DNA of 64,000 nt, taken from positions 62,001 through 126,000 of the forward strand of contig BPKO01000011.1 in the NCBI GenBank assembly GCA_026005175.1, read 5' to 3'. Shown here in pieces: positions 1 through 64,000 of the stretch. A model generated the notes under the pieces. That model was not told the origin of the DNA. It did not search any database and saw only the letters and a list, made by a program, of their open reading frames with translations. The DNA is from Candidatus Tectimicrobiota bacterium (lineage in GTDB: Bacteria > Tectomicrobia > Entotheonellia > Entotheonellales > Entotheonellaceae). Position numbers and translations under genes: made by a program. Numbering within the stretch: the first letter of the stretch is position 1; each line of letters opens with the position of its first letter.

Positions 1-70
1 CGCTGCACCCTGCTCTTGCGCCCTGGCGGTGGTGGCGTTAGGGGTACTGCTGGTGCGCGGCGGGCCGTGA
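1..70 (+). CDS. C-terminal tail of a membrane protein (partial)
   Basis: The frame starting at base 2 is open to a TGA at 68-70 and ends in a hydrophobic stretch (ALAVVALGVLLV) followed by a short basic tail, as expected for the last transmembrane helix of a gene that begins before the window. Only about 22 residues are visible, so no family can be given. It is convergent with the next gene, whose stop lies a few bases away. Confidence 0.3.
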   Translation, partial: AAPCSCALAVVALGVLLVRGGP

Positions 71-75
71 GGGGC

Positions 76-795
76 TCAGGAGGGGCGAGACAGGCGGTAG
101 GTGCGCTCAAGCTCGCTCAGGCGCGGGATGAGCTCGGAGTGGGCTTGCACGTGGAAGACGTAGCGCGGCACGTCGCGAGTGGTGCGTGCCATAAACGGCT
201 CGCCCCAGAAGCTAAGGAGGGCTTCAGTGCCCCGCTCGGTGTCGGCAAGAATAAACGACACGCTTTCGTGCAAGCGGCACCAGTGGGGTTCGCGGACTTT
301 GCCGTGTCCGGTACAGGCTTGCACTTTGGGCAGCACCTCCTCGTACCAGAGCGCCCTTTCGCCCTCATCGGCGATGAACTGCACCGCGGTGACGTGCGGG
401 TTTTCGATGGCCGGCCGCAGCAAGGTGTCGAAGAGGGCCTGGGGTTTGAACATCAGCAGGCAGACGTTGAACCAGACCATGTCGCCGCGAGCGCGCTGGG
501 CAAAGCGGGCACTGGCCGGCCGCAGCTGCCGCGGCCCGATCAGCACTACCTCAGGCGCGCGCAGCGCTGCCTGAATGTGGGTGACAGCGGTGGCAGTGCG
601 CTCGGCGAGGGCCAGCGCCCGCTCGCGCTCTCCTTCGCGCCGCAGGTCGCGGAGAAAAAGCAGGGCGAGCAAGACCAGGGCGATGGAGAGGAGGATCTCG
701 GCTTCGATGACGTGCAAGAAGTGCAGGAGCAGGGCAATGACGGCGGCCACGATGCCGGCGACGGCGTCCCAGTCGAGCTTGAGCAGGCGTTCCAT
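76..795 (-). CDS. Membrane-anchored protein of unknown function
   Basis: This 239-residue protein has two hydrophobic segments near the N-terminus (about residues 12-30 and 33-50), then a basic region rich in Arg and Glu and a soluble domain of about 170 residues. The soluble part (FNVCLLMFKPQALFDTLLRPAIENP) resembles the way short phospholipase-D-like or transcriptional-effector modules are laid out, but I see no HKD motif and do not assign a function. A GAAGGGA ribosome binding site lies 6 bases before the ATG. It is divergent from the NnrS-like gene at 886. Confidence 0.6.
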   Translation of the reverse strand: MERLLKLDWDAVAGIVAAVIALLLHFLHVIEAEILLSIALVLLALLFLRDLRREGERERALALAERTATAVTHIQAALRAPEVVLIGPRQLRPASARFAQRARGDMVWFNVCLLMFKPQALFDTLLRPAIENPHVTAVQFIADEGERALWYEEVLPKVQACTGHGKVREPHWCRLHESVSFILADTERGTEALLSFWGEPFMARTTRDVPRYVFHVQAHSELIPRLSELERTYRLSRPS

Positions 796-885
796 AGCAG
801 TCCCTTCTGCGGGTGACCGTACCCTCCTGAGCCGTATCGTATACGCGATACGGGCGCCAAGGACAACCCCGGCGAGGAGAAGACC

Positions 886-1974
886 GTGATGGCGCTGCGG
901 GAAAAAGTTCGCTTGCCGCTGATGGCCACCGCGCTGCTATCCCTGCTGGCGGCGCTATGGGCCGGCCTGCTGCGCCTGGGCTGGCCGCTGCCCCTGGCCT
1001 CCACCTCCCTGCCGGCGGGGCACGGCCCGCTGCTGGTGGGCGGCTTTCTGGGCACGCTTATCGGCGTTGAGCGTGCCGTGGCTTTGGGGAAAGCGTGGGC
1101 GTACGGCGCGGCGGCGTGCAGTGCCCTGGGTGCCTTGGCCCTGCTTGTGGGGCTGCCGGCGGCGCCGCTGCTAACCCTGGGCAGCGCCGGCCTGGTGGCC
1201 GAGCTCGTCTGGCTCCTGCGCCGCCAGCCGGGGCTGGCCATGGCCACCATGGCGCTGGGCGCGCTCGCCTGGCTGGTGGGCAACGCCTTGTGGCTCTGGG
1301 GCTGGCCACTGTTTCGCGTCGTGCCCTGGTGGCTGGGCTTCCTGGTGCTCACCATTGCCGGCGAGCGGCTGGAGCTTAGCCGCCTGCTGGCTTTGCCAGG
1401 CAGCGCGCGGCTGGCTTTTGCCGCCGCCGTGGGCTTGATCCTGCTGGGGCTGCTCCTCTCCCTGGGGCAAGCCGCCGCCGGGGTGCGCCTCCTCGGGGTG
1501 GGGTTGCTCGCCCTGGCCGTCTGGCTTTGGCGCTACGATGTGGCACGGCGCACGGTCCGCCAGCAGGGACTGACGCGCTACATCGCCCTCTGCTTGCTCT
1601 CTGGCTACGCCTGGCTTGGCCTGGGTGGCGCGCTGGCCCTTTACGCCGGTGCCGTAGCCGCCGGGCCCCGCTACGACGCCGTTCTTCACGCCGTTTTTGT
1701 CGGCTTTGTCTTTGCCATGATTTTTGGCCACGCCCTGGTCATCTTCCCCGCCGTGCTCGGCCGGCCGCTGCCTTACGGGCCGCACTTTTTTGCCCCCCTC
1801 GTGCTGCTGCACGCTTCGCTCCTGCTGCGCCTGGCCAGCGACCTGGGCGGCTGGGGCGCCGGGCGGCAGTGGGGTGGGCTAGGCAACGCCCTAGCCATTG
1901 CCGGGTTTTTGGGGCTGGTGGGGCAAGCGGTGCGCCGCGGGGGCCGCCTCACCCCGGCCCGCCTTCGCCGCTGA
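886..1974 (+). CDS. NnrS-like polytopic membrane protein
   Basis: The 362-residue product is almost entirely hydrophobic, with about 12 predicted helices. Two regions recall the NnrS/heme-copper-related family: AGHGPLLVGGFLGTLIGVE near residue 45 and HAVFVGFVFAMIFGHALVIF near residue 270, both placing histidines inside helices where heme or copper could bind. NnrS proteins protect against nitric oxide stress; that role is inferred from family resemblance only. The last 26 bases overlap the convergent PAS gene. The start could be the ATG at 889 instead of 886, since two Met codons are adjacent. Confidence 0.55.
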   Translation: MMALREKVRLPLMATALLSLLAALWAGLLRLGWPLPLASTSLPAGHGPLLVGGFLGTLIGVERAVALGKAWAYGAAACSALGALALLVGLPAAPLLTLGSAGLVAELVWLLRRQPGLAMATMALGALAWLVGNALWLWGWPLFRVVPWWLGFLVLTIAGERLELSRLLALPGSARLAFAAAVGLILLGLLLSLGQAAAGVRLLGVGLLALAVWLWRYDVARRTVRQQGLTRYIALCLLSGYAWLGLGGALALYAGAVAAGPRYDAVLHAVFVGFVFAMIFGHALVIFPAVLGRPLPYGPHFFAPLVLLHASLLLRLASDLGGWGAGRQWGGLGNALAIAGFLGLVGQAVRRGGRLTPARLRR

Positions 1975-2411
1975 GGCCTGCCTGGGACGCCCGGGCTTCC
2001 AGGGCAGCCAGGCGCGCTTGCAGCGCCTTTTCGCGCTGCCACCGCGCGGTCACGTCGCGCATGAAGGCGCCGATGCCCAGAAGGTCTCCGCCGGGCTGGC
2101 GCAGCAAGACGATGCTGAACTCCAGGGAAAGGCGGGTGCCGTCGCGGCGCTGCGCCGGCACGCTGAGCAGCTGGTTGCCGTAGCGCGTCTCCCCGGTGGC
2201 CATGACGCGGCGGTAGCCTTCCCAGTGGCGGGCCCGCAGCGCCTCAGGGAATGATGAGGTCGAGCGACTGCCCCAGGGCCTCCTCGGCACGGTAGCCAAA
2301 CATCGCCTCGGCGCCCGCGTTCCACAGGCGAATAATGCCCTCGCGGTCGGCAAAGAGAATGGCCTCTGGCGCCTGTGCCACCAGCTGCTGGCACAGCCAT
2401 GCTTCGTCCAC
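1949..2411 (-). pseudogene. PAS-domain protein, frameshifted
   Basis: A GTG at 2411 with a GGAGGA site upstream opens a PAS domain (PEAILFADREGIIRLWNAGA, GYRAEEALGQSLDLIIP) that hits TGA at 2246-2244. The next frame continues it without a gap (EALRARHWEGYRRVMATGE, then LLGIGAFMRDVTARWQREK) to a stop at 1949. One extra base at about 2246 explains the break. The product would be a single PAS sensor domain of about 153 residues with a short C-terminal helix and no output domain. It is either a real broken gene or an assembly error like the many other +1 shifts in this window. Confidence 0.75.
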
Positions 2412-2460
2412 CACGCCACACTCCTCCTACAAAGTGATGCAAAGACGCGTGCCCGCCTGC

Positions 2461-2489
2461 TTGACAGCGCGGGCTTGCGCGCTTAGGAT
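2461..2489 (+). promoter_or_regulatory. Sigma-70 promoter for the TauD-type gene
   Basis: A perfect -35 box TTGACA at 2461-2466 is followed after 17 bases by TAGGAT at 2484-2489. The dioxygenase gene starts 40 bases downstream. Confidence 0.65.
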
Positions 2490-2528
2490 ACGCCGCAAGC
2501 GCATACCACGCAAGGGGGAGGCATCGTC

Positions 2529-3470
2529 ATGGCCCAGCCGCTTGATACCACGTACACTGCGATCGAGGTTCGTCCGCTCTCCGTTCATATTGGCGCTGAG
2601 ATTCGGGGCGTCGACTTGACGCGGCCCCTGCCTCCCGAGCAGGTGCAGGAGATCCGGGCGGCCCTGCTGCAGTGGAAAGTGGTCTTTTTCCGCGAGCAGT
2701 TCCTCGATCACGCCCAGCACATCGCCTTTGCCCGCCACTTTGGCGCCCTTACCCCCGGGCACGTGGTCTTTGGCCACGACGGCGACTATCCGGAGATCTA
2801 CGCCGTGGCCAAGTACCGCACCGCCAACAGCTACCGGGAGCAAGTGGCAATCCGCCCCTGGACGGGCTGGCACACCGACATCACCGCCGCCATCAACCCG
2901 CCGGCCGCTTCCATTCTGCGCGGTGACGTGGTGCCGCCTTACGGTGGCGACACGCAGTGGACCAACCTGGTGGCCGCTTACCAGGCCCTGTCGCCGGCCA
3001 TGCAGCGGTTCGTCGACGGCCTGCGCGGCATCCACCGCTTCGCGCCGCCGCCGGAAGCCCAGCCCTCGCCCGAGTATGAAGCGCTGGTGCGTCGCCACAC
3101 CCTGATCAGCGAGCACCCGCTAGTGCGGGTGCACCCGGAGACGGGCGAGCGCGTGCTCTTTGTCAGCCCCTCCTTCCTCAAGGCCATCGTCGGCTTGACG
3201 CCGCGCGAGAGCCAGTGCCTGCTTGAATTTCTCTGGGAGCACGCGGTGCGGCCGGAATTCACCATACGCTTCAAGTGGGAGCCCGGCAGCGTGGCCTTTT
3301 GGGACAACCGGTCGACGGCGCACCTGGCACCGCGCGACATTTTTGCCGTCGACTTTGACCGCCAGTTTTACCGCGTCACCCTCCACGGCGACGTGCCGGT
3401 GGGCGTCGACGGCACCCCCTCGCGCGCCCTGGCCGGCGAACCCATCCCGGCCATCACCCCGGCGTGGTAA
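2529..3470 (+). CDS. TauD/TfdA-family alpha-ketoglutarate dioxygenase
   Basis: This 313-residue protein matches the length and layout of the TauD family of Fe(II)/2-oxoglutarate-dependent dioxygenases, which hydroxylate sulfonates or related small acids. The metal-binding HxD is visible as WHTD (H115, D117) and the distal histidine as STAHLAPRD (H265), followed by the RQFYRVTLHGD stretch that supplies the 2-oxoglutarate-binding arginine. The N-terminal GAEIRGVDLTRPL is also typical. The substrate cannot be read from the sequence. A sigma-70 promoter sits just upstream, and a GGGGGAGG ribosome binding site precedes the ATG. Confidence 0.88.
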   Translation: MAQPLDTTYTAIEVRPLSVHIGAEIRGVDLTRPLPPEQVQEIRAALLQWKVVFFREQFLDHAQHIAFARHFGALTPGHVVFGHDGDYPEIYAVAKYRTANSYREQVAIRPWTGWHTDITAAINPPAASILRGDVVPPYGGDTQWTNLVAAYQALSPAMQRFVDGLRGIHRFAPPPEAQPSPEYEALVRRHTLISEHPLVRVHPETGERVLFVSPSFLKAIVGLTPRESQCLLEFLWEHAVRPEFTIRFKWEPGSVAFWDNRSTAHLAPRDIFAVDFDRQFYRVTLHGDVPVGVDGTPSRALAGEPIPAITPAW

Positions 3471-3472
3471 AG

Positions 3473-3495
3473 GAAATGGGGTCAGAGAACATTTT
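3473..3495 (+). repeat. Dispersed 23-bp repeat, copy 1
   Basis: The element begins GAAATGGGGTCAGAG and ends ACATTTT. It starts two bases after the TauD-type stop codon. Copies occur at 5285-5307 and, inverted, at 49121-49143. Confidence 0.8.
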
Positions 3496-3563
3496 TCCCT
3501 TGCACCCCTGTGCGGGGCTTGGTGCGTATTCCGTTGGCAGAGCCCTTGCACAGGAGGACCAAC

Positions 3564-4040
3564 ATGCCGCCTTTGCCCTGTGACCACGTGACGCTGACGC
3601 GGCTGGTGGTGCGGCCGCGCGACATGGACGCCGACCGCAACGTCAACAATGCCGTTTACTTTGAGTACTTTCACCAGGCACGGCTAGAGCACCTGGCGCG
3701 CCTGGGCGTGTACCACCCGCGGGCGCCGCGGCGTGACAACCTCTTTGCCCTGGCGGAAAACACCTGCCGCTACCTGGCGCCCTCGTACTACGGCGACGTG
3801 CTGCTAATCTGGACGGCCACGCATGCCGTGGGCCGCAGCAGCTTCCAGCTCGTCTATCGCGTCTGGCGCGAGGAGGACGAGGCGCTCATCGCGGCCGCGC
3901 ACTCCGTGCAGGTGTGGCTTGGTGCCCATGGCGGCTCGGCCCCGCTGCCGCCGGCGGTACATGCCGCTCTGGCAGCTTCCTGCTGCCCGCACCTGCCCAA
4001 GCTGCCGCCGCGGCGCGGCGAAGGGGAAGCGGGTGCTTAG
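3564..4040 (+). CDS. 4-hydroxybenzoyl-CoA thioesterase family protein
   Basis: The 158-residue product is a single hot-dog-fold thioesterase of the 4HBT/YbgC type, hydrolysing acyl-CoA thioesters. The signature is DMDADRNVNNAVYFEYF near residue 18, where the catalytic Asp and the VNN-x-Y turn lie, followed by YYGDVLLIWT and SVQVWLG. The start at 3564 is chosen because AGGAGG lies 6 bases before it; a longer open frame upstream has no such site. Its last 8 bases overlap the GTG of the MFS gene, so the two are probably co-translated. Confidence 0.82.
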   Translation: MPPLPCDHVTLTRLVVRPRDMDADRNVNNAVYFEYFHQARLEHLARLGVYHPRAPRRDNLFALAENTCRYLAPSYYGDVLLIWTATHAVGRSSFQLVYRVWREEDEALIAAAHSVQVWLGAHGGSAPLPPAVHAALAASCCPHLPKLPPRRGEGEAGA

Positions 4041-5286
4041 CGGCCGCCTGCCCTTTTTCTACGGCTGGGTGATCGTCGCTCTGTCGACCCTGGTGAACCT
4101 GCTGGCGTGGTCGGTGCGTTCCAGCTTTGCCCTCTTCTACGCGGCTTTTGTGCGAGAGCTGGGCTGGGGCCGGGGAGAGGCGGCGCTGGGCTACTCCCTG
4201 AGCTGGCTCTGCCTGTTTGTCTTTTCGCCGCTGGCCGGCCGCCTCTACGACCGCCTGGGGCCGCGGGTAATCATCCCGCTGGGCGGCTTGCTGCTGGGCA
4301 CCGGGCTGGCGCTCACCGGGCAGGTACGGGCGTCGTGGCAGTACGACCTTACCTTCGGGGTGCTGGTGGCAGCCGGGATGGCCGGCGTCATGATTCCAGC
4401 GGCGGCGGTTCTCGGCCAGTGGTTTGTGCGGCACCGCGGAACGGCCATGGGCTTTATCAGCGCCGGCTCTTCGGTCAGTGCCGTGCTCTTTTATCCGCTC
4501 AACACCTGGCTCATTGCCCAGCTGGGCTGGCGATATGCCCTCGCCGTCTATGGGCTTATTGTGGCCCTGGGCATTGCGCCGCTTGCCGCCTGCTTCTACC
4601 GCCGCCATCCTTCTGAAGTCGGGCAGACCCCAGACGGCATTCCAGAAGAGGCGGTGGGGGTGGCCGACGAACCATGCCAGCAGTGGGAGCTGCCACTGCG
4701 CTGTGCCTTGCGCACGCCGCAGCTGTGGGCCGTCTTTGCCATGTGGGGGCTGGGGGTTATTGGCTATCAGATCATGACCACCCACCAGGTGGCGCATGCA
4801 CTGGCCCAGGGCTTCACCCCGGCCACCCTGGCCTGGGTCTTTTCCCTTGCCGGCGCCTGCACCACCCTGGGCAACCTCCTGGGCGGCGCGTTGTCGGACC
4901 GCTGGGGCCGGGAGTGGGTCTTCAGTCTTGGCACGGCCATTGCCATTGCCGGCGTCGTTCGGTTTGCCGCGCTGGCGGGAGCGCACGACACGGCCGGGCT
5001 GCTCTTTTACGCCCTGGCCGGGGTGGGCTTTGGCATGCGCATCGCCTTGCTGGCCGCCATCCCCGCCGACCTCTTCCACGGGCCTTACTTTGGAGCCATT
5101 CTGGGCTTTGCCAACGGGGGTGGCGGGCTGGGCGGCTTCATCGGTCCCTTTCTTGCCGGCCTACTGTACGACCTCACCGGGACGTACCAGCTCGCCTTTA
5201 CCATCAGCGCCCTGGCCCTGGCCGGAGCCGCCGTGTCCGTGTGGATCGCCGCCCCGCGGCGCGCGCGCTCCCGAACCCGCCGCTGA
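4033..5286 (+). CDS. Major facilitator superfamily transporter
   Basis: The 417-residue protein has 12 predicted transmembrane helices and the MFS loop 2-3 motif as GRLYDRLGPR, with a second half-copy at GGALSDRWGRE. The opening FYGWVIVALSTLVNL and the overall layout resemble the oxalate/formate antiporter-like (OFA) branch, whose members move organic acids. The GTG at 4033 overlaps the end of the thioesterase gene and has GAAGGGGAAG before it. The substrate is unknown; the thioesterase and dioxygenase upstream suggest a small carboxylate or sulfonate. Confidence 0.85.
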   Translation: MLSGRLPFFYGWVIVALSTLVNLLAWSVRSSFALFYAAFVRELGWGRGEAALGYSLSWLCLFVFSPLAGRLYDRLGPRVIIPLGGLLLGTGLALTGQVRASWQYDLTFGVLVAAGMAGVMIPAAAVLGQWFVRHRGTAMGFISAGSSVSAVLFYPLNTWLIAQLGWRYALAVYGLIVALGIAPLAACFYRRHPSEVGQTPDGIPEEAVGVADEPCQQWELPLRCALRTPQLWAVFAMWGLGVIGYQIMTTHQVAHALAQGFTPATLAWVFSLAGACTTLGNLLGGALSDRWGREWVFSLGTAIAIAGVVRFAALAGAHDTAGLLFYALAGVGFGMRIALLAAIPADLFHGPYFGAILGFANGGGGLGGFIGPFLAGLLYDLTGTYQLAFTISALALAGAAVSVWIAAPRRARSRTRR

Positions 5287-5307
5287 AATGGGGTCAGAGA
5301 ACATTTT
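5285..5307 (+). repeat. Dispersed 23-bp repeat, copy 2
   Basis: Identical to the copy at 3473-3495 over the full 23 bases. It overlaps the TGA stop of the MFS gene. Confidence 0.8.
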
Positions 5308-5379
5308 CTTCGCGGCGCGCTTGCCCCTGCAGCGGCAGCAGGGAATAATTCTCGCTAGAGAAAAAAGCCGGAGAGCGCC

Positions 5380-6054
5380 ATGCGCCTGCTGGTGGTCGAA
5401 GACGACAAAAAGCTCGCCAGCTTCCTCAAGCGCGGGCTGGAGGAAGAGCACTACGCCGTGGACGTGGCCCACGACGGCGAGGAAGGGTGGTACCTGAGCC
5501 AAGTCAACGACTACGACCTCCTCGTCTTGGACATCATGCTGCCCAAGCTGGACGGGCTGGCGCTGTGCCGCAAGCTACGCCAGCAGCGCCAGGACACGCC
5601 CATTCTCCTCCTCACCGCCCGCGACGCCGTGGCGGACCGCGTCACCGGCCTTGACCTTGGTGCTGACGACTACCTGGTCAAGCCGTTTGCTTTTGCCGAG
5701 CTGCTGGCGCGCATCCGGGCCTTGCTGCGGCGCCGCCGCGGGCCGCTGGCCATGCCGCTGCAGGTGGCCGACCTGGTGCTGGACCCGGTAGCCCACCGCG
5801 TCACGCGGGGGGGCCAGCCCATCGAACTCACGGCCAAGGAGTACGCGCTGCTGGAGTTCCTGATGCGCCATGCCGGGGAAGTGGTGACGCGCACGCAGAT
5901 CGCCGAGCACGTCTGGGACCAGCATTTCGACAGCGACAGCAACGTCATCGACGTCTACATCAGCTATCTGCGCCAGAAAATCGACCGGCCTTTTGCCACC
6001 CGGCTCCTGCACACGGTGCGCGGTGTGGGGTACGTGCTGCGGGAAGAGGCATGA
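5380..6054 (+). CDS. OmpR/PhoB-family response regulator
   Basis: The 224-residue protein has a receiver domain (acidic pocket E7-D8-D9, phospho-acceptor D51 in LVLDIMLPK, Lys in LVKPF) and a winged-helix DNA-binding domain from about residue 130 (LTAKEYALLEFLMRH, then SNVIDVYISYLRQKID). It overlaps the kinase gene by 4 bases (ATGA), so the pair is co-translated. It resembles the CusR/QseB/PmrA branch. The downstream lipid-modifying genes make a PmrAB-like envelope-stress role plausible, but this is inference from context. Confidence 0.92.
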   Translation: MRLLVVEDDKKLASFLKRGLEEEHYAVDVAHDGEEGWYLSQVNDYDLLVLDIMLPKLDGLALCRKLRQQRQDTPILLLTARDAVADRVTGLDLGADDYLVKPFAFAELLARIRALLRRRRGPLAMPLQVADLVLDPVAHRVTRGGQPIELTAKEYALLEFLMRHAGEVVTRTQIAEHVWDQHFDSDSNVIDVYISYLRQKIDRPFATRLLHTVRGVGYVLREEA

Positions 6055-7472
6055 CGCTCTGTCGCACCCTCCGGGCCCGCCTGGCACTGCAATACGCCGG
6101 CGTCCTGGCCCTCCTTCTTTGCCTCTTTAGCGCCGGGGTCTACTTCGGGCTGCGCACCGTTCTTGGCCGCAACCTTGATGCCTCCCTGTGGTCGATCGCC
6201 GAAAGCGAGGTGGCTTCGGCTTCGGATGCGCCTGACGGAGCCGTCCACTTCCACGAGGTGAGCCCCAATCCCCTGCGGGCCGGCGGCGTGGCCCGCCTGG
6301 ACAAGCTGGTGCAGCTGCGCACCTTTCCCCAAGGCCGGCTGGTGGGCAAGAGCCGCACCCTGGGCGCTTCGGAGCTGCCGCTCAGTGCTCAGGCCCGCGC
6401 CCGGCTGGCCCGCGGCGAGGTGGTCTTCGAAACCGTGCGCACGCCGGCTTCACCGCCTATCCGCATGATCTCCCTGCCCATCAGCGTGCAGGGCGAGGTG
6501 CGCTACGTCATGCAGGTGGGGGCCTCCCTGGCGCCGCTGCAGACAACCCTGCGGCGGCTGCTGGGGGTGCTTCTTGTCCTCGACGCCAGCGCCCTGGGGC
6601 TTACCGCCCTGGCCGGCTCGTTCCTGGCCCGGCGTGCCCTGCGGCCCATCGGGCAGCTGGTGCGTACCCTCGAGCGGATTGAGGGGCAGAGCCTGCACCG
6701 GCGCCTGGCAGTGGTGACACCACACGACGAGCTTGGCCGCCTCACCACCGTCCTCAACCGCATGCTCGACCGCCTGGAGCGCAGCTTCCGCAGCCAGCAG
6801 CGCTTTATCGCCGACGCCTCCCACGAGCTGCGGGCACCGCTGGCCAGCGTGCAGCTGGCGCTGGAGCTGGCCCTGCGGCGACCGCGCACTGCCCAAGAAT
6901 ACCGGCAGGCGGTGCAGAGCGCGCTAGAGGACGTTGCACACTTGTCCCGCCTGGTCGAGGACCTCCTCACCCTCAGCCGCGCCGACAGCGGCAAGCTGGA
7001 GATCGCCCGCCGCCCCGTGCCGCTTGCTTCCTTGCTGCAGCAGGTGGTGGCTGCCTTTGCCCAACGCGCCAAAGAGAAGCAGCTCGAGGTGGCGGTGGCG
7101 GTTCCCGAGGTGGTGGTGGCCGGCGAGCCGGCCCTGCTGTTTCGCCTCTTTGCCAACTTGCTCGACAATGCCTTGCGCTACACGCCCGCGCCGGGACAGA
7201 TCACCCTCACCGGCGCCGCGGACGCGGACGTCGTACGGGTCACGGTGCGCGACACCGGCATCGGCATCCCCGCCGAGCACCTGCCCCGGATTTTCGAGCG
7301 CTTCTACCGCGTGGAGAGCGAGCGCACGCGGGAAACGGGTGGCAGCGGCCTGGGGCTGGCCATCTGCCAGGAAATCGTGCGCGCCCACGGGGGGACCCTG
7401 ACCGTCACCAGTACCGTGGGACAGGGCAGCGCCTTCACCGTGAGCTTGCCGCTATACAACCGCCTTGTGTAA
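6051..7472 (+). CDS. Sensor histidine kinase, partner of the OmpR-type regulator
   Basis: The 473-residue kinase has an N-terminal transmembrane helix (about residues 12-35), a periplasmic domain of roughly 120 residues, a second helix near 165-190, a HAMP linker, a dimerisation domain with phospho-acceptor H258 in DASHELRAPLAS, and an ATPase domain with N box (NLLDNALRY), G1 (DTGIGIP), F box and G2 (GGSGLGLAI). This is the standard EnvZ/QseC/CusS architecture. The signal sensed is not evident. No metal-binding cluster is seen in the periplasmic part. Confidence 0.92.
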   Translation: MTLCRTLRARLALQYAGVLALLLCLFSAGVYFGLRTVLGRNLDASLWSIAESEVASASDAPDGAVHFHEVSPNPLRAGGVARLDKLVQLRTFPQGRLVGKSRTLGASELPLSAQARARLARGEVVFETVRTPASPPIRMISLPISVQGEVRYVMQVGASLAPLQTTLRRLLGVLLVLDASALGLTALAGSFLARRALRPIGQLVRTLERIEGQSLHRRLAVVTPHDELGRLTTVLNRMLDRLERSFRSQQRFIADASHELRAPLASVQLALELALRRPRTAQEYRQAVQSALEDVAHLSRLVEDLLTLSRADSGKLEIARRPVPLASLLQQVVAAFAQRAKEKQLEVAVAVPEVVVAGEPALLFRLFANLLDNALRYTPAPGQITLTGAADADVVRVTVRDTGIGIPAEHLPRIFERFYRVESERTRETGGSGLGLAICQEIVRAHGGTLTVTSTVGQGSAFTVSLPLYNRLV

Positions 7473-7541
7473 ACCCGGCGCCTCTGGTACCCTTGCCGAT
7501 TCGGATAAGGCCGGAGCGCTGTGGCTGCAAGGGAGGCAAGG

Positions 7542-8549
7542 GTGACCAGAGACAGCCAGGAAGCCCAGGTGGAAGTTTCGGTGGTCATTCCCATCCGCAA
7601 CGAGCGGGACAACCTGCCCGAGCTCTACGCTCACCTGCGCCGCGCCCTTGCCCAGCTCCAGCGGCCCTACGAAGTGGTCTTTGTCGACGACGGCAGCAGC
7701 GACGGCTCCCTGGCCTTTTGTCAGGAACTGGCCGCCGGCGATCCCCGCGTGGTGGTGGTGGCGCTGCGCCGCCCCTTTGGCAAAGCCACCGCCTTGCAGG
7801 CAGGCTTTGCGGTGGCCAGCGGGCAGGTGATCGTCACCATGGATGGCGACCTCCAGGACGACGCGGGCGAAATTTCCCGGCTGCTTAAAGCCCTGGAGGA
7901 AGGGTACGACTTGGTAACCGGCTGGCGCCACCGCCGCCAGGACCGGCTAGGCAAGCGCCTGGCTTCGCGCCTTTTCAACCTGACCACCGCGTTCTTCACC
8001 GGCCTTCACCTGCACGACTTTAACTCCGGACTCAAGGCCTACCGGCGCGAGGTGGCCCGCGGGCTCGACCTCTACGGTGAGCTGCACCGCTATGTGCCGG
8101 TGCTGGCGCACGCCAAAGGCTTCCGCGTGGGGGAGGTGCCGGTGCGCCACCATCCGCGGCGTCACGGCACCTCCAAGTACCGTCTGGAGCGCTTCCTGCG
8201 CGGGGCCCTGGACCTGCTGGCGGTGCTCTTCCTGAGCCACTACCAGCGCCGCCCGCTGCACCTCTTTGGCCTGGTAGGTGGCGCTTTCCTGCTCGCCGGC
8301 CTGGGCATCGACGGCTACCTGACGGTGCTGTGGTGGCTCGGGAAGGGGCCTATCGGCACGCGGCCGCTGCTGGTGCTGGGCTCGCTGCTGATCACCGTGG
8401 GGGTGCAGCTTTTCTTCTTCGGCCTGCTGGCGGAACTGATCACCGCCACGAGCTACCGCCGCGGCGACGTCACCGAGCTCATCCGCCACGTCTACCGGCA
8501 GCAGACTGCCCTGCCGCCTTCTCTCGTGGATGCCCCCCGTGAGCGCTGA
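7542..8549 (+). CDS. Family 2 glycosyltransferase, DPM1/GtrB type, with membrane anchor
   Basis: A GT-A domain fills residues 1-220: VVIPIRNERDNLPEL, the VDDGSSDGS strand, and the metal-binding MDGDLQDD. Two or three C-terminal helices (about 230-310) anchor it to the membrane. Enzymes of this kind charge undecaprenyl or dolichyl phosphate with a sugar. The GTG at 7542 is preferred because GGGAGG lies 5 bases before it. It overlaps the next gene by 20 bases. In this operon it probably makes the lipid-linked sugar that the ArnT-like transferase at 9467 uses; this is inferred from gene order. Confidence 0.88.
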   Translation: MTRDSQEAQVEVSVVIPIRNERDNLPELYAHLRRALAQLQRPYEVVFVDDGSSDGSLAFCQELAAGDPRVVVVALRRPFGKATALQAGFAVASGQVIVTMDGDLQDDAGEISRLLKALEEGYDLVTGWRHRRQDRLGKRLASRLFNLTTAFFTGLHLHDFNSGLKAYRREVARGLDLYGELHRYVPVLAHAKGFRVGEVPVRHHPRRHGTSKYRLERFLRGALDLLAVLFLSHYQRRPLHLFGLVGGAFLLAGLGIDGYLTVLWWLGKGPIGTRPLLVLGSLLITVGVQLFFFGLLAELITATSYRRGDVTELIRHVYRQQTALPPSLVDAPRER

Positions 8550-9456
8550 GCGTGCCCTGTGGCCGCGCCTGAGACCCTGGGCCACGGGGCTCATGCTGCT
8601 TGCCCTGGCGGCAGCAGCCGCGTACTACACCGCCCGCCACTGGGCGCTGGTGCGCGCCCACCACTGGCAGCTGCGCTGGCCCTGGGTGCTGGCGGCGCTG
8701 CTGGCCATGGCGGCGTTTTTCTTGCTGCAGGCCTGGGCCTGGCGCCAGGCCATGACTTGGCAGGGAGTGCGGGTGCCGTGGCGAGCCGCCCTGTGGGCCT
8801 GGTCGCGCTCGGCCCTGGCCCGCTACCTGCCCGTGCCCCTGGGAATGAGTGGCAGCCGCGTCTACCTGGCGGTGCGGCTGGGGACGTCCCCGGCCGGGGC
8901 AATGGCCAGCCACGGGGCAGAGCTGCTGGGCACGCTGGCCGCGGCGGCCAGCCTGTCGCTGCTGGCTTTGCCCCTGTGGCTGCCCCTTTCGCCTGCCGAG
9001 GCAGTAGTGGCTGCGGGCCTGGCCGCTTTTGGTCTTGTGCCCGCCGGCACGCGGGGCCTGGCGCGCCTCCTGCCGCGCGTTGCTCCCCTGGGGCACTGCC
9101 GCCTGGCTGCCCTGGCAGGCTGGTCGGGGGCCTACGCCGCCGCCTTCCTCGCTTACGGCATGGCCCATGTCAGCGTGCTCCATGCCCTGGGCGTTTCTTC
9201 CCCACCGCCGCCTCTGGTGCTGGGCGCCAGCGCCCTGGCCTGGGCAGCGGGGACGGTGAACGTGCTCAGCCCGGGAGGGCTCGGCACGCGGGAGGTGGTC
9301 CTGGTCTCCACGTTGCAGGGCGTGCTGCGCCCACCCGAGTTGCTCGCCCTCAGCGCGGTGGCACGCCTGGTGGCCGTGGGGGCAGAACTGGGGCTTTTCT
9401 TCGCGCTCTGGGCGCTGGTGGGGTGCCGGCGCCTGCAGCGCGTCGAAGCAGCATAG
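8530..9456 (+). CDS. LPG-synthase transmembrane family protein (AglD/UPF0104-like)
   Basis: The 308-residue membrane protein has about 7-8 helices and the family hallmark near its C-terminus, SPGGLGTREVVLV (about residue 245), preceded by RYLPVPLGMSGSRVYLA near residue 97. This is the flippase-like half found in MprF and in stand-alone UPF0104 proteins. It lies between a lipid-sugar synthase and an ArnT-like transferase, so a role in moving or modifying a lipid-linked sugar is likely. The substrate is not known. Confidence 0.82.
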   Translation: MPPVSAERALWPRLRPWATGLMLLALAAAAAYYTARHWALVRAHHWQLRWPWVLAALLAMAAFFLLQAWAWRQAMTWQGVRVPWRAALWAWSRSALARYLPVPLGMSGSRVYLAVRLGTSPAGAMASHGAELLGTLAAAASLSLLALPLWLPLSPAEAVVAAGLAAFGLVPAGTRGLARLLPRVAPLGHCRLAALAGWSGAYAAAFLAYGMAHVSVLHALGVSSPPPPLVLGASALAWAAGTVNVLSPGGLGTREVVLVSTLQGVLRPPELLALSAVARLVAVGAELGLFFALWALVGCRRLQRVEAA

Positions 9457-9466
9457 GCGGCAGGCC

Positions 9467-11128
9467 ATGACCCGAGGGTGGCGCGGCGTGTTCTGGCTGC
9501 TGAGCGCGGCCCTGGCGACCATGCTCCTCTACCGCAGCCACAGCCTGCCCCTGCGCGACTTTCGCGAGACGCGCTTTGCCGAAATTGCCCGCGAGATGCT
9601 CACCCGCGGCGACTGGGTGGTCCCGCACCTCAACGGCACGCCGTACTTCAACAAGCCGCCGCTGGTTCCCTGGCTGGTGGCCCTCTCTTTTTCCCTTTTT
9701 GGCATCGGCGAAGGCCCGGCGCGCCTGGTTTCGGCGCTGGCGGTGCTGTGGACGGCCCTCCTGGTGGGGTGGCTGACGGCACGGCTCTTTGGCCATGGCA
9801 AGGGGCCACTGGGCGCCGCCCTCTTCCTGGGCACCCCGGCGGCGCAATACTACGGCCGCATGCTGATGACCGACACCGTGGTCATGGCCTGTATCACCAC
9901 CGCTGTGGTGGCCTTTCTCGAAGGCGCCCGGCGCCGGCAGCCCTGGGGATACCGCGTTGGCTGGCTGGCCTGCGGCCTGGGGGTGCTGGCCAAAGGGGTT
10001 ATTGGGGTGGTATACCCTCTGGCCGCCCTGGGCCTCTTCCTGTGGCGCAGCGAGCGCGGGGCGTGGCGAGCCGTCCCGTGGCGCAGCGGCGTGCTGCTTT
10101 TTTCTCTGGTCACCTTGCCCTGGTTTCTCCTGCTCGAAGCCCGCTCTCCGGGCTTTCTCTACCACAGCTTCGTCCACCAGCAGGCGGTGCGGGCCCTGAG
10201 CGCCGAGCCCTATGCGTTTGTGGCGCTGCCCCGCTGGCAGATCGTCCTGAGCTTTCTGGGCCTGCTGGGCCCGGCGGCCTTTGTCCTGCCCTGGACGGTG
10301 CCGGCGCTGCGGCAGCCGGGGCATCCTTCTCGCCTCTTGTGGTTTTTGGCCCTGGTGGTGGTGGGCTCGGTGCTGCTTGCTGCCGGCCGCAACCATCCCT
10401 ACACGCTGCCGGCGCTGCCGCCGCTGGTGGTGGTGGCTGCTGGCTGGCTGAGCGCCCCTCCTGAGGCAGTACCGGCGTGGCAGAGGCGGCTGAGTGCCTG
10501 CGGCCTGGCGCTGCTTGGCGCGGCGCTGCTCTTTTGCCTTCCCTGGCTTGGCCGCCTCTTGCCCAGGCTGTCTCCCTGGCTCGACGACGCCCCCACACAC
10601 CACGTAATGGCCGCCTGCCTGGCGGTTATTGCCGTGCTGCTGCTGGCCAGCAGCGGGCTGCTGTGGCAGCGGCGGGCGGTGGCGGCCGCCGCCGTGGTGG
10701 CGGCGCTGATGCTGCCGGGGGCGGTGATGCTGGTGCAGGTGCAGCAGCGCCTGGCGCCGGTGGAAAGCCGCGCTTCCCTGGCCCGGGTACTGGCCCGCGA
10801 GGTGCCGCCGGCGTGGCCGGTGGTGGTGGCCGACCCGCGGGATCGGCAGTTCGAGGGCACCGGGGGCTGGGGCTTTTACGCCCGCCGGACGGTGCACATG
10901 GTGGCCTTTGCGCCTCCCCGGGCCGGCGCCCTCCAGGGCGGCCGGCGCCCGGCGTGGCTTATCGAGGTGGCCGAGGTGGCAGCCTGGCAGGCCGCAGGCC
11001 GGCCTTTTGCCTTGCTGGCCACGGACGAAGCCCTGCGCCACCTGCCCTTGGGACCCCTGCCCCCGCCGCGGGCGCAGGACGGCAAGTTCGGCCTCTGGCT
11101 GCTGGCTGCCCCCCAGAGACAGCCCTGA
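9467..11128 (+). CDS. ArnT/PMT-like membrane glycosyltransferase (GT83)
   Basis: The 553-residue protein begins with the GT-C signature FRETRFAEIAREM near residue 30, then GDWVVPHLNGTPYFNKPP, as in ArnT and related lipid A or protein transferases that use polyprenyl-phosphate sugars. About 12 hydrophobic helices follow, then a soluble periplasmic domain after residue 410. Together with the GT2 and UPF0104 genes and the two-component system just before them, it forms a likely lipid A or envelope glycan modification operon. The sugar transferred cannot be inferred. Confidence 0.85.
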   Translation: MTRGWRGVFWLLSAALATMLLYRSHSLPLRDFRETRFAEIAREMLTRGDWVVPHLNGTPYFNKPPLVPWLVALSFSLFGIGEGPARLVSALAVLWTALLVGWLTARLFGHGKGPLGAALFLGTPAAQYYGRMLMTDTVVMACITTAVVAFLEGARRRQPWGYRVGWLACGLGVLAKGVIGVVYPLAALGLFLWRSERGAWRAVPWRSGVLLFSLVTLPWFLLLEARSPGFLYHSFVHQQAVRALSAEPYAFVALPRWQIVLSFLGLLGPAAFVLPWTVPALRQPGHPSRLLWFLALVVVGSVLLAAGRNHPYTLPALPPLVVVAAGWLSAPPEAVPAWQRRLSACGLALLGAALLFCLPWLGRLLPRLSPWLDDAPTHHVMAACLAVIAVLLLASSGLLWQRRAVAAAAVVAALMLPGAVMLVQVQQRLAPVESRASLARVLAREVPPAWPVVVADPRDRQFEGTGGWGFYARRTVHMVAFAPPRAGALQGGRRPAWLIEVAEVAAWQAAGRPFALLATDEALRHLPLGPLPPPRAQDGKFGLWLLAAPQRQP

Positions 11129-11242
11129 TGCCAGCCCCTGCGCAGCCCTTTTCGTACGGACGCCAGAAGCCGGCGGCAGGTGCCAGCGGTGAGGCACCTG
11201 GCAACATGCAGAAGAAGCGGCACGCGCAGAGGAGACCCCACC

Positions 11243-11812
11243 ATGTTCAAAGCCCATATCCTGAGACCCACTTTGAGCGCCGGCGGGCTGCTGCTGGGAC
11301 TGGCCCTGTGGGCCGGCCTGCGGCTGGTCGCCGCTCAGGCCCCGCCGGAGGGTATCCGTACCGGCCGGCTGGAGATTGTCGACGCGGCGGGGCGCATCGT
11401 GGCCCGCCTCGAAGCCCACGCCGAGGGCGGGAGGCTGCAGCTGTGGAGCCGCACCGGCGCCCTGGGGCTTACCGCGGTGGCACGGCCCGCCGGCGGGGGT
11501 CTGGAAGTGCTGGACGCCGAAGAGCGGGTGCGTTTCTCGGCCGGGATGCCGCGCGAAGCGGCGGTGCCGCTGTGGGAAAGGCAGCAGCACCAAGTAGAGC
11601 GGCTGCAGCAGCAGCTGGCACGGCAGCAGCAAGACGTGCAGCGGCTGCAGCGTCTCGTGGCTTCCCTGGAAGGACGGCAGCCCGACGCCCGCCAGCGCCT
11701 CGAACTCGACCGCTTGCAGCGCGACCTCGAGCAGCTGGCGCGCAGCGTGCAGGGGCTGCGCCGCGACCTCGAGCACCTCGAGCGCCTGGTGCGCACCCTC
11801 GAGCGCCGCTAA
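11243..11812 (+). CDS. Exported coiled-coil protein of unknown function
   Basis: The 189-residue protein has a signal peptide or anchor (residues 8-30, ending near VAAQA), a short beta-rich domain (GRLEIVDAAGRIVARLE, residues 40-100), and a long coiled coil from about residue 105 to the end, rich in Gln, Leu and Arg (repeats of LQQQLARQQQDVQRLQ type). The ATG at 11243 has GGAGA upstream. Nothing identifies its partner; a scaffold or envelope-stabilising role near the preceding glycan operon is only a guess. Confidence 0.6.
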   Translation: MFKAHILRPTLSAGGLLLGLALWAGLRLVAAQAPPEGIRTGRLEIVDAAGRIVARLEAHAEGGRLQLWSRTGALGLTAVARPAGGGLEVLDAEERVRFSAGMPREAAVPLWERQQHQVERLQQQLARQQQDVQRLQRLVASLEGRQPDARQRLELDRLQRDLEQLARSVQGLRRDLEHLERLVRTLERR

Positions 11813-11930
11813 GCCCCGGCCAGCTGCGGTGATCCCCCTCACGGCAGGGATGTGCGCCGCCTCACCGCCCTGCGGGGCCGCGCGGGGTATTCTCTATGCC
11901 ACCCGGCTTCTAGAGGCATGGAGGCCTGCC

Positions 11931-12008
11931 ATGTACCGCGAGGCCCTGCTGCTTTTGCTCACCGAGGCGGCGCTTATCGCCCTGCTGCTTTTCCTCTGGC
12001 TGCGCTAA
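11931..12008 (+). CDS. Putative 25-residue single-helix membrane peptide
   Basis: An ATG with GGAGG 7 bases upstream opens a 25-codon frame reading MYREALLLLLTEAALIA then LLLFLWLR, a single hydrophobic helix with charged ends. Small proteins of this form occur as regulators of membrane complexes, but no homologue is recognised and its coding status rests only on the ribosome binding site and the clean helix. Confidence 0.35.
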   Translation: MYREALLLLLTEAALIALLLFLWLR

Positions 12009-12074
12009 CTGCGTTGACGCTCTGCTTCTGGGTGGTATGCTACGGCTGCCACCACGGCCGTGGAGGACCCAGAC

Positions 12075-12266
12075 GTGCATGCACCCCTGCCGCCTGCCGG
12101 CGTCTTTGCCCAGATGATTGGCGCCTTGCTGCTCCTTGTCGCCTTGCTGCTGGGGCTGGCCAGCCTGGGCAACCGCAGCATACTTCCCCTGCTGGTGGCC
12201 CTGGGGCTAGGCGGCATGGCCCTCTGGCTGCTGCGCTGGGGCCGCCAGCGGGTGCGGCGGCCGTAG
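12075..12266 (+). CDS. Small two-helix membrane protein
   Basis: About 63 residues with two hydrophobic segments (GALLLLVALLLGLASLG and LPLLVALGLGGMALWLL) and a basic C-terminal tail. The GTG at 12075 is preferred over the one at 12060 because the GGAGG lying at 12061-12066 then acts as its ribosome binding site. Function unknown. Confidence 0.4.
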   Translation: MHAPLPPAGVFAQMIGALLLLVALLLGLASLGNRSILPLLVALGLGGMALWLLRWGRQRVRRP

Positions 12267-12386
12267 CTGGCCTCTGGCCATCCTGAGAAACTTTTCATCT
12301 GCCTTTAATCTTCCTCTAAGCTCCCGCCGTGTATCTTTCTCCCGTAGCGTAGAAAGCGGTCATCCAAACAGGAAAGGAGAGAGGCG

Positions 12387-12923
12387 ATGAACTGGGCACA
12401 CGCCCACTTGGTGCTGGTACACGTGCCTGTCGTGGGGCTTGCCTTTGGCCTGCTCCTTTTGGGGCTGGCTTGGGTTAGGCACCGTCCCGAGGTGCTACGG
12501 GCAGGCTGCCTGCTGCTCGTGCTCTCGGCTCTGCTCGCTTTCTTTGCTTTTCTCACCGGCGAGCCTGCCGAGGAAACGGTGGAGCACCTGCCCGGTGTGG
12601 CCGAAGGACTCATCGAGCGCCACGCCGCCGCTGCCCTGCCGGCTACCCTGGCCACCGGCTTGGCCGGGGCAGCGGCCCTCGCGGTGCTGCTGCGCCGGCG
12701 TTCTGCCGGCATGGCCCGCTCCTGGCTGGCGGTGCTGCTGGCGCTTACCCTCCTGGCCAGCGGGGCCATGGCCTGGACTGCCAGCCTGGGCGGGCAGATC
12801 CGCCACCCGGAGATCCGTAGCGCCTGGACGGGTCAAGGCAAAGACGATGAGGGGTTCTGGCAGCGCTTGCCCGGTACTGCCCGCAGAGGCGACCGGCACG
12901 AGAAGGAGAACGGCGATGACTGA
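12387..12923 (+). CDS. DUF2231-like membrane protein
   Basis: This 178-residue protein has four predicted helices, opening with AHAHLVLVHVPVVGLAFG, the histidine-rich start typical of DUF2231 proteins, and carries a conserved-looking TGEPAEETVEHLPG loop after the second helix. A GAAAGGAGAGAGG site precedes the ATG. It overlaps the next gene by 8 bases. Such proteins are thought to bind heme or metal with partner redox proteins. The polar C-terminus (GQGKDDEGFWQRLPG) is unusual and may lie outside the membrane. Confidence 0.6.
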   Translation: MNWAHAHLVLVHVPVVGLAFGLLLLGLAWVRHRPEVLRAGCLLLVLSALLAFFAFLTGEPAEETVEHLPGVAEGLIERHAAAALPATLATGLAGAAALAVLLRRRSAGMARSWLAVLLALTLLASGAMAWTASLGGQIRHPEIRSAWTGQGKDDEGFWQRLPGTARRGDRHEKENGDD

Positions 12924-13455
12924 GCGGGGCGACCGCCGCCGGCTGGGGCTCTCCGGCCTTGCCGTGTTGCTCGTGGCGACTGCCCTGGCCGCGTGGGCAG
13001 ACGAGGAAAGCTGGCAGTACCTCGAACGCCGCGGCTACCAGGCCCCGCGCATCTCAGCGGCCGAGGCCCGGAAAGCGGTGGAAGCCTCCCGCCCTTGGCA
13101 CGTGGGGGCAGTACAGAGCAAACGGGAAGAGGAAGGCGTGGAAGTCCATGTCTTGATCAACGCCGCGGTTGGCCCCATCGCCAAGCTCGCGATCAACCCC
13201 ACCACGGGCGAGGTCCTGCCGCAGAAGGTGGAAGTGTACGCCGACCAGCTCGCCCTTTCTCCCGAGCAGATCCGGCAAAAGGTGGCAGCGCTCCTGCCGT
13301 CCCTGCAGGTGGGGAGCGAGGCCTGGCTGGGAGGACACGGCCGCTACTGGCGCCTTCCCCTGTTTCTGCGGGGCCTTCTGGTGGCCACGGTGAAAGTCGA
13401 CGCCCGCAGCGGTCAACTCCTGCCCCTCAGGGCGAAAAAGGCTGGCGAGCGCTAG
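12916..13455 (+). CDS. Exported PepSY-like protein
   Basis: The 179-residue product has a signal peptide (residues 10-27, LGLSGLAVLLVATALAAWA) and at least one PepSY-type module (VHVLINAAVGPIAKLAIN then PTTGEVLPQK), followed by a second related half ending VKVDARSGQLLPL. PepSY domains are periplasmic modulators of peptidases or redox proteins. It is co-translated with the DUF2231-like gene, an association seen with small membrane redox modules; function is inferred only to that extent. Confidence 0.6.
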   Translation: MTERGDRRRLGLSGLAVLLVATALAAWADEESWQYLERRGYQAPRISAAEARKAVEASRPWHVGAVQSKREEEGVEVHVLINAAVGPIAKLAINPTTGEVLPQKVEVYADQLALSPEQIRQKVAALLPSLQVGSEAWLGGHGRYWRLPLFLRGLLVATVKVDARSGQLLPLRAKKAGER

Positions 13456-13459
13456 AGGC

Positions 13460-13681
13460 CCCATTGGCAGCATCACCCGCGACGGAGAGCTCAGCTTCAC
13501 CCTATTCATCCACTCCCTGGCCTTTGACACTCTGCGACCCCACCCGTTCTTCGCCACCACCGTGCCACACTTCGGCGAACTCAAAGGCACGCTGGAAGGC
13601 GTCGGTGAGGATATCCTCACCGCGAACGGGCTCGAGGTGGCGGCGACCCTGAATCACCGCAGCCCTCTACGCGGGCTTTAG
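13460..13681 (+). pseudogene. Open-frame remnant of unknown origin
   Basis: A frame without an ATG stays open for 73 codons to TAG at 13679-13681 and reads like real protein (SITRDGELSFTLFIHSLAFD; FATTVPHFGELKGTLEGVGE). It starts directly after the PepSY stop and has no ribosome binding site. It is likely the tail of a gene whose beginning was lost when mobile DNA inserted here. Confidence 0.35.
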
Positions 13682-13699
13682 CTTTCGAGCGTGATCTTA

Positions 13700-13880
13700 A
13701 TGGCGCAGTGGGGCGTCTATCGGGCTGCGGTGGATGTTGCCTTGCTGTGCCGCAAGGACAACCCGGGCTACCAGAACGCCCTGTTCCGGCAAATGCTGCA
13801 AGATTTTCGCCCGCCGGCTTGGTGCCGCAAAGGGATCGTGGTCGCCGCGCCCGCCTCGGTGGCAGCAGGTGTCAGGCAGC
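13700..13880 (+). pseudogene. Transposase remnant (DDE type)
   Basis: About 55 residues from the ATG at 13700 (QWGVYRAAVDVALLCRKD, then NALFRQMLQDFRPPAWCRK, then IVVAAPAS) match the catalytic core of DDE transposases in which this stretch normally reads WGPYR...ILFRQMLQDF.PPAW then VVADAG. The catalytic Asp after VVA has been lost and the frame degenerates into the neighbouring toxin gene. No terminal inverted repeats were found. Confidence 0.55.
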
Positions 13881-13885
13881 GACGA

Positions 13886-14144
13886 CTACAGCCGTTTGAG
13901 CAAGGCATCATATTCGGCATGCGAACCAATCCAGAACCAGTAGATGCAATCGCCCTCCCAGCCGATAACCAAGCCGGATTCGCACCGAGTAGATCGACTG
14001 CCGTTCGCTCACACGCTTGAATTGGAGGCTTGGATGATAAGGGTTCGAACGCCAGAGTGCATAAGCCCGGGCGGCTTGTTCCTGGACCTCAGAGGGCAAC
14101 GCATTGAGACGTTCCCGAAACTCTTTGGTAACACTTGACTTCAT
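13886..14144 (-). pseudogene. RelE/ParE-type toxin, frameshifted
   Basis: The first 55 residues (SSVTKEFRERLNALPSEVQE, NPYHPSLQFKRV, YSVRIRLGYR) match a compact RelE-like toxin family. In the reading frame the end is garbage, but the next frame restores the family C-terminus CIYWFWIGSHAEYDALLKRL to TAG at 13886-13888. One extra base near 13954 accounts for this. The gene overlaps its antitoxin by 4 bases (ATGA). If the shift is real the toxin is dead; if it is an assembly error the pair is intact. Confidence 0.7.
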
Positions 14145-14374
14145 GAGGTCGAAGGGGGAAAAACCTCATCGAGCGAAAAGGTATCTCCGGCCGCGATTTC
14201 CCGCCGAACCCTCTCTGCCATCCGATCCCATTGGGCATCCGTCGTAGCGGCAAAACGTGCTGCCCATCCCTTCTCGTCTGCTAACTCAGCGAGAAGGCGT
14301 GCTGCAATTGCGTTCTGCACGTCCTCGGGCAATTTCTCGATCTCGGCGATTGCTTGTCTAAGCAACTCGGTCAT
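14141..14374 (-). CDS. Antitoxin partner of the RelE-type toxin
   Basis: The 77-residue acidic, helical protein (LLRQAIAEIEKLPEDVQNAI, then FAATTDAQWDRMAERVRREI) ends in the flexible FSLDEVFPP tail typical of antitoxins whose C-terminus wraps the toxin. It overlaps the toxin gene by 4 bases and the small gene upstream by 4 bases, so the three form one co-translated unit. Confidence 0.7.
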   Translation of the reverse strand: MTELLRQAIAEIEKLPEDVQNAIAARLLAELADEKGWAARFAATTDAQWDRMAERVRREIAAGDTFSLDEVFPPSTS

Positions 14375-14589
14375 ACCTCTTCCTCCCTTCTTGGTGCCGT
14401 TCCTTCTCCCGGCACCGTCAACGCTTGCTTGGCTTTCCCTGGCAGTTCCACGGGAACAACCATCGACACCGGATAGAGATACTCATCGCGCTCTGGTAGA
14501 TCTTCATCCACAACACGAATCATACCATGTGTCTCTGCTTCTTCACAGATTGTGCCGTCTCGAAGTTCCGCGGTGGCGATGCCTTTCAT
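14371..14589 (-). CDS. Small protein upstream of the toxin-antitoxin pair
   Basis: Up to 72 residues; the best-conserved-looking part is MIRVVDEDLPERDEYLYPVS then MVVPVELP, and translation may start at that Met (14523) rather than 14589. Short proteins of this form (MIRVxDE...YLYP) are often found beside toxin-antitoxin genes in proteobacteria. The 4-base overlap with the antitoxin supports co-translation. Neither candidate start has a strong ribosome binding site. Confidence 0.4.
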   Translation of the reverse strand: MKGIATAELRDGTICEEAETHGMIRVVDEDLPERDEYLYPVSMVVPVELPGKAKQALTVPGEGTAPRREEEV

Positions 14590-14990
14590 CTTCCGCCAAC
14601 GCCCCGGCCGTAAGTGCGCTCCAGATACCGCCGAATATGCACCCTTCGGCCTGATGCAATGGTCTCGAAGTCTCTGAGCCTCCCGAGAAATCTTGAATCT
14701 TTGGCTCATTCATCCTACCACACGCAGCTCCAGGGAACATTCTGGCCAGTCAGGCAGGGGAAAAAGTCCGTTCCGCTTCCGGCCATGAGCCATGGCCCCG
14801 TGGTAGAGCGGGGAGGCGCTGCTCGACTTTGTGGCGTCGAGGCGAACGTCGCTTTTGCCGACAGCACGCCCAAGCCAAGTCACCGTGGTGTGGGAAGTAA
14901 AGCACATTACTTGACACCGGGGTCAGGAAGGGCTAAGGTTGGCCCGGAATCCCCGATATTTGGCAAGTGAGGACGAAAGGACGCCCGCCG
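14590..14990. other. Intergenic region with one promoter
   Basis: Open frames here lack coding character. The only signal seen is the sigma-70-like promoter at 14911-14939 driving the AhpD-like gene. No tRNA fold or repeat was recognised. Confidence 0.5.
14911..14939 (+). promoter_or_regulatory. Sigma-70-like promoter for the AhpD-like gene
   Basis: TTGACA at 14911-14916, a 17-base spacer, and a weak -10 TAAGGT at 14934-14939. Confidence 0.45.
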
Positions 14991-15644
14991 ATGGCCACCA
15001 AGCCCCTGAGCCGCTTTCCCGTTCCTGAGCTTGACACCCTGCCGGCCGACGTGCGCGCCCGCATCCGCGAGGTGCAGGAAAAAGCGGGCTTTATTCCCAA
15101 TGTCTTTCTCGTGCTGGCACACCGCCCAGAGGAGTTCCGCGCCTTTTTCGCTTACCACGACGCGCTGATGGAAAAAGAAAGCGGGCTGACGCGGGCCGAA
15201 AAGGAAATGATCGTCGTCGCCACCAGCGCCGCCAACCAGTGCCCTTACTGCGTCATCGCCCACGGCGCACTGCTGCGCATCTACGCCAAGCACCCCACCC
15301 TCGCCGACCAGCTCGCCGTCAATTACCGCCACGCGGAAATCAGCGAGCGCCAGCGGGCCATGCTCGACTTCGCCCTCAAGGTGGCCCGCCACGCCGAAAC
15401 CCTGGAAGAGGCAGACTTTGCCCGCCTGCGCGCCCACGGCTTCAGCGACGAGGACATCTGGGACATCGGCGCCATTGCCGCTTTCTTTGCCCTTTCCAAC
15501 CGCATGGCCAGCCTCACCGGCATGTGGCCCAACGAGGAGTTTTACTTGCTTGGCCGCCTGCCGCGAGAGGCAAAACCGGCCAGTCAGCACGAAGAAAAGG
15601 CGCAGCGTGCCGAGCGCCGGCGCCGAGAAAAGGCGCGGCGATGA
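14991..15644 (+). CDS. AhpD-like peroxidase-related protein (carboxymuconolactone decarboxylase family)
   Basis: The 217-residue protein carries the AhpD-type active site CPYCVIAHGALL at about residues 83-94, where two cysteines and a histidine relay form a peroxidase or disulfide reductase centre. It also has the AGFIPNVFLVLAHRPE opening of the uncharacterised peroxidase-related branch. The C-terminus is a charged tail (EEKAQRAERRRREKARR). It overlaps the amidotransferase gene by 4 bases. Its electron donor is unknown. Confidence 0.85.
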   Translation: MATKPLSRFPVPELDTLPADVRARIREVQEKAGFIPNVFLVLAHRPEEFRAFFAYHDALMEKESGLTRAEKEMIVVATSAANQCPYCVIAHGALLRIYAKHPTLADQLAVNYRHAEISERQRAMLDFALKVARHAETLEEADFARLRAHGFSDEDIWDIGAIAAFFALSNRMASLTGMWPNEEFYLLGRLPREAKPASQHEEKAQRAERRRREKARR

Positions 15645-16360
15645 AGACGGCGCTTGCCATCCGCCACGTGCCGTTTGAAGACCTGGGCAGCTTTGCCGCG
15701 GTGCTAGCCGAAGCGGGCTTTGCCGTCACCTACCTGGAGGCGGGCCTCGACGACTTGCAGGCCGTGGCACCGCTGGCGCCTGACTTGCTGGTGGTGCTCG
15801 GCGGCCCCATCGGGGCTTACGAGGAGGATGCCTACCCCTTCCTGCGCCACGAACTGGCCCTGCTGGAGCGACGCCTGGCGGCCGGGCGGCCAACGCTGGG
15901 CATCTGCCTGGGCTGCCAGCTCATGGCCCGCGCCCTGGGAGCCCGCGTTTATCCCGGGCCGCGGAAGGAAATTGGCTGGGCGCCCCTGCAGCTTACCGAG
16001 GCAGGGCGCCGCTCCTGCCTGGCCTCCCTGGCCGAGACACCGGTGCTGCACTGGCACGGCGACACCTTTGACTTGCCGGCCGGTGCCACCCGCCTGGCCT
16101 CTACCCCCCTCTACGCCAACCAGGCCTTTGCCTGGGGAGAGGCGGCTCTGGGCTTGCAGTTTCACCTGGAAGTGACGGCGCAGGGCCTGGAGCGCTGGTT
16201 CATCGGCCACGCCTGCGAAATCGGCGCCACCGCGGGCCTCAGCGTGGTGCAGCTGCGCGCCGACACGGCACGCTGGGCGCCGCGGCTGGCGCAGCAAGGG
16301 CCGGCCTGCCTGCGGCAGTGGCTGCAGCAGCTCTACGCGGCCTCGGGCGGCACGAGGTAA
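15641..16360 (+). CDS. Class I glutamine amidotransferase-like protein (GuaA N-domain type)
   Basis: The 239-residue single-domain protein shows the class I amidotransferase triad: nucleophile Cys in GICLGCQLMARALG, and the His and Glu in LQFHLEVT. VLGGPIGAYEEDAYPFL before it is also characteristic. Stand-alone proteins of this kind release ammonia from glutamine or hydrolyse gamma-glutamyl compounds. Its start overlaps the AhpD stop (ATGA), and its 3' end overlaps the convergent rhodanese gene by 28 bases. Confidence 0.82.
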   Translation: MKTALAIRHVPFEDLGSFAAVLAEAGFAVTYLEAGLDDLQAVAPLAPDLLVVLGGPIGAYEEDAYPFLRHELALLERRLAAGRPTLGICLGCQLMARALGARVYPGPRKEIGWAPLQLTEAGRRSCLASLAETPVLHWHGDTFDLPAGATRLASTPLYANQAFAWGEAALGLQFHLEVTAQGLERWFIGHACEIGATAGLSVVQLRADTARWAPRLAQQGPACLRQWLQQLYAASGGTR

Positions 16361-17415
16361 ACGCGCACCGGCCCTTCTTCGATGCCGTCGAGCTGCAGCG
16401 GCGTCGCCTGAGGGCGAAAGCGGGCGGCGAGATCGGGATGCACGGCGCGCGCCGCCGCCACCAGGGCGTCGGTGGCGATGATGCCTCCGGGCGGGGCGTG
16501 CTTGAGGAGGCGCGCCGCAATGGGGAGCGCCGGCCCCACCATGGCGATCGACTGGCGAAAGCGCGAGCCGATGACGCCGATAAGCAGCGGACCCGCATTG
16601 AGGCTGAGGCGCGGCAGCGGCAGGGCGGGATAGCGCCGACGCTTGGCCAGCAGCGCCCGGCGCAAGGCAAAGGCTGCCGGCACCGCTTCTTTCACGCTCT
16701 CAAAGTAAAGCAAAGCGCCGTCGCCCTCGAAGTCTTTGACGTCGCCGCAGTACGCCACCGCCGTCTCGGTCACTTCCTCCATGAAGGCCTGGATGAGGGC
16801 AAAGGCCTCTTCTACCGTGTGGTGGTAAAGCAGCGCCGTGGAGTTGGCCATATCCACAAAGAGCACCGCCAGCTCGCGCCGCGCCGGCAGCCGCTGCGGC
16901 TGCAAGAGGCCGCTCTCGGCCAGGTGCGGCAAAAAGGTGGTGAGCGGCGCGGTTTCGGCAGACAGCGGCGCCGCCGTGGCCGGCGCCGTGTGTACGGCCG
17001 GCGGCTCGGTGCTGCTCGGGATGCGCACCACGGGATAGCCGCGGCGCCGCCAGGCCTCAAGGCCGCCGCTGAGCACCGCCACTTCAGTAAAGCCCTGGCT
17101 CAGGAGCCACTGTGCCACCCGGGCACTGGTGGTTTCCCCCTCTCACGTGCAGTACACCACCAGCGGCGTGGTGCGCGGCAGCGATGGCACCACCGGCGGG
17201 CGCACGTCGAGGCTAAAGCGCAAGGCCCCTGGGATCTGGTAGGGCTGCTGCGCGTACCCTTCCTCGCGCCGCACGTCGAGAATCACCGGCGGCTGGCCGC
17301 TAGCCAGGCGGGCCTGCAAGTCTTCAGGCGTGATGTAGCGCAGGCTACGGGCTTCGCCAGGCACGGCCGCCGGCAACGCCGTGCCCTGCCCCGCTTCGCG
17401 TTCGGATACCGACAT
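16333..17415 (-). CDS. Rhodanese-adenylate/guanylate cyclase fusion with in-frame TGA (candidate selenoprotein)
   Basis: One frame runs from ATG 17415 (AGGAGGG upstream) to the stop at 16333, broken only by TGA at 17145-17143. Before the TGA is a rhodanese half (VILDVRREEGYAQQPYQIPG, VVYCT); after it the same frame continues EGETTSARVAQWLLSQGF then LSGGLEAWRRRGYPV, completing the domain. In homologous rhodaneses this site reads CxC-x-x-E-x-x-SARVA, so the TGA falls exactly on the second cysteine. Residues from about 175 form a class III cyclase domain (VLFVDMANSTALL, KDFEGDGALLYF). Either UGA encodes selenocysteine or this is a Cys-to-stop mutation; a fitting hairpin follows the TGA. It would couple sulfur chemistry to cyclic nucleotide signalling. 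Confidence 0.65.
17112..17145 (-). promoter_or_regulatory. Possible bacterial SECIS hairpin
   Basis: On the minus strand the TGA is followed by 21 bases and then a hairpin GTGCC-CGGGT-GGCAC (stem 17122-17126 with 17112-17116, loop 17117-17121), with CCA/TGG able to extend the stem across a bulge. The distance to the loop and the G at loop position 2 fit what is known of bacterial SECIS elements. High GC content makes chance hairpins common, so this is suggestive only. Confidence 0.35.
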
Positions 17416-17428
17416 CCGCAGCACCCTC

Positions 17429-17770
17429 CTACGGCTTGGGCGGCAGGCCAAAGGACTCGTAGAAGCGCTGCAGCCAGCCTTCTTCCTTGGGGCCGACGAG
17501 CTTTTCGAACTCTTCCTTGTCGAGCCAAATGCCACCGCAGCCCGGGCACTCTTCGAGCACGTTGCGGTGGTAGGTAATCTGGTGCAGCGGCTCGCCGCAC
17601 TTGGGGCAGCGCATGTGCGTGTAGGTGCGGATGAGGGCTTCGAGCTCCTCGGCATCTTTTTTGCGCAGCTGCTCCAGCAGCTCCTGGTTGAGCTTGCGGA
17701 AGTAGGCTTCCTCGCGGCCGCGTTCTGCCAGCCGCAGCTTTTCCCCCAGGTAATCTTTTTCCTGTGCCAT
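17429..17770 (-). CDS. Zinc-ribbon protein (zf-TFIIB type)
   Basis: The 113-residue protein has a charged helical N-terminal half (RLAERGREEAYFRKLNQELL) and a zinc ribbon formed by two cysteine pairs, MRCPKCGEPL and CPGCGGIWLDKEEFE, which is the zf-TFIIB family signature. Its partner is unknown. It lies 13 bases downstream of the rhodanese-cyclase start region, within a run of minus-strand stress genes probably transcribed from the sigma-54 promoter near 19360. Confidence 0.75.
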   Translation of the reverse strand: MAQEKDYLGEKLRLAERGREEAYFRKLNQELLEQLRKKDAEELEALIRTYTHMRCPKCGEPLHQITYHRNVLEECPGCGGIWLDKEEFEKLVGPKEEGWLQRFYESFGLPPKP

Positions 17771-17788
17771 GGCGTTCTCCTGTCTGCG

Positions 17789-18028
17789 TCAAGAGGCGCT
17801 GCTCGCCTCCGGATCCATCTCACGCACCACGTCGCTGCGGATGGCTGCCAGGCGGTCTGCCAGCTCCGGGTGCAGCAGCACCAGGCAGCGGCGCAGCACT
17901 TCCACTTCGATGCGCAGGGCGTCGATTTCGGCCCGGTGGTCGCGCCGCAGGGCCTCTATGGCCTCCCCAGCCAGAGTCACCTCTTCCTGTAACAGGCGCA
18001 AGCGCTCTTCGATTTCCACTTCTCTCAT
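17789..18028 (-). CDS. Small coiled-coil protein
   Basis: 79 residues, almost all helical heptads (VEIEERLRLLQEEVTLAGEA, RRDHRAEIDALRIEVEVLRR). The start at 18028 is chosen for the GGGAGGAG just before it; the longer open frame upstream overlaps UspA and lacks coding character. Function unknown; same operon as UspA and the zinc-ribbon gene. Confidence 0.6.
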   Translation of the reverse strand: MREVEIEERLRLLQEEVTLAGEAIEALRRDHRAEIDALRIEVEVLRRCLVLLHPELADRLAAIRSDVVREMDPEASSAS

Positions 18029-18063
18029 AGGCTCCTCCCGCCTGGTGGGCGATGCTCTGGGCC

Positions 18064-18912
18064 TCAATCGTTCGCAGCGTGGCACAACACCAGCGGCATG
18101 GGACAGACCCGCAGCAAGTAGCGCGTGGTGCTGCCCAAAAGCCACTCCACGATGCGCCGGTGGCCAAAGGCGCCGATGAACACCAAGTCGTAGCCGTGCT
18201 CGAGGATATAGCTCACCAGGTCCTCGTGCGGGTTGCCCGGGCAGAGGGCAAACGAGCACGCCACGCCGCTTGCCGCCAGTCGTGCGCGTGCTGCCTCCAG
18301 GCACGCCTGGCCGGCTTCCGCCGTGGGGCTGCAGTGTACCACGTGCAGGGGCAAGCCCAGCCGCTGGGCAAAGAACACGGCGGTATCCAGCGCCGCCGTG
18401 GCCGAAGGACTGCCGTCGGTGGCCACCAGCAGGCGATGCACCGGGGCATAGTGCTCCGGGCTGACCAGCGTCGGTTTGCCGGCGTGGCGCACCACCCGCT
18501 CCACCGCTGACCCCAGTAAGGCCTTTGACAGGCGGGTGTGCAGCCCCCCGCGCCCCATCAGAATCAGGTCGACGTCCCTGGCGGCGCGCAGGATCTCGTG
18601 CGGCACCACCCCTACGGCCAGCTGCGTCTCACAGGCCACCCCGGCGTCTTCGCAGGTGCGGCGAAAGGTGGCCAGCAGCTGCTGCCCGCGCAGCTCCAGG
18701 TTCTGCCGCATGAGGGCAGTGAGGTTGAGCTGCGGCGCCGCCCCAATGGCCCCGGCCAAGTCGTAAAGCAGCGGGCTTTCCACCTGGACGATGTCCACCA
18801 CGTGCACGCCGCGCAGGGTGGCCCCAAACGCCCGGGCCAGCATGACGCCGTACTGCAAGGCCGCCTCGCTGTGCGGCGAGCCATCAAGGGCCACAAGCAG
18901 GCGCTGGCGCAT
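18064..18912 (-). CDS. Tandem-domain universal stress protein
   Basis: The 282-residue protein has two UspA domains (LLVALDGSPHSEAAL at residue 5 and LLVATDGSPSATAAL near 160). Nucleotide-binding G-x2-G-x9-GS motifs are seen as GRGGLHTRLSKALLGSAVE in the first domain and GAFGHRRIVEWLLGSTT in the second, so ATP binding is likely. Usp proteins help survival under energy or oxygen limitation. It sits 3 bases downstream of the DUF5335 gene and shares its sigma-54 promoter. Confidence 0.9.
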   Translation of the reverse strand: MRQRLLVALDGSPHSEAALQYGVMLARAFGATLRGVHVVDIVQVESPLLYDLAGAIGAAPQLNLTALMRQNLELRGQQLLATFRRTCEDAGVACETQLAVGVVPHEILRAARDVDLILMGRGGLHTRLSKALLGSAVERVVRHAGKPTLVSPEHYAPVHRLLVATDGSPSATAALDTAVFFAQRLGLPLHVVHCSPTAEAGQACLEAARARLAASGVACSFALCPGNPHEDLVSYILEHGYDLVFIGAFGHRRIVEWLLGSTTRYLLRVCPMPLVLCHAAND

Positions 18913-18915
18913 CGC

Positions 18916-19272
18916 TTACTCCGGCAGCTGCGGCTCTGGACGCAGCGTCACCAGGGTTTCGGTGCCGTCGGCGGCCGCCACGCGAATGGACGTTAAGTCT
19001 TCGCCCGGCACCGGGTGTACTTCGATTTCCACCGGACGGACAATTGTGTGCGTGAGATGCACGGGATAGCGGCTGCTCATTCCGCCCACGGTAATCAAGA
19101 GCTGGTCGTGGTGGGGGTCATACGAGATGCCGGAAAAAGGAATCCAGGCCGCCTCCTCCTGGTCACCGTAGTCACGCCCCAGGATCTCGATCCGTGCCAT
19201 GTACCCGGCGTGGGTCTTGGAAAAGTCGTCAAAGTAAGCCTGCCATACGGCTCGCTCGAGCCTCTCCTGCAT
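18916..19272 (-). CDS. DUF5335 family protein
   Basis: The 118-residue protein matches DUF5335 (EILGRDYGDQEEAAWIPFSG, then ISYDPHHDQLLITVGG, then RPVEIEVH), a small family found beside universal stress and Hsp20 genes. ATG 19272 has GGAGGAGAG directly upstream. It is the first gene after the minus-strand sigma-54 promoter at 19356-19371 and so probably leads an operon with UspA and the genes downstream. Confidence 0.75.
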   Translation of the reverse strand: MQERLERAVWQAYFDDFSKTHAGYMARIEILGRDYGDQEEAAWIPFSGISYDPHHDQLLITVGGMSSRYPVHLTHTIVRPVEIEVHPVPGEDLTSIRVAAADGTETLVTLRPEPQLPE

Positions 19273-19355
19273 CGCGCTCTCCTCCAATCGCTTCCCCAAC
19301 TATACCCCACAGCACCCTCCGGTGCCTAGCAGCCACCTGGGCTTCCTTGTCATTT

Positions 19356-19371
19356 TGCAAGCCCCATACCA
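19356..19371 (-). promoter_or_regulatory. Sigma-54 promoter for the DUF5335-UspA operon
   Basis: On the minus strand the sequence is TGGTATGGGGCTTGCA, with TGG (-24) and TTGC (-12) separated by the required 8 bases. DUF5335 starts about 85 bases downstream. Two GACA-N3-TGTC sites lie about 70-110 bases upstream. Confidence 0.75.
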
Positions 19372-19438
19372 ACTCCTTCCTTTCTTGGCACCCCGTGGCG
19401 CCCGCTGCCGCGCAGCACTTGCGCGGCAGGCCACGGGC

Positions 19439-19469
19439 GACACGCTGTCACGCCCGGTGACAACCTGTC
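19439..19469. promoter_or_regulatory. Paired GACA-N3-TGTC upstream activator sites
   Basis: GACACGCTGTC at 19439-19449 and GACAACCTGTC at 19459-19469 are spaced 20 bp start to start, i.e. on the same DNA face. They lie between the minus-strand sigma-54 promoter and the plus-strand globin-kinase promoter and could serve either. Confidence 0.6.
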
Positions 19470-19489
19470 GGTTCCGGACAGCGACGCTT

Positions 19490-19518
19490 TTGACTTCTGC
19501 GGGCGCGTGGACTATGTT
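19490..19518 (+). promoter_or_regulatory. Sigma-70 promoter for the globin-coupled kinase
   Basis: TTGACT at 19490-19495, a 17-base spacer, and TATGTT at 19513-19518, with the gene starting 26 bases downstream. Confidence 0.6.
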
Positions 19519-19543
19519 AGTAAGGCCAGAGGAGAGCTCCCCT

Positions 19544-20977
19544 ATGACCTTTCAGCCAGAGCAGGCATGGCGGCAGCGGATTGCCGAGCTGGAAGCCGAA
19601 GTGGCGGCGCTGCGGCAGGAGCTGGCGCAGTACCGGCAGGAGGCCCCGGACGTTTCGCTAGATGCCGACGACCTGGCCGCGCGCAAGGCCTTTGTGGGCT
19701 TCGACGAAGACACCGCAGCGCAGCTGGCCGCCCTGCGGCCTTTTATGGAACGCGAAGTGGACGGCCTCGTCGAGGCCTTTTACGTGCACCTGCGCCGCTT
19801 TGCCCCCACGCGGCAGTACCTGGAGGACCCGCAGGTGCTGGCGCGCCTGCGCGCGGCGCAGACGGCGTACCTGCTTAGCCTCACCCAGGGAGTGTACGAC
19901 GAGGCCTACGCTCGTCAGCGGCTGCGCCTGGGCCAGACCCACTTCCGCATCCAGCTCACCCCGCGCTGGTTCCTGGGCGCCTACGCCGTGCTCTTTGACC
20001 TCATCGTGTCGCGCCTGCAGGCCCATTACGCGGGGCAGCCCGAGCGCCTGCTCGCGGCGGCGCGCGCCCTGTGCAAGGCGTTTATTCTCGACATGCAGCT
20101 TGCCGTGCAGGCTTACATCGATGCCTACCAGGCACAGCTGCGCCAGGCCAACGCCGCCTTGCAGCAGCACAGCGAGGAGCTGGAGCGCCGCGTCGCCAAG
20201 CGCACCGAGGAAGTGCTGCAGTCGGGCAAGCTGGCGGCCATCGGCGAGCTGGCCGCGGGGATTGCCCACGAAATCAACAACCCCATCAACGGCATCATGA
20301 ACTACGCCGAGATCATCGCCGAGGAGCTGCCCGAGGAGCACAAGCTCGGCGCCTACGCCCGCGAAATCGTCTTCGAAGCGCAGCGCATCGCCGAGATCGT
20401 CCGCGAGCTGCTCGCCTTTGCCCGCCAGGACACCCAGGAGCACAGCCCGGCCAACCTGGCCGACATCCTCGACGCCTCCCTCACCCTCATCGGCCGCCAC
20501 CTGGAAAAGGACGGCATCACCATTCGCCGCGAGTACAGCCACGACTTGCCCAAAATCAAGTGCCGCTCGCAGCTCATCCAGCAGGTGGTGCTCAACTTGT
20601 TGAGCAACGCCCACCATGCCCTCAACGCCCGCTATCCCACCTACGACCCCAACAAAATCGTGCGCATCCGCACCCGCCTCATCCGCAAAGGCGGCCGCCC
20701 GTACGTGCGCCTGTCGGTGCGCGACCACGGCATCGGCATCGATCCTGCCAACCGCGCCCGCATTTTCGAACCCTTTTTTACCACCAAACGCCACCAAGGG
20801 GGCACCGGCCTGGGCCTGAGCGTGAGCTACGGCATCATCGCCGAGCACCAAGGTACCATGAGCGTCGACAGCGTCCCCGGCGAGTACACGCAGTTTGACG
20901 TCGACTTGCCGGTGGACAACGGCTGGGAGACCATCGAAGGACTGGAAAGCGATGCCGCGGCTTCTGGTGGTGGATGA
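19544..20977 (+). CDS. Globin-coupled sensor histidine kinase
   Basis: The 477-residue soluble protein starts with a globin-coupled sensor domain (residues 40-195). The proximal heme ligand is H133 in GQTHFRIQLTPRWFLGAY, the classic GCS signature. A coiled coil (QLRQANAALQQHSEELERRV) leads to a dimerisation domain with H242 in GIAHEINNPING and an ATPase domain (NLLSNAHHAL, DHGIGIDPANR, GGTGLGLSVSYG). It should sense O2 or another heme ligand and pass phosphate to a response regulator. It overlaps the next gene, which begins with a receiver domain, by 26 bases. Confidence 0.9.
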   Translation: MTFQPEQAWRQRIAELEAEVAALRQELAQYRQEAPDVSLDADDLAARKAFVGFDEDTAAQLAALRPFMEREVDGLVEAFYVHLRRFAPTRQYLEDPQVLARLRAAQTAYLLSLTQGVYDEAYARQRLRLGQTHFRIQLTPRWFLGAYAVLFDLIVSRLQAHYAGQPERLLAAARALCKAFILDMQLAVQAYIDAYQAQLRQANAALQQHSEELERRVAKRTEEVLQSGKLAAIGELAAGIAHEINNPINGIMNYAEIIAEELPEEHKLGAYAREIVFEAQRIAEIVRELLAFARQDTQEHSPANLADILDASLTLIGRHLEKDGITIRREYSHDLPKIKCRSQLIQQVVLNLLSNAHHALNARYPTYDPNKIVRIRTRLIRKGGRPYVRLSVRDHGIGIDPANRARIFEPFFTTKRHQGGTGLGLSVSYGIIAEHQGTMSVDSVPGEYTQFDVDLPVDNGWETIEGLESDAAASGGG

Positions 20978-22419
20978 CGAGCGCAGCATCCGCGTCACCT
21001 TTCGCGACACCCTGAGCAAGCACGGCTACGAGGTCGACGTGGCCGCCGACGCGGAAGAGGCCTTGCGCCTGCTGGCGCAGCAGACTTACGACACCGTGTT
21101 GCTGGACATCGTCTTGCCGCGCATGAACGGCATCACCCTGCTGCAGCAGCTCAAAGAGCGCGACCCCGACGTGCCGGTGGTGATGATCACCGGCGACCCC
21201 CATCTGCAAACGGCCACCGAGGCGCTGCGCCTGGGGGCTTACGACTACTTGCAAAAGCCCATCAACCGCCGCACTCTGGTGCACGTGGTGCAGCGGGCCG
21301 TGGACCGCAGGCGGCTCATTGCCGAGAAAAAGGCGCTGGAAGCGCAGCTGGCGCTGCGGCTCAAAGAGTCGGAGGCGGCGTTTCGCCAGCTCATCGAGCA
21401 CTCCTCGGACATCATCCTCGGCCTCGACCTGGAAGGCCACGTGCTGGTCGTCAACCGCTCTCTCGAAACGGTGCTCGGCCACCCCCGCCACACCTGGCAC
21501 CACGTGGAGGTGCTGCTGCAGCACTGCCACCCAGAAGACACGGCGGCGCTGCAGCAGGCCCTGGCGCAAGCCGCCGGGAGCCACCCGGCGGGCGACCTGG
21601 AGGTGCGCCTGCGCCGCGCCGACGGCGCCTGGCTGTGGTTTTCCCTGGTGCTTTACCCCCTCATTCGCGAAGACGGCGCCATTTTCGGCATCGGCGGCAT
21701 CCTGCGCGACGTCACCATGCGCAAGCGCATGGAGCAGGAAATGCGCCACGCCGAGCGCCTGGCGCTGGTGGGGCAGCTGGCCTCGGGCCCTGGCGCACGA
21801 AATCGGCACCCCGCTCAACATCATCGCCGGCAACGCCGAGCTGCTGCGTATGGAGCTCGGCAGCGAAGGCACCCAGGCCACCGCCCTGCGCGCCATCATC
21901 GAGCAGGCCGACCGCATCACCCGCCTCATCGAGCGCCTGCTCACCTTGGCCCGCAGCAAGGAACAGCCCATGCAGCCGCTGTCCCTGCACGAGCCGCTGC
22001 AACACGCCCTGCGCCTGCTGGAAACGCGCTTTAGCCGCGAGGCCATCCGCGTCCACGTCGACGTGCCGCCGGACTTGCCCCCGGTGCAGGGCGCCGCCGA
22101 CCAGCTCTCGCAGGTTTTCCTCAATATTCTGGTCAACGCCTGGCACGCCATGCCCGAAGGCGGCTTGCTCACCATCGCCGCCCGCCAGACCGCGGAGGAC
22201 CGCGTGCGCCTTAGCTTTCGCGACACCGGGGTGGGCATGACCCCAGAGCAGCTGGCGCACGCCTTCGAGCCGTTTTACAGCACCAAAGGCGACAAGGGGA
22301 CCGGCCTGGGGCTGGCCATCTGCCAGCAGATCGTCTCCAACCACCGCGGCCACATCTGGCTAGAAAGCACCCCGGGCGCCGGCACCACGGTGACCATCGA
22401 GCTGCCGGTGGCCGTTTGA
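20952..22419 (+). CDS. Receiver-PAS-histidine kinase, frameshifted
   Basis: The first frame holds a receiver domain (VVDDERS, acceptor Asp in VLLDIVLPRMNG, Lys in LQKPINRR) and a PAS domain (DIILGLDLEGHVLVVNRS). Near 21788 an extra C in a CCC run shifts the frame; the second frame continues with the phospho-acceptor stretch ALAHEIGTPLNIIAGNAELL and an ATPase domain (NILVNAWHAM, DTGVGMTPEQL, GTGLGLAI). The full product would be about 488 residues. It lies directly after the globin kinase and is its likely phosphorelay partner, extending an oxygen signal to a further regulator not seen here. The shift is probably an assembly error. Confidence 0.8.
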
Positions 22420-22422
22420 TGC

Positions 22423-25218
22423 TCAGCCGGTAACGGGCGCCGCCAGGGCACGCTGCACGGCCGCGGCGAGCTCGCTGGCCACCAGAGGCTTGTAGAGAAA
22501 GCCCTGCAGGCCCAGGGCGGCGACTTTGGCCTCGCTCAGAGTGTGGCTAAAGCCGGTGCACAGGATGATGGGCAGGTCGGGGCGCAGGCGCCGCAGCTCC
22601 TGCACCAGCGCCTCGCCGGTCAGCTGCGGCATCGTCTGGTCGGTAATCACCAAGTCGAAGTCCTGCGGGGCGGCACGAAACGCCGCGAGCGCCTCCCGGC
22701 TGCTGGTGTAAGCCGTCACCTGGTAGCCCAGGTGGCTGAGCAGTTCTTGCCCTAGCTGCGCCAGCGCCGGCTCGTCGTCGACAAAGAGGATGCGCCCGCG
22801 GCCCTGCGGCAAGGGCTCTGCTGCCGCCGCGGCCGCGGCGGGGGCCGGGTCGGCCGGCGGCAAGTAGACGTCGAACGTCGTGCCCTGGCCAGGAGCGCTC
22901 TCTACGGTGATGGCGCCGCCATGGCCGGTGACGATGCCATGCACCACCGCCAAGCCCATGCCGGTGCCTTCGCCAGGCGCTTTGGTGGTAAAAAAGGGGT
23001 CAAAAATACGGGAGACGACCTCCGGCGGCATGCCGCAGCCGCTGTCGCGCACCCGCAGCCGCAGGTGCGCTCCCGGGCGCAGCGGCGGGTGGGCAGCGGC
23101 AAACTCGGGCGTCACCGCAACAGTGTCAAGGCCGATCTCCAGCACCCCGCCGGCCGGGCGCATGGCGTGCTCGGCGTTGGTGCAGAGGTTCATCAGCACC
23201 TGCTGCAGCTGCGTAGGGTCGGCGAGCACCGTGTCGGCCTCGGCCTCGAGCCGCAGGCGTAGCTCGACGGTGCTCGGCAGCGAGGCGCGCAGCAGCGTGA
23301 GCGCTTCCTGCACCAGCGGCCGCAGCCGCACCGGCTGGCGCTGCGGCGGGCGCTGGCGGCTGAAGGCCAGGATCTGCCGCACCAGGTCGCGGCCGCGCCG
23401 GCCAGCGGTGAGGATTTCCTGCACGTTGCACCACAGCGGCGACCCTTCCGGCACGTCGAAAAGCGCCAGCTCGGCATAGCCCAGGATGGCAGCCAGGATG
23501 TTGTTGAAGTCGTGGGCAATGCCGCCGGCCAGAGTGCCGATGGCCTCCATTTTCTGGGCTTGCAGCAGCTGCGCTTCGAGCCGCTTGCGCTCGCTGATGT
23601 CGAGCAGCGTCCCCAAAATGGCTGGCTGGCCCTCCCAGGTCACCACCGAGGCTACGGTTTCGAGCCAGATGGGGGTGCCGTCCTGCCGCACCCCTTGCCA
23701 CTCAAAGCGCGAAGGGACAGGCTCGCCGCGCAGCCGGGCGTCCCGGTAGCCCTCGAGCCGGGGGCGCTCGTGCGGCGCCATGAAGCGCCTGACGTCCTGG
23801 CCCAGGAGCTGGCGGGGATCGTCGTAGCCGAAAATGCGCGCGGCCGCCGGGTTGGCAAAGCGAATCATGTAGTCGTGGTGAATGACGATCCCCTGGATAG
23901 AGGCCTCCACCAGGGTGCGGTAGCGGGCTTCGCTGTCGCGCAGCGCCGCGTTGAGCTGGCGCAGGTTGGCAAAGAGCTGCGCATTTTCCAGCGCCACCGC
24001 CGCCTGTGCCGCAAAGAGCTGCAGCAGCTCCACCTCTTCGGGGGCAAAGGGGCCGGCGGCATCGCGGTAAACCACCAGCGCCCCCAGGGCCTCCTCGCCC
24101 CGCAGCAGGGGCACGGAGAGCACGGCGCGGTAGCCCTCGGCGGCCACCATGGCCCGCGTGTGCGGGGTGAGCTCGAAGGCAGGGTCGTTGAGCAAGTCGG
24201 CCGACCACACCGGGCGCCGCTCGGCAATGGCCCGCGCCGTGGTGCCGTCGCGCCAGTGGCGCGGCCGCAGGCGGCGCCGGAAGTCTTCGCTCAGGCCGCG
24301 CACGGCGACAAAGCGCAGCACCCCTTCCCCGCCCTCGCACTCCACTACCGCCAGTCCGGCGCGCTCGCTGCGCAGCAGGCGGCGGGCGTGCTCGACCACC
24401 AGCTCGAGCACCGCCTGTGGGTCGCGCGAGGCGGTGAGCGCCTGGCCCACTTCGGTGAGGGCGGCCAGCTCGGCCACGCGCTGGCGCAGCGCCTGCTCGA
24501 TGCGCTGCTGCGCGTGCAGCTGCTGCTCGAGCTGTGCCCGCGCTTCTTGCAGGCGCGCCCGGTCTGCTGCCAGCTCGCGCACCATGGCGTCGAAGGTGCG
24601 GCCCAGGCGTGCCACTTCGTCGCTGCCGGGCAGGGCTGCCGCCACCTGCCAGTCCCCGGCGGCAAGGCGCGCGGCCGCCCGGGCAAGGCGGTGCAGGCGC
24701 CGGGTGAGGACAAACCCCGTGGCCAGGCCGGCGGCGGCCAGGGCGGCCAGCCCTCCCAGGGCAAGGTGGATGCCGGCGTCGCGGGCCCGCTGCAGGGCTT
24801 GCTGCATGGGGGCGCGGGAGAAAGCCACGGCCACCGTGCCCAGGGAAGCGGCCGCGTTGCGCAGCTGTGCCCGGTGCCAGTCTCCGGAAACCCGCGCCAG
24901 CGGCGCTCCCAGCAGCGAGGCCTCCGTGCTTGCCACGATGCGCTGCCGGTGGTCGGCCACCACCGCGGCACGCACGTAGGGATTGCGCTGCACCTGCTCC
25001 AGGTAAAGCTGCAGCTCGGCGTAGTCGCCCGTCAGCAGCGCCGGGCGACTGGCCTCCTGCAGCAGCGAAAAGAGGGCCTGCTCGGTGGCGGTAAGCTGCT
25101 CAGTGGCAGCACGCTCGAGCAGCGCCAGCGTCTGCCACAACGCCAGGCCCATTGCCCCTGCCGCCAGCAAAACAATCGTCACGGCAATGCGGTAGCGCAG
25201 GGGTATGCGGAGCCTCAT
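22423..25218 (-). CDS. Hybrid sensor histidine kinase (HAMP-GAF-PAS-HK-receiver)
   Basis: The 931-residue protein has a transmembrane helix at 12-32, a periplasmic domain, a second helix near 150-170, a HAMP linker, a coiled coil, a GAF domain (about 255-400), a PAS domain (about 415-535), a dimerisation/ATPase core with [17 protein letters not shown] and [13 protein letters not shown], and a C-terminal receiver (Asp in [11 protein letters not shown]). ATG 25218 has GGGAGGAG upstream. Its first 119 bases lie inside the end of the PhnD-like gene. The binding protein probably presents a ligand to the periplasmic domain, as in other kinase/binding-protein pairs; the ligand is unknown. Confidence 0.88.
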
Positions 25219-26041
25219 AGGTGCCTAGCTCCTCCCACAAGCGGCGGACAACCTCGTAGTCGGCGTCGGTGGCCGCCACAAACGCCTCAAAGCCCGCCTG
25301 CTGCAACAGCGCACGACCTTCCGGCGTACGGTGCCAGGAGAGGATGGCGGCGCGCAGCCGCTCTCGCTCGGCGGCAGGAAGACGGCGGTGGGCCACAAAG
25401 AGCGGGCTGGGCAGCGCCGGCAGGGCGGCCAGCACGCGCAGCTGCAGGCGGCGCTTGGCTTCAAACAGGCGCAGCGGCGGCGACGCCGTCACGCAGGCGC
25501 TGGCGCCGCCAAGCAGGAGCTGGTGCAGGCACGAGCTGTGCGAGCGGTAGTAAACCAGAGTGACATCGCGTCCGGGTACCAGGCCGACGCGCCAGAGGGC
25601 GTGCCTGAACACCAGGCTCACCGCTGCCTGCGGCGGCGGCAGGGCGACGGGGTGGCCGCGCAGCTCGAGGAGATTGCGCAGCGGGCTGGCCGGCAAGACG
25701 ACCACCAGGGGGACGAGGGGCTGCCGGCGGCGCGCCAGGGGCAAGTAGCCGGCCGCAGCGGCGATGCGGACGTAGTCAAAAGGCTGGACAAACGCCAGGT
25801 CATAGCGCTGCTCTTGCAGCGCCGCTCCAAAGGCTTCAAAGCTGGCGGCGGTGCGAAAGCGCACCTGGCGGCCCACCGCCTCCCCCAGCGCCGCTGCCAG
25901 CGGGGCAAAGAGCCGCTCCAGCTGCACCGGCGGCAGGTAAGGGAACACCCCCAGGGTGTACGCCGCAGGCGGCGGGGAAGCTTGCGGCCACGCCTGGCCG
26001 CTCAGCACCAGCAGGGCCAGGCCAAGGCACAAGGGTCGCAT
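25100..26041 (-). CDS. PhnD-like periplasmic binding protein
   Basis: The 313-residue product has a signal peptide (MRPLCLGLALLVLSGQAWPQ) and the PhnD/phosphonate-type fold: YTLGVFPYLPPVQLERLF, then RYDLAFVQPFDYVRIAAA. No ABC permease or ATPase lies nearby; instead a hybrid kinase follows with a 119-base overlap, so it likely acts as a sensory ligand-binding subunit. The tail after [11 protein letters not shown] is compositionally odd ([14 protein letters not shown]), suggesting the stop may have been lost by mutation or by a frameshift near 25225. Confidence 0.75.
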   Translation of the reverse strand: MRPLCLGLALLVLSGQAWPQASPPPAAYTLGVFPYLPPVQLERLFAPLAAALGEAVGRQVRFRTAASFEAFGAALQEQRYDLAFVQPFDYVRIAAAAGYLPLARRRQPLVPLVVVLPASPLRNLLELRGHPVALPPPQAAVSLVFRHALWRVGLVPGRDVTLVYYRSHSSCLHQLLLGGASACVTASPPLRLFEAKRRLQLRVLAALPALPSPLFVAHRRLPAAERERLRAAILSWHRTPEGRALLQQAGFEAFVAATDADYEVVRRLWEELGTYEAPHTPALPHCRDDCFAGGRGNGPGVVADAGAARACCH

Positions 26042-26167
26042 GGCGAGAGTCCCAAAAAAGACAGCGCGCTGCCCAGGCGGCGAGCTCGGCAAGCCCGTCC
26101 CTTTCATTTTACCCTTATCGGCCACGCCCGGCTTTTACCTTAATTCGCAAGCCGACCGGCAAAGAAA

Positions 26168-26183
26168 CGGCACGTATTTTGCA
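26168..26183 (+). promoter_or_regulatory. Sigma-54 promoter for SQR
   Basis: CGGCACGTATTTTGCA has GG at -24 and GC at -12 with the correct 10-base separation. The predicted transcript would start about 25 bases before the SQR ATG. No GACA-N3-TGTC site is seen upstream. Confidence 0.6.
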
Positions 26184-26219
26184 AAACTCTGCTGTGCCTA
26201 CATGGAGGAGGGAATTTCG

Positions 26220-27542
26220 ATGCTGCTGCCTGGAGCACGCCGGCGCCAAGCGCTGGCGCGGGCTGCCGAGCTGGCGCTGCAGGCCGGCTTTGCCCTTGCC
26301 GCGCGCCGGCGGACGGCGCCGGTGCGCACTGCGGCCCGTTTTGTCATTGTTGGCGGTGGCACCGCCGGCCTCACGGTGGCCGCCCGCCTGTGCCGGGCCC
26401 TGGAGGCGCCGCGCCTGACCCTCATTGAGCCCTCTTGCCGCCACCTTTACCAGCCGGGGCAGACCCTGGTGGCGGCTGGCCTCTTTGCCAAAGCGCACTT
26501 CGTGCGCCCGCAGCGGCACTACCTGCCGCGCGCCGTCACCTGGCTGCAAGACCGCGCCGTGCTCATCGACCCCGAGCGCCAGGTGGTGGTCACCGGCAAC
26601 GGCACGCCGGTGCCATACGACTTCCTCGTGGTGGCCACCGGCGTCGAGCTGCACCCCGAGCAGCTGCCGGGCTTGGAGGGGCACCTGGGACGCGACGGCC
26701 TCTGTACCATTTATACCCCCGAGCAGGCCGAGCAGACCTGGCACATGCTGTCTAGCTTTCAGGGCGGCACCGCCCTTTTCACCCAGCCTGCCACCCCCAT
26801 CAAATGCGGCGGGGCGCCGCAGAAAATCATGTACCTGGCGGCCGACCTCTTCCGCCGCCACGGCGTGCACCGCCGCACGCAAGTGATTTTTGCCACGCCG
26901 GGCGAGCGCCTCTTTGGCATCGACGCCTATGCTCGCACCCTGGCAGGGGTGGCCGCCCGCAAAGGCGTTGTCTGTGCCTTTCGCCACCGGCTGGTCGAAG
27001 TGCGGGCGGCGCAGCGGCAAGCAGTCTTTGCCGTGGCGGACGAGCACCACCCCACCAGCGAGCGCCACGAGGTGCTCTCTTACGACTTGCTGCACCTCGT
27101 GCCGCCCATGAGCCCGCCAGCGGCGGTGCAGCAAAGCCCCCTGGCCCACGCCAGCGGCCCGCAACAGGGCTGGCTTCAAGTCGACCGCCATACCCTGCAG
27201 CACCCGCGCTACGCCAACGTCTTTGCCCTGGGCGACGTTATCGACGCGCCCGGCACCAAAACCGGCGCTGCGGTGCGCAAGCAGGCGCCGGTGTTGGTGC
27301 ACAACCTGCTGGCCACCTTGCAAGGGCAGGATGCCAGCCGCTTCCGCCGCTACCACGGCTATACCTCCTGCCCCCTTATCACCGGTTATGGCCGTGTCAT
27401 GCTGGCCGAGTTCGACTACGACTTGCGGCCGCTATCGACGTTTCCTTGGGATCCGGCGCGGCCGCGCCGCAGCATGTGGCTGCTCAAGCTCTACCTGCTG
27501 CCGGCCCTTTACTGGCACGGCATGCTGCGCGGCCTGGCCTGA
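26220..27542 (+). CDS. sqr: Sulfide:quinone oxidoreductase
   Basis: The 440-residue flavoprotein oxidises sulfide to sulfane sulfur and passes electrons to the quinone pool at the membrane. The FAD-binding fingerprint is FVIVGGGTAGLTVAARL (about residue 40), followed by YQPGQTLVAAGLF. Redox-active cysteines are C196 (PIKCGGAPQK) and C384 (YTSCPLITGYGR), the pair seen in type II SQR (SQOR-like). FALGDVIDAPGTKTGAAVRKQ is the second FAD motif, and a C-terminal amphipathic stretch (LLKLYLLPALYWHGML) would anchor it. ATG 26220 has GGAGGAGGG upstream. A sigma-54 promoter precedes it. Confidence 0.93.
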   Translation: MLLPGARRRQALARAAELALQAGFALAARRRTAPVRTAARFVIVGGGTAGLTVAARLCRALEAPRLTLIEPSCRHLYQPGQTLVAAGLFAKAHFVRPQRHYLPRAVTWLQDRAVLIDPERQVVVTGNGTPVPYDFLVVATGVELHPEQLPGLEGHLGRDGLCTIYTPEQAEQTWHMLSSFQGGTALFTQPATPIKCGGAPQKIMYLAADLFRRHGVHRRTQVIFATPGERLFGIDAYARTLAGVAARKGVVCAFRHRLVEVRAAQRQAVFAVADEHHPTSERHEVLSYDLLHLVPPMSPPAAVQQSPLAHASGPQQGWLQVDRHTLQHPRYANVFALGDVIDAPGTKTGAAVRKQAPVLVHNLLATLQGQDASRFRRYHGYTSCPLITGYGRVMLAEFDYDLRPLSTFPWDPARPRRSMWLLKLYLLPALYWHGMLRGLA

Positions 27543-27566
27543 GGGCCTGTCGTGTTGGCAGCCGCG

Positions 27567-27595
27567 TTGACAATGCCGGCTGCGTGCGCTATGAA
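27567..27595 (+). promoter_or_regulatory. Sigma-70 promoter for the encapsulin operon
   Basis: Perfect TTGACA at 27567-27572, a 17-base spacer, and TATGAA at 27590-27595. The EncFtn gene starts 39 bases downstream. Confidence 0.65.
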
Positions 27596-27633
27596 AAAAC
27601 ACCGTCGTGCCGACCCGTGCTGAGGAGGAGCCC

Positions 27634-27999
27634 ATGGCGACGAGCAGTGCCAGTTACCACGAGCCTCTGGATAAGCTCTCCCCTGCTACGATGGACTACC
27701 ATCGGGCGCTGGTTTCCTTGCAGGAGGAGCTCGAAGCCGTCGATTGGTACCAGCAACGGGCCGATGCCTGTGGCGACGACGAGCTGCGTGCCATCTTGCT
27801 GCACAACATGCGCGAGGAGATCGAGCACGCCAGCATGCTCCTCGAGTGGCTGCGCCGCCACCATCCCGACTTTGACCGCTGCTTGCGCACGTATCTGTTT
27901 ACCACGCAGCGCATCGTCGAGCTCGAGTCGAATGGCGAGGCCGCGGCCGTACCGCCCTCGCCGCGGGCTTTCACCATCGGGTCGCTGCGGGACGCCTGA
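27634..27999 (+). CDS. Encapsulated ferritin (EncFtn) cargo protein
   Basis: The 121-residue two-helix ferritin-like protein carries the EncFtn iron site at the same residue numbers as the Rhodospirillum protein: E32, E62 and H65, with E31, E34 and W38 at the entry site (EELEAVDWYQQR and HNMREEIEHASMLLEW). It oxidises Fe(II) at the interface of a ring-shaped decamer. The extreme C-terminus FTIGSLRDA is a typical encapsulin targeting peptide. It is followed 3 bases later by the encapsulin shell gene. Confidence 0.92.
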   Translation: MATSSASYHEPLDKLSPATMDYHRALVSLQEELEAVDWYQQRADACGDDELRAILLHNMREEIEHASMLLEWLRRHHPDFDRCLRTYLFTTQRIVELESNGEAAAVPPSPRAFTIGSLRDA

Positions 28000-28002
28000 G
28001 CC

Positions 28003-28816
28003 ATGGCTTACCTCAACCGACACCTGGCGCCGTTTCCTGCCTCCGTCTGGCAGCGCCTGGACGAGGCGGCAGTGCGTGCGGGCCCGTGACCTGCTCACCG
28101 GGCGGCGTTTCCTGGACCTCGATGGCCCTTACGGGGTGGGGCTGACTGCCCTTGAAGTAGGCAACGACGAGTACTGCCGCCAGCCAGGACCGCAGGAAGC
28201 GGGCGCGGTGATGGGGCGAACCATTTCCGTCCCCATGCTGCGCAAGGACTTTCGCCTCAGTATCCGCCGCCTGGCCGCCCACCTCGAGATGGGACAGCCC
28301 TTGCTGCTGACGCCGGTGGAAGAAGCGGCCGAAGCAGTGGCTCGGCGAGAAGAGGAGTTCATTTACTACGGGCAGCCTGACTTTGGATTGCAGGGACTGC
28401 TCACCGCGCAAGGACGCCTGCACCACGAAGGCGGCGACTGGTCGGACCTGGATCGCGTCCTCGACGACGTGCTAGCGGCGGTAAACGCGCTCGACGCCCG
28501 TGGCTTCCGCGGCCCTTACGCTTTGGCGCTGGCGCCTTCCCTCTACAACGGGCTGTTCCGGCGCTACGCCGGCACCGACATGCTGCAGCTCGAGCACCTG
28601 CGGCGGCTGTGCCAGCGCGGTGTCTACAAGGCGCCCATCGAGGGTGGGGTGCTTGTCGACCCCCGCGTCGGCCGGTTGGTGGTAGGGCAAGACCTGATGG
28701 TAGGCTACGTGGGGCAGGATGGCATCCACTACCAGCTTTATGTCTGCGAGAGCATCGTGCTCATGCTCGAGACGCCGCAGGCCATTTGCACTATCCGGCC
28801 ACGCACCGCTTCGTGA
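28003..28816 (+). CDS. Encapsulin shell protein, frameshifted
   Basis: ATG 28003 opens AYLNRHLAPFPASVWQRLDE, the encapsulin N-terminus, then runs into TGA after AAVRAGP. Dropping one G from the GGG at 28080-28082 restores AAVRARDLLTGRRFLDL and the frame continues through GPYGVGLTALEVGN and YVGQDGIHYQLYVCES to 28816, giving about 270 residues, the normal size for an HK97-fold T=1 shell. With EncFtn it should form an iron-storing nanocompartment. The shift is most likely an assembly error. Confidence 0.88.
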
Positions 28817-28820
28817 GCCA

Positions 28821-29162
28821 TTACGCCTCCGCAAGCGGGCCGTCTGGCGCGCCAGCAGGCGCCGCCAGCGGCGCCTGCAAGCGGGCACAGACGAGGTCGC
28901 AGAGCTCAAAGACGTGCTCGTCGGCAATGGCGTAGTAAACTGCCGACCCTACCTGCCGCCGCCGCACCAGCCCGGCGGCGTGGAGCACTTTGAGGTGCTT
29001 GCTGACGTTGGGTTGCGTCGTTCCTAGTCGTGCGGCGAGCGCCGACACGCTTTGCTCGCCCTCTTCCAGCGCCTGTAGCAGGCGCAGGCGCGTGGGCTCG
29101 CCCAACGCCTTAAAGCGCGCCGCCACCAGCGCCAGTGCCTCAGGCGAGAGCCGCCGCGGCAT
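28821..29162 (-). CDS. ArsR-family transcriptional repressor
   Basis: The 113-residue winged-helix protein has the ArsR recognition helix region (SVSALAARLGTTQPNVSKHL then KVLHAAGLVRRRQVGSAVYY) and two C-terminal cysteines in FELCDLVCARL that could form the thiol switch of persulfide-sensing members. It is divergent from the persulfide dioxygenase gene, with a palindrome between them, so it probably represses that gene and itself and responds to sulfane sulfur. Confidence 0.85.
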   Translation of the reverse strand: MPRRLSPEALALVAARFKALGEPTRLRLLQALEEGEQSVSALAARLGTTQPNVSKHLKVLHAAGLVRRRQVGSAVYYAIADEHVFELCDLVCARLQAPLAAPAGAPDGPLAEA

Positions 29163-29177
29163 CGTGCCTCCCCTGCG

Positions 29178-29204
29178 TTGACGAATTAACCATCTGGTTA
29201 TACA
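29178..29204 (+). promoter_or_regulatory. Promoter with ArsR-type operator TAACCATCTGGTTA
   Basis: TTGACG (29178-29183) and TATACA (29199-29204) flank the perfect 14-bp palindrome TAACCATCTGGTTA at 29187-29200. The spacer is only 15 bases, short for sigma-70, but the operator lies where a bound repressor would block polymerase. Confidence 0.55.
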
Positions 29205-29278
29205 TTCAACCCAAGGGCACTATACCAGAGGGCGGCGGCTCTGCCAAGCGGGGCTGCCAGGCAAAGAAGGAGCGGGCA

Positions 29279-30676
29279 ATGTTTTTCAAGCAATACTACC
29301 TGGGCTGTTTGGCGCATGCCTCGTACCTCATCGGCGATGAGGGCAGCCACACCGCCGTGGTGGTCGATCCGCAGCGCGACGTCGAACAGTACCTCGAAGA
29401 CGCCGCGCACCACGGGCTGGACATCCGCTACGTCTTCCTCACCCACTTCCACGCCGACTTCCTCGCTGGCCACCTGGAGCTGCGCGACCGCGTCGGCGCC
29501 ACCATCTGCCTGGGCGCCCGCGCCCAGGCCGACTACGCCTTTCGCCCCTTTGGCGACGGCGACACCCTGGAGCTGGGCAGCGTGCGCCTGCAGGTGCTGG
29601 AAACCCCTGGCCACACGCCGGAGAGCATCTGCATTTTGGTCTACGACTTGGCCCGCGACGCCACCGCCCCTTACGCCGTGCTCACCGGCGACACCCTGTT
29701 CATCGGCGACGTGGGCCGCCCCGACCTGCTGGCTTCCATCGGCCTCAGCGCCGAGGAACTCGCCGGCATGCTCTACGACTCCCTGCACAGCAAGCTCCTT
29801 GCGCTGCCCGACGCCACCCTGGTCTACCCGGCCCACGGCGCCGGCTCCATGTGCGGCAAGAACCTGAGCAGCGACACCGTCTCCACCCTTGGCCAGCAGC
29901 GGCGCTACAACTATGCCCTGCAGCCCATGTCCCGGGAAGACTTCATCCGCCTGGTCACCGCCGATCAACCTGAAGCGCCGCCTTACTTTGCCTATGACGC
30001 CCTGCTCAACCGCCAGGAGCGGCAAACCCTGGAGCGCGCCCTGCAGCAAGAGCTCAAGCCCCTTTCCCTCGACGAGGTGCTGCGCCTGATGAACGCCGGC
30101 GCCCAGGTGCTCGACGTGCGCGAAGCCGCCGACTTCGAAGGCGCCCACCTGGCCGGCAGCCTCAATATTGGCCTAGGGGGCAGCTACGCCACCTGGGCAG
30201 GCACGCTCCTGGAACGCGACAAGCCGGTGGTCCTCATCGCCGCGCCCGGCCGCGAGTACGAGGCGGCGATGCGCTTGGGACGCATCGGCTTTGACATCGT
30301 CGCCGGCTACCTCGAGGGCGGCATGCAGGCCTTGGAGAAGCGCCCCGAGCTGCTGCGGCGTACCCTGCGCATCACCGCCCCGGCCCTGGCCGAGCTGCTG
30401 GCTTCCCCCGCACCGCCCCTGGTGCTCGACGTGCGCACGCCGCGTGAGTGGCAAGAAAAGCACATCGAGGGCAGCCACAACCTTCCCCTCAACCGCCTGC
30501 GAGAGCGCCTCGCCGAGATTCCGCGCGACCGGCTGGTGGTGGTGCACTGCGCCAGCGGCTACCGCTCGGCCATCGCCGTCAGTCTGCTCGAGCGGCACGG
30601 GCTGACCCAGCTGGCTGACCTGGTGGGCGGCTTTGCCGCCTGGGAGGCCTCCCAGCTGGCCACCGTGCACGGTTAA
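29279..30676 (+). CDS. Persulfide dioxygenase-rhodanese fusion (CstB-like)
   Basis: The 465-residue protein has an N-terminal metallo-beta-lactamase domain with the iron site of persulfide dioxygenases (THFHADFLAGH, ETPGHTPES, TGDTLFIGDVGRPD), then two rhodanese domains. The first (residues 265-355) has no catalytic cysteine (VLIAAPGREYE); the second has the active loop VVHCASGYRSAIA. This matches CstB-type multidomain enzymes that oxidise persulfide to sulfite and thiosulfate, removing the product of SQR. The ATG at 29279 has AAGGAG upstream. Confidence 0.9.
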   Translation: MFFKQYYLGCLAHASYLIGDEGSHTAVVVDPQRDVEQYLEDAAHHGLDIRYVFLTHFHADFLAGHLELRDRVGATICLGARAQADYAFRPFGDGDTLELGSVRLQVLETPGHTPESICILVYDLARDATAPYAVLTGDTLFIGDVGRPDLLASIGLSAEELAGMLYDSLHSKLLALPDATLVYPAHGAGSMCGKNLSSDTVSTLGQQRRYNYALQPMSREDFIRLVTADQPEAPPYFAYDALLNRQERQTLERALQQELKPLSLDEVLRLMNAGAQVLDVREAADFEGAHLAGSLNIGLGGSYATWAGTLLERDKPVVLIAAPGREYEAAMRLGRIGFDIVAGYLEGGMQALEKRPELLRRTLRITAPALAELLASPAPPLVLDVRTPREWQEKHIEGSHNLPLNRLRERLAEIPRDRLVVVHCASGYRSAIAVSLLERHGLTQLADLVGGFAAWEASQLATVHG

Positions 30677-30834
30677 GGGCGTGCGTGCCGTACCGCCCGC
30701 ACCCCCTCGCTGAGCATGGCCAGCGCCTGCTGCGCTTCGGCCACCAGCGCCAGCACGCCGTCAAGGCCAAGCAGGCCCACCACCTGCTGCGGCGCGTCGA
30801 CCCCCACCGGGCGCCGCACGCGGACAAAGCGCAT
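30673..30834 (-). CDS. Possible small protein, C-terminal fragment
   Basis: 53 codons reading MRFVRVRRPVGVDAPQQVVG, LLGLDGVLALVAEAQQALAM, then a basic tail; the amphipathic pattern looks protein-like, but there is no clear ribosome binding site and it overlaps the PDO stop by 4 bases. It may be a remnant. Confidence 0.3.
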   Translation of the reverse strand: MRFVRVRRPVGVDAPQQVVGLLGLDGVLALVAEAQQALAMLSEGVRAVRHARP

Positions 30835-30918
30835 CTCGTCCAGAGCAGCGGCAAGAAGCCGGCTGCCACCCGCAAGATCCGTGCCGCAACCCACCGCCTT
30901 GCGCCGGCGCCGCAAGGT

Positions 30919-30951
30919 GACAGCTTGTCCGCTGTCCCCTGACAGGATGTC
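30919..30951. promoter_or_regulatory. Paired GACA-N3-TGTC upstream activator sites
   Basis: GACAGCTTGTC at 30919-30929 and GACAGGATGTC at 30941-30951 are 22 bp apart, two helical turns, and end 55 bases before the sigma-54 promoter at 31006. Confidence 0.65.
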
Positions 30952-31005
30952 ACCGGCAGCGCAGCGCGGGCGCGCTGGGTGCGGGGCCGGCCGTGCCGGC
31001 GGGGC

Positions 31006-31021
31006 TGGTACGGGAGTTGCA
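31006..31021 (+). promoter_or_regulatory. Sigma-54 promoter for the aldolase-PFK-PEP synthase operon
   Basis: TGGTACGGGAGTTGCA has TGG and TTGC separated by 8 bases. The aldolase ATG lies 39 bases downstream. Confidence 0.75.
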
Positions 31022-31059
31022 CTTTGCGACAGACATGGGGCTGCAAGGGAGGAAAAGGC

Positions 31060-31974
31060 ATGACCCAGACACGCGTGCAGGAGATCCTGAGCTGGTACGC
31101 CAGCGAGACGCCAGGGACGCGGGCCAACCTGGCGCGCCTTCTCAACCACGGGCGGCTGCGGGGCACCGGCCGGCTGGTGATTTACCCCGTGGACCAGGGC
31201 TTCGAGCACGGCCCGGGGCGCTCCTTTGCGCCCAACCCGCCGGCCTACGACCCGCTGTACCACTACGACCTCGCCCTGGAGGCCGGCTGCAGCGCTTACG
31301 CCGCGCCGCTGGGCTTTATCGAAGCGGCAGCGCAGTATGACCCCGGCGCCCTGCCGCTCATCCTCAAGCTCAACAGCCACGACGTGCTGCGCCACGAAGC
31401 CGATCCCCTGCCGGCCCTCACCGCCAGCGTGCAAGACGCCCTGCGCCTGGGCTGCGCCGCCATTGGGTTTACCATTTATCCGGGCTCGGCACAGCGCACG
31501 GTGATGTACGAGCAGCTGCGCGCCCTGGCCGCCGAGGCCAAGGCATGTGGGCTGGTGGTGGTGGTGTGGTCTTACCCGCGCGGCGCCGACCTCACCCCTG
31601 AGCAGGAAACCGCCGTCGACGTGGTGGCCTATGCCGCCCACATCGCCGCCCAGCTCGGCGCCCACATCATCAAAGTGAAGCTGCCCAGCGACCTGGTGGC
31701 CCAGGAGGCGGCGCGCCGCGCCTACCAGCACATTCCCATCGCCACCCTTGCCGAACGCGTGCGCCACGTGGTGCAGAGCGCTTTCAACGGCCGCCGCATC
31801 GTGGTCTTTTCCGGCGGCGAAAGTAAGGACCTCGACACCCTGCTGCACGAGGTGCAGGCCATCCGGGCCGGCGGCGGCTTTGGCTCGATCATCGGCCGCA
31901 ATACGTTCCAGCGCCCGCGCGCCGAAGCCCTGGACATGCTGGGCAAGATCATGGACATCTACGCCCAACCCTGA
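31060..31974 (+). CDS. fbaB: Class I fructose-bisphosphate aldolase (FbaB/DhnA type)
   Basis: The 304-residue TIM-barrel protein matches the archaeal-type class I aldolases that cleave fructose 1,6-bisphosphate through a Schiff base. LVIYPVDQGFEHGPGRSF near residue 40 is the family opening, the catalytic lysine is expected in HIIKVKLPSD, and VVFSGGESKD and GSIIGRNTFQRP form the phosphate site. It leads an operon with PFK and PEP synthase 10 and 13 bases apart, driven by the sigma-54 promoter just upstream. Confidence 0.92.
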   Translation: MTQTRVQEILSWYASETPGTRANLARLLNHGRLRGTGRLVIYPVDQGFEHGPGRSFAPNPPAYDPLYHYDLALEAGCSAYAAPLGFIEAAAQYDPGALPLILKLNSHDVLRHEADPLPALTASVQDALRLGCAAIGFTIYPGSAQRTVMYEQLRALAAEAKACGLVVVVWSYPRGADLTPEQETAVDVVAYAAHIAAQLGAHIIKVKLPSDLVAQEAARRAYQHIPIATLAERVRHVVQSAFNGRRIVVFSGGESKDLDTLLHEVQAIRAGGGFGSIIGRNTFQRPRAEALDMLGKIMDIYAQP

Positions 31975-31984
31975 AGGAGGCCCT

Positions 31985-33298
31985 ATGTCGCTGCCCGCCC
32001 CCGAGGCCTTGCGCATCGAGACCCTCGGCCCTTGCCGCATTCCCTCTCCCCTGCAAGGGGAGCGCTTCGTCGACGAGGCGCGCCGCGTGCTGGTGTGTAC
32101 GGACACGCAGCAGCTGGCGCCCTACCTGAAAGCAGGGGTGCAGCCCCCCGCCTTCGAGCTGGCCGGGCCGCGGGCGCAGATCTTCTTTCGCCCCGAGACC
32201 CTCACCTGCGGCATCGTCACCTGCGGCGGGCTGTGCCCGGGGCTCAACAACGTCATTCGGTCGCTCGTCCTGAGCCTGACGTACGCTTACGGCGTGCGGC
32301 GCATTCTCGGCTTTCGCTACGGCTATGCCGGCCTGGCCAGCAAAAGCGGCTATGCCCCGCTGGTGCTCACCCCCGAAGTGGTGGACACCATCCACGAGCA
32401 GGGCGGCACCTTGCTGGGCACCTCGCGCGGGCCGCAGGACGTGGCCGACATGGTCGACACCCTGGTGCGCTGGGACGTCGGCGTGCTGTTTGCCATTGGC
32501 GGCGATGGCACCCTGCGCGGCGCCGCTGCCCTGAGCCAGGAAATCGCCCGCCGCGGTCTGAAAATCGGCGTCGTCGGCATTCCCAAGACCATTGACAACG
32601 ACCTGGAGTGGATCGAGCGCAGCTTTGGCTTTGCCACCGCCGTGGAAGAAGCGCGGCGGGTGATCGTCGGCGCCCACGCCGAGGCGCGCGGCGCCTGGAA
32701 CGGCATTGGCCTGGTCAAGCTCATGGGGCGCCACTCGGGCTTCATCGCCGCCCACGCCAGCCTGGCCAACAGCGACGTCAACTTCTGCCTGGTGCCGGAA
32801 GTGCCCTTTACGCTTGAGGGCGAAGGCGGCTTCCTGCAGGCCCTGGAGCGGCGCCTCGAGCGCAAGCACCACGCGGTGGTCGTCGTGGCCGAGGGCGCCG
32901 GCCAGGAGCTGCTGCAAGACCCGGCGCGGGTGGAGCGTGACCCCTCGGGCAACATCCGCCTCAAAGACATCGGTGCTTACCTGCGCGACGAAATCGTGCG
33001 CTACTTTGCCCGGCGCCAGCTGCCAGTGACCGTCAAGTACATCGACCCCAGCTATACCATTCGCAGCTTGCCCGCCAACTCGCTCGATGCGGAGTACTGC
33101 CTGCTGCTCGGGCAGCATGCCGTGCACGCCGGCTTGGCCGGCCGCACCAACCTGGTGGTGGGCTACTGGAACCAGCACTTCACCCACGTGCCCATCGCGC
33201 TGGCCGTGGCACGGCGCAAGCAGCTCGACCCCCAGGGCGAAACCTGGCAGCGCGTCCTGGAGGCCACCGGCCAGCCGGCCAGCCTGGTGGGCCACTGA
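31985..33298 (+). CDS. 6-phosphofructokinase, plant-like ATP-type
   Basis: The 437-residue enzyme phosphorylates fructose 6-phosphate. The nucleotide site reads IGGDGTLRGA, with Gly at the position that is Asp in PPi-dependent enzymes, and the substrate loop reads IPKTIDNDLEW, with Lys where the E. coli enzyme has Gly. That combination is known from the long plant-like (group III) ATP-PFKs; a PPi preference cannot be excluded. LVKLMGRHSGFIA is the family signature. RBS GAAGGAGG precedes ATG 31985. Confidence 0.9.
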   Translation: MSLPAPEALRIETLGPCRIPSPLQGERFVDEARRVLVCTDTQQLAPYLKAGVQPPAFELAGPRAQIFFRPETLTCGIVTCGGLCPGLNNVIRSLVLSLTYAYGVRRILGFRYGYAGLASKSGYAPLVLTPEVVDTIHEQGGTLLGTSRGPQDVADMVDTLVRWDVGVLFAIGGDGTLRGAAALSQEIARRGLKIGVVGIPKTIDNDLEWIERSFGFATAVEEARRVIVGAHAEARGAWNGIGLVKLMGRHSGFIAAHASLANSDVNFCLVPEVPFTLEGEGGFLQALERRLERKHHAVVVVAEGAGQELLQDPARVERDPSGNIRLKDIGAYLRDEIVRYFARRQLPVTVKYIDPSYTIRSLPANSLDAEYCLLLGQHAVHAGLAGRTNLVVGYWNQHFTHVPIALAVARRKQLDPQGETWQRVLEATGQPASLVGH

Positions 33299-33311
33299 GG
33301 AGGAGGAGACG

Positions 33312-35726
33312 ATGCCACAGAAGGCGTATATCCGCTGGTTTGCCGAGCTCAGCCTCGACGAGGTGGCCGAGGTGGGAGGCAAAAACGCCTCCCTGGGAGA
33401 GCTGTACCGCGAGCTCACCCCCAAGGGAATCAAGGTGCCCAACGGCTTTGCCATTACCGCCACCGCGTACCGCCGCTTTCTTGAGGCTGCCGGGCTCGAC
33501 ACCCAGATCCGCGACTTGCTGCGCGACCTTGACACCCGCGACATCGCCGACTTACGCCAGCGCGGCCGCCGCGTGCGCCAGGCCATCCTGGCCGCGCCTT
33601 TACCCTCTGACGTGGAAGCGGCCATTCTTGAGGCCTACGACAAGCTCGGCGAGGGCAGCCCCGAGCCCGTGGACGTGGCGGTGCGCAGCAGCGCCACTGC
33701 CGAAGACCTGCCCGACGCCAGCTTTGCGGGGCAGCAAGAGACTTACCTCAACGTGCAAGGGCACACGGCGCTGCTTAGCGCCTGCAAGCGCTGCTTTGCC
33801 TCGCTGTTTACCGACCGTGCCATTTCCTACCGTGCCGACCGCGGCTTCGACCACTTCTCGATTGCCCTCTCGGTGGGCGTGCAGCGCATGGTGCGCTCGG
33901 ACTTGGCCGCTGCCGGGGTGATGTTCACCCTCGACACGGAAACCGGCTTCCGCGATGTGGTGCTCATCAACGCTTCCTACGGCCTGGGCGAGACCGTGGT
34001 GCAGGGCAAAGTAACCCCCGATGAGTACTACGTCTTCAAGCCCACCTTGCGTCAGGGCTACCGGCCCATCCTGCGCAAGAAGCTGGGCAGCAAGGAATTC
34101 AAGCTCGTTTACGACGTGGGTGGCGGGCGCATGGTGCGCGACGTGCCCGTGCCCCTGCACGAGCGCCAGCGCTACGCCCTGAGCGATGACGACATTCTTA
34201 CCCTGGCGCGCTGGGGCTGCCTCATCGAAGACCACTACAGCGCGCGGCGCGGCCGCCCCACGCCCATGGACATCGAGTGGGCCAAGGACGGCCGCAGCGG
34301 CGAGCTCTTCGTGGTGCAGGCGCGGCCAGAGACGGTGCAGGCGCGCAAGTCCCTCGACACGCTAGAGCTCTACCGCCTGGAGCAGCGCGGCCCGGTGCTG
34401 CTGCAAGGCCAGAGCGTCGGCGACAAAATCGCCAGCGGCCCGGTGCGCATCGTCAAAGACGTCAGCCAGCTGCCGGACTTCCAGGAAGGGGAGGTGCTGG
34501 TCACCGACATGACCGACCCCGACTGGGAGCCGGTGATGAAAAAAGCCGCCGCCATCGTCACCAACCGCGGCGGCCGCACCTGCCACGCCGCCATCGTCAG
34601 CCGCGAGCTGGGGCTGCCGGCGGTGGTGGGCACCGAGCGCGCCACCGAGGTGCTGCGCCCGGGCCAGGTGGTGACCGTCTCCTGCGCCGAGGGGAACACC
34701 GGCTACGTCTACGACGGCAAGCTGCCGTTCCGCGTCGAGCGCGTCGACCTCAAGGGGCTGCCGCGGCCCAAGACGCAGGTGATGATGAACGTGGGCAACC
34801 CGGAAAATGCCTTTGCCTTATCCTTTTTGCCCAACGACGGCGTGGGCCTGGCGCGCGAGGAGTTCATCATCAGCACGTATATCGGCATCCACCCCCTGGC
34901 TCTGCTCGAGTACGACCGCCTCGACGACGCGGCGCTTAAAGCCGAGATCGACCGCCGCACCGCCGGCTACCAGGACAAGCCGCAGTTTTTCGTCGACCGC
35001 CTGGCCGAAGGCGTGGCCATGATCGCCGCCGCCTTTTATCCCAAAGACGTCATCGTGCGCCTGAGCGACTTCAAGTCCAACGAGTACGCCAACCTCCTTG
35101 GCGGCCGGCGCTACGAGCCAGAAGAAGAAAACCCCATGCTGGGCTTTCGCGGCGCTTCGCGCTACTACGACCCGCGCTACCGCGAGGGCTTTGCCCTGGA
35201 GTGCCGCGCCATGCGCAAGGTGCGCCAGGAAATGGGGCTGACCAACGTCAAGCTGATGATTCCCTTCTGCCGCACCGTGGAAGAGGCGCGGCGGGTGCAG
35301 GAAGAGATGGCCCGCCACGGCCTGCGCCGCGGCGAGGAGGGGCTGGAGCTCTACGTGATGTGCGAGATCCCGAGCAACGTCATCCTCGCCGACGCCTTTG
35401 CCGAGGTCTTCGACGGCTTCTCCATCGGCTCCAACGACCTGACGCAGCTGGTGCTGGGGGTGGACCGCGACTCGGGCCTGGTGGCCCACCTTTTTGACGA
35501 GCGCAATCCGGCAGTAAAGCGCATGATTGCCAGCGTCATCGGCACCGCCAAGGCCAAAGGCCGCAAAATCGGCATCTGCGGCCAGGCGCCCAGCGATTAT
35601 CCCGACTTTGCGCAGTTTCTCGTCGAGCAAGGCATCGACAGCATCTCCCTCAACCCCGATGCCGTGCTCAAGACCACGCTGGCCATTCTGGAAATGGAAA
35701 AACGGCTGGCAGCCAAGAGCGCCTGA
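33312..35726 (+). CDS. ppsA: Phosphoenolpyruvate synthase
   Basis: The 804-residue protein has the three PpsA domains: ATP-grasp (residues 1-360, AEVGGKNASLGELYREL, VRSSATAEDLPDASFAGQQE), the swivelling phosphohistidine domain (catalytic His in GGRTCHAAIVSRELGLPAV) and the C-terminal TIM barrel (MIPFCRTVEEA, FSIGSNDLTQLVLGVDRD). It makes PEP from pyruvate and ATP. Its presence in one operon with PFK and aldolase means glycolytic and gluconeogenic enzymes are induced together, as seen in stress regulons rather than carbon-source operons. Confidence 0.95.
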   Translation: MPQKAYIRWFAELSLDEVAEVGGKNASLGELYRELTPKGIKVPNGFAITATAYRRFLEAAGLDTQIRDLLRDLDTRDIADLRQRGRRVRQAILAAPLPSDVEAAILEAYDKLGEGSPEPVDVAVRSSATAEDLPDASFAGQQETYLNVQGHTALLSACKRCFASLFTDRAISYRADRGFDHFSIALSVGVQRMVRSDLAAAGVMFTLDTETGFRDVVLINASYGLGETVVQGKVTPDEYYVFKPTLRQGYRPILRKKLGSKEFKLVYDVGGGRMVRDVPVPLHERQRYALSDDDILTLARWGCLIEDHYSARRGRPTPMDIEWAKDGRSGELFVVQARPETVQARKSLDTLELYRLEQRGPVLLQGQSVGDKIASGPVRIVKDVSQLPDFQEGEVLVTDMTDPDWEPVMKKAAAIVTNRGGRTCHAAIVSRELGLPAVVGTERATEVLRPGQVVTVSCAEGNTGYVYDGKLPFRVERVDLKGLPRPKTQVMMNVGNPENAFALSFLPNDGVGLAREEFIISTYIGIHPLALLEYDRLDDAALKAEIDRRTAGYQDKPQFFVDRLAEGVAMIAAAFYPKDVIVRLSDFKSNEYANLLGGRRYEPEEENPMLGFRGASRYYDPRYREGFALECRAMRKVRQEMGLTNVKLMIPFCRTVEEARRVQEEMARHGLRRGEEGLELYVMCEIPSNVILADAFAEVFDGFSIGSNDLTQLVLGVDRDSGLVAHLFDERNPAVKRMIASVIGTAKAKGRKIGICGQAPSDYPDFAQFLVEQGIDSISLNPDAVLKTTLAILEMEKRLAAKSA

Positions 35727-35728
35727 GC

Positions 35729-37558
35729 TTACCGCAGCAGTTCCTGCGCCGCCGCAGCCGCCAGGCCCTGGCGCACCGCGGCGGCTTCTAGCCGCCGGTC
35801 GACCACCAGGGGGCGCAGGGGCAGGTGGCGGCGCTGCGTGGCTTCGATGTGCTGTGCCAGGGCCTCGAGGCCGTGCTCCCGCAAGGCGCGCAGCAGCGCC
35901 TCCAGGGTGTCGAGGCCACTGAGCACCGGCCACAAGTCGCGCAGCGCCGGCAGCAGGCGGCGCATCGGGGGGCTGGCCAGGAGCTGCGCGCTCAGCTCGC
36001 GGCGCAGGGCGTCGTAGTAGGCGTGCGGCGCCGGCAGCAGGGTCTCGGGCCAAGAGAGAAAGACCTCCACCGACCAGCCGCCGCGCTCGAGGGGAGAAAG
36101 CGGCGCGCCGACCCAGCGCTGCCAGGGCAGTGCCTGCGGCGGCCGCGGGGCCGGGGCGGCGGGCATGACCGGCGCCACAGGCCGGAGGGCTGGCACCGTC
36201 GGGGTGAGGCGCTCCACGGTAAGCGCGCACAGGGCAGCGAGGGTGAGCCCGGCCAGCGCCGGGCGCAGCAGCGCCGCTGGCCGGCGCGGTGCCAGCGCCG
36301 CCCGCCCCCGCTGCAGCAGGCGCCGCCAGGCCGGCAAGGGGGCCGGCAAGGCCCGCAGCCGCACGAGCAAGGCTTCGGCGTCCCCGCGGCGCCGGGGCAG
36401 GCAGCACAGCTCGAGGACGTGTTGCGCCTGTCGGCCTAGGCAAAGCCGCAAGGGCTGATGCCTGGCGGCGGCCAGCGGCACCACCGCCAGGCGCAGCTCC
36501 CCTTCCTCGTCCTCGCCGATAATCTCCAGGTAGCCGGTGTCAGGGGGCAAGGGGTACCAGCCCACCGCTTCGGCTGCGGGATCAAAGGCACCCTGGGCCT
36601 GGCCGTCGGCAAAGAGCCGCAGCACGCCGGCGCTGAACGCCGCGCGGCGCCGGCGGTTGTGGGCCAGGGCATGCTGCATGGCCACCAGGGCGTCGGGGCT
36701 CAGCGGCGCCGGGGCAAAGCGGGCCCCTGGCGCGGCATCTTGCCCCTGCCCGCACGCTGGAAACACCGGCACTTCGAGTTGCTCGTCAGGATCGCGCAGC
36801 GACACAGCCTTTCCCTTTGTTGCGTGATTGTACGCGCGCACCAGCCGCGCCAGTCCGGCACAGTCGGTGTCGATGAGGGCGTGCAGGCGCTTCCACTCCA
36901 GCCGCGGGTCGGCATCGCTAAAGAGCGCCAGCACCGACTCCGTGGGCCGCAGGTGCGGCGTTTGCCACGGGGTGAAAAGGGCCAGGGCGGCCAGCACCAG
37001 CTCGTGTTCGGCGGCGGTGGGCGGCCGCGTGTGCACTTTTTTTTCGCCGTAGGGCGCCTTGCGCACCATTTCGAGCTGCGGAAAGCGCCGCGCAATCTCC
37101 TCGAGCCGGTAGCCGTTGATGCGCCGGATGTTGCCCCGATCAAAGAGGTCCGGCGCCAGGGCCCAGATCTGCTCGGGCCGGTACTGGTAGAGGTGGCAGC
37201 CCAGCCCCACCGCGGCGTGGCACGCCTTGCGGTCCATCGTCTTCCACACCAGCAGCTTGACGTACCGCACCAGCAGGTCTTCAGCGCCAGGCTCGTAGAC
37301 ATTGCCCGGAATGGCCTTGGTCTGGCTCTCCTGGTCGCGCTCCCAGCGCTCCGAGACGCAAAACACGCTGGCCTGCAAGCACTGCCGGCGCGACAGGCGC
37401 AGCTTGTACGAACTGGCCGCCCGCCGCCGCGCCTGCGTACCGTAAAGCACACTTAGCCAGTCACAGGCGTCGTAAGTGATGCGCTGGGCGGTCTGCCGCT
37501 CGGGGTGCAGGCAGTAGGCCAGGGCAAAGGCCCGCTGCATGTCGCCGGCGGTGAGCAT
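35729..37558 (-). CDS. Large protein of unknown function with one transmembrane helix
   Basis: The 609-residue protein is not recognised. The N-terminal third is compact and cysteine-containing (YDACDWLSVLYGTQ, CLQASVFCVSERWERD, CHAAVGLGCHLYQYRPEQIW). A hydrophobic helix lies near residue 425 (LLRPALAGLTLAALCALTVE), followed by a proline-rich linker and a helical C-terminal domain. It ends 3 bases from the convergent PEP synthase stop. The full-length open frame and consistent Leu/Ala/Arg composition support a real gene. Confidence 0.65.
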   Translation of the reverse strand: MLTAGDMQRAFALAYCLHPERQTAQRITYDACDWLSVLYGTQARRRAASSYKLRLSRRQCLQASVFCVSERWERDQESQTKAIPGNVYEPGAEDLLVRYVKLLVWKTMDRKACHAAVGLGCHLYQYRPEQIWALAPDLFDRGNIRRINGYRLEEIARRFPQLEMVRKAPYGEKKVHTRPPTAAEHELVLAALALFTPWQTPHLRPTESVLALFSDADPRLEWKRLHALIDTDCAGLARLVRAYNHATKGKAVSLRDPDEQLEVPVFPACGQGQDAAPGARFAPAPLSPDALVAMQHALAHNRRRRAAFSAGVLRLFADGQAQGAFDPAAEAVGWYPLPPDTGYLEIIGEDEEGELRLAVVPLAAARHQPLRLCLGRQAQHVLELCCLPRRRGDAEALLVRLRALPAPLPAWRRLLQRGRAALAPRRPAALLRPALAGLTLAALCALTVERLTPTVPALRPVAPVMPAAPAPRPPQALPWQRWVGAPLSPLERGGWSVEVFLSWPETLLPAPHAYYDALRRELSAQLLASPPMRRLLPALRDLWPVLSGLDTLEALLRALREHGLEALAQHIEATQRRHLPLRPLVVDRRLEAAAVRQGLAAAAAQELLR

Positions 37559-37780
37559 GGGCGCCCTCCCTCTTGCCCCTTAGACGCCATGAATGTAGCG
37601 CGCCAGGCAGCAGCCGCCAAGCCCGGCGCGTGTCATTTTGGTCACCAAACGGAGACAGACTGCCGTGCGGTCCTGGCGGCCATGCGTTAGATCTCTGCGG
37701 CGGTGGCACCGGCCGAAGGGGAGTGCACGGCCGGTGCAGGCCCTGTCCACCGCGACCAGCCCCGTGCAAAGGAGCCTGAC

Positions 37781-38305
37781 ATGCCGCGCATCGAGCTCAA
37801 AGTCGCTATCCTCATCGCCCAGGTCGTTCCCCACCCTCGCCCGAAGAGGCGCCGCCGCCGCGCGCTGCCGGGCCCGCGCGCCGCCCATCGGGGCCGCGCC
37901 CGCCGCCGGCGGGCAACCCGGCGGCAGCCTGAGGGCATTTTTGGCATGGCGGCGGAGGCCTACGCGGCGGCAGTGCGCGCCTGCGGCTGGGAAGCCACCC
38001 ACCGCCAGGTGCTCCGCGAGCTCAAAGGGACCCTGGCGCAGCACCTCGGTCCCCTAGCCGACCCGGCAGAGCTGGCCGAGCAGGCTTACTGGCTGCAGTG
38101 GCTGGTACTCGCCGCTGCCTGGAGCGAGCTGCCGCCCGCTGCCCGCCCCACTCCTGAGCGCCTTGACGCCCTTTTCTGCGAGGTCTTTGGCGCCCTTGGC
38201 CACGCGGTGGTCAACCGCCGGCACCGCGAGAAAGCCACCCGGGTGCTTTACGAAGCGGAGACCATCGTGGCCCGCGCCCTCGACGCCGAAGGCGGGCGCG
38301 GCTGA
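37781..38305 (+). CDS. Conserved-looking protein with a highly basic N-terminus
   Basis: 174 residues: a short hydrophobic start (MPRIELKVAILIAQVV), an Arg-rich stretch (residues 20-48, nucleic-acid-binding in character) and a helical acidic domain (YAAAVRACGWEATHRQVLRE; ALGHAVVNRRHREKATRVLY). RBS AAAGGAG precedes the ATG. No family recognised. It precedes the P-ATPase control region. Confidence 0.55.
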   Translation: MPRIELKVAILIAQVVPHPRPKRRRRRALPGPRAAHRGRARRRRATRRQPEGIFGMAAEAYAAAVRACGWEATHRQVLRELKGTLAQHLGPLADPAELAEQAYWLQWLVLAAAWSELPPAARPTPERLDALFCEVFGALGHAVVNRRHREKATRVLYEAETIVARALDAEGGRG

Positions 38306-38353
38306 GCGCCCCTTCCCTTGTCCCGCCCAGCGTGACGCCCTGCACGGGCAGCG

Positions 38354-38364
38354 GACAGGTTGTC
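38354..38364. promoter_or_regulatory. GACA-N3-TGTC upstream activator site
   Basis: GACAGGTTGTC lies 89 bases before the sigma-54 promoter at 38453; a degenerate second half-site (GACGCCCTGCA) starts 21 bases further upstream. Confidence 0.6.
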
Positions 38365-38452
38365 CGCCCTGGGTTCTCTTACGGGCTCGCAAGGCAGCGG
38401 CGCATCGCCGTTTCTCTGTGCCGGAGAGACCTGCCGCCGGCGATGGCAGGGC

Positions 38453-38468
38453 TGGCACGGAAGTTGCT
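38453..38468 (+). promoter_or_regulatory. Sigma-54 promoter for the P-ATPase operon
   Basis: TGGCACGGAAGTTGCT matches the sigma-54 consensus at every conserved base, with 8 bases between TGG and TTGC. Confidence 0.8.
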
Positions 38469-38527
38469 CAATACCCGGCAAGAGTGACCGGGCTTTGCTC
38501 CCCGCGTCTTGGCACAAAAGGGACGGC

Positions 38528-38629
38528 ATGAGCGAAGGGCACCTGGGCGCCACTGCCGCGGCGGTGCTGGCCCTGGCGGCAGCCCCGGTGCTCATTGTGC
38601 CCCTGCACCGCCACGCCCCCACGGCCTGA
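38528..38629 (+). CDS. Putative 33-residue membrane peptide
   Basis: The first open frame after the sigma-54 promoter: SEGHLGATAAAVLALAAAPV then a short HRH-containing tail. It has a hydrophobic helix and an AAAAGGGA site 5 bases before the ATG. It ends 17 bases before the P-ATPase start. It could be a small pump subunit or a leader peptide. Confidence 0.4.
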   Translation: MSEGHLGATAAAVLALAAAPVLIVPLHRHAPTA

Positions 38630-38646
38630 AAAGGAGGAATACCCCG

Positions 38647-41370
38647 ATGGCCACCGCCACTGCGCCTCGCACTGCGGCGCCGCCCTGGCACGCCCTGGCT
38701 CCGACAGACGTCGTGGCGCAGCTGCACACCGACCCCGTGCGGGGCCTGGAGCGTGCCGAGGCGCGGCGCCGCCTAGTGCAGTACGGCCGCAACGTGCTGC
38801 AGACCAGCCGGGTGACGCCGTGGTACGGGGTGCTGGCCCGCCAGTTTGTCGATGTTCTTATTGTCATTTTGCTCCTCGCCGCCGCCATCTCCCTGCTGCT
38901 GGGCGAGGTGACCGACGCCGTAACCATCCTGGCCATCGTAGGGCTCAACGGCCTGCTGGGCTTCGTGCAGGAGTGGAAAGCCGAGCAGGCCCTCGCGGCG
39001 CTGCAGCGCCTGCTGGCGCCACGCTGCCGCGTGGTGCGTGACGGCCGCGAGCAGGACTTAGAAGCCGCGCAGCTCGTCCCCGGCGACCTCGTCGTGCTCG
39101 ACACCGGCGACCGCGTGCCCGCCGACGTGCGGCTGCTTGCCGCCGTAAACCTGCGCGTTGACGAGTCGGCCCTCACCGGCGAGTCGGCGCCCGTAAGCAA
39201 GAGCCCGGAAGCCGTGCCGCCGGAGACGCCGCTGGCCGAGCGCCGCGGCATGGTCTGGATGGGCACCGCGGTGACCAACGGCCGTGCCCGCGGCGTGGTG
39301 GTGGCCACCGGCATGGCCACCGAGTTTGGCCGCATCGCGCAGCTGACGGCGGCGGTGGGAGAAGAGCGCACGCCCCTGCAGCGCAAGCTGGCCGTCCTGG
39401 GTATGCAGCTGGGCCTTTTTGCCGTTGGCATCTCGGTCCTGGTGGCCGCTGCCGGCTGGCTCGCCGGCAAGCCGCTGCTGGAGATGTTCCTCACCGGCGT
39501 CTCCCTGGCGGTGGCGGTGGTTCCCGAAGGCCTGCCGGCGGTGGTCACCATCACCCTGGCCTTGGGCGTCCGCGCCATGGTGCGGCGCCGCGCCCTGCTG
39601 CGGCGCCTGCAGGCGGCCGAAACCCTGGGCGCGGCCACCGTCATCTGCACCGACAAGACCGGCACCCTGACGCAAAACGAGATGACCGTACAGCGCCTCT
39701 GGCTGCCCAGCGGTGAGGTGGAGGTCACCGGCGTCGGCTACACCCCCAGCGGCCGCTTCCTGCGCCAGGGGAAGCCCCTTGAACCGCAGCAGCACCCCGA
39801 GCTGCTGGCCCTGCTGGAAGCCGGCTGGCGCTGCAACCATGCCCGCCTGGTGCAGGACGCCGAGGGGTGGCACCAGATCGGCGAGCCCACGGAAGCAGCA
39901 CTGCTCGTCGCTGCGGCCAAGGCCGGCTTCCCCCTGGACAAACCGGAAGCGGCGGTGGCGGAGTTTTCCTTCAACTCGGCGCGCAAGCGCATGACAGTGA
40001 TCGAGGCGCGTCCCGAAGGCCCCGTGGCGTTTGTCAAAGGCGCCCCGGAGGTCATCCTGCCGCGCTGCACCACCATCCAGGCAAGCAGCGGCACGCGCCC
40101 CCTGACGCCGCAGGAGCGCGCCGCCTGCGAGCAGGCCTACACCGCCATGGCCGAGGCGGGCCTGCGCACCCTGGCCCTGGCCCGCCGCCTCCTGCCCCCT
40201 GACCTCCCCTGGCACGAGGACGCCGTGGAGCAAGCGCTCACCTTGCTCGGGGTGGTGGGCCTCATCGACCCGCCGCGGCCCGAGGTGCCGGCGGCGGTGC
40301 AGCTGGCCCGCACCGCCGGCATCCGCGTCCTCATGGTCACCGGCGATGCCCCGGGCACGGCGCTGGCCATTGCCCGCCGCATCGGGCTGCACGTCGCGCG
40401 CGCCCTCACCGGGCAGGAGCTCGAGGCCTTGGACGACGAGGCACTGCGCCAAATCCTGCAGCAAGACGTGCTCTTTGCCCGCACCACCCCGGAGCAAAAG
40501 CTGCGCCTTGTTACCCTGCTACAGGCCATGGGCCACGTGGTGGCCATGACCGGCGACGGCGTCAACGATGCCCCGGCCTTGAAAAAAGCCGACGTCGGCA
40601 TTGCCATGGGCTTGCGCGGCACCGAGGTGGCCCGCGGTGCCGCGGACATGATCCTTACCGACGACAACTTTGCTTCCATCGTGGCCGCGGTGGAAGAAGG
40701 CCGGCGGCAGTACGACAACATCCAGAAGTTCGTGCGCTACTTGCTGTCGGCCAACACGGGCGAAATCGCGGCCGTCTTTGCCAACGTCCTGCTGGGCGGC
40801 CCGCTCATCCTGCTGCCGGTGCAGATCCTGTGGATGAACCTGGTCACCGACGGCGTGTCGGCGGTGGCCCTGGGGGTGGAGCCGGCCGAGGCCGGCCTCA
40901 TGCAGCGGCCGCCGCGGCGCCGCGAGGCGCCGGTGCTCGACCGCCAGGGTATTTTGACCATTCTGCTGCTGGGCGGCTACATGGGCGGCGTTGCCCTGGG
41001 GCTGTTCCAGTACGCCCTCGACCACGCCCCGTCTCTGGCCTGGGCGCGCTCCTTGGCCTTTACCGGCCTGGTGGTCATGCAGCAAGTCAACGCGCTCAAC
41101 TTCCGCACCCTGCGGGCTCCGCTGGCGGCCGTTGGCGCCTTCAGCAACCCGTGGCTGTTGCTGGCGGTGCTGAGCATGCTGGGCCTGCAGGCGGCCGCCA
41201 TATACCTGCCCTTCTTGCAGCGTGCCTTTCACACCGCCCCTCTGGCTTGGACAGACTGGGCGCTGCTGGGGGCGGTGGCGGCACCGCTTTTTTTGGTCAC
41301 AGAGGCGCTCAAAAGGTGGCGCTGGCGGCGGCGCAGGCCGGTGTTTGACAACCCGCCTGCGGTTGCTTAG
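38647..41370 (+). CDS. Calcium-type P-type ATPase (P2A-like)
   Basis: The 907-residue pump has the phosphorylation site ICTDKTGTLTQNEM (D336), the actuator loop LTGESAPVSKS, the hinge TGDGVNDAPALKKADVG, and the M4 motif PEGLP. M6 reads NLVTDGVSAVALGVEP with the Asn and Asp used by SERCA-type pumps, which favours Ca2+ (or Mn2+) export over Na+/K+. ATG 38647 follows AAAAGGAGGAAT. It leads a run with B12-dependent RNR and LdhA under the sigma-54 promoter at 38453. Confidence 0.92.
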   Translation: MATATAPRTAAPPWHALAPTDVVAQLHTDPVRGLERAEARRRLVQYGRNVLQTSRVTPWYGVLARQFVDVLIVILLLAAAISLLLGEVTDAVTILAIVGLNGLLGFVQEWKAEQALAALQRLLAPRCRVVRDGREQDLEAAQLVPGDLVVLDTGDRVPADVRLLAAVNLRVDESALTGESAPVSKSPEAVPPETPLAERRGMVWMGTAVTNGRARGVVVATGMATEFGRIAQLTAAVGEERTPLQRKLAVLGMQLGLFAVGISVLVAAAGWLAGKPLLEMFLTGVSLAVAVVPEGLPAVVTITLALGVRAMVRRRALLRRLQAAETLGAATVICTDKTGTLTQNEMTVQRLWLPSGEVEVTGVGYTPSGRFLRQGKPLEPQQHPELLALLEAGWRCNHARLVQDAEGWHQIGEPTEAALLVAAAKAGFPLDKPEAAVAEFSFNSARKRMTVIEARPEGPVAFVKGAPEVILPRCTTIQASSGTRPLTPQERAACEQAYTAMAEAGLRTLALARRLLPPDLPWHEDAVEQALTLLGVVGLIDPPRPEVPAAVQLARTAGIRVLMVTGDAPGTALAIARRIGLHVARALTGQELEALDDEALRQILQQDVLFARTTPEQKLRLVTLLQAMGHVVAMTGDGVNDAPALKKADVGIAMGLRGTEVARGAADMILTDDNFASIVAAVEEGRRQYDNIQKFVRYLLSANTGEIAAVFANVLLGGPLILLPVQILWMNLVTDGVSAVALGVEPAEAGLMQRPPRRREAPVLDRQGILTILLLGGYMGGVALGLFQYALDHAPSLAWARSLAFTGLVVMQQVNALNFRTLRAPLAAVGAFSNPWLLLAVLSMLGLQAAAIYLPFLQRAFHTAPLAWTDWALLGAVAAPLFLVTEALKRWRWRRRRPVFDNPPAVA

Positions 41371-41404
41371 TGTTGTACAGAGGCTTGCGGCAAGGAGCGG
41401 TCTC

Positions 41405-43249
41405 ATGCCCCGCGCACGCTGGACGCTGGAGCAGGCTTACCGGCAGGCGCTTGACTTCTTCGGCGGCGACGACTTGCGCGCCGAGGTGTTCGTGCACCGC
41501 TATGCCCTGCGCGACCTGGAGGGGCGCTGGCTGGAGGCCACGCCGGAGATGCTGTGGCAGCGGCTGGCGCAGCACCTGGCGCGGCCGGAAAAGGACCGCG
41601 GGCGCTGGCAGCAGCGCTTCTTTGCCCTGCTGGCGGAGTTTCGCTTTGTGCCCGGCGGCCGCATCCTCTTTGCCACCGGCAATCCGCGGCGCGCCACCCT
41701 CTTTAACTGCTACTTCATCCCCATTGCCTCGGACTCGGTCTACGGCATCACCCGCTGGATGTTCGAGGCCTCCAAGACCTACAGCGCCGGCGGCGGCGTG
41801 GGTACCAACATCGACGTGCTGCGCCCCCGCGGCGCCAGAGTGCGCAACGCCGGCCTGGAGAGCTCGGGTTCGGTGAGCTTCATGGAGGTTTTCTCCACCC
41901 TCACCGGCGTCATGGGCATCTCCGGAGGCCGCCGCGGCGCCTTGATGATCACCACGCGGGTGGACCACCCTGACATCCTGGAGTTTATTCGCTGCAAGAG
42001 CGATCCGGCCCGCAGCCGGGTGCGCAACGCCAACATCTCGGTGCGCGTCTCCGATGCCTTCATGCATGCCGTCGACGCCGATGCCCCCTGGCACCTGAGG
42101 TTTACCACCCCGCACGAGACCCTTGTCCGCCAGGTGCCGGCGCGGCAGGTGTGGGACGCCCTGGTGGAGGCGGCCTGGCTTTCTGCCGAGCCCGGCTTGC
42201 TCTTTTGGGATACCATCCAGCGCTTCTCCACCACCCAGTACCACGGCATGGAGGTGCAGGGGGTCAACGTTTGCGGCGAGGTGCCCATGGAGCCCTACGG
42301 TGCCTGTAACCTGGGCAGCCTCAACCTTGCCGCGTTTGTGCGCCAGCCTTTTACCCCGCAGGCAGACGTCGACTGGGAGGCGCTGGAAACCGCGGTCCAC
42401 GACGCGGTGCGCTTTCTCGACAACGTCATCGACGTGGGCGCCCCGCGCCACCCCCTGCGCCTACAGCGCCTGGAATCCGAAAAAACCCGCCGCATCGGCC
42501 TGGGGGTGATGGGGCTGGCCGACGCCCTGGTCATGCTCGGGCACCGCTACGACGGCGAGGCGGCCCGGCGCTGGGTGGAGACGTGCTTTGCCTTTCTCAA
42601 ACGCCACGCCTATGCTGCCAGCATCGAGCTGGCGCGGGAAAAGGGCAGCTTTCCCGCCTTTGCCGCCGAAGCTCACCTGCGCCAGCCCTTCCTGCACACC
42701 CTGCCCGCCGAGCTGCAGCGGGCCATCCGCCGCTACGGGCTGCGCAACGCGGCCCTGCTCTCCGTGGCGCCTACTGGCTCGATTTCCATTCTGGCCGGGG
42801 TGTCAAGCGGCATCGAGCCCATTTTTGCCTTGCAGTACCTGCGCCACGTCGCCGACAAGGCATACCGCGTCTGGCACCCCCTGGTGCAGCGCTACCGCGC
42901 CGTGCACGGCGAGGAAGCCCCGCTGCCCGAGACCTTTGTCACCGCCCATCAAGTCGACCCCCTGGCGCGCGTGGCGCTGCAGGCCTGTGCCCAGGCGCAC
43001 GTCGACCAGAGCATCTCTTCCACCATCAACTTGCCAGAAGCCACCCCGGTAGCCACGGTGGCGCGCATTTTCCGCGCCGCCTGGCAGCAAGGCTGCAAGG
43101 GCATCACCGTCTTTCGCGAAGGAAGCCGCAGCGCCATCGTCGAGCCCCTCGACGCCGCCGCCACGGCGTTTGCCACCGAGAAGGCCTCTCCCGTTGGCGT
43201 CTGTACGTTTTGCGAGCTGCCGCCGGCAGCCCCCGGCAAAGGAGCCTGA
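41405..43249 (+). CDS. nrdJ: Adenosylcobalamin-dependent (class II) ribonucleotide reductase
   Basis: The 614-residue enzyme reduces ribonucleotides without oxygen dependence. It shows RATLFNCYFIP (first active-site Cys), SAGGGVGTNIDVLRPRG, GACNLGSLNL and PTGSISILAGVSSGIEPIF, the nucleotide and radical-site motifs, and a short C-terminal cysteine pair in VCTFCEL. It is on the short side for the family. Its place behind a stress-induced pump supports use under low oxygen. Confidence 0.92.
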   Translation: MPRARWTLEQAYRQALDFFGGDDLRAEVFVHRYALRDLEGRWLEATPEMLWQRLAQHLARPEKDRGRWQQRFFALLAEFRFVPGGRILFATGNPRRATLFNCYFIPIASDSVYGITRWMFEASKTYSAGGGVGTNIDVLRPRGARVRNAGLESSGSVSFMEVFSTLTGVMGISGGRRGALMITTRVDHPDILEFIRCKSDPARSRVRNANISVRVSDAFMHAVDADAPWHLRFTTPHETLVRQVPARQVWDALVEAAWLSAEPGLLFWDTIQRFSTTQYHGMEVQGVNVCGEVPMEPYGACNLGSLNLAAFVRQPFTPQADVDWEALETAVHDAVRFLDNVIDVGAPRHPLRLQRLESEKTRRIGLGVMGLADALVMLGHRYDGEAARRWVETCFAFLKRHAYAASIELAREKGSFPAFAAEAHLRQPFLHTLPAELQRAIRRYGLRNAALLSVAPTGSISILAGVSSGIEPIFALQYLRHVADKAYRVWHPLVQRYRAVHGEEAPLPETFVTAHQVDPLARVALQACAQAHVDQSISSTINLPEATPVATVARIFRAAWQQGCKGITVFREGSRSAIVEPLDAAATAFATEKASPVGVCTFCELPPAAPGKGA

Positions 43250-43250
43250 C

Positions 43251-44264
43251 GTGCAGGTGGCCGTGTTCAGCACCCGCTCTTACGACCGCACGTTTCTCGA
43301 GGCGGCCAACGCCCAGTTCGGCCATGCCCTGTCGTACTTTGCAGCGCGCCTCGACGCCACCACGGCAGAGCTGGCGCGCCCTTTTCCGGCCGTCTGCGTC
43401 TTTGTCCACGACGACCTGGGGGCTGCCACCCTGGAGCGGCTGGCAGCGGGCCAGACGCGCTTCATTGCCCTGCGCTGCGCGGGCTTTAACCAAGTCGACC
43501 TGCGTGCTGCGGCACGGCTGGGGTTCACCGTCTGCAACGTGCCGGCCTACTCCCCGCACGCCATTGCCGAGCACACCGTAGGCCTCATGCTCACCCTCAA
43601 CCGCAAGCTCCACCGCGCCTACTTGCGCGTCCGTGACGGCAACTTTTCCCTTGAGAACCTGCTGGGCTTTGACATGCACGGCAAGACGGTGGGCATTGTC
43701 GGCACGGGCAAAATCGGGGCGGTGGTGGCCCGCATCCTGCTGGGCTTTGGCTGCCGGGTGCTGGCTTACGACCCTTACCCCGATGACGCGCTGCGCGCCT
43801 TGGGCGTGACCTACACGGCGCTCGAGGCGCTGCTGTCGCAAGCCGATATTGTTACCCTGCACTGCCCGCTCACGCCGCAGACCCACCATCTCATCGACGC
43901 CCAGGCCATTGCGCGCATGAAGGACGGCGTGATGCTGATCAATACCAGCCGCGGCGCGGTGATCGATACCGTGGCCGTCATCGAGGCGCTCAAGCGTCAG
44001 AAAATCGGGGCGCTGGGCCTTGACGTCTACGAGGAAGAAGAGCGCTACTTTTACGAGGACCTCTCGGCCCAGATCATCGAAGACGACGTGCTGGCCCGTC
44101 TTCTCACTTTCCCCAACGTGGTGATCACCGCGCACCAGGCCTTTTTCACCCGCGAAGCGATGCACGCCATTGCCCACACCACCCTGCGCAACCTCTGGCA
44201 GCTCGAGCGCGGCGAGCCCTGCCCGCACCTGGTGACCGCCGAGCGCTACCTGGCGGCAGGCTAA
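43251..44264 (+). CDS. ldhA: D-lactate dehydrogenase (LdhA type)
   Basis: The 337-residue D-2-hydroxyacid dehydrogenase has the NAD-binding loop GIVGTGKIGAVVARIL and catalytic residues in RCAGFNQVD (Arg), GLDVYEEEERYFYED (Glu region) and ITAHQAFFTREA (His). The latter two stretches are specific to fermentative LdhA. It reduces pyruvate to D-lactate to regenerate NAD+. Starts with GTG directly after the RNR gene with RBS AAAGGAG. Confidence 0.9.
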   Translation: MQVAVFSTRSYDRTFLEAANAQFGHALSYFAARLDATTAELARPFPAVCVFVHDDLGAATLERLAAGQTRFIALRCAGFNQVDLRAAARLGFTVCNVPAYSPHAIAEHTVGLMLTLNRKLHRAYLRVRDGNFSLENLLGFDMHGKTVGIVGTGKIGAVVARILLGFGCRVLAYDPYPDDALRALGVTYTALEALLSQADIVTLHCPLTPQTHHLIDAQAIARMKDGVMLINTSRGAVIDTVAVIEALKRQKIGALGLDVYEEEERYFYEDLSAQIIEDDVLARLLTFPNVVITAHQAFFTREAMHAIAHTTLRNLWQLERGEPCPHLVTAERYLAAG

Positions 44265-45130
44265 TCCCAGTCGCTAGGCTCGGCGCGGTAGTCGCAGGTG
44301 GCGCACAAGGGCATGGCGCGGTTTTGGCGCGCCAGCTGGCGGCGGTAGGCCTCGTACTTGGCGTTGGTCCAGATCTCGCGCAGCGAGGCCTGGGCCGTGT
44401 CGCCCATCACCACCTCGAAGCGCCAGTCGTTGCAGCACAGCACCGCCTGGCCCAGGTAGTTGATGTACATCTGCTCGAAAGGACGCGGGCAGCCCAGGGG
44501 CAGCGGGGCCGCCAGGCGGCGCGCCGCCGGCACGTTGCCGGAGCGGTTGGTCAGCCCCGGCGTGGCCCGCTTGGCGCGGAAGCGGCCCTCCCAGTCACTC
44601 ATGTCCCGGCAGTGCAGGATCTGCAGGGAACGCGGCAGTCCCTCGCCGTTGAAAGTGGGATCGAGATAACCGCGGTGCACGCGCAGGCCAGGGCGCCGCT
44701 TTGCCACGCGGGCGGCCAGCGCCAGGTGGGCCGCGTGCTGTTGCGGGCTGTCGTACGCATTGACGTCAAGGCAGTTGAGGCCGGCTTCAAAGAGGCGGCA
44801 GGCAAGCGACTCCGAGAGGGCATCGCCGTTGGTGTTGATGGCGATCCAGCTCTGCGGGCAGCGCTGCCGCGCGTAGGCAATCAGCTCGGGCAGCCGCTTG
44901 TCAAGAAGCGGCTCGTTCATCAAGTAAGGGGAAAGGCGCCCGGCAAACTCGAGCTCGGCCAGCTGATCGATGACGCGGCGGTAGACCTCAAGCGGCATGA
45001 ACGCCTTGGGCACGGGAAACTTTCCCGAAGGACAAAAAGCGCAGCTGCGGTTGCACCACGACACCGTCTGGATCTGGATGCGCGTAAACAGCGCCACCGC
45101 GGGCGCGGTCGTCAAGGCGTTTTGCACCAT
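44261..45130 (-). CDS. Radical SAM/SPASM-domain protein
   Basis: The 289-residue protein has the radical SAM cluster motif CNRSCAFC (C26, C30, C33) and a C-terminal SPASM-like cysteine set (CPRPFEQMYINYLGQAVLCC, then PLCATCDYR) for an auxiliary Fe-S cluster. SPASM enzymes usually modify peptides or proteins. No precursor peptide with an obvious leader was found beside it. It is convergent with LdhA (4-base overlap) and divergent from DUF5752. Confidence 0.85.
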   Translation of the reverse strand: MVQNALTTAPAVALFTRIQIQTVSWCNRSCAFCPSGKFPVPKAFMPLEVYRRVIDQLAELEFAGRLSPYLMNEPLLDKRLPELIAYARQRCPQSWIAINTNGDALSESLACRLFEAGLNCLDVNAYDSPQQHAAHLALAARVAKRRPGLRVHRGYLDPTFNGEGLPRSLQILHCRDMSDWEGRFRAKRATPGLTNRSGNVPAARRLAAPLPLGCPRPFEQMYINYLGQAVLCCNDWRFEVVMGDTAQASLREIWTNAKYEAYRRQLARQNRAMPLCATCDYRAEPSDWD

Positions 45131-45258
45131 GGCCAGGCTCTCCCGACAAAAGGCACTGCTGGGTAAGTGTACCAGCCGTGCCGTGGCCGGTCAGCTTCTG
45201 CAGGCTTGCCTTGGCGCCGCTTCCGGCGTAAAGTACCTTCTGGAAAAGGAGAAAGCCC

Positions 45259-45936
45259 GTGGTCTCGCCGCCTTCGCCGTTTGTGTTCTGGAAAGCCGCT
45301 TTTTTGGTCGAGGTGCTGCCCCTGCGCGCCGCTTCCTTGAGCCAGCTGCTCACCGGGGTCACTCTGGCGCCGGAGCTGTCGATTTTTCACCACCTGCACC
45401 AGCGCTTTTTTTACGAGCCCGCGCGGCTGCCCGAGTACCCCAACGACTTTGCTGCCTGGGCCGACCGCGAGCTGGGCGACGCGGTGGTGGCGGAGCGCCT
45501 GGCCAACCTCAACCTCTTCCGCAGCATTGACCTGGCGGTGGTGCGCCGCGAGCTCAGCGTCATCTTGGCCCAGCACCTGCAAGAGCATGGCGACGCGCGC
45601 CGCGTCGCTGCCGGGAGCGCCTTTCGCTTCTGCCAGCCGCGGCTGGTCGTTTTTCCCAGCGGCCAGCAGGCGCGCACCCCGGCCGAGTTCTTGGAGGTGC
45701 TGCGCCGCGTCGACAGCGACACCATCGGCTACCACCTCTTTGCCCCCAAGATCACCCCTGGACCGGTGGCCAACGACTTCGCCGTGTGGTTTGCCCAGTG
45801 GGGCTATCACGACCTGGCGCGGCAGCTCGACGCGTTTGACCCTTACCTCAACAGCCTCGAGGACAACCGCGCTTACTTGCTCGAGCTCATCGAGCTGGGA
45901 CTGCACCAGCCGCGCCCGGGAGAAATCCATGATTGA
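45259..45936 (+). CDS. DUF5752 family protein
   Basis: 225 residues; FVFWKAAFLVEVLPLRAASL near the start and PNDFAAWADRELGDAVVAER then LNLF are typical of DUF5752, a family of unknown function usually encoded beside trehalose-synthase-type glycosyltransferases. The GTG start follows AAAAGGAGAAAG. It overlaps the glycosyltransferase gene by 8 bases, implying linked synthesis. Confidence 0.75.
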   Translation: MVSPPSPFVFWKAAFLVEVLPLRAASLSQLLTGVTLAPELSIFHHLHQRFFYEPARLPEYPNDFAAWADRELGDAVVAERLANLNLFRSIDLAVVRRELSVILAQHLQEHGDARRVAAGSAFRFCQPRLVVFPSGQQARTPAEFLEVLRRVDSDTIGYHLFAPKITPGPVANDFAVWFAQWGYHDLARQLDAFDPYLNSLEDNRAYLLELIELGLHQPRPGEIHD

Positions 45937-47188
45937 GCAGTACCGCGGCATTGCCCCGGACAGCGTGCTGCGCGAAATTGCCCTGCTGGCTGAGGCCTTG
46001 CAGGGCAGGAGCCTGCTCCACGTCAACGCCACCCGCAGCGGCGGCGGCGTGGCCGAGCTGCTGGCGCGCCTGGTGCCGTGGACCGAGGCCTTGGGCATCC
46101 GCACCACCTGGGAAGTGATCAGCGGCTCTCCTGCCTTTTTCGAAGTGACCAAGGCCATGCACAACGCCCTGCAAGGCGACGAGGTGGAGATCCCGCGTGC
46201 CGACCTCGAGGTCTACCTGCACGGCTTGCAAGACAACGCCAAGCGGCTGCGCCTGGAAGCCGACGTGGTGGTGGTGCACGACCCGCAGCCGGCCTACTTG
46301 ATCCAGTTTGGCGCCCTGGACCGCCGCCGTGCCGTGTGGCGCTGCCATATCGACTTGTCGCAGCCCTACGAGCCGGTGTGGCGCTTTCTGCGCCAGGCGG
46401 TGAGCCGCTACGCCATGGCCGTCTTTCACGTGGCGCCGTTTGCCCAGCCGCTGCCCATTCCCCAGCTGCTCATTGCGCCTTCTATCGACCCCTTGAGCGA
46501 GAAAAACCGCGAGCTGAGCGAAGCCGAAATCACCGCGGTCACCGAGCGCTTTGGCATCGACCGCCGCCGCCCACTGCTGGTGCAGATCTCGCGCTTTGAC
46601 CGCTTCAAGGATCCCCTGGGGGTGATCGCCGCTTACCGCCTGGTGCGGCAAAACTTCGACTGCCAGCTGGTCTTGGCCGGCGGACCGGCCAGCGACGACC
46701 CCGAAGGCGAGCGGGTGCTGGCCGAGGTGCAGGAGGCGGCAGCCGGGGATCCAGACATTTTCGTCCTCTCGCTGCCCCCTGGCAGCGACCACGAGATCAA
46801 CGCCCTGCAGCGGGCGGCCACGGTGGTGATCCAGAAGTCGACGCGCGAAGGCTTTGGCCTCACGGTGACCGAAGCCATGTGGAAGGGCAAGCCGGTGATC
46901 GGCGGCGCCGCGGGAGGCATCCCGGCGCAGGTCATCCACGGCGTTACCGGCTTTCTGGTACACTCGCCCGAAGGCGCCGCCTTTCGCCTGCGCTACCTGC
47001 TCAGCCACCCGAGGGCGGCGCAGCGCATGGGCGCCCAAGGCCGCGAGCACGTGCGCCGCCACTTTCTCATCACCCGCCACGTGCGGGACTATCTGATGCT
47101 CATGCTTCTGATGTTGCAAGAACGACCCAGCAATCCGCTGCGGCTGCCTGCCGCGGCGCCAAGCGGCGGGGAGTGCCCCGATGGCTGA
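45929..47188 (+). CDS. Trehalose synthase-type glycosyltransferase (GT4, TreT-like)
   Basis: The 419-residue GT-B enzyme opens [20 protein letters not shown], the TreT/trehalose phosphorylase signature, and carries the GT4 donor site [19 protein letters not shown] near residue 315 (E-x7-E). TreT makes trehalose from NDP-glucose and glucose. Trehalose would serve as a stress protectant. It overlaps DUF5752 upstream and the CBM48 gene downstream. Confidence 0.87.
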
Positions 47189-47495
47189 TGCGCCCCAGTC
47201 CGATCCCCGGCCTGTCAAGGCGCCCTGGCGCCTGATTTCTTTCCGCCTTGATGCCCCTGCCGCGCAGCGCGTGAGCGTGGTGGGCGACTTCAACGGCTGG
47301 GATCCCCACAAGCACCCCTTGCGCAAGAACCCTGACGGGGTCTGGGAGTGCCGCCTGTCGCTGCCGGCAGGGCGTTACGCTTACGGCTTTGTTGTCGACG
47401 GTGCCCTGCAGCCCGATCCCCACTGCCGCCAGCGGGTGCAGGCGCCGGACGGCACCGTACACTGCCTTCTGGAAGTGCTGCCGCCGCAGGAGTAA
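47181..47495 (+). CDS. Stand-alone glycogen-binding (CBM48) protein
   Basis: 104 residues forming one CBM48/isoamylase N-terminal module ([40 protein letters not shown]). It binds alpha-glucan and has no catalytic domain. An 8-base overlap with TreT implies it works with that enzyme, perhaps tethering it to glycogen or sensing glucan; this is inference. Confidence 0.85.
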
Positions 47496-47529
47496 GGAAC
47501 GCGGACCGAAAACACAGGGAGAAGAGGCC

Positions 47530-49113
47530 ATGCCTTCCTGGGAGAGGCAAGTTTCACGGCGCGCCTTGTTGGCCCGCAGCGGCAGTCTTCTGGCTGCCGC
47601 GGCGCTGCCCGCCGCAGCCGGCGCCGGGATGCCGCAGCCGGGCCGCGGCGGCACCCTGCGCTTTGCCACTCGCGGCGACGCCTCCGGCCTTGACCCCCAC
47701 CGCCACGTCTTCTATCTCGTCTCCACGCCGCTGGCCGCCCTCTTGCAGGGGCTGCTCGACCTCAACCTGCAAGGCGAGCCCGTGCCCGGCGTGGCAGAGG
47801 AGTGGGAAGCTTCGGCCGACTTGCGCACTTACACGTTTCGGCTGCGCAAGGGGGTGCTGTTTCACAACGGCCGCGAGGTAGACGCCGCAGCCGTCAAGTG
47901 GAACCTGGATCGCCTGCGCGATCCCCGCGTGGCCCACCCCTTCATGCGCGCGGCTCTTGGCGACCTGGGTGGAGTCGAAGTGGTCGACCGCTACACCCTG
48001 CGCTGCCACCTCCACCAGGCCAGCGCTGCCTTTCCCGCCAACGTCGTCTACTATCCCTGCAGCCTCATCGCTCCAGACAGCGCCGAGCAGGCCCACCTGC
48101 ACCCGGTGAGCTGCGGCCCCTTTCGCTTCGTGCGCTGGCGCCGCAACGAGGTGAGCGAGCTGGTGCGCTTCGAGCACTATTTCGAGACCGATGCCGCGGG
48201 CCGCCCCCTGCCTTACCTGGCCGAGCTCGTGGGCAAGCCCAAGAAAGAAGACCGCGTGCGGCTCACCGCCCTGCGCGCTGGCGAAGTGGAGCTCATCGAC
48301 ACCGTGGCTTACGCCGACGCCGCCGCTTTCCCCCGGCGCTACGCCGGCCGCTTCCAGACCTGGGAAGTGCCTACGCTGGGGACGGCCTTTTTGCTTTTCA
48401 ACCTCGATCGCGGGCCGTTTGCCGACAAGCGGCTGCGCCGCGCCGCGGCCCACGCCATCGACCGCGAGGCGATCAAGCAGGCGGTGTTTTACGGCCAGGG
48501 CGAAATCGCCCGTGGCTTCTATGCCCCGGCCAGCCCCTGGCACAGCCCTGACGTTCGCCCCTGGCCGGCTTACGATCCCGAGCAGGCGCGCGCTTTGTTG
48601 CGTCAGGCAGGCGCCGTGGGCACGACCGTGCTCCTTCAATCCCCGCTGGCCTACCCTTACCTGCGCCAGATCGGCGATTTGGTGCAGGCTATGTGGAGCG
48701 AGGTGGGCTTTCGGGTGCAGCACGTTGTCGACGAGGCCCCCGTGCTTGCCCAGCGCCGGCGCCAGCGTGCCTTCCACGCCGAAGCCTCCAGCGCCAGCTA
48801 CCGCTTCGACCCGGATGGCTGGTTTGCGCGCAGCTTGCTCTCCACCTCGCCTTCCAACCAGGAGCGCGCCAACTTTCGCGACGAGCGGGTCGACCGCCTC
48901 ATCCTCGAGGCGCGGCGCACCGCCAACCGCCGTCGGCGCCTGGCGCTCTACGCGGAAATCGATAGCCTGGTCAACGAAGAACTGCCCCTTCTCTACTTGC
49001 ACCACCTCACCCTGCTTCAGGCCGGCACCGTGCGGCTGCAAGGCTACCAGCCCGGCATCTCCGGCGCCTTCAGCACCCAGGGGGCGGGAGTGCGCACCGC
49101 CTGGCTGGCCTAG
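47530..49113 (+). CDS. Family 5 extracellular solute-binding protein, twin-arginine-like signal
   Basis: The 527-residue protein has a signal peptide with SRRALLARSG ahead of the hydrophobic core, suggesting Tat export, then the family 5 (peptide/nickel/opine) binding fold (LRFATRGDASGLDPHRHVFY, YTFRLRKGVLFHNGREVDAA). No ABC permease or ATPase follows, so it is an orphan or docks with a distant transporter. It ends 8 bases before the inverted dispersed repeat. Confidence 0.85.
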   Translation: MPSWERQVSRRALLARSGSLLAAAALPAAAGAGMPQPGRGGTLRFATRGDASGLDPHRHVFYLVSTPLAALLQGLLDLNLQGEPVPGVAEEWEASADLRTYTFRLRKGVLFHNGREVDAAAVKWNLDRLRDPRVAHPFMRAALGDLGGVEVVDRYTLRCHLHQASAAFPANVVYYPCSLIAPDSAEQAHLHPVSCGPFRFVRWRRNEVSELVRFEHYFETDAAGRPLPYLAELVGKPKKEDRVRLTALRAGEVELIDTVAYADAAAFPRRYAGRFQTWEVPTLGTAFLLFNLDRGPFADKRLRRAAAHAIDREAIKQAVFYGQGEIARGFYAPASPWHSPDVRPWPAYDPEQARALLRQAGAVGTTVLLQSPLAYPYLRQIGDLVQAMWSEVGFRVQHVVDEAPVLAQRRRQRAFHAEASSASYRFDPDGWFARSLLSTSPSNQERANFRDERVDRLILEARRTANRRRRLALYAEIDSLVNEELPLLYLHHLTLLQAGTVRLQGYQPGISGAFSTQGAGVRTAWLA

Positions 49114-49120
49114 CCCACAG

Positions 49121-49143
49121 AAAATGTACTCTGACCCCATTTC
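49121..49143 (-). repeat. Dispersed 23-bp repeat, copy 3 (inverted)
   Basis: On the minus strand this matches copies 1 and 2 except T for A at one base (GAGTACATTTT). It lies directly after the PGK stop codon, so all three copies follow a gene end in the same orientation. Confidence 0.75.
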
Positions 49144-50331
49144 CTAACGGTCCTCGAGGCAGGCCACCCCGGGCAGCGCCTTGCCTTCGAGGAACTCCAG
49201 GGCAGCCCCGCCGCCGGTGGAGACGTGGGTGATGGCCTCGCGGCAGCCGCTCAGCTCGAGCGCCGCCACCGTGTCGCCGCCGCCCACCACCGTGGTGCCC
49301 TGGCAGGCAGCCATCGCCTGCGCCACCGCCAGGGTGCCCTGCCGGAAAGGCGCGACTTCGAAGAGGCCCATGGGGCCGTTCCAGAACACCGTGCGCGCCG
49401 GCACGATGACCTCACGGAACTGCTGCGCCGTCTGCGGGCCGATGTCCAGGCCGCGCCAGCCGGCCGGAATGCCGGCATTGGCCACCACGCGGGTCTCGGT
49501 GTCTTCTGCCACCTGCTGTGCGATCACGTGGTCGCGAGGCAGCACGAGCTGCACGTGGTAGCGCGCGGCCTGCGCCAGCACCTGACGCGCCGTCTCCAGG
49601 TACGGCGGCTCCACCAGCGAGTCGCCCACCGCGTAGCCTTGGGCCAGCAAGAGCGTGTAGGCCATGGCTCCGCCAATGAGCAGCGAAGAGACCTTGGGAA
49701 GGAGGTTGGAAATGAGCGGGATCTTGTCCGAGACCTTGGCCCCGCCCAGCACCACGACAAAAGGCGGCTCGGGGTGGTCGCGCACTTTGCCGAGGTAAGT
49801 CAGCTCCTTCTCCATGAGCAAGCCGGCCACCGCCGGTCGCAGGTAGGCAGCAATGCCGGCAGTAGAAGCGTGCGCCCGGTGGGCAGCGCCAAAGGCATCG
49901 TTGACGTACACCTCGCCCAGGCGGGCCAGAGCCTGGGCAAACGCCGCGTCGTTGGCTTCCTCTTCGGGGTGAAAGCGCAGGTTTTCCAGCAGCAGCACTT
50001 CTCCCGGGCGCAGCCCCTGCGCCAGCCGCTCCACTTGCGGGCCCACGCAGTCCGGCGCCAGGGGAACCGGCACCCCCAGCAGGCGCTCGAGCCGCGCGGC
50101 CACCGGGCGCAGGCTCAGGGAGGGCTCCGGCTTGCCTTTGGGGCGGCCAAGGTGCGAGGCCAGGACGAGGCTGGCGCCCTGCTCGCGGGCGTACGTCAGG
50201 GTGGGCAGTGTGGCCCGCAGGCGCGTGTCGTCGGCCACCTCGCCCTCAGGGGTCAGGGGCACATTGAAGTCCACGCGCACAAAGAGGCGCTTGCCCTGCA
50301 CCGCCACGTCACGAAGGGTCTTTTTGGGCAT
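49144..50331 (-). CDS. pgk: Phosphoglycerate kinase
   Basis: The 395-residue enzyme shows all PGK landmarks: FVRVDFNVPL, ASHLGRPKG, LLLENLRFHPEEE, VVLGGAKVSDKI and FWNGPMGLFE, with the nucleotide loop GGGDTVAALE. It interconverts 1,3-bisphosphoglycerate and 3-phosphoglycerate. It stands downstream of the MbfA-like gene on the same strand, apart from other Calvin or glycolysis genes, suggesting a second stress-linked copy; that would need the whole genome to confirm. Confidence 0.95.
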   Translation of the reverse strand: MPKKTLRDVAVQGKRLFVRVDFNVPLTPEGEVADDTRLRATLPTLTYAREQGASLVLASHLGRPKGKPEPSLSLRPVAARLERLLGVPVPLAPDCVGPQVERLAQGLRPGEVLLLENLRFHPEEEANDAAFAQALARLGEVYVNDAFGAAHRAHASTAGIAAYLRPAVAGLLMEKELTYLGKVRDHPEPPFVVVLGGAKVSDKIPLISNLLPKVSSLLIGGAMAYTLLLAQGYAVGDSLVEPPYLETARQVLAQAARYHVQLVLPRDHVIAQQVAEDTETRVVANAGIPAGWRGLDIGPQTAQQFREVIVPARTVFWNGPMGLFEVAPFRQGTLAVAQAMAACQGTTVVGGGDTVAALELSGCREAITHVSTGGGAALEFLEGKALPGVACLEDR

Positions 50332-50350
50332 CGCAGGTCTCCTCGTTGCG

Positions 50351-51481
50351 TCAGCCGGCCAGCGTTACGCCGATGAGGCGGCCAACCCCGTAAGTGACGC
50401 CGGCCGCCGCCAGGCCGATGAGCAGCTGGCGCAGGCCGGAAAAGAGGGCGCTGCGGCCGGTGAGTACGGTAATCAGGGCACCGATGCCAAAGAGGGCCGC
50501 GGCGCTAAGCAGCAGGCTGGCCACCACCGCCGCCGTCCCGCTGAGCACGACAAACGGCACCACCGGAATGACGGCGCCCAGGGCAAAGAGGGCAAACGAC
50601 GCGCCGGCAGCTTCCCACGCCGAGCCACCCAGCTCTTCGGGATCGATGCCCAGTTCTTCGCGCGCCAGGGTATGGAGGGCCTGCTGCGTGTCGGCCATCA
50701 CCTCTTCGGCCACGCGCTTGGCCTCGGCTTCGGAGAGGCCTTTGGCCTGGTAAATGAGCGCCAGCTCCTCTTTTTCTTCCTCGGGCACGGCGGCAATCTC
50801 CTCCGCCTCGATGGCCAGCTGGCGCTGCGCCAGCTCGCGGGCGCTCTGCACCGAGAGCCACTCGCCCATGGCCATGGAGCAGGCCCCGGCCAGCAGCCCG
50901 GCCAGCCCGGTAATGAGAATTGCCTGCCCTGGCAGCTCGGCCCCGGCCACGCCCATCACCAGGCTGAGGTTGGACACCAGCCCGTCGTTGGCGCCCAGCA
51001 CCGCGGCGCGCAGCAGGTTGCCGCCAATGGCCCGGTGCCGCCCTTCGAGGCGCGCCACGGCACTGCCCTCGATGCCGCCGCGCGCCGTGCGCGCCAGGAT
51101 GCCCAGCACCCGGGCGTGCGAGCGCTCGTCCACCGGCAGGGTGGTGGCGCGCGCCTCGGGCTGCTTGTCGTACATGTGGCGGTCCGCCGCCTCCTTGCTG
51201 GCCAGGGTGGGCAGCACGAAGCGGGCACCAAAACGCCGCGCCAGCCAGATGAGCAAGCGGGCTCGCCACCCCGGCCGCCAGGGCGGTGTTGGCTGGCCGG
51301 CTTCGCGCAGCTTCTGCTCCCAGAAGCGCGCGTGGCGCTCTTCCACTGCCGCCAGGCGGCGGTAGACTTCGGCCAGCTGGGGATGGGACTCGACTTCGGC
51401 CAGGGCACGGTAAAGGGCTGCGCTGTCAATTTCGTCCTGCAAGTTGGCCCGATAACGGGCAAGGTCAGAAGGCTGCACCAT
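50351..51481 (-). CDS. MbfA-like protein: ferritin-like domain fused to VIT1/CCC1 transporter
   Basis: The 376-residue protein has an N-terminal ferritin-like helical domain (LQDEIDSAALYRALAEVESH, LAAVEERHARFWEQKLREA), with the Glu and His ligands of a di-iron site, followed from about residue 150 by a VIT1/CCC1 domain with five helices (GANDGLVSNLSLVMGVAGA, MAMGEWLSVQS). This is the architecture of MbfA, a membrane iron exporter and peroxide-resistance factor. ATG 51481 has GGAGGAGG upstream; an upstream ATG lacks one. Confidence 0.85.
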   Translation of the reverse strand: MVQPSDLARYRANLQDEIDSAALYRALAEVESHPQLAEVYRRLAAVEERHARFWEQKLREAGQPTPPWRPGWRARLLIWLARRFGARFVLPTLASKEAADRHMYDKQPEARATTLPVDERSHARVLGILARTARGGIEGSAVARLEGRHRAIGGNLLRAAVLGANDGLVSNLSLVMGVAGAELPGQAILITGLAGLLAGACSMAMGEWLSVQSARELAQRQLAIEAEEIAAVPEEEKEELALIYQAKGLSEAEAKRVAEEVMADTQQALHTLAREELGIDPEELGGSAWEAAGASFALFALGAVIPVVPFVVLSGTAAVVASLLLSAAALFGIGALITVLTGRSALFSGLRQLLIGLAAAGVTYGVGRLIGVTLAG

Positions 51482-51561
51482 GCCACGCCTCCTCCGCTCC
51501 TCAGGCAACCGGATCGCTCACCCCCAGGAGTATACGTGATCCCGGCGCTGGCGGCGAGTGG

Positions 51562-51915
51562 CTACGGGGTGGCGGTGCGCAGCTGCTCCAGCGCCCGCAG
51601 CGCCTCGACGCCGTACATGGCTGCGGGGCCGCCGCCCATGAGAACCGCCACGCCGATGGTTTCGGTAATCTCCTCGGCCGAGGCCCCGGCGCGCAGGGCA
51701 TCGTGCACGTGGAAGGCAATACACCCCGAACAACGGGCGGCAATGGCGATGCCCAGCGCGATCAGCTCTTTGGTCTTGGCGCTCAGCACCCCGTCGCGGG
51801 TGGCTTGGCGGTGGAGTTGCGCAAAAGCGCCCATCGTCTCGGGAAGCGCGCGGTGCAGCTGGCGCAGCCCTGCCCGGTAGTGCTCGTAAACGGCTCGATA
51901 GTCTTGTTCGCTCAT
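51562..51915 (-). CDS. AhpD-like carboxymuconolactone decarboxylase family protein
   Basis: The 117-residue protein carries the peroxidase-type site [16 protein letters not shown] (two Cys and relay His) and [17 protein letters not shown]. Likely a thiol peroxidase or reductase acting on hydroperoxides. The start at 51915 is preceded by AAGAGGAGCAGGGGG. A sigma-54 promoter lies about 40 bases upstream. It stands divergent from GpmA. Confidence 0.85.
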
Positions 51916-51951
51916 ACCCCCTGCTCCTCTTGCCTCGTACGCACCCACGAA

Positions 51952-51967
51952 AGCAAAAACCATACCA
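51952..51967 (-). promoter_or_regulatory. Sigma-54 promoter for the AhpD-like gene
   Basis: On the minus strand the sequence is TGGTATGGTTTTTGCT, with correct -24/-12 spacing. No GACA-N3-TGTC site is visible within the short divergent region. Confidence 0.65.
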
Positions 51968-52045
51968 GGCACCAGCCGGTGGCCTTGGCGCCGGGGGCTT
52001 GCTAAGCTTGTAGGAAAGATCAACCCCAAGCAAGGAGGAGCGAGC

Positions 52046-52795
52046 ATGCCGACGCTGGTGTTGCTGCGCCACGGGGAGAGCGTCTGGAACAAGGAAAACC
52101 GCTTCACCGGCTGGACCGACGTCGACCTGAGCGAGCGCGGCGTCGAAGAAGCCCTTGCCGCCGGCCGCCTCCTGCGCGAGGAAGGCTACACTTTTGACGT
52201 GGCTTTTACTTCGGTGCTCAAGCGCGCCATCCGGACGCTGTGGCTGGCCCTGGACGCCATGGACCTGATGTGGATTCCCGAGTACAAGAGCTGGCGCCTC
52301 AACGAGCGCCACTATGGCGCCCTGCAAGGGCTCAACAAAGCGGAAACGGCGGCCCGCCACGGCCTGGAGCTCACCCACCTGTGGCGGCGCAGCTACGACG
52401 TGCGGCCGCCGGCCCTCACCCCCGACGACCCGCGCTATCCGGGCAACGACCCGCGCTATGCCCACCTGCGGCCCGAGGAGCTGCCCCTTACCGAGTGCCT
52501 CAAAGACACCGTGGCACGCTTCTTGCCCTACTGGCACGAGGCGATTGCCCCGGCGCTGCGCGCCGGGCAGCGGGTGCTCGTCTGCGCCCACGGCAACAGC
52601 CTGCGCGCCCTAGTAAAGTACTTAGACCACATCTCCGACGAGGCCATCGTTGACCTCAACATTCCCACCGGTATCCCGCTGGTCTACGAGCTGGCCGACG
52701 ACCTTACTCCCGTGCGCCACTTTTACCTTGGCGATCCCGAAGCGGTGGCGCGCGCCACCCAGGAAGTGGCAGCGCAGCTGCAGCGGCAAGCCTGA
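52046..52795 (+). CDS. gpmA: 2,3-bisphosphoglycerate-dependent phosphoglycerate mutase
   Basis: The 249-residue enzyme has the catalytic histidine in [20 protein letters not shown], the [16 protein letters not shown] stretch and the second His in [13 protein letters not shown]. It interconverts 3- and 2-phosphoglycerate. RBS AAGGAGG precedes the ATG. It ends 10 bases before the HAD phosphatase. Confidence 0.95.
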
Positions 52796-52805
52796 GGGAA
52801 TCCGT

Positions 52806-53573
52806 ATGCCCAAGGCTTACCTCATCGACATGGACGGCGTGCTGGTGCGGGGCAATCGCCCTATTCCCGGCGCCCCGGACTTCATCGCCCGCCTGCAGGC
52901 GGCCGGGATCCCGTTTCTGGTGCTCACCAACAACTCCTTCTTCACCCCGCGCGACCACCAGGCGCGGCTGCAGGCCATGGGCTTTGACATCCCGGCGGCG
53001 GCGATCTTCACTTCGGCCCTGGCCACCGCCGCCTTTCTCCACCGCCAGCGCCCCCACGGCACCGCCTACGTGGTGGGCGAAGCCGGGCTCACCACGGCGC
53101 TGCACGACATCGGCTACACCCTCACCGAGCACGCGCCAGAATACGTCGTCCTTGGCGAAACGGTCTCTTTTAGCTTCGAGCGTCTCTCCACCGCACTGCG
53201 GCTCATTGCCGCCGGGGCGCGCTTTATCGCTACCAATCCCGACGTCGTTGGCCCCTCCGAGCACGGCGTGGTCTTGGCCTGCGGGGCGGTGGCGGCGATG
53301 ATCGCCGCCGCCACCGGCGTCAAGCCCTACTTTGTCGGCAAGCCCAACCCGCTGATGATGCGCGCGGCGCTGCGACAGCTGGGCGTGCACTCCGAAGACG
53401 CGGTGATGATCGGTGACCGCATGGACACCGACATCGTCGCCGGCACCGAAAGCGGTATGGAAACGGTGCTGGTGCTCACCGGCGTGACGCGGCGCGAGGA
53501 AGTGGACCGCTTTCCCTACCGCCCCAGCCGCATCGTCGACTCGGTGGCCGACCTCGCCCCTGAGGCCGGCTGA
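52806..53573 (+). CDS. HAD-superfamily IIA (NagD-like) phosphatase
   Basis: The 255-residue protein has motif [12 protein letters not shown], motif II LTNNS, the Lys of motif III in [10 protein letters not shown] and motif [15 protein letters not shown], as in NagD/AraL/phosphoglycolate phosphatase enzymes. It could remove 2-phosphoglycolate or similar side products near GpmA; the substrate is not decided by sequence. Confidence 0.88.
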
Positions 53574-53626
53574 GACGCCGCTTCCTGGTGGCTTACATTC
53601 GCCGCCTGGCCGCCGCGGTGCCATAG

Positions 53627-56080
53627 TTAGGAAGCGCTGCCCGTCTCTGAGGCCTCGGCCGGCTTGGCGCCGTCGACGCTGCGCTCGCCAAAGGCCACGA
53701 TGTCGCGCGCCAGCTGCTGCAAGCGGGCGTTGACCAGGTAGTGCACGGTGCCCGGGGTGTGCACGTCGCCGGCTGGCACGCCGGTGAGCAGCTCCAGGCC
53801 CTGGTCGACATGGGTGATAGGGTAGATGTGAAAGCGCCCGGCGCGGATGGCCTCCACCACGTCGGGGCGCAGCATGAGGTGGCGCACGTTGGCCTGGGGA
53901 ATGATCACCCCCTGGGTGCCGGTGAGGCCGCGCTCGGTGCAGACGTCGTAAAAGCCTTCGATTTTCTCGTTGACGCCGCCAATGGCCTGGATGTCGCCCC
54001 ACTGGTTCACCGAGCCGGTCACCGCCAGGTCCTGGCGCACCGGCAGGTTGGCCAGGCGCGACAGCAGGGCGTAGAGCTCGGTCGAGGAGGCGCTGTCGCC
54101 TTCCACGCCGCTGTAAGACTGCTCGAAGCACAGGCTCGCCGACAGGGTGAGCGGCTTGTCCTGAGCGTACATCTGGCGCAGGTAGCCGGCGAGAATGAGC
54201 ACGCCCTTGTCGTGGGTGCTGCCGCTCAGCCGGGCTTCGCGCTCGATGTTGATGATGCCGCTGCGCCCCATGGCCGCCGTGGCCGTGACGCGCGAGGGGC
54301 GGCCGAAGGTGTGGTCGCCCAGCTGGATCACCGACAGCCCGTTGACTTGCCCCACGCGGCGGCCCTCGGTGTCGATGAGCACCGTGCCCTGGAGGATAAG
54401 CTCGCGCACTTTTTCCTCCAGGCGGTTGGCGCGAAACGTGCGGGCCTGCAAGGCCTGCTCCACGTGGCGGCGGCCGACCACCGCTGCCCCTTCCTGGGCG
54501 GCCAAGAAGCTCGCCTCGCGCACCACGTCGGCCAGCACCGTGAACTGGCTGGCCAGCTTTTCCTGATCCTCGACGCGGCGCATGCCGTACTCGATCACCG
54601 CCGCCACGCCGCTGCGGTCGAAGTGCTTGAGGTTTTCATCGCGGCACAGGCGGGCGATGAAGTGGGCGTAGCTGGCCTCGTGCGCCGCGGTGCGCGCCAT
54701 GTCAAAGCCAAAGTCGGCCTTGATCTTGAAGAGGTGCTGGAAGTCCGGGTCGAGGAAGTAAAGCAAGTAGTAGAGCCAGGGGTGGCCGGTAACCACGATT
54801 TTGGTCTGGATGGGAATGGGCTCGGGCTGCAGCGCCGAGATGGTAAACAGGGCAAAGGGGTCGTAGGCTTCGATTTTGAGCTGGCGGCTCTGCATGGTGC
54901 GCTTGAGCGTCTTCCACACCAAGGGCTCGGTGAGGGCGTCTTCGAGGTTGAAGAGGATAAAGCCGCCGCTGGCGCGCAGCAGCGACCCCGCCTTGATGCG
55001 CGTGAAGTTGGTCACCAGGCGGCCGTGGGGATCGACAACGCGGTCGATGGTGCCAAAGAGGCTCTTGTACGTAGGGGTATCCTCGACGATCACCGGCGCG
55101 CCCTGGGTGTCGCTGTTGTCGACGAGGACGTTGATCCGGTACTCGAGGAAGGGCTCTTCGCCGGGCGGCAAGGGGAGGGGCAGCTGCGGCGGTGGCTGGG
55201 GGGCCCGCTCCTTGAAGCGGTCGAGGTGCGACAGCATGTGCTCCTGCACCGCGTCGAGGTAGCGCTGCACGTGCGCCTGCGGATGGCGCCGCTTGAGCTC
55301 GCCGATCATGGGGGCAATAATCATGGCGCTGAAGCTGCGCTCGATCTGGCGCACCTCCTCGGCCAGCTGCTGCATGAGCAGCCGCTGTCGCACCATGACG
55401 TTGCGAAACTCCCGCAGCACTTCCGCCTCGCGCTGCCCCAGCTCGCGCCGCTGCTCCTCGCTGAGCTGCTGCACCTCTTCGGGGGTCATGGGGCGGTCGC
55501 CCCGCAAGGGAATGAAAAGCACGTTGCCCATGGGGTCGACTTGCAGGGCAAAGCCTCGCTCGCGGGCAAAGCGGGCAAAGGCTTCCTGCAGCTGGCGCAC
55601 TTCGCGCTCGTACTTCTCGCTCAGCTCGCGCTGCTCGCGCTCGAAGGCTTCTTCGCGAAAGGCCTTGGGCAGGGCCTCGCGCAGGTGAGCCACCAGGCGC
55701 TCCATGTCGTGCTGCAGCCGCCGCCCCTGGCCGGGCTCCAGGGCCAGCGCCTGGGGCTGGTCGGGGTTGCGGAAGTTGTGCACGTAGACCCAGTCCCCCG
55801 GCGTGGGCAGGGAAGCGGCGCGCTGGCGCAGCAGGGCCACGATTTGCGCCTGCGCCTCCGTGCCTTCCAGGCCGCAGACAAAGATGTGGTACCCTGCCTG
55901 GTCCATGCCCAGCCCGGTGTGCAGCGCCTGCACGGCGCGCTCTTGCCCCACCAGGTCGGTCAGGGGCGGCAGCTCGGCGGTGGTGGCAAACGGCAAGGTG
56001 CTGAGGTCCACGGTGCGGCGCGCCTCTTCGGCGGTGAGCTCGCGCACCGCGGCAGCAGCCGCAGGGTTCTTTTCTGCCAT
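53627..56080 (-). CDS. Lon-like ATP-dependent protease (LonC/AAA_32 type)
   Basis: The 817-residue protein belongs to the Lon-related branch with a degenerate N-terminal AAA region (DLVGQERAVQALHTGLGMDQ, GYHIFVCGLEGTEAQ in place of a clean Walker A), a long coiled coil (residues 150-260) and a C-terminal Lon protease domain with Ser-Lys dyad (Ser in GDSASSTELYALLS, Lys in IGGVNEKIEGFYDVC). It probably degrades damaged proteins. It lies directly behind Hsp20, forming a heat and protein-damage unit under the sigma-54 promoter at 56863. Confidence 0.88.
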   Translation of the reverse strand: MAEKNPAAAAAVRELTAEEARRTVDLSTLPFATTAELPPLTDLVGQERAVQALHTGLGMDQAGYHIFVCGLEGTEAQAQIVALLRQRAASLPTPGDWVYVHNFRNPDQPQALALEPGQGRRLQHDMERLVAHLREALPKAFREEAFEREQRELSEKYEREVRQLQEAFARFARERGFALQVDPMGNVLFIPLRGDRPMTPEEVQQLSEEQRRELGQREAEVLREFRNVMVRQRLLMQQLAEEVRQIERSFSAMIIAPMIGELKRRHPQAHVQRYLDAVQEHMLSHLDRFKERAPQPPPQLPLPLPPGEEPFLEYRINVLVDNSDTQGAPVIVEDTPTYKSLFGTIDRVVDPHGRLVTNFTRIKAGSLLRASGGFILFNLEDALTEPLVWKTLKRTMQSRQLKIEAYDPFALFTISALQPEPIPIQTKIVVTGHPWLYYLLYFLDPDFQHLFKIKADFGFDMARTAAHEASYAHFIARLCRDENLKHFDRSGVAAVIEYGMRRVEDQEKLASQFTVLADVVREASFLAAQEGAAVVGRRHVEQALQARTFRANRLEEKVRELILQGTVLIDTEGRRVGQVNGLSVIQLGDHTFGRPSRVTATAAMGRSGIINIEREARLSGSTHDKGVLILAGYLRQMYAQDKPLTLSASLCFEQSYSGVEGDSASSTELYALLSRLANLPVRQDLAVTGSVNQWGDIQAIGGVNEKIEGFYDVCTERGLTGTQGVIIPQANVRHLMLRPDVVEAIRAGRFHIYPITHVDQGLELLTGVPAGDVHTPGTVHYLVNARLQQLARDIVAFGERSVDGAKPAEASETGSAS

Positions 56081-56083
56081 GCT

Positions 56084-56516
56084 TCACCTCCCCGAAGGAG
56101 ACGGGCGGCGCTTTTTGGGCAAGGTGACGGTGAGGATGCCGGACTGAAAGCGCGCCCGGATCCCTTCCTGATCCACCGTCTCGGGCAAGCGCAGCTGGCG
56201 CTCGAAGCGGCCGTAGCTCAGCTCCCGGTGCAGGAAGTGGCAGCCGCGCTGCTCCACCAGCGAGCGGCGCTCGCCTCGGATGCGCAAGGTGTCGCCTTCC
56301 ACTTCCACAGCCACGTCCTTGCGCGTCACGCCGGGAAGCTCGACTTCGATGACGTAAGCGTCCTCCGTCTCTCCGATGTTAACGCGTGGCTGCCACTGCT
56401 CGACCCTGGACTCGCCGCCGCCCCAGGCCCTGGTGGATGAGCTCGTGGAAGAGCCGGCGCACTTCCTCCTGCACCTGCACGCGCATCGGCCATCCCTGCC
56501 ACCTCTCTTCTGCCAT
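56084..56516 (-). CDS. Hsp20 small heat shock protein, frameshifted
   Basis: ATG 56516 (AAGGAGG upstream) opens a short helical N-terminus (MRVQVQEEVRRLFHELIHQG) that shifts frame at a GGGG run near 56428. Dropping one G gives GLGGGESRVEQWQPRVNIGE, then the alpha-crystallin domain (AYVIEVELPGVTRKDVAVEV, SYGRFERQLRLPETVD) and the I-x-V motif GILTVTLPKKRR. About 143 residues, normal size. Holdase chaperone; the shift is probably an assembly error. Confidence 0.85.
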
Positions 56517-56577
56517 CGACTGCCTCCTTGTACCGGTACTCCTTAGCAGTGCGCCAGCAACGGCGCCTTCTCATCGC

Positions 56578-56826
56578 TCAGGGCGCCTCATCGGCCGCAA
56601 GCGGATGATCCTCGCGGAAGCTGGCGGCATCCATTTTCCCGGTGAGCATGGCCCGCAAGGCGTGCGGGTGCACCAGCACCGAGAGGTAAACATGGGCCAC
56701 TACGGCGGCACTGAGCAGCACCGCCAGGGCGGTGTGCACGATGTAGACGACCACGTCCCAGCGCGCGCCCAGCTTTCCGGGATAGTAAAGCAAGAGCCCC
56801 GAAAGGGCAACCGCCCCACTTCCCAC
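56578..56826 (-). CDS. Truncated cytochrome b subunit (formate dehydrogenase gamma-like)
   Basis: 82 residues from GTG 56826 cover two helices (ALSGLLLYYPGKLG; VYIVHTALAVLLSAAVVAHV) and a soluble tail (LRAMLTGKMDAASFREDHPL) that match the C-terminal half of FdnI/FdhC-type cytochrome b. The heme-ligand His is in the second visible helix. The first two helices are missing. A sigma-54 promoter lies 37 bases upstream, so the fragment may still be expressed, or the promoter now serves Hsp20 and Lon. Confidence 0.6.
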   Translation of the reverse strand: MGSGAVALSGLLLYYPGKLGARWDVVVYIVHTALAVLLSAAVVAHVYLSVLVHPHALRAMLTGKMDAASFREDHPLAADEAP

Positions 56827-56862
56827 CGCAGGCGCATCTCTCCCTTTATAGTGAAGGCCACA

Positions 56863-56878
56863 GGCAAGCGGCGTGCCA
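56863..56878 (-). promoter_or_regulatory. Sigma-54 promoter for the cytochrome b-Hsp20-Lon operon
   Basis: On the minus strand TGGCACGCCGCTTGCC matches the consensus at all conserved positions. Activator sites lie 56-86 bases upstream at 56934-56964. Confidence 0.75.
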
Positions 56879-56933
56879 GAAGGCAGAGCGCCGTGCCGCG
56901 CTTCACCGTCTGGCAAGTGCGGATCCCTGGGGC

Positions 56934-56964
56934 GACAACCTGTCACCAGAGGCGACAGAGGGTC
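56934..56964. promoter_or_regulatory. Paired GACA-N3-TGTC upstream activator sites
   Basis: GACAACCTGTC at 56934-56944 is perfect; GACAGAGGGTC at 56954-56964 is degenerate and starts 20 bp later. They lie between two divergent sigma-54 promoters. Confidence 0.6.
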
Positions 56965-57032
56965 GGACACGTTGGCAGGCGACGGGAAAGCCGGGCGTGC
57001 TGGCCGCTCCTGCGGCCACGGGGTAAATTATA

Positions 57033-57048
57033 TGGCAAGGAAGTGGCT
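57033..57048 (+). promoter_or_regulatory. Probable sigma-54 promoter for the FmdB gene
   Basis: TGGCAAGGAAGTGGCT keeps GG and GC at the right distance but has TGGC in place of TTGC. The FmdB ATG is 32 bases downstream. Confidence 0.5.
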
Positions 57049-57079
57049 TGTCAGGGGCTCGTGTGGAGGAGGAGAGACC

Positions 57080-57251
57080 ATGCCAAGCTACGAGTACTAC
57101 TGCCGCAAGTGCGACCAGAGTTTTGAAGTGCGCGATGAGCATCAGCGAGCACGAATCGAAAAGCAAGCAGGTTGAGTGCCCGCACTGCCACGGCACTGAG
57201 GTAGAGCAAGTACCTGCCCGCTTTACGGCGATGACCTCGAAAAAGAGCTGA
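57080..57251 (+). CDS. FmdB-type zinc-ribbon protein, frameshifted
   Basis: The first frame gives PSYEYYCRKCDQSFEVR, the FmdB start with the first CxxC; the next frame gives MSISEHESKSKQVECPHCHG and ARFTAMTSKKS, the rest of the domain. One extra base near 57131 explains the break. The joined 56-residue protein is a single zinc ribbon of the size expected. Such proteins are regulators of unknown target. GGAGGAGGAGA precedes the ATG. Confidence 0.8.
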
Positions 57252-57263
57252 GCCTGTCTGGCG

Positions 57264-57286
57264 GGGGGCAACTGCCAGTTGCCCCC
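57264..57286 (+). terminator. Strong hairpin after FmdB
   Basis: A perfect 10-bp stem GGGGGCAACT/AGTTGCCCCC with a GCC loop starts 12 bases after the FmdB stop. It is followed by a pyrimidine-rich rather than T-rich stretch, so termination may be partial. It also marks the boundary of the restriction island. Confidence 0.65.
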
Positions 57287-57331
57287 GCTTCCTTCCCTCT
57301 GGAAACGCGCAGCTCAAAGCGTGCAAAAGGC

Positions 57332-57360
57332 TTGACACCCCCCAGGCCGGTGCCTATGAT
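57332..57360 (+). promoter_or_regulatory. Sigma-70 promoter for the restriction island
   Basis: Perfect TTGACA at 57332-57337, a 17-base spacer, and TATGAT at 57355-57360, 62 bases before the first gene. Confidence 0.7.
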
Positions 57361-57422
57361 GCCGCCGTGGCCATGAAGAGAGGGAGGGGCACCAGGCGTT
57401 GCCAGTGCCGGTCGGGGGCCCC

Positions 57423-57840
57423 ATGATCCGGCTCGAAGCGATCCAGCCTCATATCCTCCTGGGCGGAGTTCTGCCCGGCACCGCCGTCACCGTGGTCAGC
57501 GTCCAGTGGTTCGGCTCGGAGGTGCTCGCGCTCACCTACCGGGACCCTAGCGGCCAAGTGGGGCAGGTGCTGCTTTACCGCGATGACGAGCCGCGCCTAG
57601 AGATCGTCGAGGGCCGGCCGGCCCTGGCGTTTCGACGGCGACGGGGCGCTGTTTCGCCTGGTCTCCGAGGCGCACCGCCTCCGCCTGGCGTACCTCTTCG
57701 ATCCGCTTCTGGCCGTGCACACCTCGTTCGTGGATCGGACCCGCCGCGCGCCTCCTTTCAGGGTGAACTTGCGGCTCTTTGCTGGGGTGGTGGAAAGGCG
57801 TCGTGCGAGGTGCATATTTTTGGTGGAGGCGATCCGATGA
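57423..57840 (+). pseudogene. N-terminal remnant of a SNF2-type helicase
   Basis: The frame from ATG 57423 (MIRLEAIQPHILLGGVLPG, VSVQWFGSEVLALTYRDP, VLLYRDDEPRLEIVEG) matches the N-terminal domain of helicases that accompany defence methylases. An extra T at about 57633 shifts the frame; the next frame continues GDGALFRLVSEAHRLRLAYL then LLAVHTSFVD, after which the ATPase core that should follow is absent. The frame ends at TGA 57838-57840, overlapping the HsdM ATG, so the remnant could still couple translation to HsdM. Confidence 0.65.
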
Positions 57841-60007
57841 ACCACAGTGAAATCGTCAACTTCCTCTGGGGCGTCGCGGACCTGATCCGCGACACCTTTA
57901 AGCGCGGCAAGTACCAGGACGTGATCCTGCCGCTCACGGTTCTGCGCCGGCTCGACTGTGTGTTGGCGCCCACCAAAGAAAAGGTCCTTGAGACTCAGGC
58001 CCGTTTCAAAGACAAACTCGAAAATCTCGATCCGCAACTGCGCGCGGCCTCCGGCTTTGCGTTTTACAACACCTCCCGCTACGACTTCGAAAAGCTCCTG
58101 GCCGACGCGCCGCACCTCGCGGCGAACCTGCGCAACTACATCTCGGGCTTCAGCCCCAACATGCGCGAGGTCTTGGAGCGCTTCGACTTCGAAAACACCA
58201 TCTCCAAGCTCGACGAGGCTGGGCTTCTGTACAAGGTGCTCGAGCGCTTCAAGAACGTCGACCTGCACCCCGACCGGGTGGACAACCCCACCATGGGGAT
58301 GATCTTCGAGGAGCTGATCCGCCGCTTCAACGAGGCGCTCAACGAAAACCCGGGCGAGCACTTTACTCCGCGCGACGTGGTGCACCTGATGGTGGACCTC
58401 ATGCTGGCGGGCGATGAAGACCGCATTCGCCGCAAGGGTGTCGTTTGCACCGTGTACGATCCTTGCTGTGGCTCGGGCGGCATGCTCATGATCACCAAGG
58501 AGCACATCACGATCGGCTGGCGCCGCAACGGCGAGATCATCCGTGGGCCCGATCAACCCCGAGGCGGAGATCCACCTCTTCGGCCAGGAGGTCAACCCCG
58601 AGACCTGGGCGGTGTCCAAATCCGATCTTTTCATCAAGGATCCCACCGGACGCGATGCCGACAACATCGCCTTCGGCAGCGTGCTCTCCAACGACAAGCA
58701 CGCCGGGCGCACGTTCGATTATCTGATCGCCAATCCACCCTACGGCAAGGACTGGAAGCGCGACGAAGAGGCGGTTCGCGCCGAACACGAACGGGGCGCA
58801 AGCGGTCGGTTCGGCCCGGGGCTGCCGCGCATCAGCGACGGGCAGCTTCTCTTCCTCCTCCACATGATCGCGCACATGAAACCGCCGCAGGAAGGCGGCT
58901 CGCGCCTGGCCATCATCATGAATGGCTCGCCGCTTTTTACCGGCGATGCCGGAAGTGGCGAAAGCGAAATCCGCCGCTACGTGCTCGAGAGGGATCTCGT
59001 CGAGGCGATCATCGCCCTGCCCGAGCAGCTCTTCTACAACACCGGCATCGCGACTTACGTGTGGGTTCTCACCAACCGCAAGGCCGAGGCACGGCGTGGC
59101 AAGGTGCAGCTCATCGACGCCTCGTCCTTCTGGGTGCCGATGAGGAAGAGCCTGGGTGACAAGCGGCGCGAAATTCCCCCTGAGAAGGCTTGGGACATCG
59201 TGAAAATCCTTAAGGACTTCAGAGACGGGGACACCCGGATCGTGGAGAAGGACGGCAAGCGCGAAGACGTCGTGGTCAGCAAGATCTTCCCCACCACCCA
59301 CTTTGGCTACCGAAAGATAACCGTGGAGCGCCCGCTGCGCCTCAACTTCCAGGCTTCTCCTGAGCGCATTGCCAGGCTCGAGGAAGAGCGGGGGTTTCGT
59401 GCACTTGCAGAGTCGAAGAAGAAAGGCCCCCGCAGGCGAGAAGGAACGAAGCGTGGGGCGCGCGCTGCAGGAGGCGATCAGGAAGATGCTGCAGAGGCTG
59501 CCCGATACGCTGGTCAAGAACCGCAATGAGTTCGAACGTCTGCTCAACAGCGCCGCGAAGAAGGCCGGTGTGAAGCTGCCCGCGCCGGCGCGCAAGGCCA
59601 TCCTCTCGGCGCTGTCCGAGCGCGACGAGACGGCCGACATCTGCCGGGACAAGGACGGCAGCCCGGAGCCGGACCCTGAGTTGCGCGACACCGAGAAGGT
59701 TCCGCTGCCCCCAGGGAGCGATCCCGCCGACGCCGAGGGGGTGCCGGCCAGCGTGCATGCCTTCTTCGAGCGGGAGGTCAAGCCCCACGTCCCGGACGCC
59801 TGGATCGACACCGCCCGGCGCGACCCGAAGGACGGCAAAGTGGGCATCGTTGGTTACGAAATCAACTTCAACCGCTACTTCTACCGGTACACCCCGCCGA
59901 GGCCGCTTGAGGAGATCGAAGCCGATATCCGCGCGCTGGAGCAAGAAATTGTGCGGATGCTGGCCGAGGTAACCGGCGGCGGGGAGACAAATGCGGCGAA
60001 GGGATAG
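57837..60007 (+). CDS. hsdM: Type I restriction-modification methyltransferase subunit, two frameshifts
   Basis: The joined product is about 722 residues. It has the HsdM N-terminal domain (VNFLWGVADLIRDTFKRGKY), FTPRDVVHLMVDLML, SAM motif I VYDPCCGSGGMLM and catalytic NPPYGKDW, so it methylates adenine N6. Frame breaks occur at a GGG near 58545 (EIIRG to PINPEAEIHLFGQE) and a C5 run near 59428 (SKKKGP to AGEKERSVGRALQE); each is one extra base. The C-terminal 200 residues form a helical domain with coiled coils (RPLEEIEADIRALEQEIVRM) that contacts HsdS. Both shifts look like assembly errors. Confidence 0.88.
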
Positions 60008-60050
60008 GCGGTGGAACCTGGATCGGCACGGTTGCGCCATTCGCGTGAAT

Positions 60051-60076
60051 GTCGGCTCTTGCATGTACAAGCCGAC
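60051..60076. promoter_or_regulatory. Inverted repeat operator at the AbiEi promoter
   Basis: GTCGGCT (60051-60057) and AGCCGAC (60070-60076) form a perfect 7-bp inverted repeat around CTTGCATGTACA. It overlaps the -35 region, the place where AbiEi-type antitoxins are known to bind and repress their own promoter. Confidence 0.6.
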
Positions 60077-60088
60077 TTTTGGTATAAA
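60059..60088 (+). promoter_or_regulatory. Sigma-70 promoter for the AbiEi-nuclease pair
   Basis: TTGCAT at 60059-60064, an 18-base spacer, and TATAAA at 60083-60088, 7 bases before the ATG, so the transcript would be nearly leaderless. Confidence 0.55.
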
Positions 60089-60094
60089 ATCGAC

Positions 60095-60707
60095 ATGGCT
60101 GCCACACGACTGATGACCGCCCGGCTACGCCGCGAAGGTCTTGGCGCGTTTTTTCCGCTTTCGGGACGCCGTCAGGCTCGGACTCTCTCCCTACGCCCTT
60201 CAGCGCCTGGTGGCGGCCGGAGAAGTGGAGAAGATCCGTCCTGGTCTCTATCGGCTGACCGACGCGGAGCCCAGCGAAATGGAAACGATCGCCCTGGTTG
60301 CCGCGGTCGTACCCGCGGGGATCGTCTGCCTCCTCTCCGCCCTCAGCCTCCACGGCATCGGCACGCAGCTCCCGCACGAGGTCTGGCTGGGCCTTGACCG
60401 CAAGGCCCGCAAGCCCTCGCGCCTGCCAGCTCGAGTTCGCATCGTCCGTTTCTCCGGCCCCATGCTGACTTACGGCGTCAAGACGCAGCGCATCCTCGGC
60501 GTGCCCGTGCGGGTCACGTCGCCTGCACGCACCGTGGTCGATTGCTTCCGCTATCGCAACAAGATCGGCCTCGACGTGGCCACCGAGGCGCTGCGGGAGG
60601 CGCTTCGCACGCGGAAGACCACAGTGGACGAGATTCTGCGCACCGCCGAGGTCTGCCGCGCACGCACGGTGATCCGCCCGTACCTGGAGGCGATGGCGAG
60701 CCGATGA
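60095..60707 (+). CDS. AbiEi-type antitoxin (type IV TA), frameshifted
   Basis: The first frame gives LMTARLRREGLGAFF; dropping one T from the T6 run at 60151-60157 joins it to RFRDAVRLGLSPYALQRLVA and GEVEKIRPGLYRL, the AbiEi winged helix. The C-terminal AbiEi domain follows (GIVCLLSALSLHGIGTQLPH, TSPARTVVDCFRYRNKIGLD). About 203 residues. AbiEi proteins autorepress and neutralise a partner toxin without direct binding. Here the usual AbiEii nucleotidyltransferase is absent; a different gene follows with a 4-base overlap. Confidence 0.8.
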
Positions 60708-61270
60708 GTCAACCGCGGATCGGGGGCATGGCCCAAGAGCATGAATATCTTGTGAGTCAGCTTCTCTCCGGCCAAACCATCCCGGACGCGCTCAACGCGG
60801 TCAATAGGTTACTCGTAGCCTTTCGGGACACCTTCAACCAAGATTACTCTCCCAGATACCTCTTAAAGCTGACTACGGAGGTCGTTCCCACGCATCCGCG
60901 CGACGTCGCGGTGGTCCGGGCGCGCATGGGAACGTTGATCGAATTCGCGTTGGCGGTCAGTTGGAACGAGGCCGCTAAGTCGAGTCGGAATGCTGGCTGG
61001 CGCGTCTCAATGAACTATGTCACGGAATACCCTAACCTGTATCTCCGGGATGACAGGGGCACCATCCGTCTTCGCCTGGAAACCAAGTGCCTGCACGACG
61101 AGGCGGATGAAGGAGCGGCCCGATTCGATGTGCTTACGCCTCTGATCGATCGCTCAATGGACGTTCTAGTCGTTGTCGGCTGGAAGTGGGTCTCTTCTGG
61201 GAGCATCGTCTATCCGTCAATCATCATAGCAGAGGCATTTAGTGCCTACGAATTGGCAGTTAGAGCGTGA
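60704..61270 (+). CDS. Putative PD-(D/E)XK-type nuclease paired with AbiEi
   Basis: The 188-residue protein overlaps AbiEi by 4 bases (ATGA). It shows a possible PD-(D/E)XK layout: a helix Glu at E80 (MGTLIEFALAVSWNEA), Asp at D116/D117 after a strand (NLYLRDDRGTIR), and E-x-K at E126-K128 (RLRLETKCLHDEADEGAARF), then a hydrophobic strand (MDVLVVVGWKWVS). Base composition is clearly lower in GC than flanking genes, consistent with recent transfer. There is no nucleotidyltransferase GS-x10-DxD motif, so it is not AbiEii. It may be the toxin of a non-standard AbiE-like pair or an accessory restriction nuclease. Confidence 0.6.
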   Translation: MSQPRIGGMAQEHEYLVSQLLSGQTIPDALNAVNRLLVAFRDTFNQDYSPRYLLKLTTEVVPTHPRDVAVVRARMGTLIEFALAVSWNEAAKSSRNAGWRVSMNYVTEYPNLYLRDDRGTIRLRLETKCLHDEADEGAARFDVLTPLIDRSMDVLVVVGWKWVSSGSIVYPSIIIAEAFSAYELAVRA

Positions 61271-61595
61271 CAAGCGGTTCCGCATTTTGGGGGGTCGTTT
61301 CCGGACAGGTGGTAGGGCCCCTACGTCAAAAAGAGAACCGGGGGTTTTGCCCCAGATCCAGGAAACTATGGGAAACTCAACAGGATAATCCACCGGTCGC
61401 GAAGGGGTGAGCGTCTGTCTCCCGAGATAGAGAGGTTTCAACGTCTCCTTGAGACTGTGTACCCACGCAGGGGGCGTGGTCGCTAGACTTCTTTGGGGTG
61501 CCTCCGCGCCCGAGACAAAAGGTCGCGCTTCCCGGGGGCATTGTGGCGGAACGTGACAAGAACACTCGTTCGCGGGAAGAAGGGAGGCAACACCA
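61271..61595. other. Intergenic region before HsdS
   Basis: No gene recognised. Composition is less GC-rich than the flanks. A short GGGGGTTTTGCCCC hairpin-like stretch occurs near 61344 but lacks a T-tract; no convincing promoter was found. Confidence 0.4.
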
Positions 61596-62877
61596 GTGGC
61601 ACAAAAGTCGTTGAAGGACTCCGGCGTGGAGTGGTTGCGGGAGATTCCAGCGCATTGGGATGTCAAGCGGCTGAAGGCCGTGGCGTCAATGCGGGCGCAG
61701 AAGTCGACGAAGCCCGATGATGCGATCTATGTCGGCCTCGAGCACGTAGAATCGTGGACGGGGCCGGCTGTTGCTGGACGCTCAGCCCGAGGATGTAGAC
61801 AGTATCGTGACGGCATTCAGGGCGGGAGATGTTCTGTTCGGGAAGCTGCGGCCATATTTGGCGAAAGTGGCGCGACCTGATTTCGATGGTGTCTGCACGA
61901 GCGAGTTGCTGGTCTTGCGCCCGAACGGCCAATCCATTCAGAGCTTCCTGATGTACTCCCTGCTTAACCCGTCCTACATCGGCTGGGTCCACTCGCTGAC
62001 GTACGGAACCAAGATGCCACGCGTAAGCCCTGAACAGGTTGCCTCTAGTGCTGTTGCGCTCCCGCCCCTCGCCGAGCAGCGCGCCATCGCTGCCTTCCTC
62101 GACCGCGAGACGGCGAAGATCGATGCGCTGGTGGCGAAGAAGGAGCGGCTGATCGAGCTGCTCCAAGAGAAGCGCACCGCCCTCATCACCCGCGCCGTCA
62201 CCAAGGGTCTCGACCCGACCGTCCCCATGAAGGACTCCGGCGTCGAGTGGCTGGGGGAGATTCCGGTATATTGGGAGGTGAAGCGGCTGAAGTACGTTGC
62301 GCCCGCTCGTATGAGCAAGCTGGAGGTCAAGCCGGATGACGCCGTCTACGTTGGACTCGAACACGTTGAGTCGTGGACCGGACGTTTGCTGCTCGACAAC
62401 CAGCCCGAGACCGTGGAGAGCGTCGTCGGCGCATTCAAGGCAGGGGACGTGCTGTTCGGCAAGCTGCGTCCCTACCTCGCGAAGGTGGCGCGTCCTGACT
62501 TCGACGGCGTTTGCACGAGCGAGATCCTACCACTCCGGCCAGGCGCCGAGTGTTCTCAAAGTTTCTTGATGTATGCGCTGCTAAACAAGCCGTTCATCGA
62601 CTGGCTCGATTCGCTCACGTGCGGGACCAAGATGCCTCGCGTAAGCCCGGGCCAAGTCCTCGATAGCTTTGTGGCTCTGCCACCCCTACCCGAGCAGCGC
62701 GCCATCGCTGCCTTCCTCGACCGCGAGACGGCGAAGATCGACGCCCTCATCGCCAAGGTTCGAGAGGCCATCGAGCGCCTGAAGGAATACCGCACCGCCC
62801 TCATCTCCGCCGCGGTGACGGGTAAAATCGATGTCCGAGAAGGGCGCGAGGAACATATCGAGGCGGTGTCGCCATGA
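61596..62877 (+). CDS. hsdS: Type I restriction-modification specificity subunit with twin TRDs, frameshifted
   Basis: GTG 61596 (GGGAGG upstream) starts KDSGVEWLREIPAHWDVKRL. An extra G in a GGGG run near 61752 shifts the frame; the next frame continues to 62877, total about 426 residues. The two target recognition domains are near copies: both contain YVGLEHVESWTGRLLLD, AGDVLFGKLRPYLAKVARPD and TKMPRVSP, each followed by EQRAIAAFLDRETAKIDAL, the conserved spacer helix. Nearly identical TRDs predict a symmetric bipartite recognition site. Confidence 0.88.
62073..62123 (+). repeat. 51-bp direct repeat in HsdS, copy 1
   Basis: Identical over 51 bases to 62691-62741. It encodes the conserved helix EQRAIAAFLDRETAKID after the first TRD. 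Confidence 0.85.
62691..62741 (+). repeat. 51-bp direct repeat in HsdS, copy 2
   Basis: Second copy of the 51-bp repeat at 62073-62123, after the second TRD. Flanking TRD sequence has diverged at synonymous sites, so this helix is kept identical by selection or gene conversion. Confidence 0.85.
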
Positions 62878-63080
62878 GACAAATGGTTTTGTACGCCGGA
62901 GAAGACGGCTGCCGGGTGGCGGAGTGCCCCAGCCTGCCCGGCTGCGTGAGCCAGGGAAAGACGAAAGAAGAGGCCATCGCCAACATCAAGGAGGCGATCG
63001 CGGCGTATGTCGCCGCGCTGGAGGAAGACCACCTGCCGGTGCCGCCGGAGCGGTTCGAGAGCGTCGTGATGGCGGTGTGA
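62874..63080 (+). CDS. hicB: HicB-type antitoxin
   Basis: The 68-residue protein has the HicB partial RNase H-like fold (GCRVAECPSLPGCVSQGKTK, EEAIANIKEAIAAYVAAL) and no added DNA-binding domain. Overlaps HsdS upstream (ATGA) and HicA downstream by 4 bases. Confidence 0.85.
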   Translation: MRQMVLYAGEDGCRVAECPSLPGCVSQGKTKEEAIANIKEAIAAYVAALEEDHLPVPPERFESVVMAV

Positions 63081-63297
63081 CCAAGCTGCCGCGCATCGCC
63101 GGCCAGGAGTGTATTCGGGCGCTGGAGCGCGCGGGTTTCTACCGCAAGCGGCAGGCCGGCAGCCACGTCGTGATGCAGCGCGACGAACCGTTCGCCCAGG
63201 TGGTCGTTCCTGATCATGACGAGTTGGATCGCGGCACCTTGCGCGCGATCATCGCCAGGCCGGAATGAGCATCGAGGAGTTTCTCCGCTTCCTGTGA
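63077..63297 (+). CDS. hicA: HicA-type mRNA interferase toxin, C-terminal frameshift
   Basis: From GTG 63077 the frame gives LPRIAGQECIRALERAGFYR, RQAGSHVVMQRDE (catalytic His in GSHVVM) and VPDHDELDRGTLRAII, the HicA fold, then stops at 63268 after ARPE. Shifting by one base near 63253 restores the family tail QAGMSIEEFLRFL with TGA at 63295-63297. This is the one case that fits a missing base. The catalytic core is intact either way. Confidence 0.82.
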
Positions 63298-63308
63298 AAG
63301 GCAACAGT

Positions 63309-64000
63309 ATGGTGGAGATTTCCGAGCGCAGCTTCGAAGAGGCTATCGAACGCGCGCTGCTGGCCTACGGGCCGGACGCCCAGCCACGCGGCGGCAACAT
63401 CGCTGCCGAGCCCGAGCCCCCTCCGTACGGGGACTACCCCCCCGGCGGGTACCACAAGCGCCGCCCGGAGGACTATAACCGCGCGCTTTGCCTCCTCCCC
63501 CGCGACGTTCTCGACTTCATCCTCGCCACCCAGCCTAAGCAGTGGCAGAAACTCAAAGCGCATTACGGCACGGAAGTCGAGGCGCGCTTCCTCAAGCGTT
63601 TGGCGTCCGAGATCGAAGCGCGCGGTACGCTCGAGGTGCTGCGGCAGGGCATCAAGGACGTGGGTTGCAAGTTTCAGCTTGCCTACTTTCGTCCCGCCAG
63701 CGGCCTGAACGAGGAGATGCAGCGCCTTTACCAGGCGAACCTCTTTTCCGTGGTGCGCCAACTCCGCTACAGTACGAAGAACGAAAATAGCCTCGACCTC
63801 GTACTGTTTCTGAATGGCATTCCGATCTTCACCGCCGAACTGAAGAACCCGCTCACCGGTCAGACCGTCGAGGATGCCATCGATCAGTACAAGACGAGCC
63901 GAGACCCGCGGGAACCCCTCTTTCGGTACGGCCGCTGCCTGGCCCACTTTGCAGTGGACCCGGACCTCGTGTACGTCACCACACACCTTCAAGGTCCCAA
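63309..64000 (+). CDS. hsdR: Type I restriction endonuclease subunit, N-terminal part
   Basis: From ATG 63309 the frame is open to the window end (230 codons). ERSFEEAIERALLAYGPDAQ, then LVLFLNGIPIFTAELKNPLT is the HsdR PD-(D/E)XK nuclease core, with catalytic Asp in LDLVLFLNG and E-x-K in AELKN; EDAIDQYKTSRDPREPLF is the conserved helix after it. The helicase domains lie beyond the window. No frameshift was found in this gene. Confidence 0.92.
   Translation, partial: MVEISERSFEEAIERALLAYGPDAQPRGGNIAAEPEPPPYGDYPPGGYHKRRPEDYNRALCLLPRDVLDFILATQPKQWQKLKAHYGTEVEARFLKRLASEIEARGTLEVLRQGIKDVGCKFQLAYFRPASGLNEEMQRLYQANLFSVVRQLRYSTKNENSLDLVLFLNGIPIFTAELKNPLTGQTVEDAIDQYKTSRDPREPLFRYGRCLAHFAVDPDLVYVTTHLQGP

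Follow-up and report, generated by a model that had tools for sequence, protein, structure and literature searches.

A predicted selenocysteine-containing C-x-U rhodanese joined to a class III cyclase-like domain in Candidatus Tectimicrobiota

The DNA analyzed here, hereafter the window, is a GC-rich stretch of 64,000 nt from Candidatus Tectimicrobiota bacterium (GCA_026005175.1, BPKO01000011.1 positions 62,001-126,000). On its minus strand, the frame 17415..16333 begins with ATG, ends with TAG and contains exactly one internal stop, the TGA at 17145-17143 (codon 91); the initial annotation had likewise described it as broken by the TGA alone. To automatic annotation this is a "broken gene"; it is instead likely to encode a selenoprotein. 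The Zn-ribbon gene upstream stops 13 nt before the fusion gene on the same strand, and because of this small gap the two genes are probably co-transcribed. The neighbourhood of Zn-ribbon, Usp and DUF5335 genes suggests, without proving it, a stress-response operon. The features are as follows (window coordinates):

16333..17415 (-): fusion gene, rhodanese (CxU) plus class III cyclase-like; 360 amino acids if the TGA encodes selenocysteine (Sec)
17413..17437 (-): start region, GGAGG-type ribosome-binding sequence before the ATG at 17415-17413, as read from the sequence
17044..17331 (-): rhodanese domain, residues ~29-124 (Pfam PF00581; NF041203)
17149..17151 (-): Cys89 (TGC), catalytic Cys of the rhodanese loop
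17143..17145 (-): in-frame TGA, codon 91, predicted Sec at the second position of C-x-U
17112..17126 (-): candidate bSECIS upper stem-loop GUGCC-CGGGU-GGCAC, 0-based offsets +16..+30 after the TGA
about 17107-17132 (-): lower stem CCAC/GUGG around the upper stem-loop
16885..17019 (-): Pro/Ala/Thr-rich linker, ~residues 133-177, of low model confidence
16381..16884 (-): class III nucleotide cyclase-like domain, residues ~178-345 (phmmer, Foldseek)
17429..17770 (-): Zn_ribbon_TFIIB protein, upstream neighbour
18064..18912 (-): universal stress protein (Usp), upstream neighbour
18916..19299 (-): DUF5335, upstream neighbour

The Pfam PF00581 match (residues 29-124, E=1.1e-11) crosses the TGA without a gap, which bears out the earlier view that the rhodanese domain is continuous on both sides of it. 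Among all NCBIfam models, NF041203 (rhodanese_LYCAU, "rhodanese-related (seleno)protein") was the best for the fusion protein (E=1.4e-23), with scores of 82.9 bits as protein and 78.6 bits in a six-frame search that did not reach its cut-off of 115. The structure model of the rhodanese part is good, with pLDDT values mostly of 89-98 per block over approximately residues 21-130. The active-site loop reads Y-C89-T-[TGA91]-E-G-E94-T-T-S-A-R-V-A, so that the TGA occupies, as had been proposed, the second Cys of a C-x-C loop that is followed by Glu and then SARVA; a C-x-U/C loop with a subsequent Glu and SAR is also the signature of NF041203. In a tree computed from few columns, the fusion rhodanese lies on a long branch beside same-family rhodaneses that carry Cys at the Sec column.

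The genome assembly comprises 3.99 Mb in 14 contigs (completeness 77%). The initial annotation had called for a search for selA, selB, selD and tRNA-Sec, and had held that a lack of selB and selC would speak against selenocysteine; all four genes were found. The profile search detected selB with 391 bits (cut-off 242), and selB is present in all four genomes of the family that were examined, the present one counted. The adjoining selA was recognized by its sequence, without a model score. The tRNA-Sec gene (selC) scored 76.5 bits against a gathering score of 47, and ARAGORN independently reported a tRNA-SeC(tca). The selD gene has its own in-frame TGA in a CAG-U motif; SelD is an internal example of a selenoprotein with a TGA-encoded Sec in the same genome. 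An EF-Tu-like gene at G000:C7:10013-10667 is split over two frames, an observation consistent with indel-type errors in this assembly.

We scanned GTDB genomes with a DNA pattern in which TGA was fixed at the Sec column. This yielded at least 118 stretches with the CxU motif, all of which except L171 read as rhodaneses; >115 rhodaneses from about ten phyla thus have TGA at the identical column. Among the matches listed, the loop consensus is C-x-U-x-x-E-x-[TS]-S-A-R or near to it, and the phyla include Acidobacteriota, Chloroflexota, Myxococcota, Thermodesulfobacteriota, Gemmatimonadota, Nitrospirota, Rokuibacteriota, Pseudomonadota, Thermomicrobiota and Vulcanimicrobiota. To the question whether relatives carry Cys or TGA at this column, the answer is both: TGA is seen in the same-family genome L066 and, more distantly, in L072, L076, L077 and L080, and TGC or TGT in other relatives. 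The fusion protein was also matched against two further genome sets, and the top-ranking rhodanese matches there likewise mostly contained TGA. Matches in plasmid records were rhodanese-only or cyclase-only; the two examined were Cys rhodaneses and served as controls. A GTDB scan with the whole fusion protein found no relative; the likely reasons are that few close relatives exist and that the back-translated pattern over the loop expects TGY in the Sec column.

Downstream of the TGA, the predicted RNA contains a hairpin of 5 bp with a 5-nt loop, CGGGU, that starts 21 nt past the TGA and has G at loop position 2; both the distance and the G had been noted before. Published limits for bSECIS elements are a loop of 3-9 nt, a stem of 4-16 bp, G in the first two loop positions, a distance of 16-37 nt from the UGA and an energy of at most -7.5 (PMC13188914). 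The hairpin lies within these limits, for the energy only with the lower stem counted: by itself the upper stem computes at -6.1 kcal/mol (-7.6 as the centroid of a longer stretch), close to the limit, and both stems together reach -11.4. Because the general bSECIS rule is satisfied after ~20% of the TGA triplets in the window, and because the RNA downstream of the TGA folds not clearly better than shuffles (z 0.49 and -0.39; single-sequence fold), the hairpin taken alone is weak evidence for Sec.

The weight of the hairpin stems from its conservation at an identical offset in >100 homologues. Among the matches listed, the loop of the best hairpin starts at +21 in 92 of 120 loci and at +22 in 19 more. 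Since two of the five pairs and the loop G are prescribed by the collection motif, the free positions were tested, against synonymous recodings that leave the protein unchanged. The complete set of five pairs is formed in 92% of the 119 homologues among the matches listed, against 5.3% of synonymous recodings, the homologues being mutually related, so that such counts are not independent events. In the same set, the free pair 17-29 is C-G in 95, T-A in 16 and T-G in 4 cases, and the Ser codon that supplies G16 is of the AGY type in 116 of 119; in the fusion gene it is AGT. In L212, two Ala are changed, one to Thr and one to Val, and the pair is nonetheless kept as A-T. Four homologues lack the complete hairpin, three with Cys (L209, L226, L227) and one with Ser (L214) in the Sec column. 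In the fusion gene itself none of the five pairs is missing (5% by synonymous chance), and with four outer pairs the count rises to nine (1.8%). These sequence comparisons clearly point to a covarying SECIS hairpin at a fixed offset that is shared by CxU rhodaneses. As a separate observation, L214 (G089) is a relative of the CxU-type rhodaneses in which the Sec column is Ser (AGC) and the hairpin is lost, a possible Sec-to-Ser replacement.

In the C-terminal part, residues 178-345 matched CyaC (1wc0) in phmmer with E=1.2e-7. Foldseek retrieved CyaC 1wc6 (E=5.3e-8), a result that is supporting only, given a low-confidence cyclase model as query and a high rmsd. The Pfam PF00211 score of 11 bits did not reach the gathering score of 21.9. 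In comparison with twelve homologues, the metal Asp188 and Asp232 and also Arg302 are kept, and Asp228, Ala291, Pro298 and Asp343 replace the usual Lys, Thr/Asp, Asn and Lys, which, by the roles in CyaC, we take to be the base-binding Lys and Thr/Asp, the ribose Asn and the triphosphate Lys. Of the residues that characterize an active class III cyclase, the two metal Asp are therefore found and those for base, ribose and triphosphate are not. Position 228 is variable in several of the twelve homologues too, and the Asn-to-Pro and Lys-to-Asp changes consequently weigh most. Because four substrate-binding positions are replaced, cyclase activity of the second domain appears doubtful, and the residues present make ordinary adenylate cyclase activity as a homodimer unlikely. 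The earlier designation as a cyclic-nucleotide cyclase thus stands as a fold assignment, on the CyaC matches, and does not stand as a statement of activity.

Outside this genome, a two-domain match was found neither among 386 genomes, nor among 396 genomes of another phylum, nor on plasmids, and a search of four genomes for other such fusions gave none. The published selenoprotein lists consulted, which do name CxU rhodaneses, do not name a cyclase-bearing selenoprotein. The suggestion that the fusion is an undescribed selenoprotein accordingly agrees with both the lists and the 800-odd other genomes, and the predicted rhodanese-cyclase-like architecture is new within what was searched. The fusion rests on a single assembly with indel errors.

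In bacterial selenoprotein genes, an in-frame UGA has coding sequence on either side, the UGA column is aligned with Cys or Sec in homologues, and the genome encodes SelA, SelB, SelC and SelD; each of these was found here. Could the TGA nevertheless be a true stop that stems from a wrong base in the assembly or from a recent nonsense mutation, the gene being a Cys rhodanese-cyclase or a decaying pseudogene? The assembly does contain broken genes, and others have been reported in the 64-kb window. A random change, however, would need to fall on precisely that column at which >115 homologues carry TGA, and it would have done so in a gene in which the Sec hairpin is complete, whereas it is incomplete in the examined Cys and Ser homologues, and in which the long frame downstream of the TGA is otherwise intact; we consider this explanation very improbable. 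Even less credible is an arrangement of two products, a short rhodanese-like peptide terminated at the TGA and an independent cyclase-like protein with a downstream start: although an open reading frame from, for example, GTG 17118 is present, the rhodanese fold would be halved inside its catalytic loop, and its C-terminal half is conserved, with Gly117, Gly118 and Trp122 invariant in the homologue comparison. With the Sec machinery, the TGA column and the conserved hairpin all in support of the earlier proposal, TGA codon 91 of the predicted selenoprotein is almost certainly read as selenocysteine.

The two-domain architecture has rivals of its own. A CxU rhodanese gene and a cyclase-like gene might have been falsely joined by an indel error in the linker, as could be argued from the low complexity of the linker, the indel errors of the assembly and the occurrence of the fusion in one genome only among those searched. 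The Pro/Ala/Thr-rich linker, on the other hand, resembles a real interdomain linker, there is no Met between the domains, and CxU rhodaneses elsewhere are fused to other domains (VTT, Na/H exchanger), and we judge a false joining to be quite unlikely. Full adenylate cyclase activity of the C-terminal domain, under regulation by the rhodanese, is also unlikely, if somewhat easier to entertain: in its favour, neither metal Asp nor the Arg has been lost; against it, Asp, Ala, Pro and Asp take the places of Lys, Thr/Asp, Asn and Lys, the residues for base, ribose and triphosphate in CyaC-type enzymes.

In the favoured interpretation, a true fusion with Sec at codon 91 and a cyclase-like domain of doubtful activity, the UGA would be decoded by SelB and tRNA-Sec, guided by the hairpin 16-30 nt downstream, to give a 360-residue selenoprotein. 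Cys89 would most probably acquire sulfane sulfur as a persulfide, or become oxidized, and Sec91 would quickly resolve it by way of a selenenylsulfide between the two residues. The loop might then pass on its redox or persulfide state to the C-terminal domain beyond the flexible linker, and this domain would bind a nucleotide, or else have a cyclase activity that is weak or depends on a partner. The protein can thus be pictured as a redox module that works through selenenylsulfide and persulfide and feeds into a nucleotide-binding or degenerate cyclase output. We put forward the coupling of the Sec loop to the second domain only tentatively; equally speculative is the view of the protein as a selenoprotein signalling sensor, in which the Cys-Sec pair responds to sulfane sulfur, selenium or the redox state and acts as a switch on the activity or the nucleotide binding of the covalently attached cyclase-like domain. 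If true, the sensor reading would tie selenocysteine chemistry directly to second-messenger signalling. A Sec domain on a signalling-type domain is absent from the published selenoprotein lists consulted, and its prediction here raises the question whether a Cys-Sec loop controls a nucleotide cyclase-like domain.

Further rhodaneses were seen in this genome and in same-family genomes. A frame at G000:C1:397053-397442 (L068) in the same genome has TGA at the catalytic Cys itself (ILHURRDGRAALAG) and is likely a second Sec-rhodanese; its TGA is also found in the same-family genomes G001, G002 and G003 (L067, L075 and L074), and it resembles the UxxG forms of published lists. Two loci of same-family genomes (L064, L065) encode a UxC rhodanese (VLYUTCPHHLASL), the mirror image of CxU. 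Finally, a 669-aa frame at G000:C10:116498-118045 comprises approximately four tandem rhodanese domains without an internal stop.

The CxU Sec-rhodanese has already been predicted, as "Rhodanese-like form 3, CxU" (PMC13188914) and as "COG0607 form 2, CxU" (PMC9312934). The Sec reading of the initial annotation is upheld, and the CxU form itself is contained in NF041203 and in both publications; by sequence, the fusion rhodanese is a divergent member of this known, predicted kind. It shares with NF041203 and the CxU forms the Sec at the second position of C-x-U, the conserved Glu and the SAR motif, and with the collected CxU rhodaneses the offset of the hairpin. It differs in having Glu-Gly in place of the usual Pro-x after the Sec, in its score of 82.9 bits, below the cut-off of 115, and in being joined to a cyclase-like domain, a partner that the lists consulted do not name.

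As in the fusion gene, a CxU loop with TGA and hairpin is found within a larger protein in VTT(DedA)-rhodaneses (L202, L213) and in Na/H exchanger-rhodaneses (L208, L212); in these a membrane domain comes first and the rhodanese after it, whereas in the fusion protein the rhodanese comes first, ahead of the cyclase-like domain. The annotation of the VTT and Na/H exchanger proteins would be truncated if the TGA were read as a stop. Since it is joined to VTT and Na/H exchanger domains, the CxU domain has been recombined elsewhere too, and the CxU rhodanese, with representatives in about ten phyla, is wider in distribution than its single-domain model implies and more often part of a multidomain protein. 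With class III adenylyl cyclases such as Spirulina CyaC (1wc0/1wc6), the fusion protein shares the fold, the two metal Asp and the Arg, and it departs from CyaC in the replacement of four base-, ribose- and phosphate-binding positions.

Follow-up and report, generated by a model that had tools for sequence, protein, structure and literature searches.

Four regions of the window, by which we mean the whole 64-kb stretch of Candidatus Tectimicrobiota bacterium DNA that was analysed, carry the palindrome GACA-N3-TGTC upstream of a -24/-12 promoter. In the first, a minus-strand promoter (TGGTATGGGGCTTGC, 19357..19371) precedes the genes for a DUF5335 protein (18916..19272, minus strand) and a tandem universal stress protein (18064..18912, minus strand); the proximal operator copy (GACACGCTGTC, 19439..19449) lies 67 bp from the -24 box, and the distal copy (GACAACCTGTC, 19459..19469) lies 20 bp from its partner. 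Tandem sites and a -24/-12 element likewise precede a DUF5335-like gene of the sister genome G001. Divergent from the DUF5335 gene is an NmpU-type, globin-coupled histidine kinase gene (Protoglobin-HisKA-HATPase; 19544..20977, plus strand), whose promoter appears by eye to be sigma-70-like (TTGACT-17-TATGTT at 19490-19518) and not of the -24/-12 kind. It is followed by the gene for a REC-PAS protein (20952..22034, plus strand), the start of a probable hybrid kinase whose kinase part is lost to a frameshift in the assembly; its position beside the protoglobin kinase is an NmpS-like arrangement.

In the second region, a distal copy (30919..30929) and a proximal copy (30941..30951; 54 bp from the -24 box) stand before a plus-strand promoter (31006..31020) and an operon encoding a DeoC/LacD-type aldolase, phosphofructokinase and PEP synthase (31060..35726, plus strand). 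The third holds a single good copy (38354..38364), 88 bp from the -24 box of the promoter (38453..38467, plus strand) of an operon for a cation P-type ATPase, a ribonucleotide reductase and an LdhA-type D-2-hydroxyacid dehydrogenase (38647..44264, plus strand). In the fourth, a copy at 56934..56944, 55 bp from the -24 box of a minus-strand promoter (56864..56878), and a copy with one mismatch 20 bp from it (GACAGAGGGTC, 56954..56964) precede a LonB-like protease, an Hsp20 fragment and a cytochrome b561 fragment (53627..56826, minus strand; frames partly broken). The latter copy is also 68 bp before a plus-strand GG-N10-GC element without TTGC (57033..57047, by eye), which may be a divergent promoter.

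The initial annotation had listed -24/-12 promoters with the right spacing, preceded by a usually paired palindrome. Five of these promoters were confirmed, several with coordinates shifted by one, whereas the element at 57033 is weak; the palindrome was found at all four regions, but the copy at 38354 has only a poor partner with three mismatches. One of the five, placed at 51952 and counted as a regulon member, is a good -24/-12 element (51953..51967, minus strand) serving a gene of the carboxymuconolactone decarboxylase family, but it lacks the palindrome and was therefore dropped from the regulon.

Enrichment of the sites and their targets

Six exact copies of GACA-N3-TGTC, starting at 19439, 19459, 30919, 30941, 38354 and 56934, were counted in the window against 0.36-0.39 expected, and the strict promoter pattern TGGYAY-N5-TTGC occurred seven times against 0.5 expected, five of the seven being promoters named previously. 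The operator unit is a tandem pair with copies 19-24 bp apart. Genome-wide, the palindrome was found 53 times, compared with 22 for a mirror control, and exact tandem pairs nine times, compared with none. Furthermore, within approximately 530 kb of the organism's own sequence, comprising stretches chosen around sites and enhancer-binding protein (EBP) genes, 23 of 37 non-coding palindromes were promoter-linked compared with 0 of 14 coding ones (Fisher P 6e-5). The organism's sites match the spacings of related promoters elsewhere, and five of seven lone copies have a partner with at most one mismatch at 20-22 bp. The remaining palindromes in this sequence, 14 non-coding and 14 coding copies without a promoter, could speak for chance occurrence in GC-rich intergenic DNA; nevertheless, all six window copies lie 30-100 bp upstream of TGG-N8-TTGC, an arrangement absent from 200 dinucleotide shuffles, and a genome-wide scan of the kind proposed in the initial annotation gave 12 palindrome-promoter combinations versus 0 for the mirror pattern. 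The palindrome is thus neither at chance frequency nor indifferent to promoters, and these counts refute the chance explanation.

Targets outside the window include genes for UspA, CBS, GAPDH, HPF, NosZ and a Mo-oxidoreductase, as well as an RpoS-like sigma factor with Hsp20. This wider list is consistent with a programme for low oxygen, dormancy and stress, in keeping with the dormancy or hypoxia character first ascribed to the controlled genes.

Candidate activator and competing regulators

A sigma-54 regulon with a common activator site is strongly supported by these sequence features, and a single activator for all sites, as originally supposed, is the best reading and is predicted here. 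We estimate a probability of roughly 0.7 that the sites and promoters constitute one sigma-54 regulon whose activator is an NtrC-family response regulator, probably that encoded at C2:293236-294644 of the organism's genome (G000), outside the window. The single-regulon reading draws on the enrichment, the exclusive promoter linkage, the near-fixed geometry and the candidate's own site. The search for a sigma-54 activator gene sharing the site led to this locus, which encodes the best activator candidate: its product has a receiver, an AAA+ domain (GAFTGA) and a Fis helix-turn-helix, read in two frames because the gene is frameshift-broken in the assembly, and the ortholog in G001, the closest site-bearing relative, is intact, with the same domains and 65% identity. 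The gene shares a run with UspA-UspA-AAA kinase-UspA-GAPDH behind its own site copy, and its operon bears the site and promoter in both G000 and G001, which represent two genera; in G001, the ortholog follows CbpA-CbpM. No kinase gene is linked to C2:293236-294644. The sister genomes G002 and G003 contain rpoN and lack both the pair sites and the candidate ortholog, a profile that rests on a small sample of two genomes and is matched about equally well by three other EBPs. While rpoN is present in G002, G003 and G004, neither it nor the linked lptB was found in G000 (a 77%-complete MAG) or G001 (an incomplete MAG), which counts against the model; the ten EBPs encoded by the G000 genome speak for an assembly gap.

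Dimers of the NtrC-family response regulator would bind GACA-N3-TGTC, and a pair of dimers, occupying tandem copies separated by 19-24 bp, approximately two helix turns, would nucleate an ATPase ring that contacts sigma-54 polymerase at -24/-12 and opens the promoter. Site-to-promoter distances are mostly 41-88 bp, with clusters near 42, 55, 67 and 88 bp. A fall in oxygen or energy would lead to phosphorylation of the REC-AAA-Fis activator, and the phosphorylated protein is probably the form that would activate the network. Given that the globin-coupled kinase adjoins one site pair, oxygen is a plausible inducing signal, and the kinase at 19544 would be the best sensor candidate. The predicted output comprises stress proteins, chaperones, proteases, glycolysis and fermentation, together with ribosome hibernation, anaerobic respiration and the RpoS-like sigma factor.

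The kinase locus also raises the alternative that NmpR itself activates the genes, through an oxygen relay of the NmpRSTU type known from Myxococcus xanthus. The NmpR regulon depends on an NtrC-like regulator, sigma-54 and paired sites, and includes hypoxia-induced USP, CBS and P-type ATPase genes (PMC11841059, PMC6211767); the same three classes occur among the present targets, the protoglobin kinase is followed by the REC-PAS protein beside one site pair, and both systems combine a protoglobin kinase and a hybrid kinase, the latter only probable here, with a regulator operon that is autoregulated, as predicted here from the candidate's own site copy. However, the NmpR operator is GCGCA-N5-TGCGC with sites 14-15 bp apart; only 1 of 24 matches to it here precedes a strict -24/-12 element, and no such pairs were found before the regulon promoters. 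Moreover, the kinase operon has the sigma-70-like promoter described above, no double-REC NmpT lies between two kinase genes at this locus, and glycolysis, chaperones, NosZ and the RpoS-like sigma factor distinguish the targets from the NmpR regulon. As most site-bearing genomes have no strong protoglobin match, the kinase was rejected as a universal partner of the site, and we deem control by NmpR improbable.

Similarly improbable is that the sites belong to the organism's GlrR/QseF ortholog, an EBP at C2:9.3 kb that is 59.8% identical to E. coli GlrR, lies in a glrK-glrG-glrR-like locus and has an ortholog in G001 with no reciprocal match in G002 or G003. Enterobacterial GlrR/QseF is also a sigma-54 response regulator with TGTC and GACA half-sites, and the tandem pairs hold TGTC-N8..13-GACA inside. 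The GlrR consensus operator, however, is TGTC-N10-GACA (PMC8745638): E. coli glmY carries it three times and GACA-N3-TGTC not at all, and the organism's GlrR locus has two such sites beside glrR, again with no GACA-N3-TGTC. At the regulon sites, it is the N3 unit that stays the same while the outer gap varies, and of eight TGTC-N10-GACA matches in the fetched sequence, two lie inside pairs, two at the glrR-like locus and four elsewhere. The regulon unit is GACA-N3-TGTC and not the GlrR operator, and this arrangement makes GlrR an unlikely activator. The initial description of the site as new agrees with our literature search, including an operator text search, which found no published account of the operator or network, although E. 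coli GlrR shares its half-sites in another arrangement.

Control by another of the organism's EBPs, for example those at C2:129 kb and C12:70 kb, or by one absent from this incomplete MAG, is unlikely. Both of these EBPs have G001 orthologs at 64% and none clear in G002 or G003, but no site occurs within the approximately 5 kb read on either side of them. NorR recognises an 11-bp palindrome with a 3-bp centre, in several copies per promoter; unlike here, its half-sites are GTCA-N3-TGAC, and it has a GAF sensor domain instead of a receiver. In the Rrp2-RpoN-RpoS cascade of Borrelia, a sigma-54 response-regulator promoter also feeds an RpoS-type factor, which in the present network would be one among many outputs. 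The FixLJ/FixK and DosR low-oxygen regulons share the USP, Hsp20 and high-affinity or anaerobic respiration classes, but are not sigma-54 dependent and use other operators.

Recurrence of the module in other bacteria

GACA-N3-TGTC is not peculiar to Candidatus Tectimicrobiota bacterium and recurs across phyla: the site-promoter module is also present in Rhizobiales, other Proteobacteria, Bacillota, Acidobacteria, Bacteroidales and Akkermansia, where it often precedes ClpB, DnaK, GroES, Hsp20 or HdeD. The pattern was detected in 27 of 35 genomes, 28 of which had been selected as module carriers, and its mirror in 0 of 35. Among 108 related promoters, the gap was 52-56 bp in 95 and the centre spacing 20-23 bp in 101, with a search pattern that itself admitted gaps of 40-70 and spacings of 18-24. 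Tandem palindromes in one genome (G026) have no nearby -24/-12 element and no close EBP, and were set aside as probably another element.

In rhizobial chaperone islands, the sites surround an NtrC-type regulator gene. Five contigs (Rhizobium, Mesorhizobium, Bradyrhizobium and Frateuria) have a related EBP within a site-bearing island, and three mapped islands show the order DnaK-CbpA-CbpM-EBP-kinase, sharing the CbpA-CbpM linkage with the candidate's operon. In the tree, site-linked EBPs form three well-supported, separate clades without a settled deep branching order, so the tree lends no support to the site as a marker of one EBP clade across phyla; the islands are accordingly an analogy and not proof for the candidate, and the single-activator prediction is qualified by the several clades that share the operator elsewhere.

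Sigma-54 is usually associated with nitrogen, motility and the cell exterior. Tentatively, and with somewhat less than even confidence, we suggest that a widespread sigma-54 response to low oxygen and protein damage may be marked by GACA-N3-TGTC pairs with -24/-12 promoters. Its regulators would form a family of the NtrC type, either orphan or located on islands, and it would give many phyla sigma-54 control over dormancy factors and the major chaperones ClpB, DnaK, GroES and Hsp20, beside FixK, DosR and RpoH. An operator of fixed geometry would predict co-activated chaperones, stress proteins and anaerobic enzymes; the result supplies targets and a candidate regulator for testing, and Bradyrhizobium, Rhizobium and other culturable hosts would allow the regulon to be defined at once. 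An IHF site between operator and promoter was rejected for the organism's own promoters, 0 of 23 carrying the exact consensus, while 27 of 107 related promoters carry it at a nearly fixed place, compared with 0.16 in shuffles.

Operator palindromes and sigma-54 promoters

The window contains six copies of GACA-N3-TGTC, the predicted activator operator, against 0.36 expected, and all six lie 30–100 bp upstream of TGG-N8-TTGC. Across 200 dinucleotide-preserving shuffles of the window, neither this arrangement nor palindrome pairs at 17–25 bp arose once. These figures uphold the proposal in the initial annotation that the palindrome precedes sigma-54 promoters, whose −24/−12 positions it had placed correctly to within about one base. 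The promoter at 51952, which it counted in the regulon, has no nearby palindrome and drops out as a member; the element at 57033, listed as probable, retains only GG-N10-GC, the rest of the −24/−12 consensus being lost. One site in the 56934 group carries a single mismatch, and the partner copy of the 38354 site is a poor match.

Scanning the window's own genome, G000 (a 4.0-Mb metagenome-assembled genome of 14 contigs, 77% complete), revealed 53 palindromes versus 22 for the mirror pattern. Palindromes followed by TGG-N8-TTGC within 40–70 bp numbered 12 versus 0 for the mirror, and exact pairs 9 versus 0, extending the association genome-wide. Within ~530 kb chosen around sites and sigma-54 enhancer-binding proteins (EBPs), 23 of 37 non-coding copies were promoter-linked, as against none of 14 coding copies, and five of seven lone copies in the genome have a partner with at most one mismatch 20–22 bp away. 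Promoter-linked sites are concentrated on contig C11, at C2:264–304 kb and at C6:109–122 kb.

Neither rpoN nor its neighbour lptB was found in G000 or in the sister genome G001. Because ten activators and intact −24/−12 elements are present, an assembly gap is a likelier cause than loss of rpoN from both genomes. Regulons that pair sigma-54 with an NtrC-type activator are already known. In the literature that could be searched, no earlier description seems to exist of this operator and its geometry, of the set of targets or of the occurrence in many phyla; the operator forms tried returned no paper in open PMC text.

Predicted targets and distribution

In the window, four gene groups carry a site and promoter: DUF5335-UspA, aldolase-PFK-PEP synthase, P-type ATPase-RNR-LdhA-type dehydrogenase and cytochrome b561-Hsp20-LonB-like. 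On C2, sites and promoters precede genes for a molybdopterin oxidoreductase (264 kb), a Metal_resist protein (272 kb), UspA-UspA-AAA_33-UspA (289 kb), GAPDH-regulator (292 kb) and, at 303 kb, NAPRTase with baeRF and HPF/cold-shock protein genes behind it (minus strand) and a glycosyltransferase followed by an FtsH-like gene (plus strand). Further predicted targets on C11 are a PAS-LuxR regulator (22.9 kb) and an RpoS/RpoD-like sigma factor with an Hsp20 gene after it (site C11:147192, at 147 kb); those on C6 are a CBS gene (C6:109.8 kb), UspA (C6:111 kb) and a Sec-type nitrous oxide reductase, NosZ (C6:121799); the single-domain UspA genes at C2:289 kb, UspA at C6:111 kb, GAPDH and FtsH were named from sequence. 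The sigma factor could possibly create a sigma cascade, and the predicted set fits the dormancy or hypoxia programme originally suggested. NosZ appears broken in the assembly (L055:13990–14965); it and the other frameshift-split genes, GAPDH with the regulator (C2:292210–294644) and a hybrid kinase (window 20952–22034), are probably assembly errors.

When 84,980 species genomes were searched for the pair plus promoter, at least 115 stretches were recovered. Among the matches listed, Rhizobiales predominate, accompanied by Zoogloea, Frateuria, Nitrospira, Acidobacteria, Bdellovibrionales, Bacteroidales, Akkermansia, Phycisphaerae, Desulfosporosinus, Carboxydocella and Aneurinibacillus; among the genes behind these modules, named from sequence, are ClpB, DnaK, GroES, Hsp20, SodB, HdeD and an OFA-type MFS. 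Of 108 distinct promoters in the matches listed, 95 have a gap of 52–56 bp from site to −24 box, smaller groups falling at 41–46 and 66–68 bp, and in 101 the paired sites are centred 20–23 bp apart. An exact IHF consensus lies between site and promoter, at a nearly constant position, in 27 of 107 related promoters (0.16 in shuffles) and in none of the 23 from G000. The site-promoter pattern occurred in 27 of 35 genomes and its mirror in none; since 28 of the 35 were picked for carrying the module, the mirror count is the informative figure. Two loci in another genome, G026 (C2:135935 and C3:120218), hold three palindromes each in 22-bp steps, in opposite orientations and with no −24/−12 element. 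In B. diazoefficiens, the J-domain protein blr4653, the USP bll4644 and the PFK-type blr4659 are induced by microoxia and listed as targets of neither NifA nor FixK2 (PMC6515984); they possibly belong to a comparable regulon.

Candidate activator and alternatives

Ten strong matches to sigma-54 activators were found in G000, all outside the window. The only one found in an operon headed by a site and −24/−12 element is C2:293236–294644, a REC-AAA-Fis protein whose gene is frameshift-split. Its G001 ortholog is intact, 65% identical and preceded by a site, a promoter, CbpA and CbpM. A related EBP is encoded within the site-bearing island of five contigs from Rhizobium, Mesorhizobium, Bradyrhizobium and Frateuria, and is the candidate's best match in three of the five genomes; the three islands that were mapped gene by gene each read DnaK-CbpA-CbpM-EBP-kinase. 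The best match in Carboxydocella adjoins a site, and the same-family genomes G002 and G003, which have rpoN, lack both the pair sites and the ortholog. The single activator initially envisaged has a candidate behind its own site, but the phylogenetic profile alone suits three other EBPs about as well, and the tree does not settle the order among own, proteobacterial and Bacillota regulators. An AAA_33 kinase protein near the candidate is conserved in both genera, those of G000 and G001 (L262:9149–10714; L049:10026–11591); in G001 its N-terminal part is APH-like.

Two known systems were weighed against this candidate. GlrR shares identical half-sites with the operator but arranges them as TGTC-N10-GACA; two such sites adjoin the genome's own GlrR ortholog, where GACA-N3-TGTC is absent, making it improbable that this ortholog owns the palindromes. 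These sites, at C2:9258 and 9314 beside the glrR-like gene, suggest that E. coli GlrR operators are apparently conserved in a distant lineage. The closest functional parallel is NmpRSTU of Myxococcus, and one site pair in the window lies beside genes for a protoglobin kinase and a REC-PAS protein, which recall its oxygen relay. An NmpRSTU-type relay with NmpR itself as activator is nevertheless very unlikely: the NmpR operator differs from GACA-N3-TGTC, most site-bearing genomes lack a strong protoglobin match, and the window kinase gene has a promoter that looks sigma-70-like by eye. An exact NmpR-type site, GCGCA-N5-TGCGC, lies at window 19410–19424 within a longer inverted repeat, between the operator pair and the DUF5335 −24/−12 element and beside the NmpU-like kinase; this motif occurs three times in the window versus 1.05 expected.
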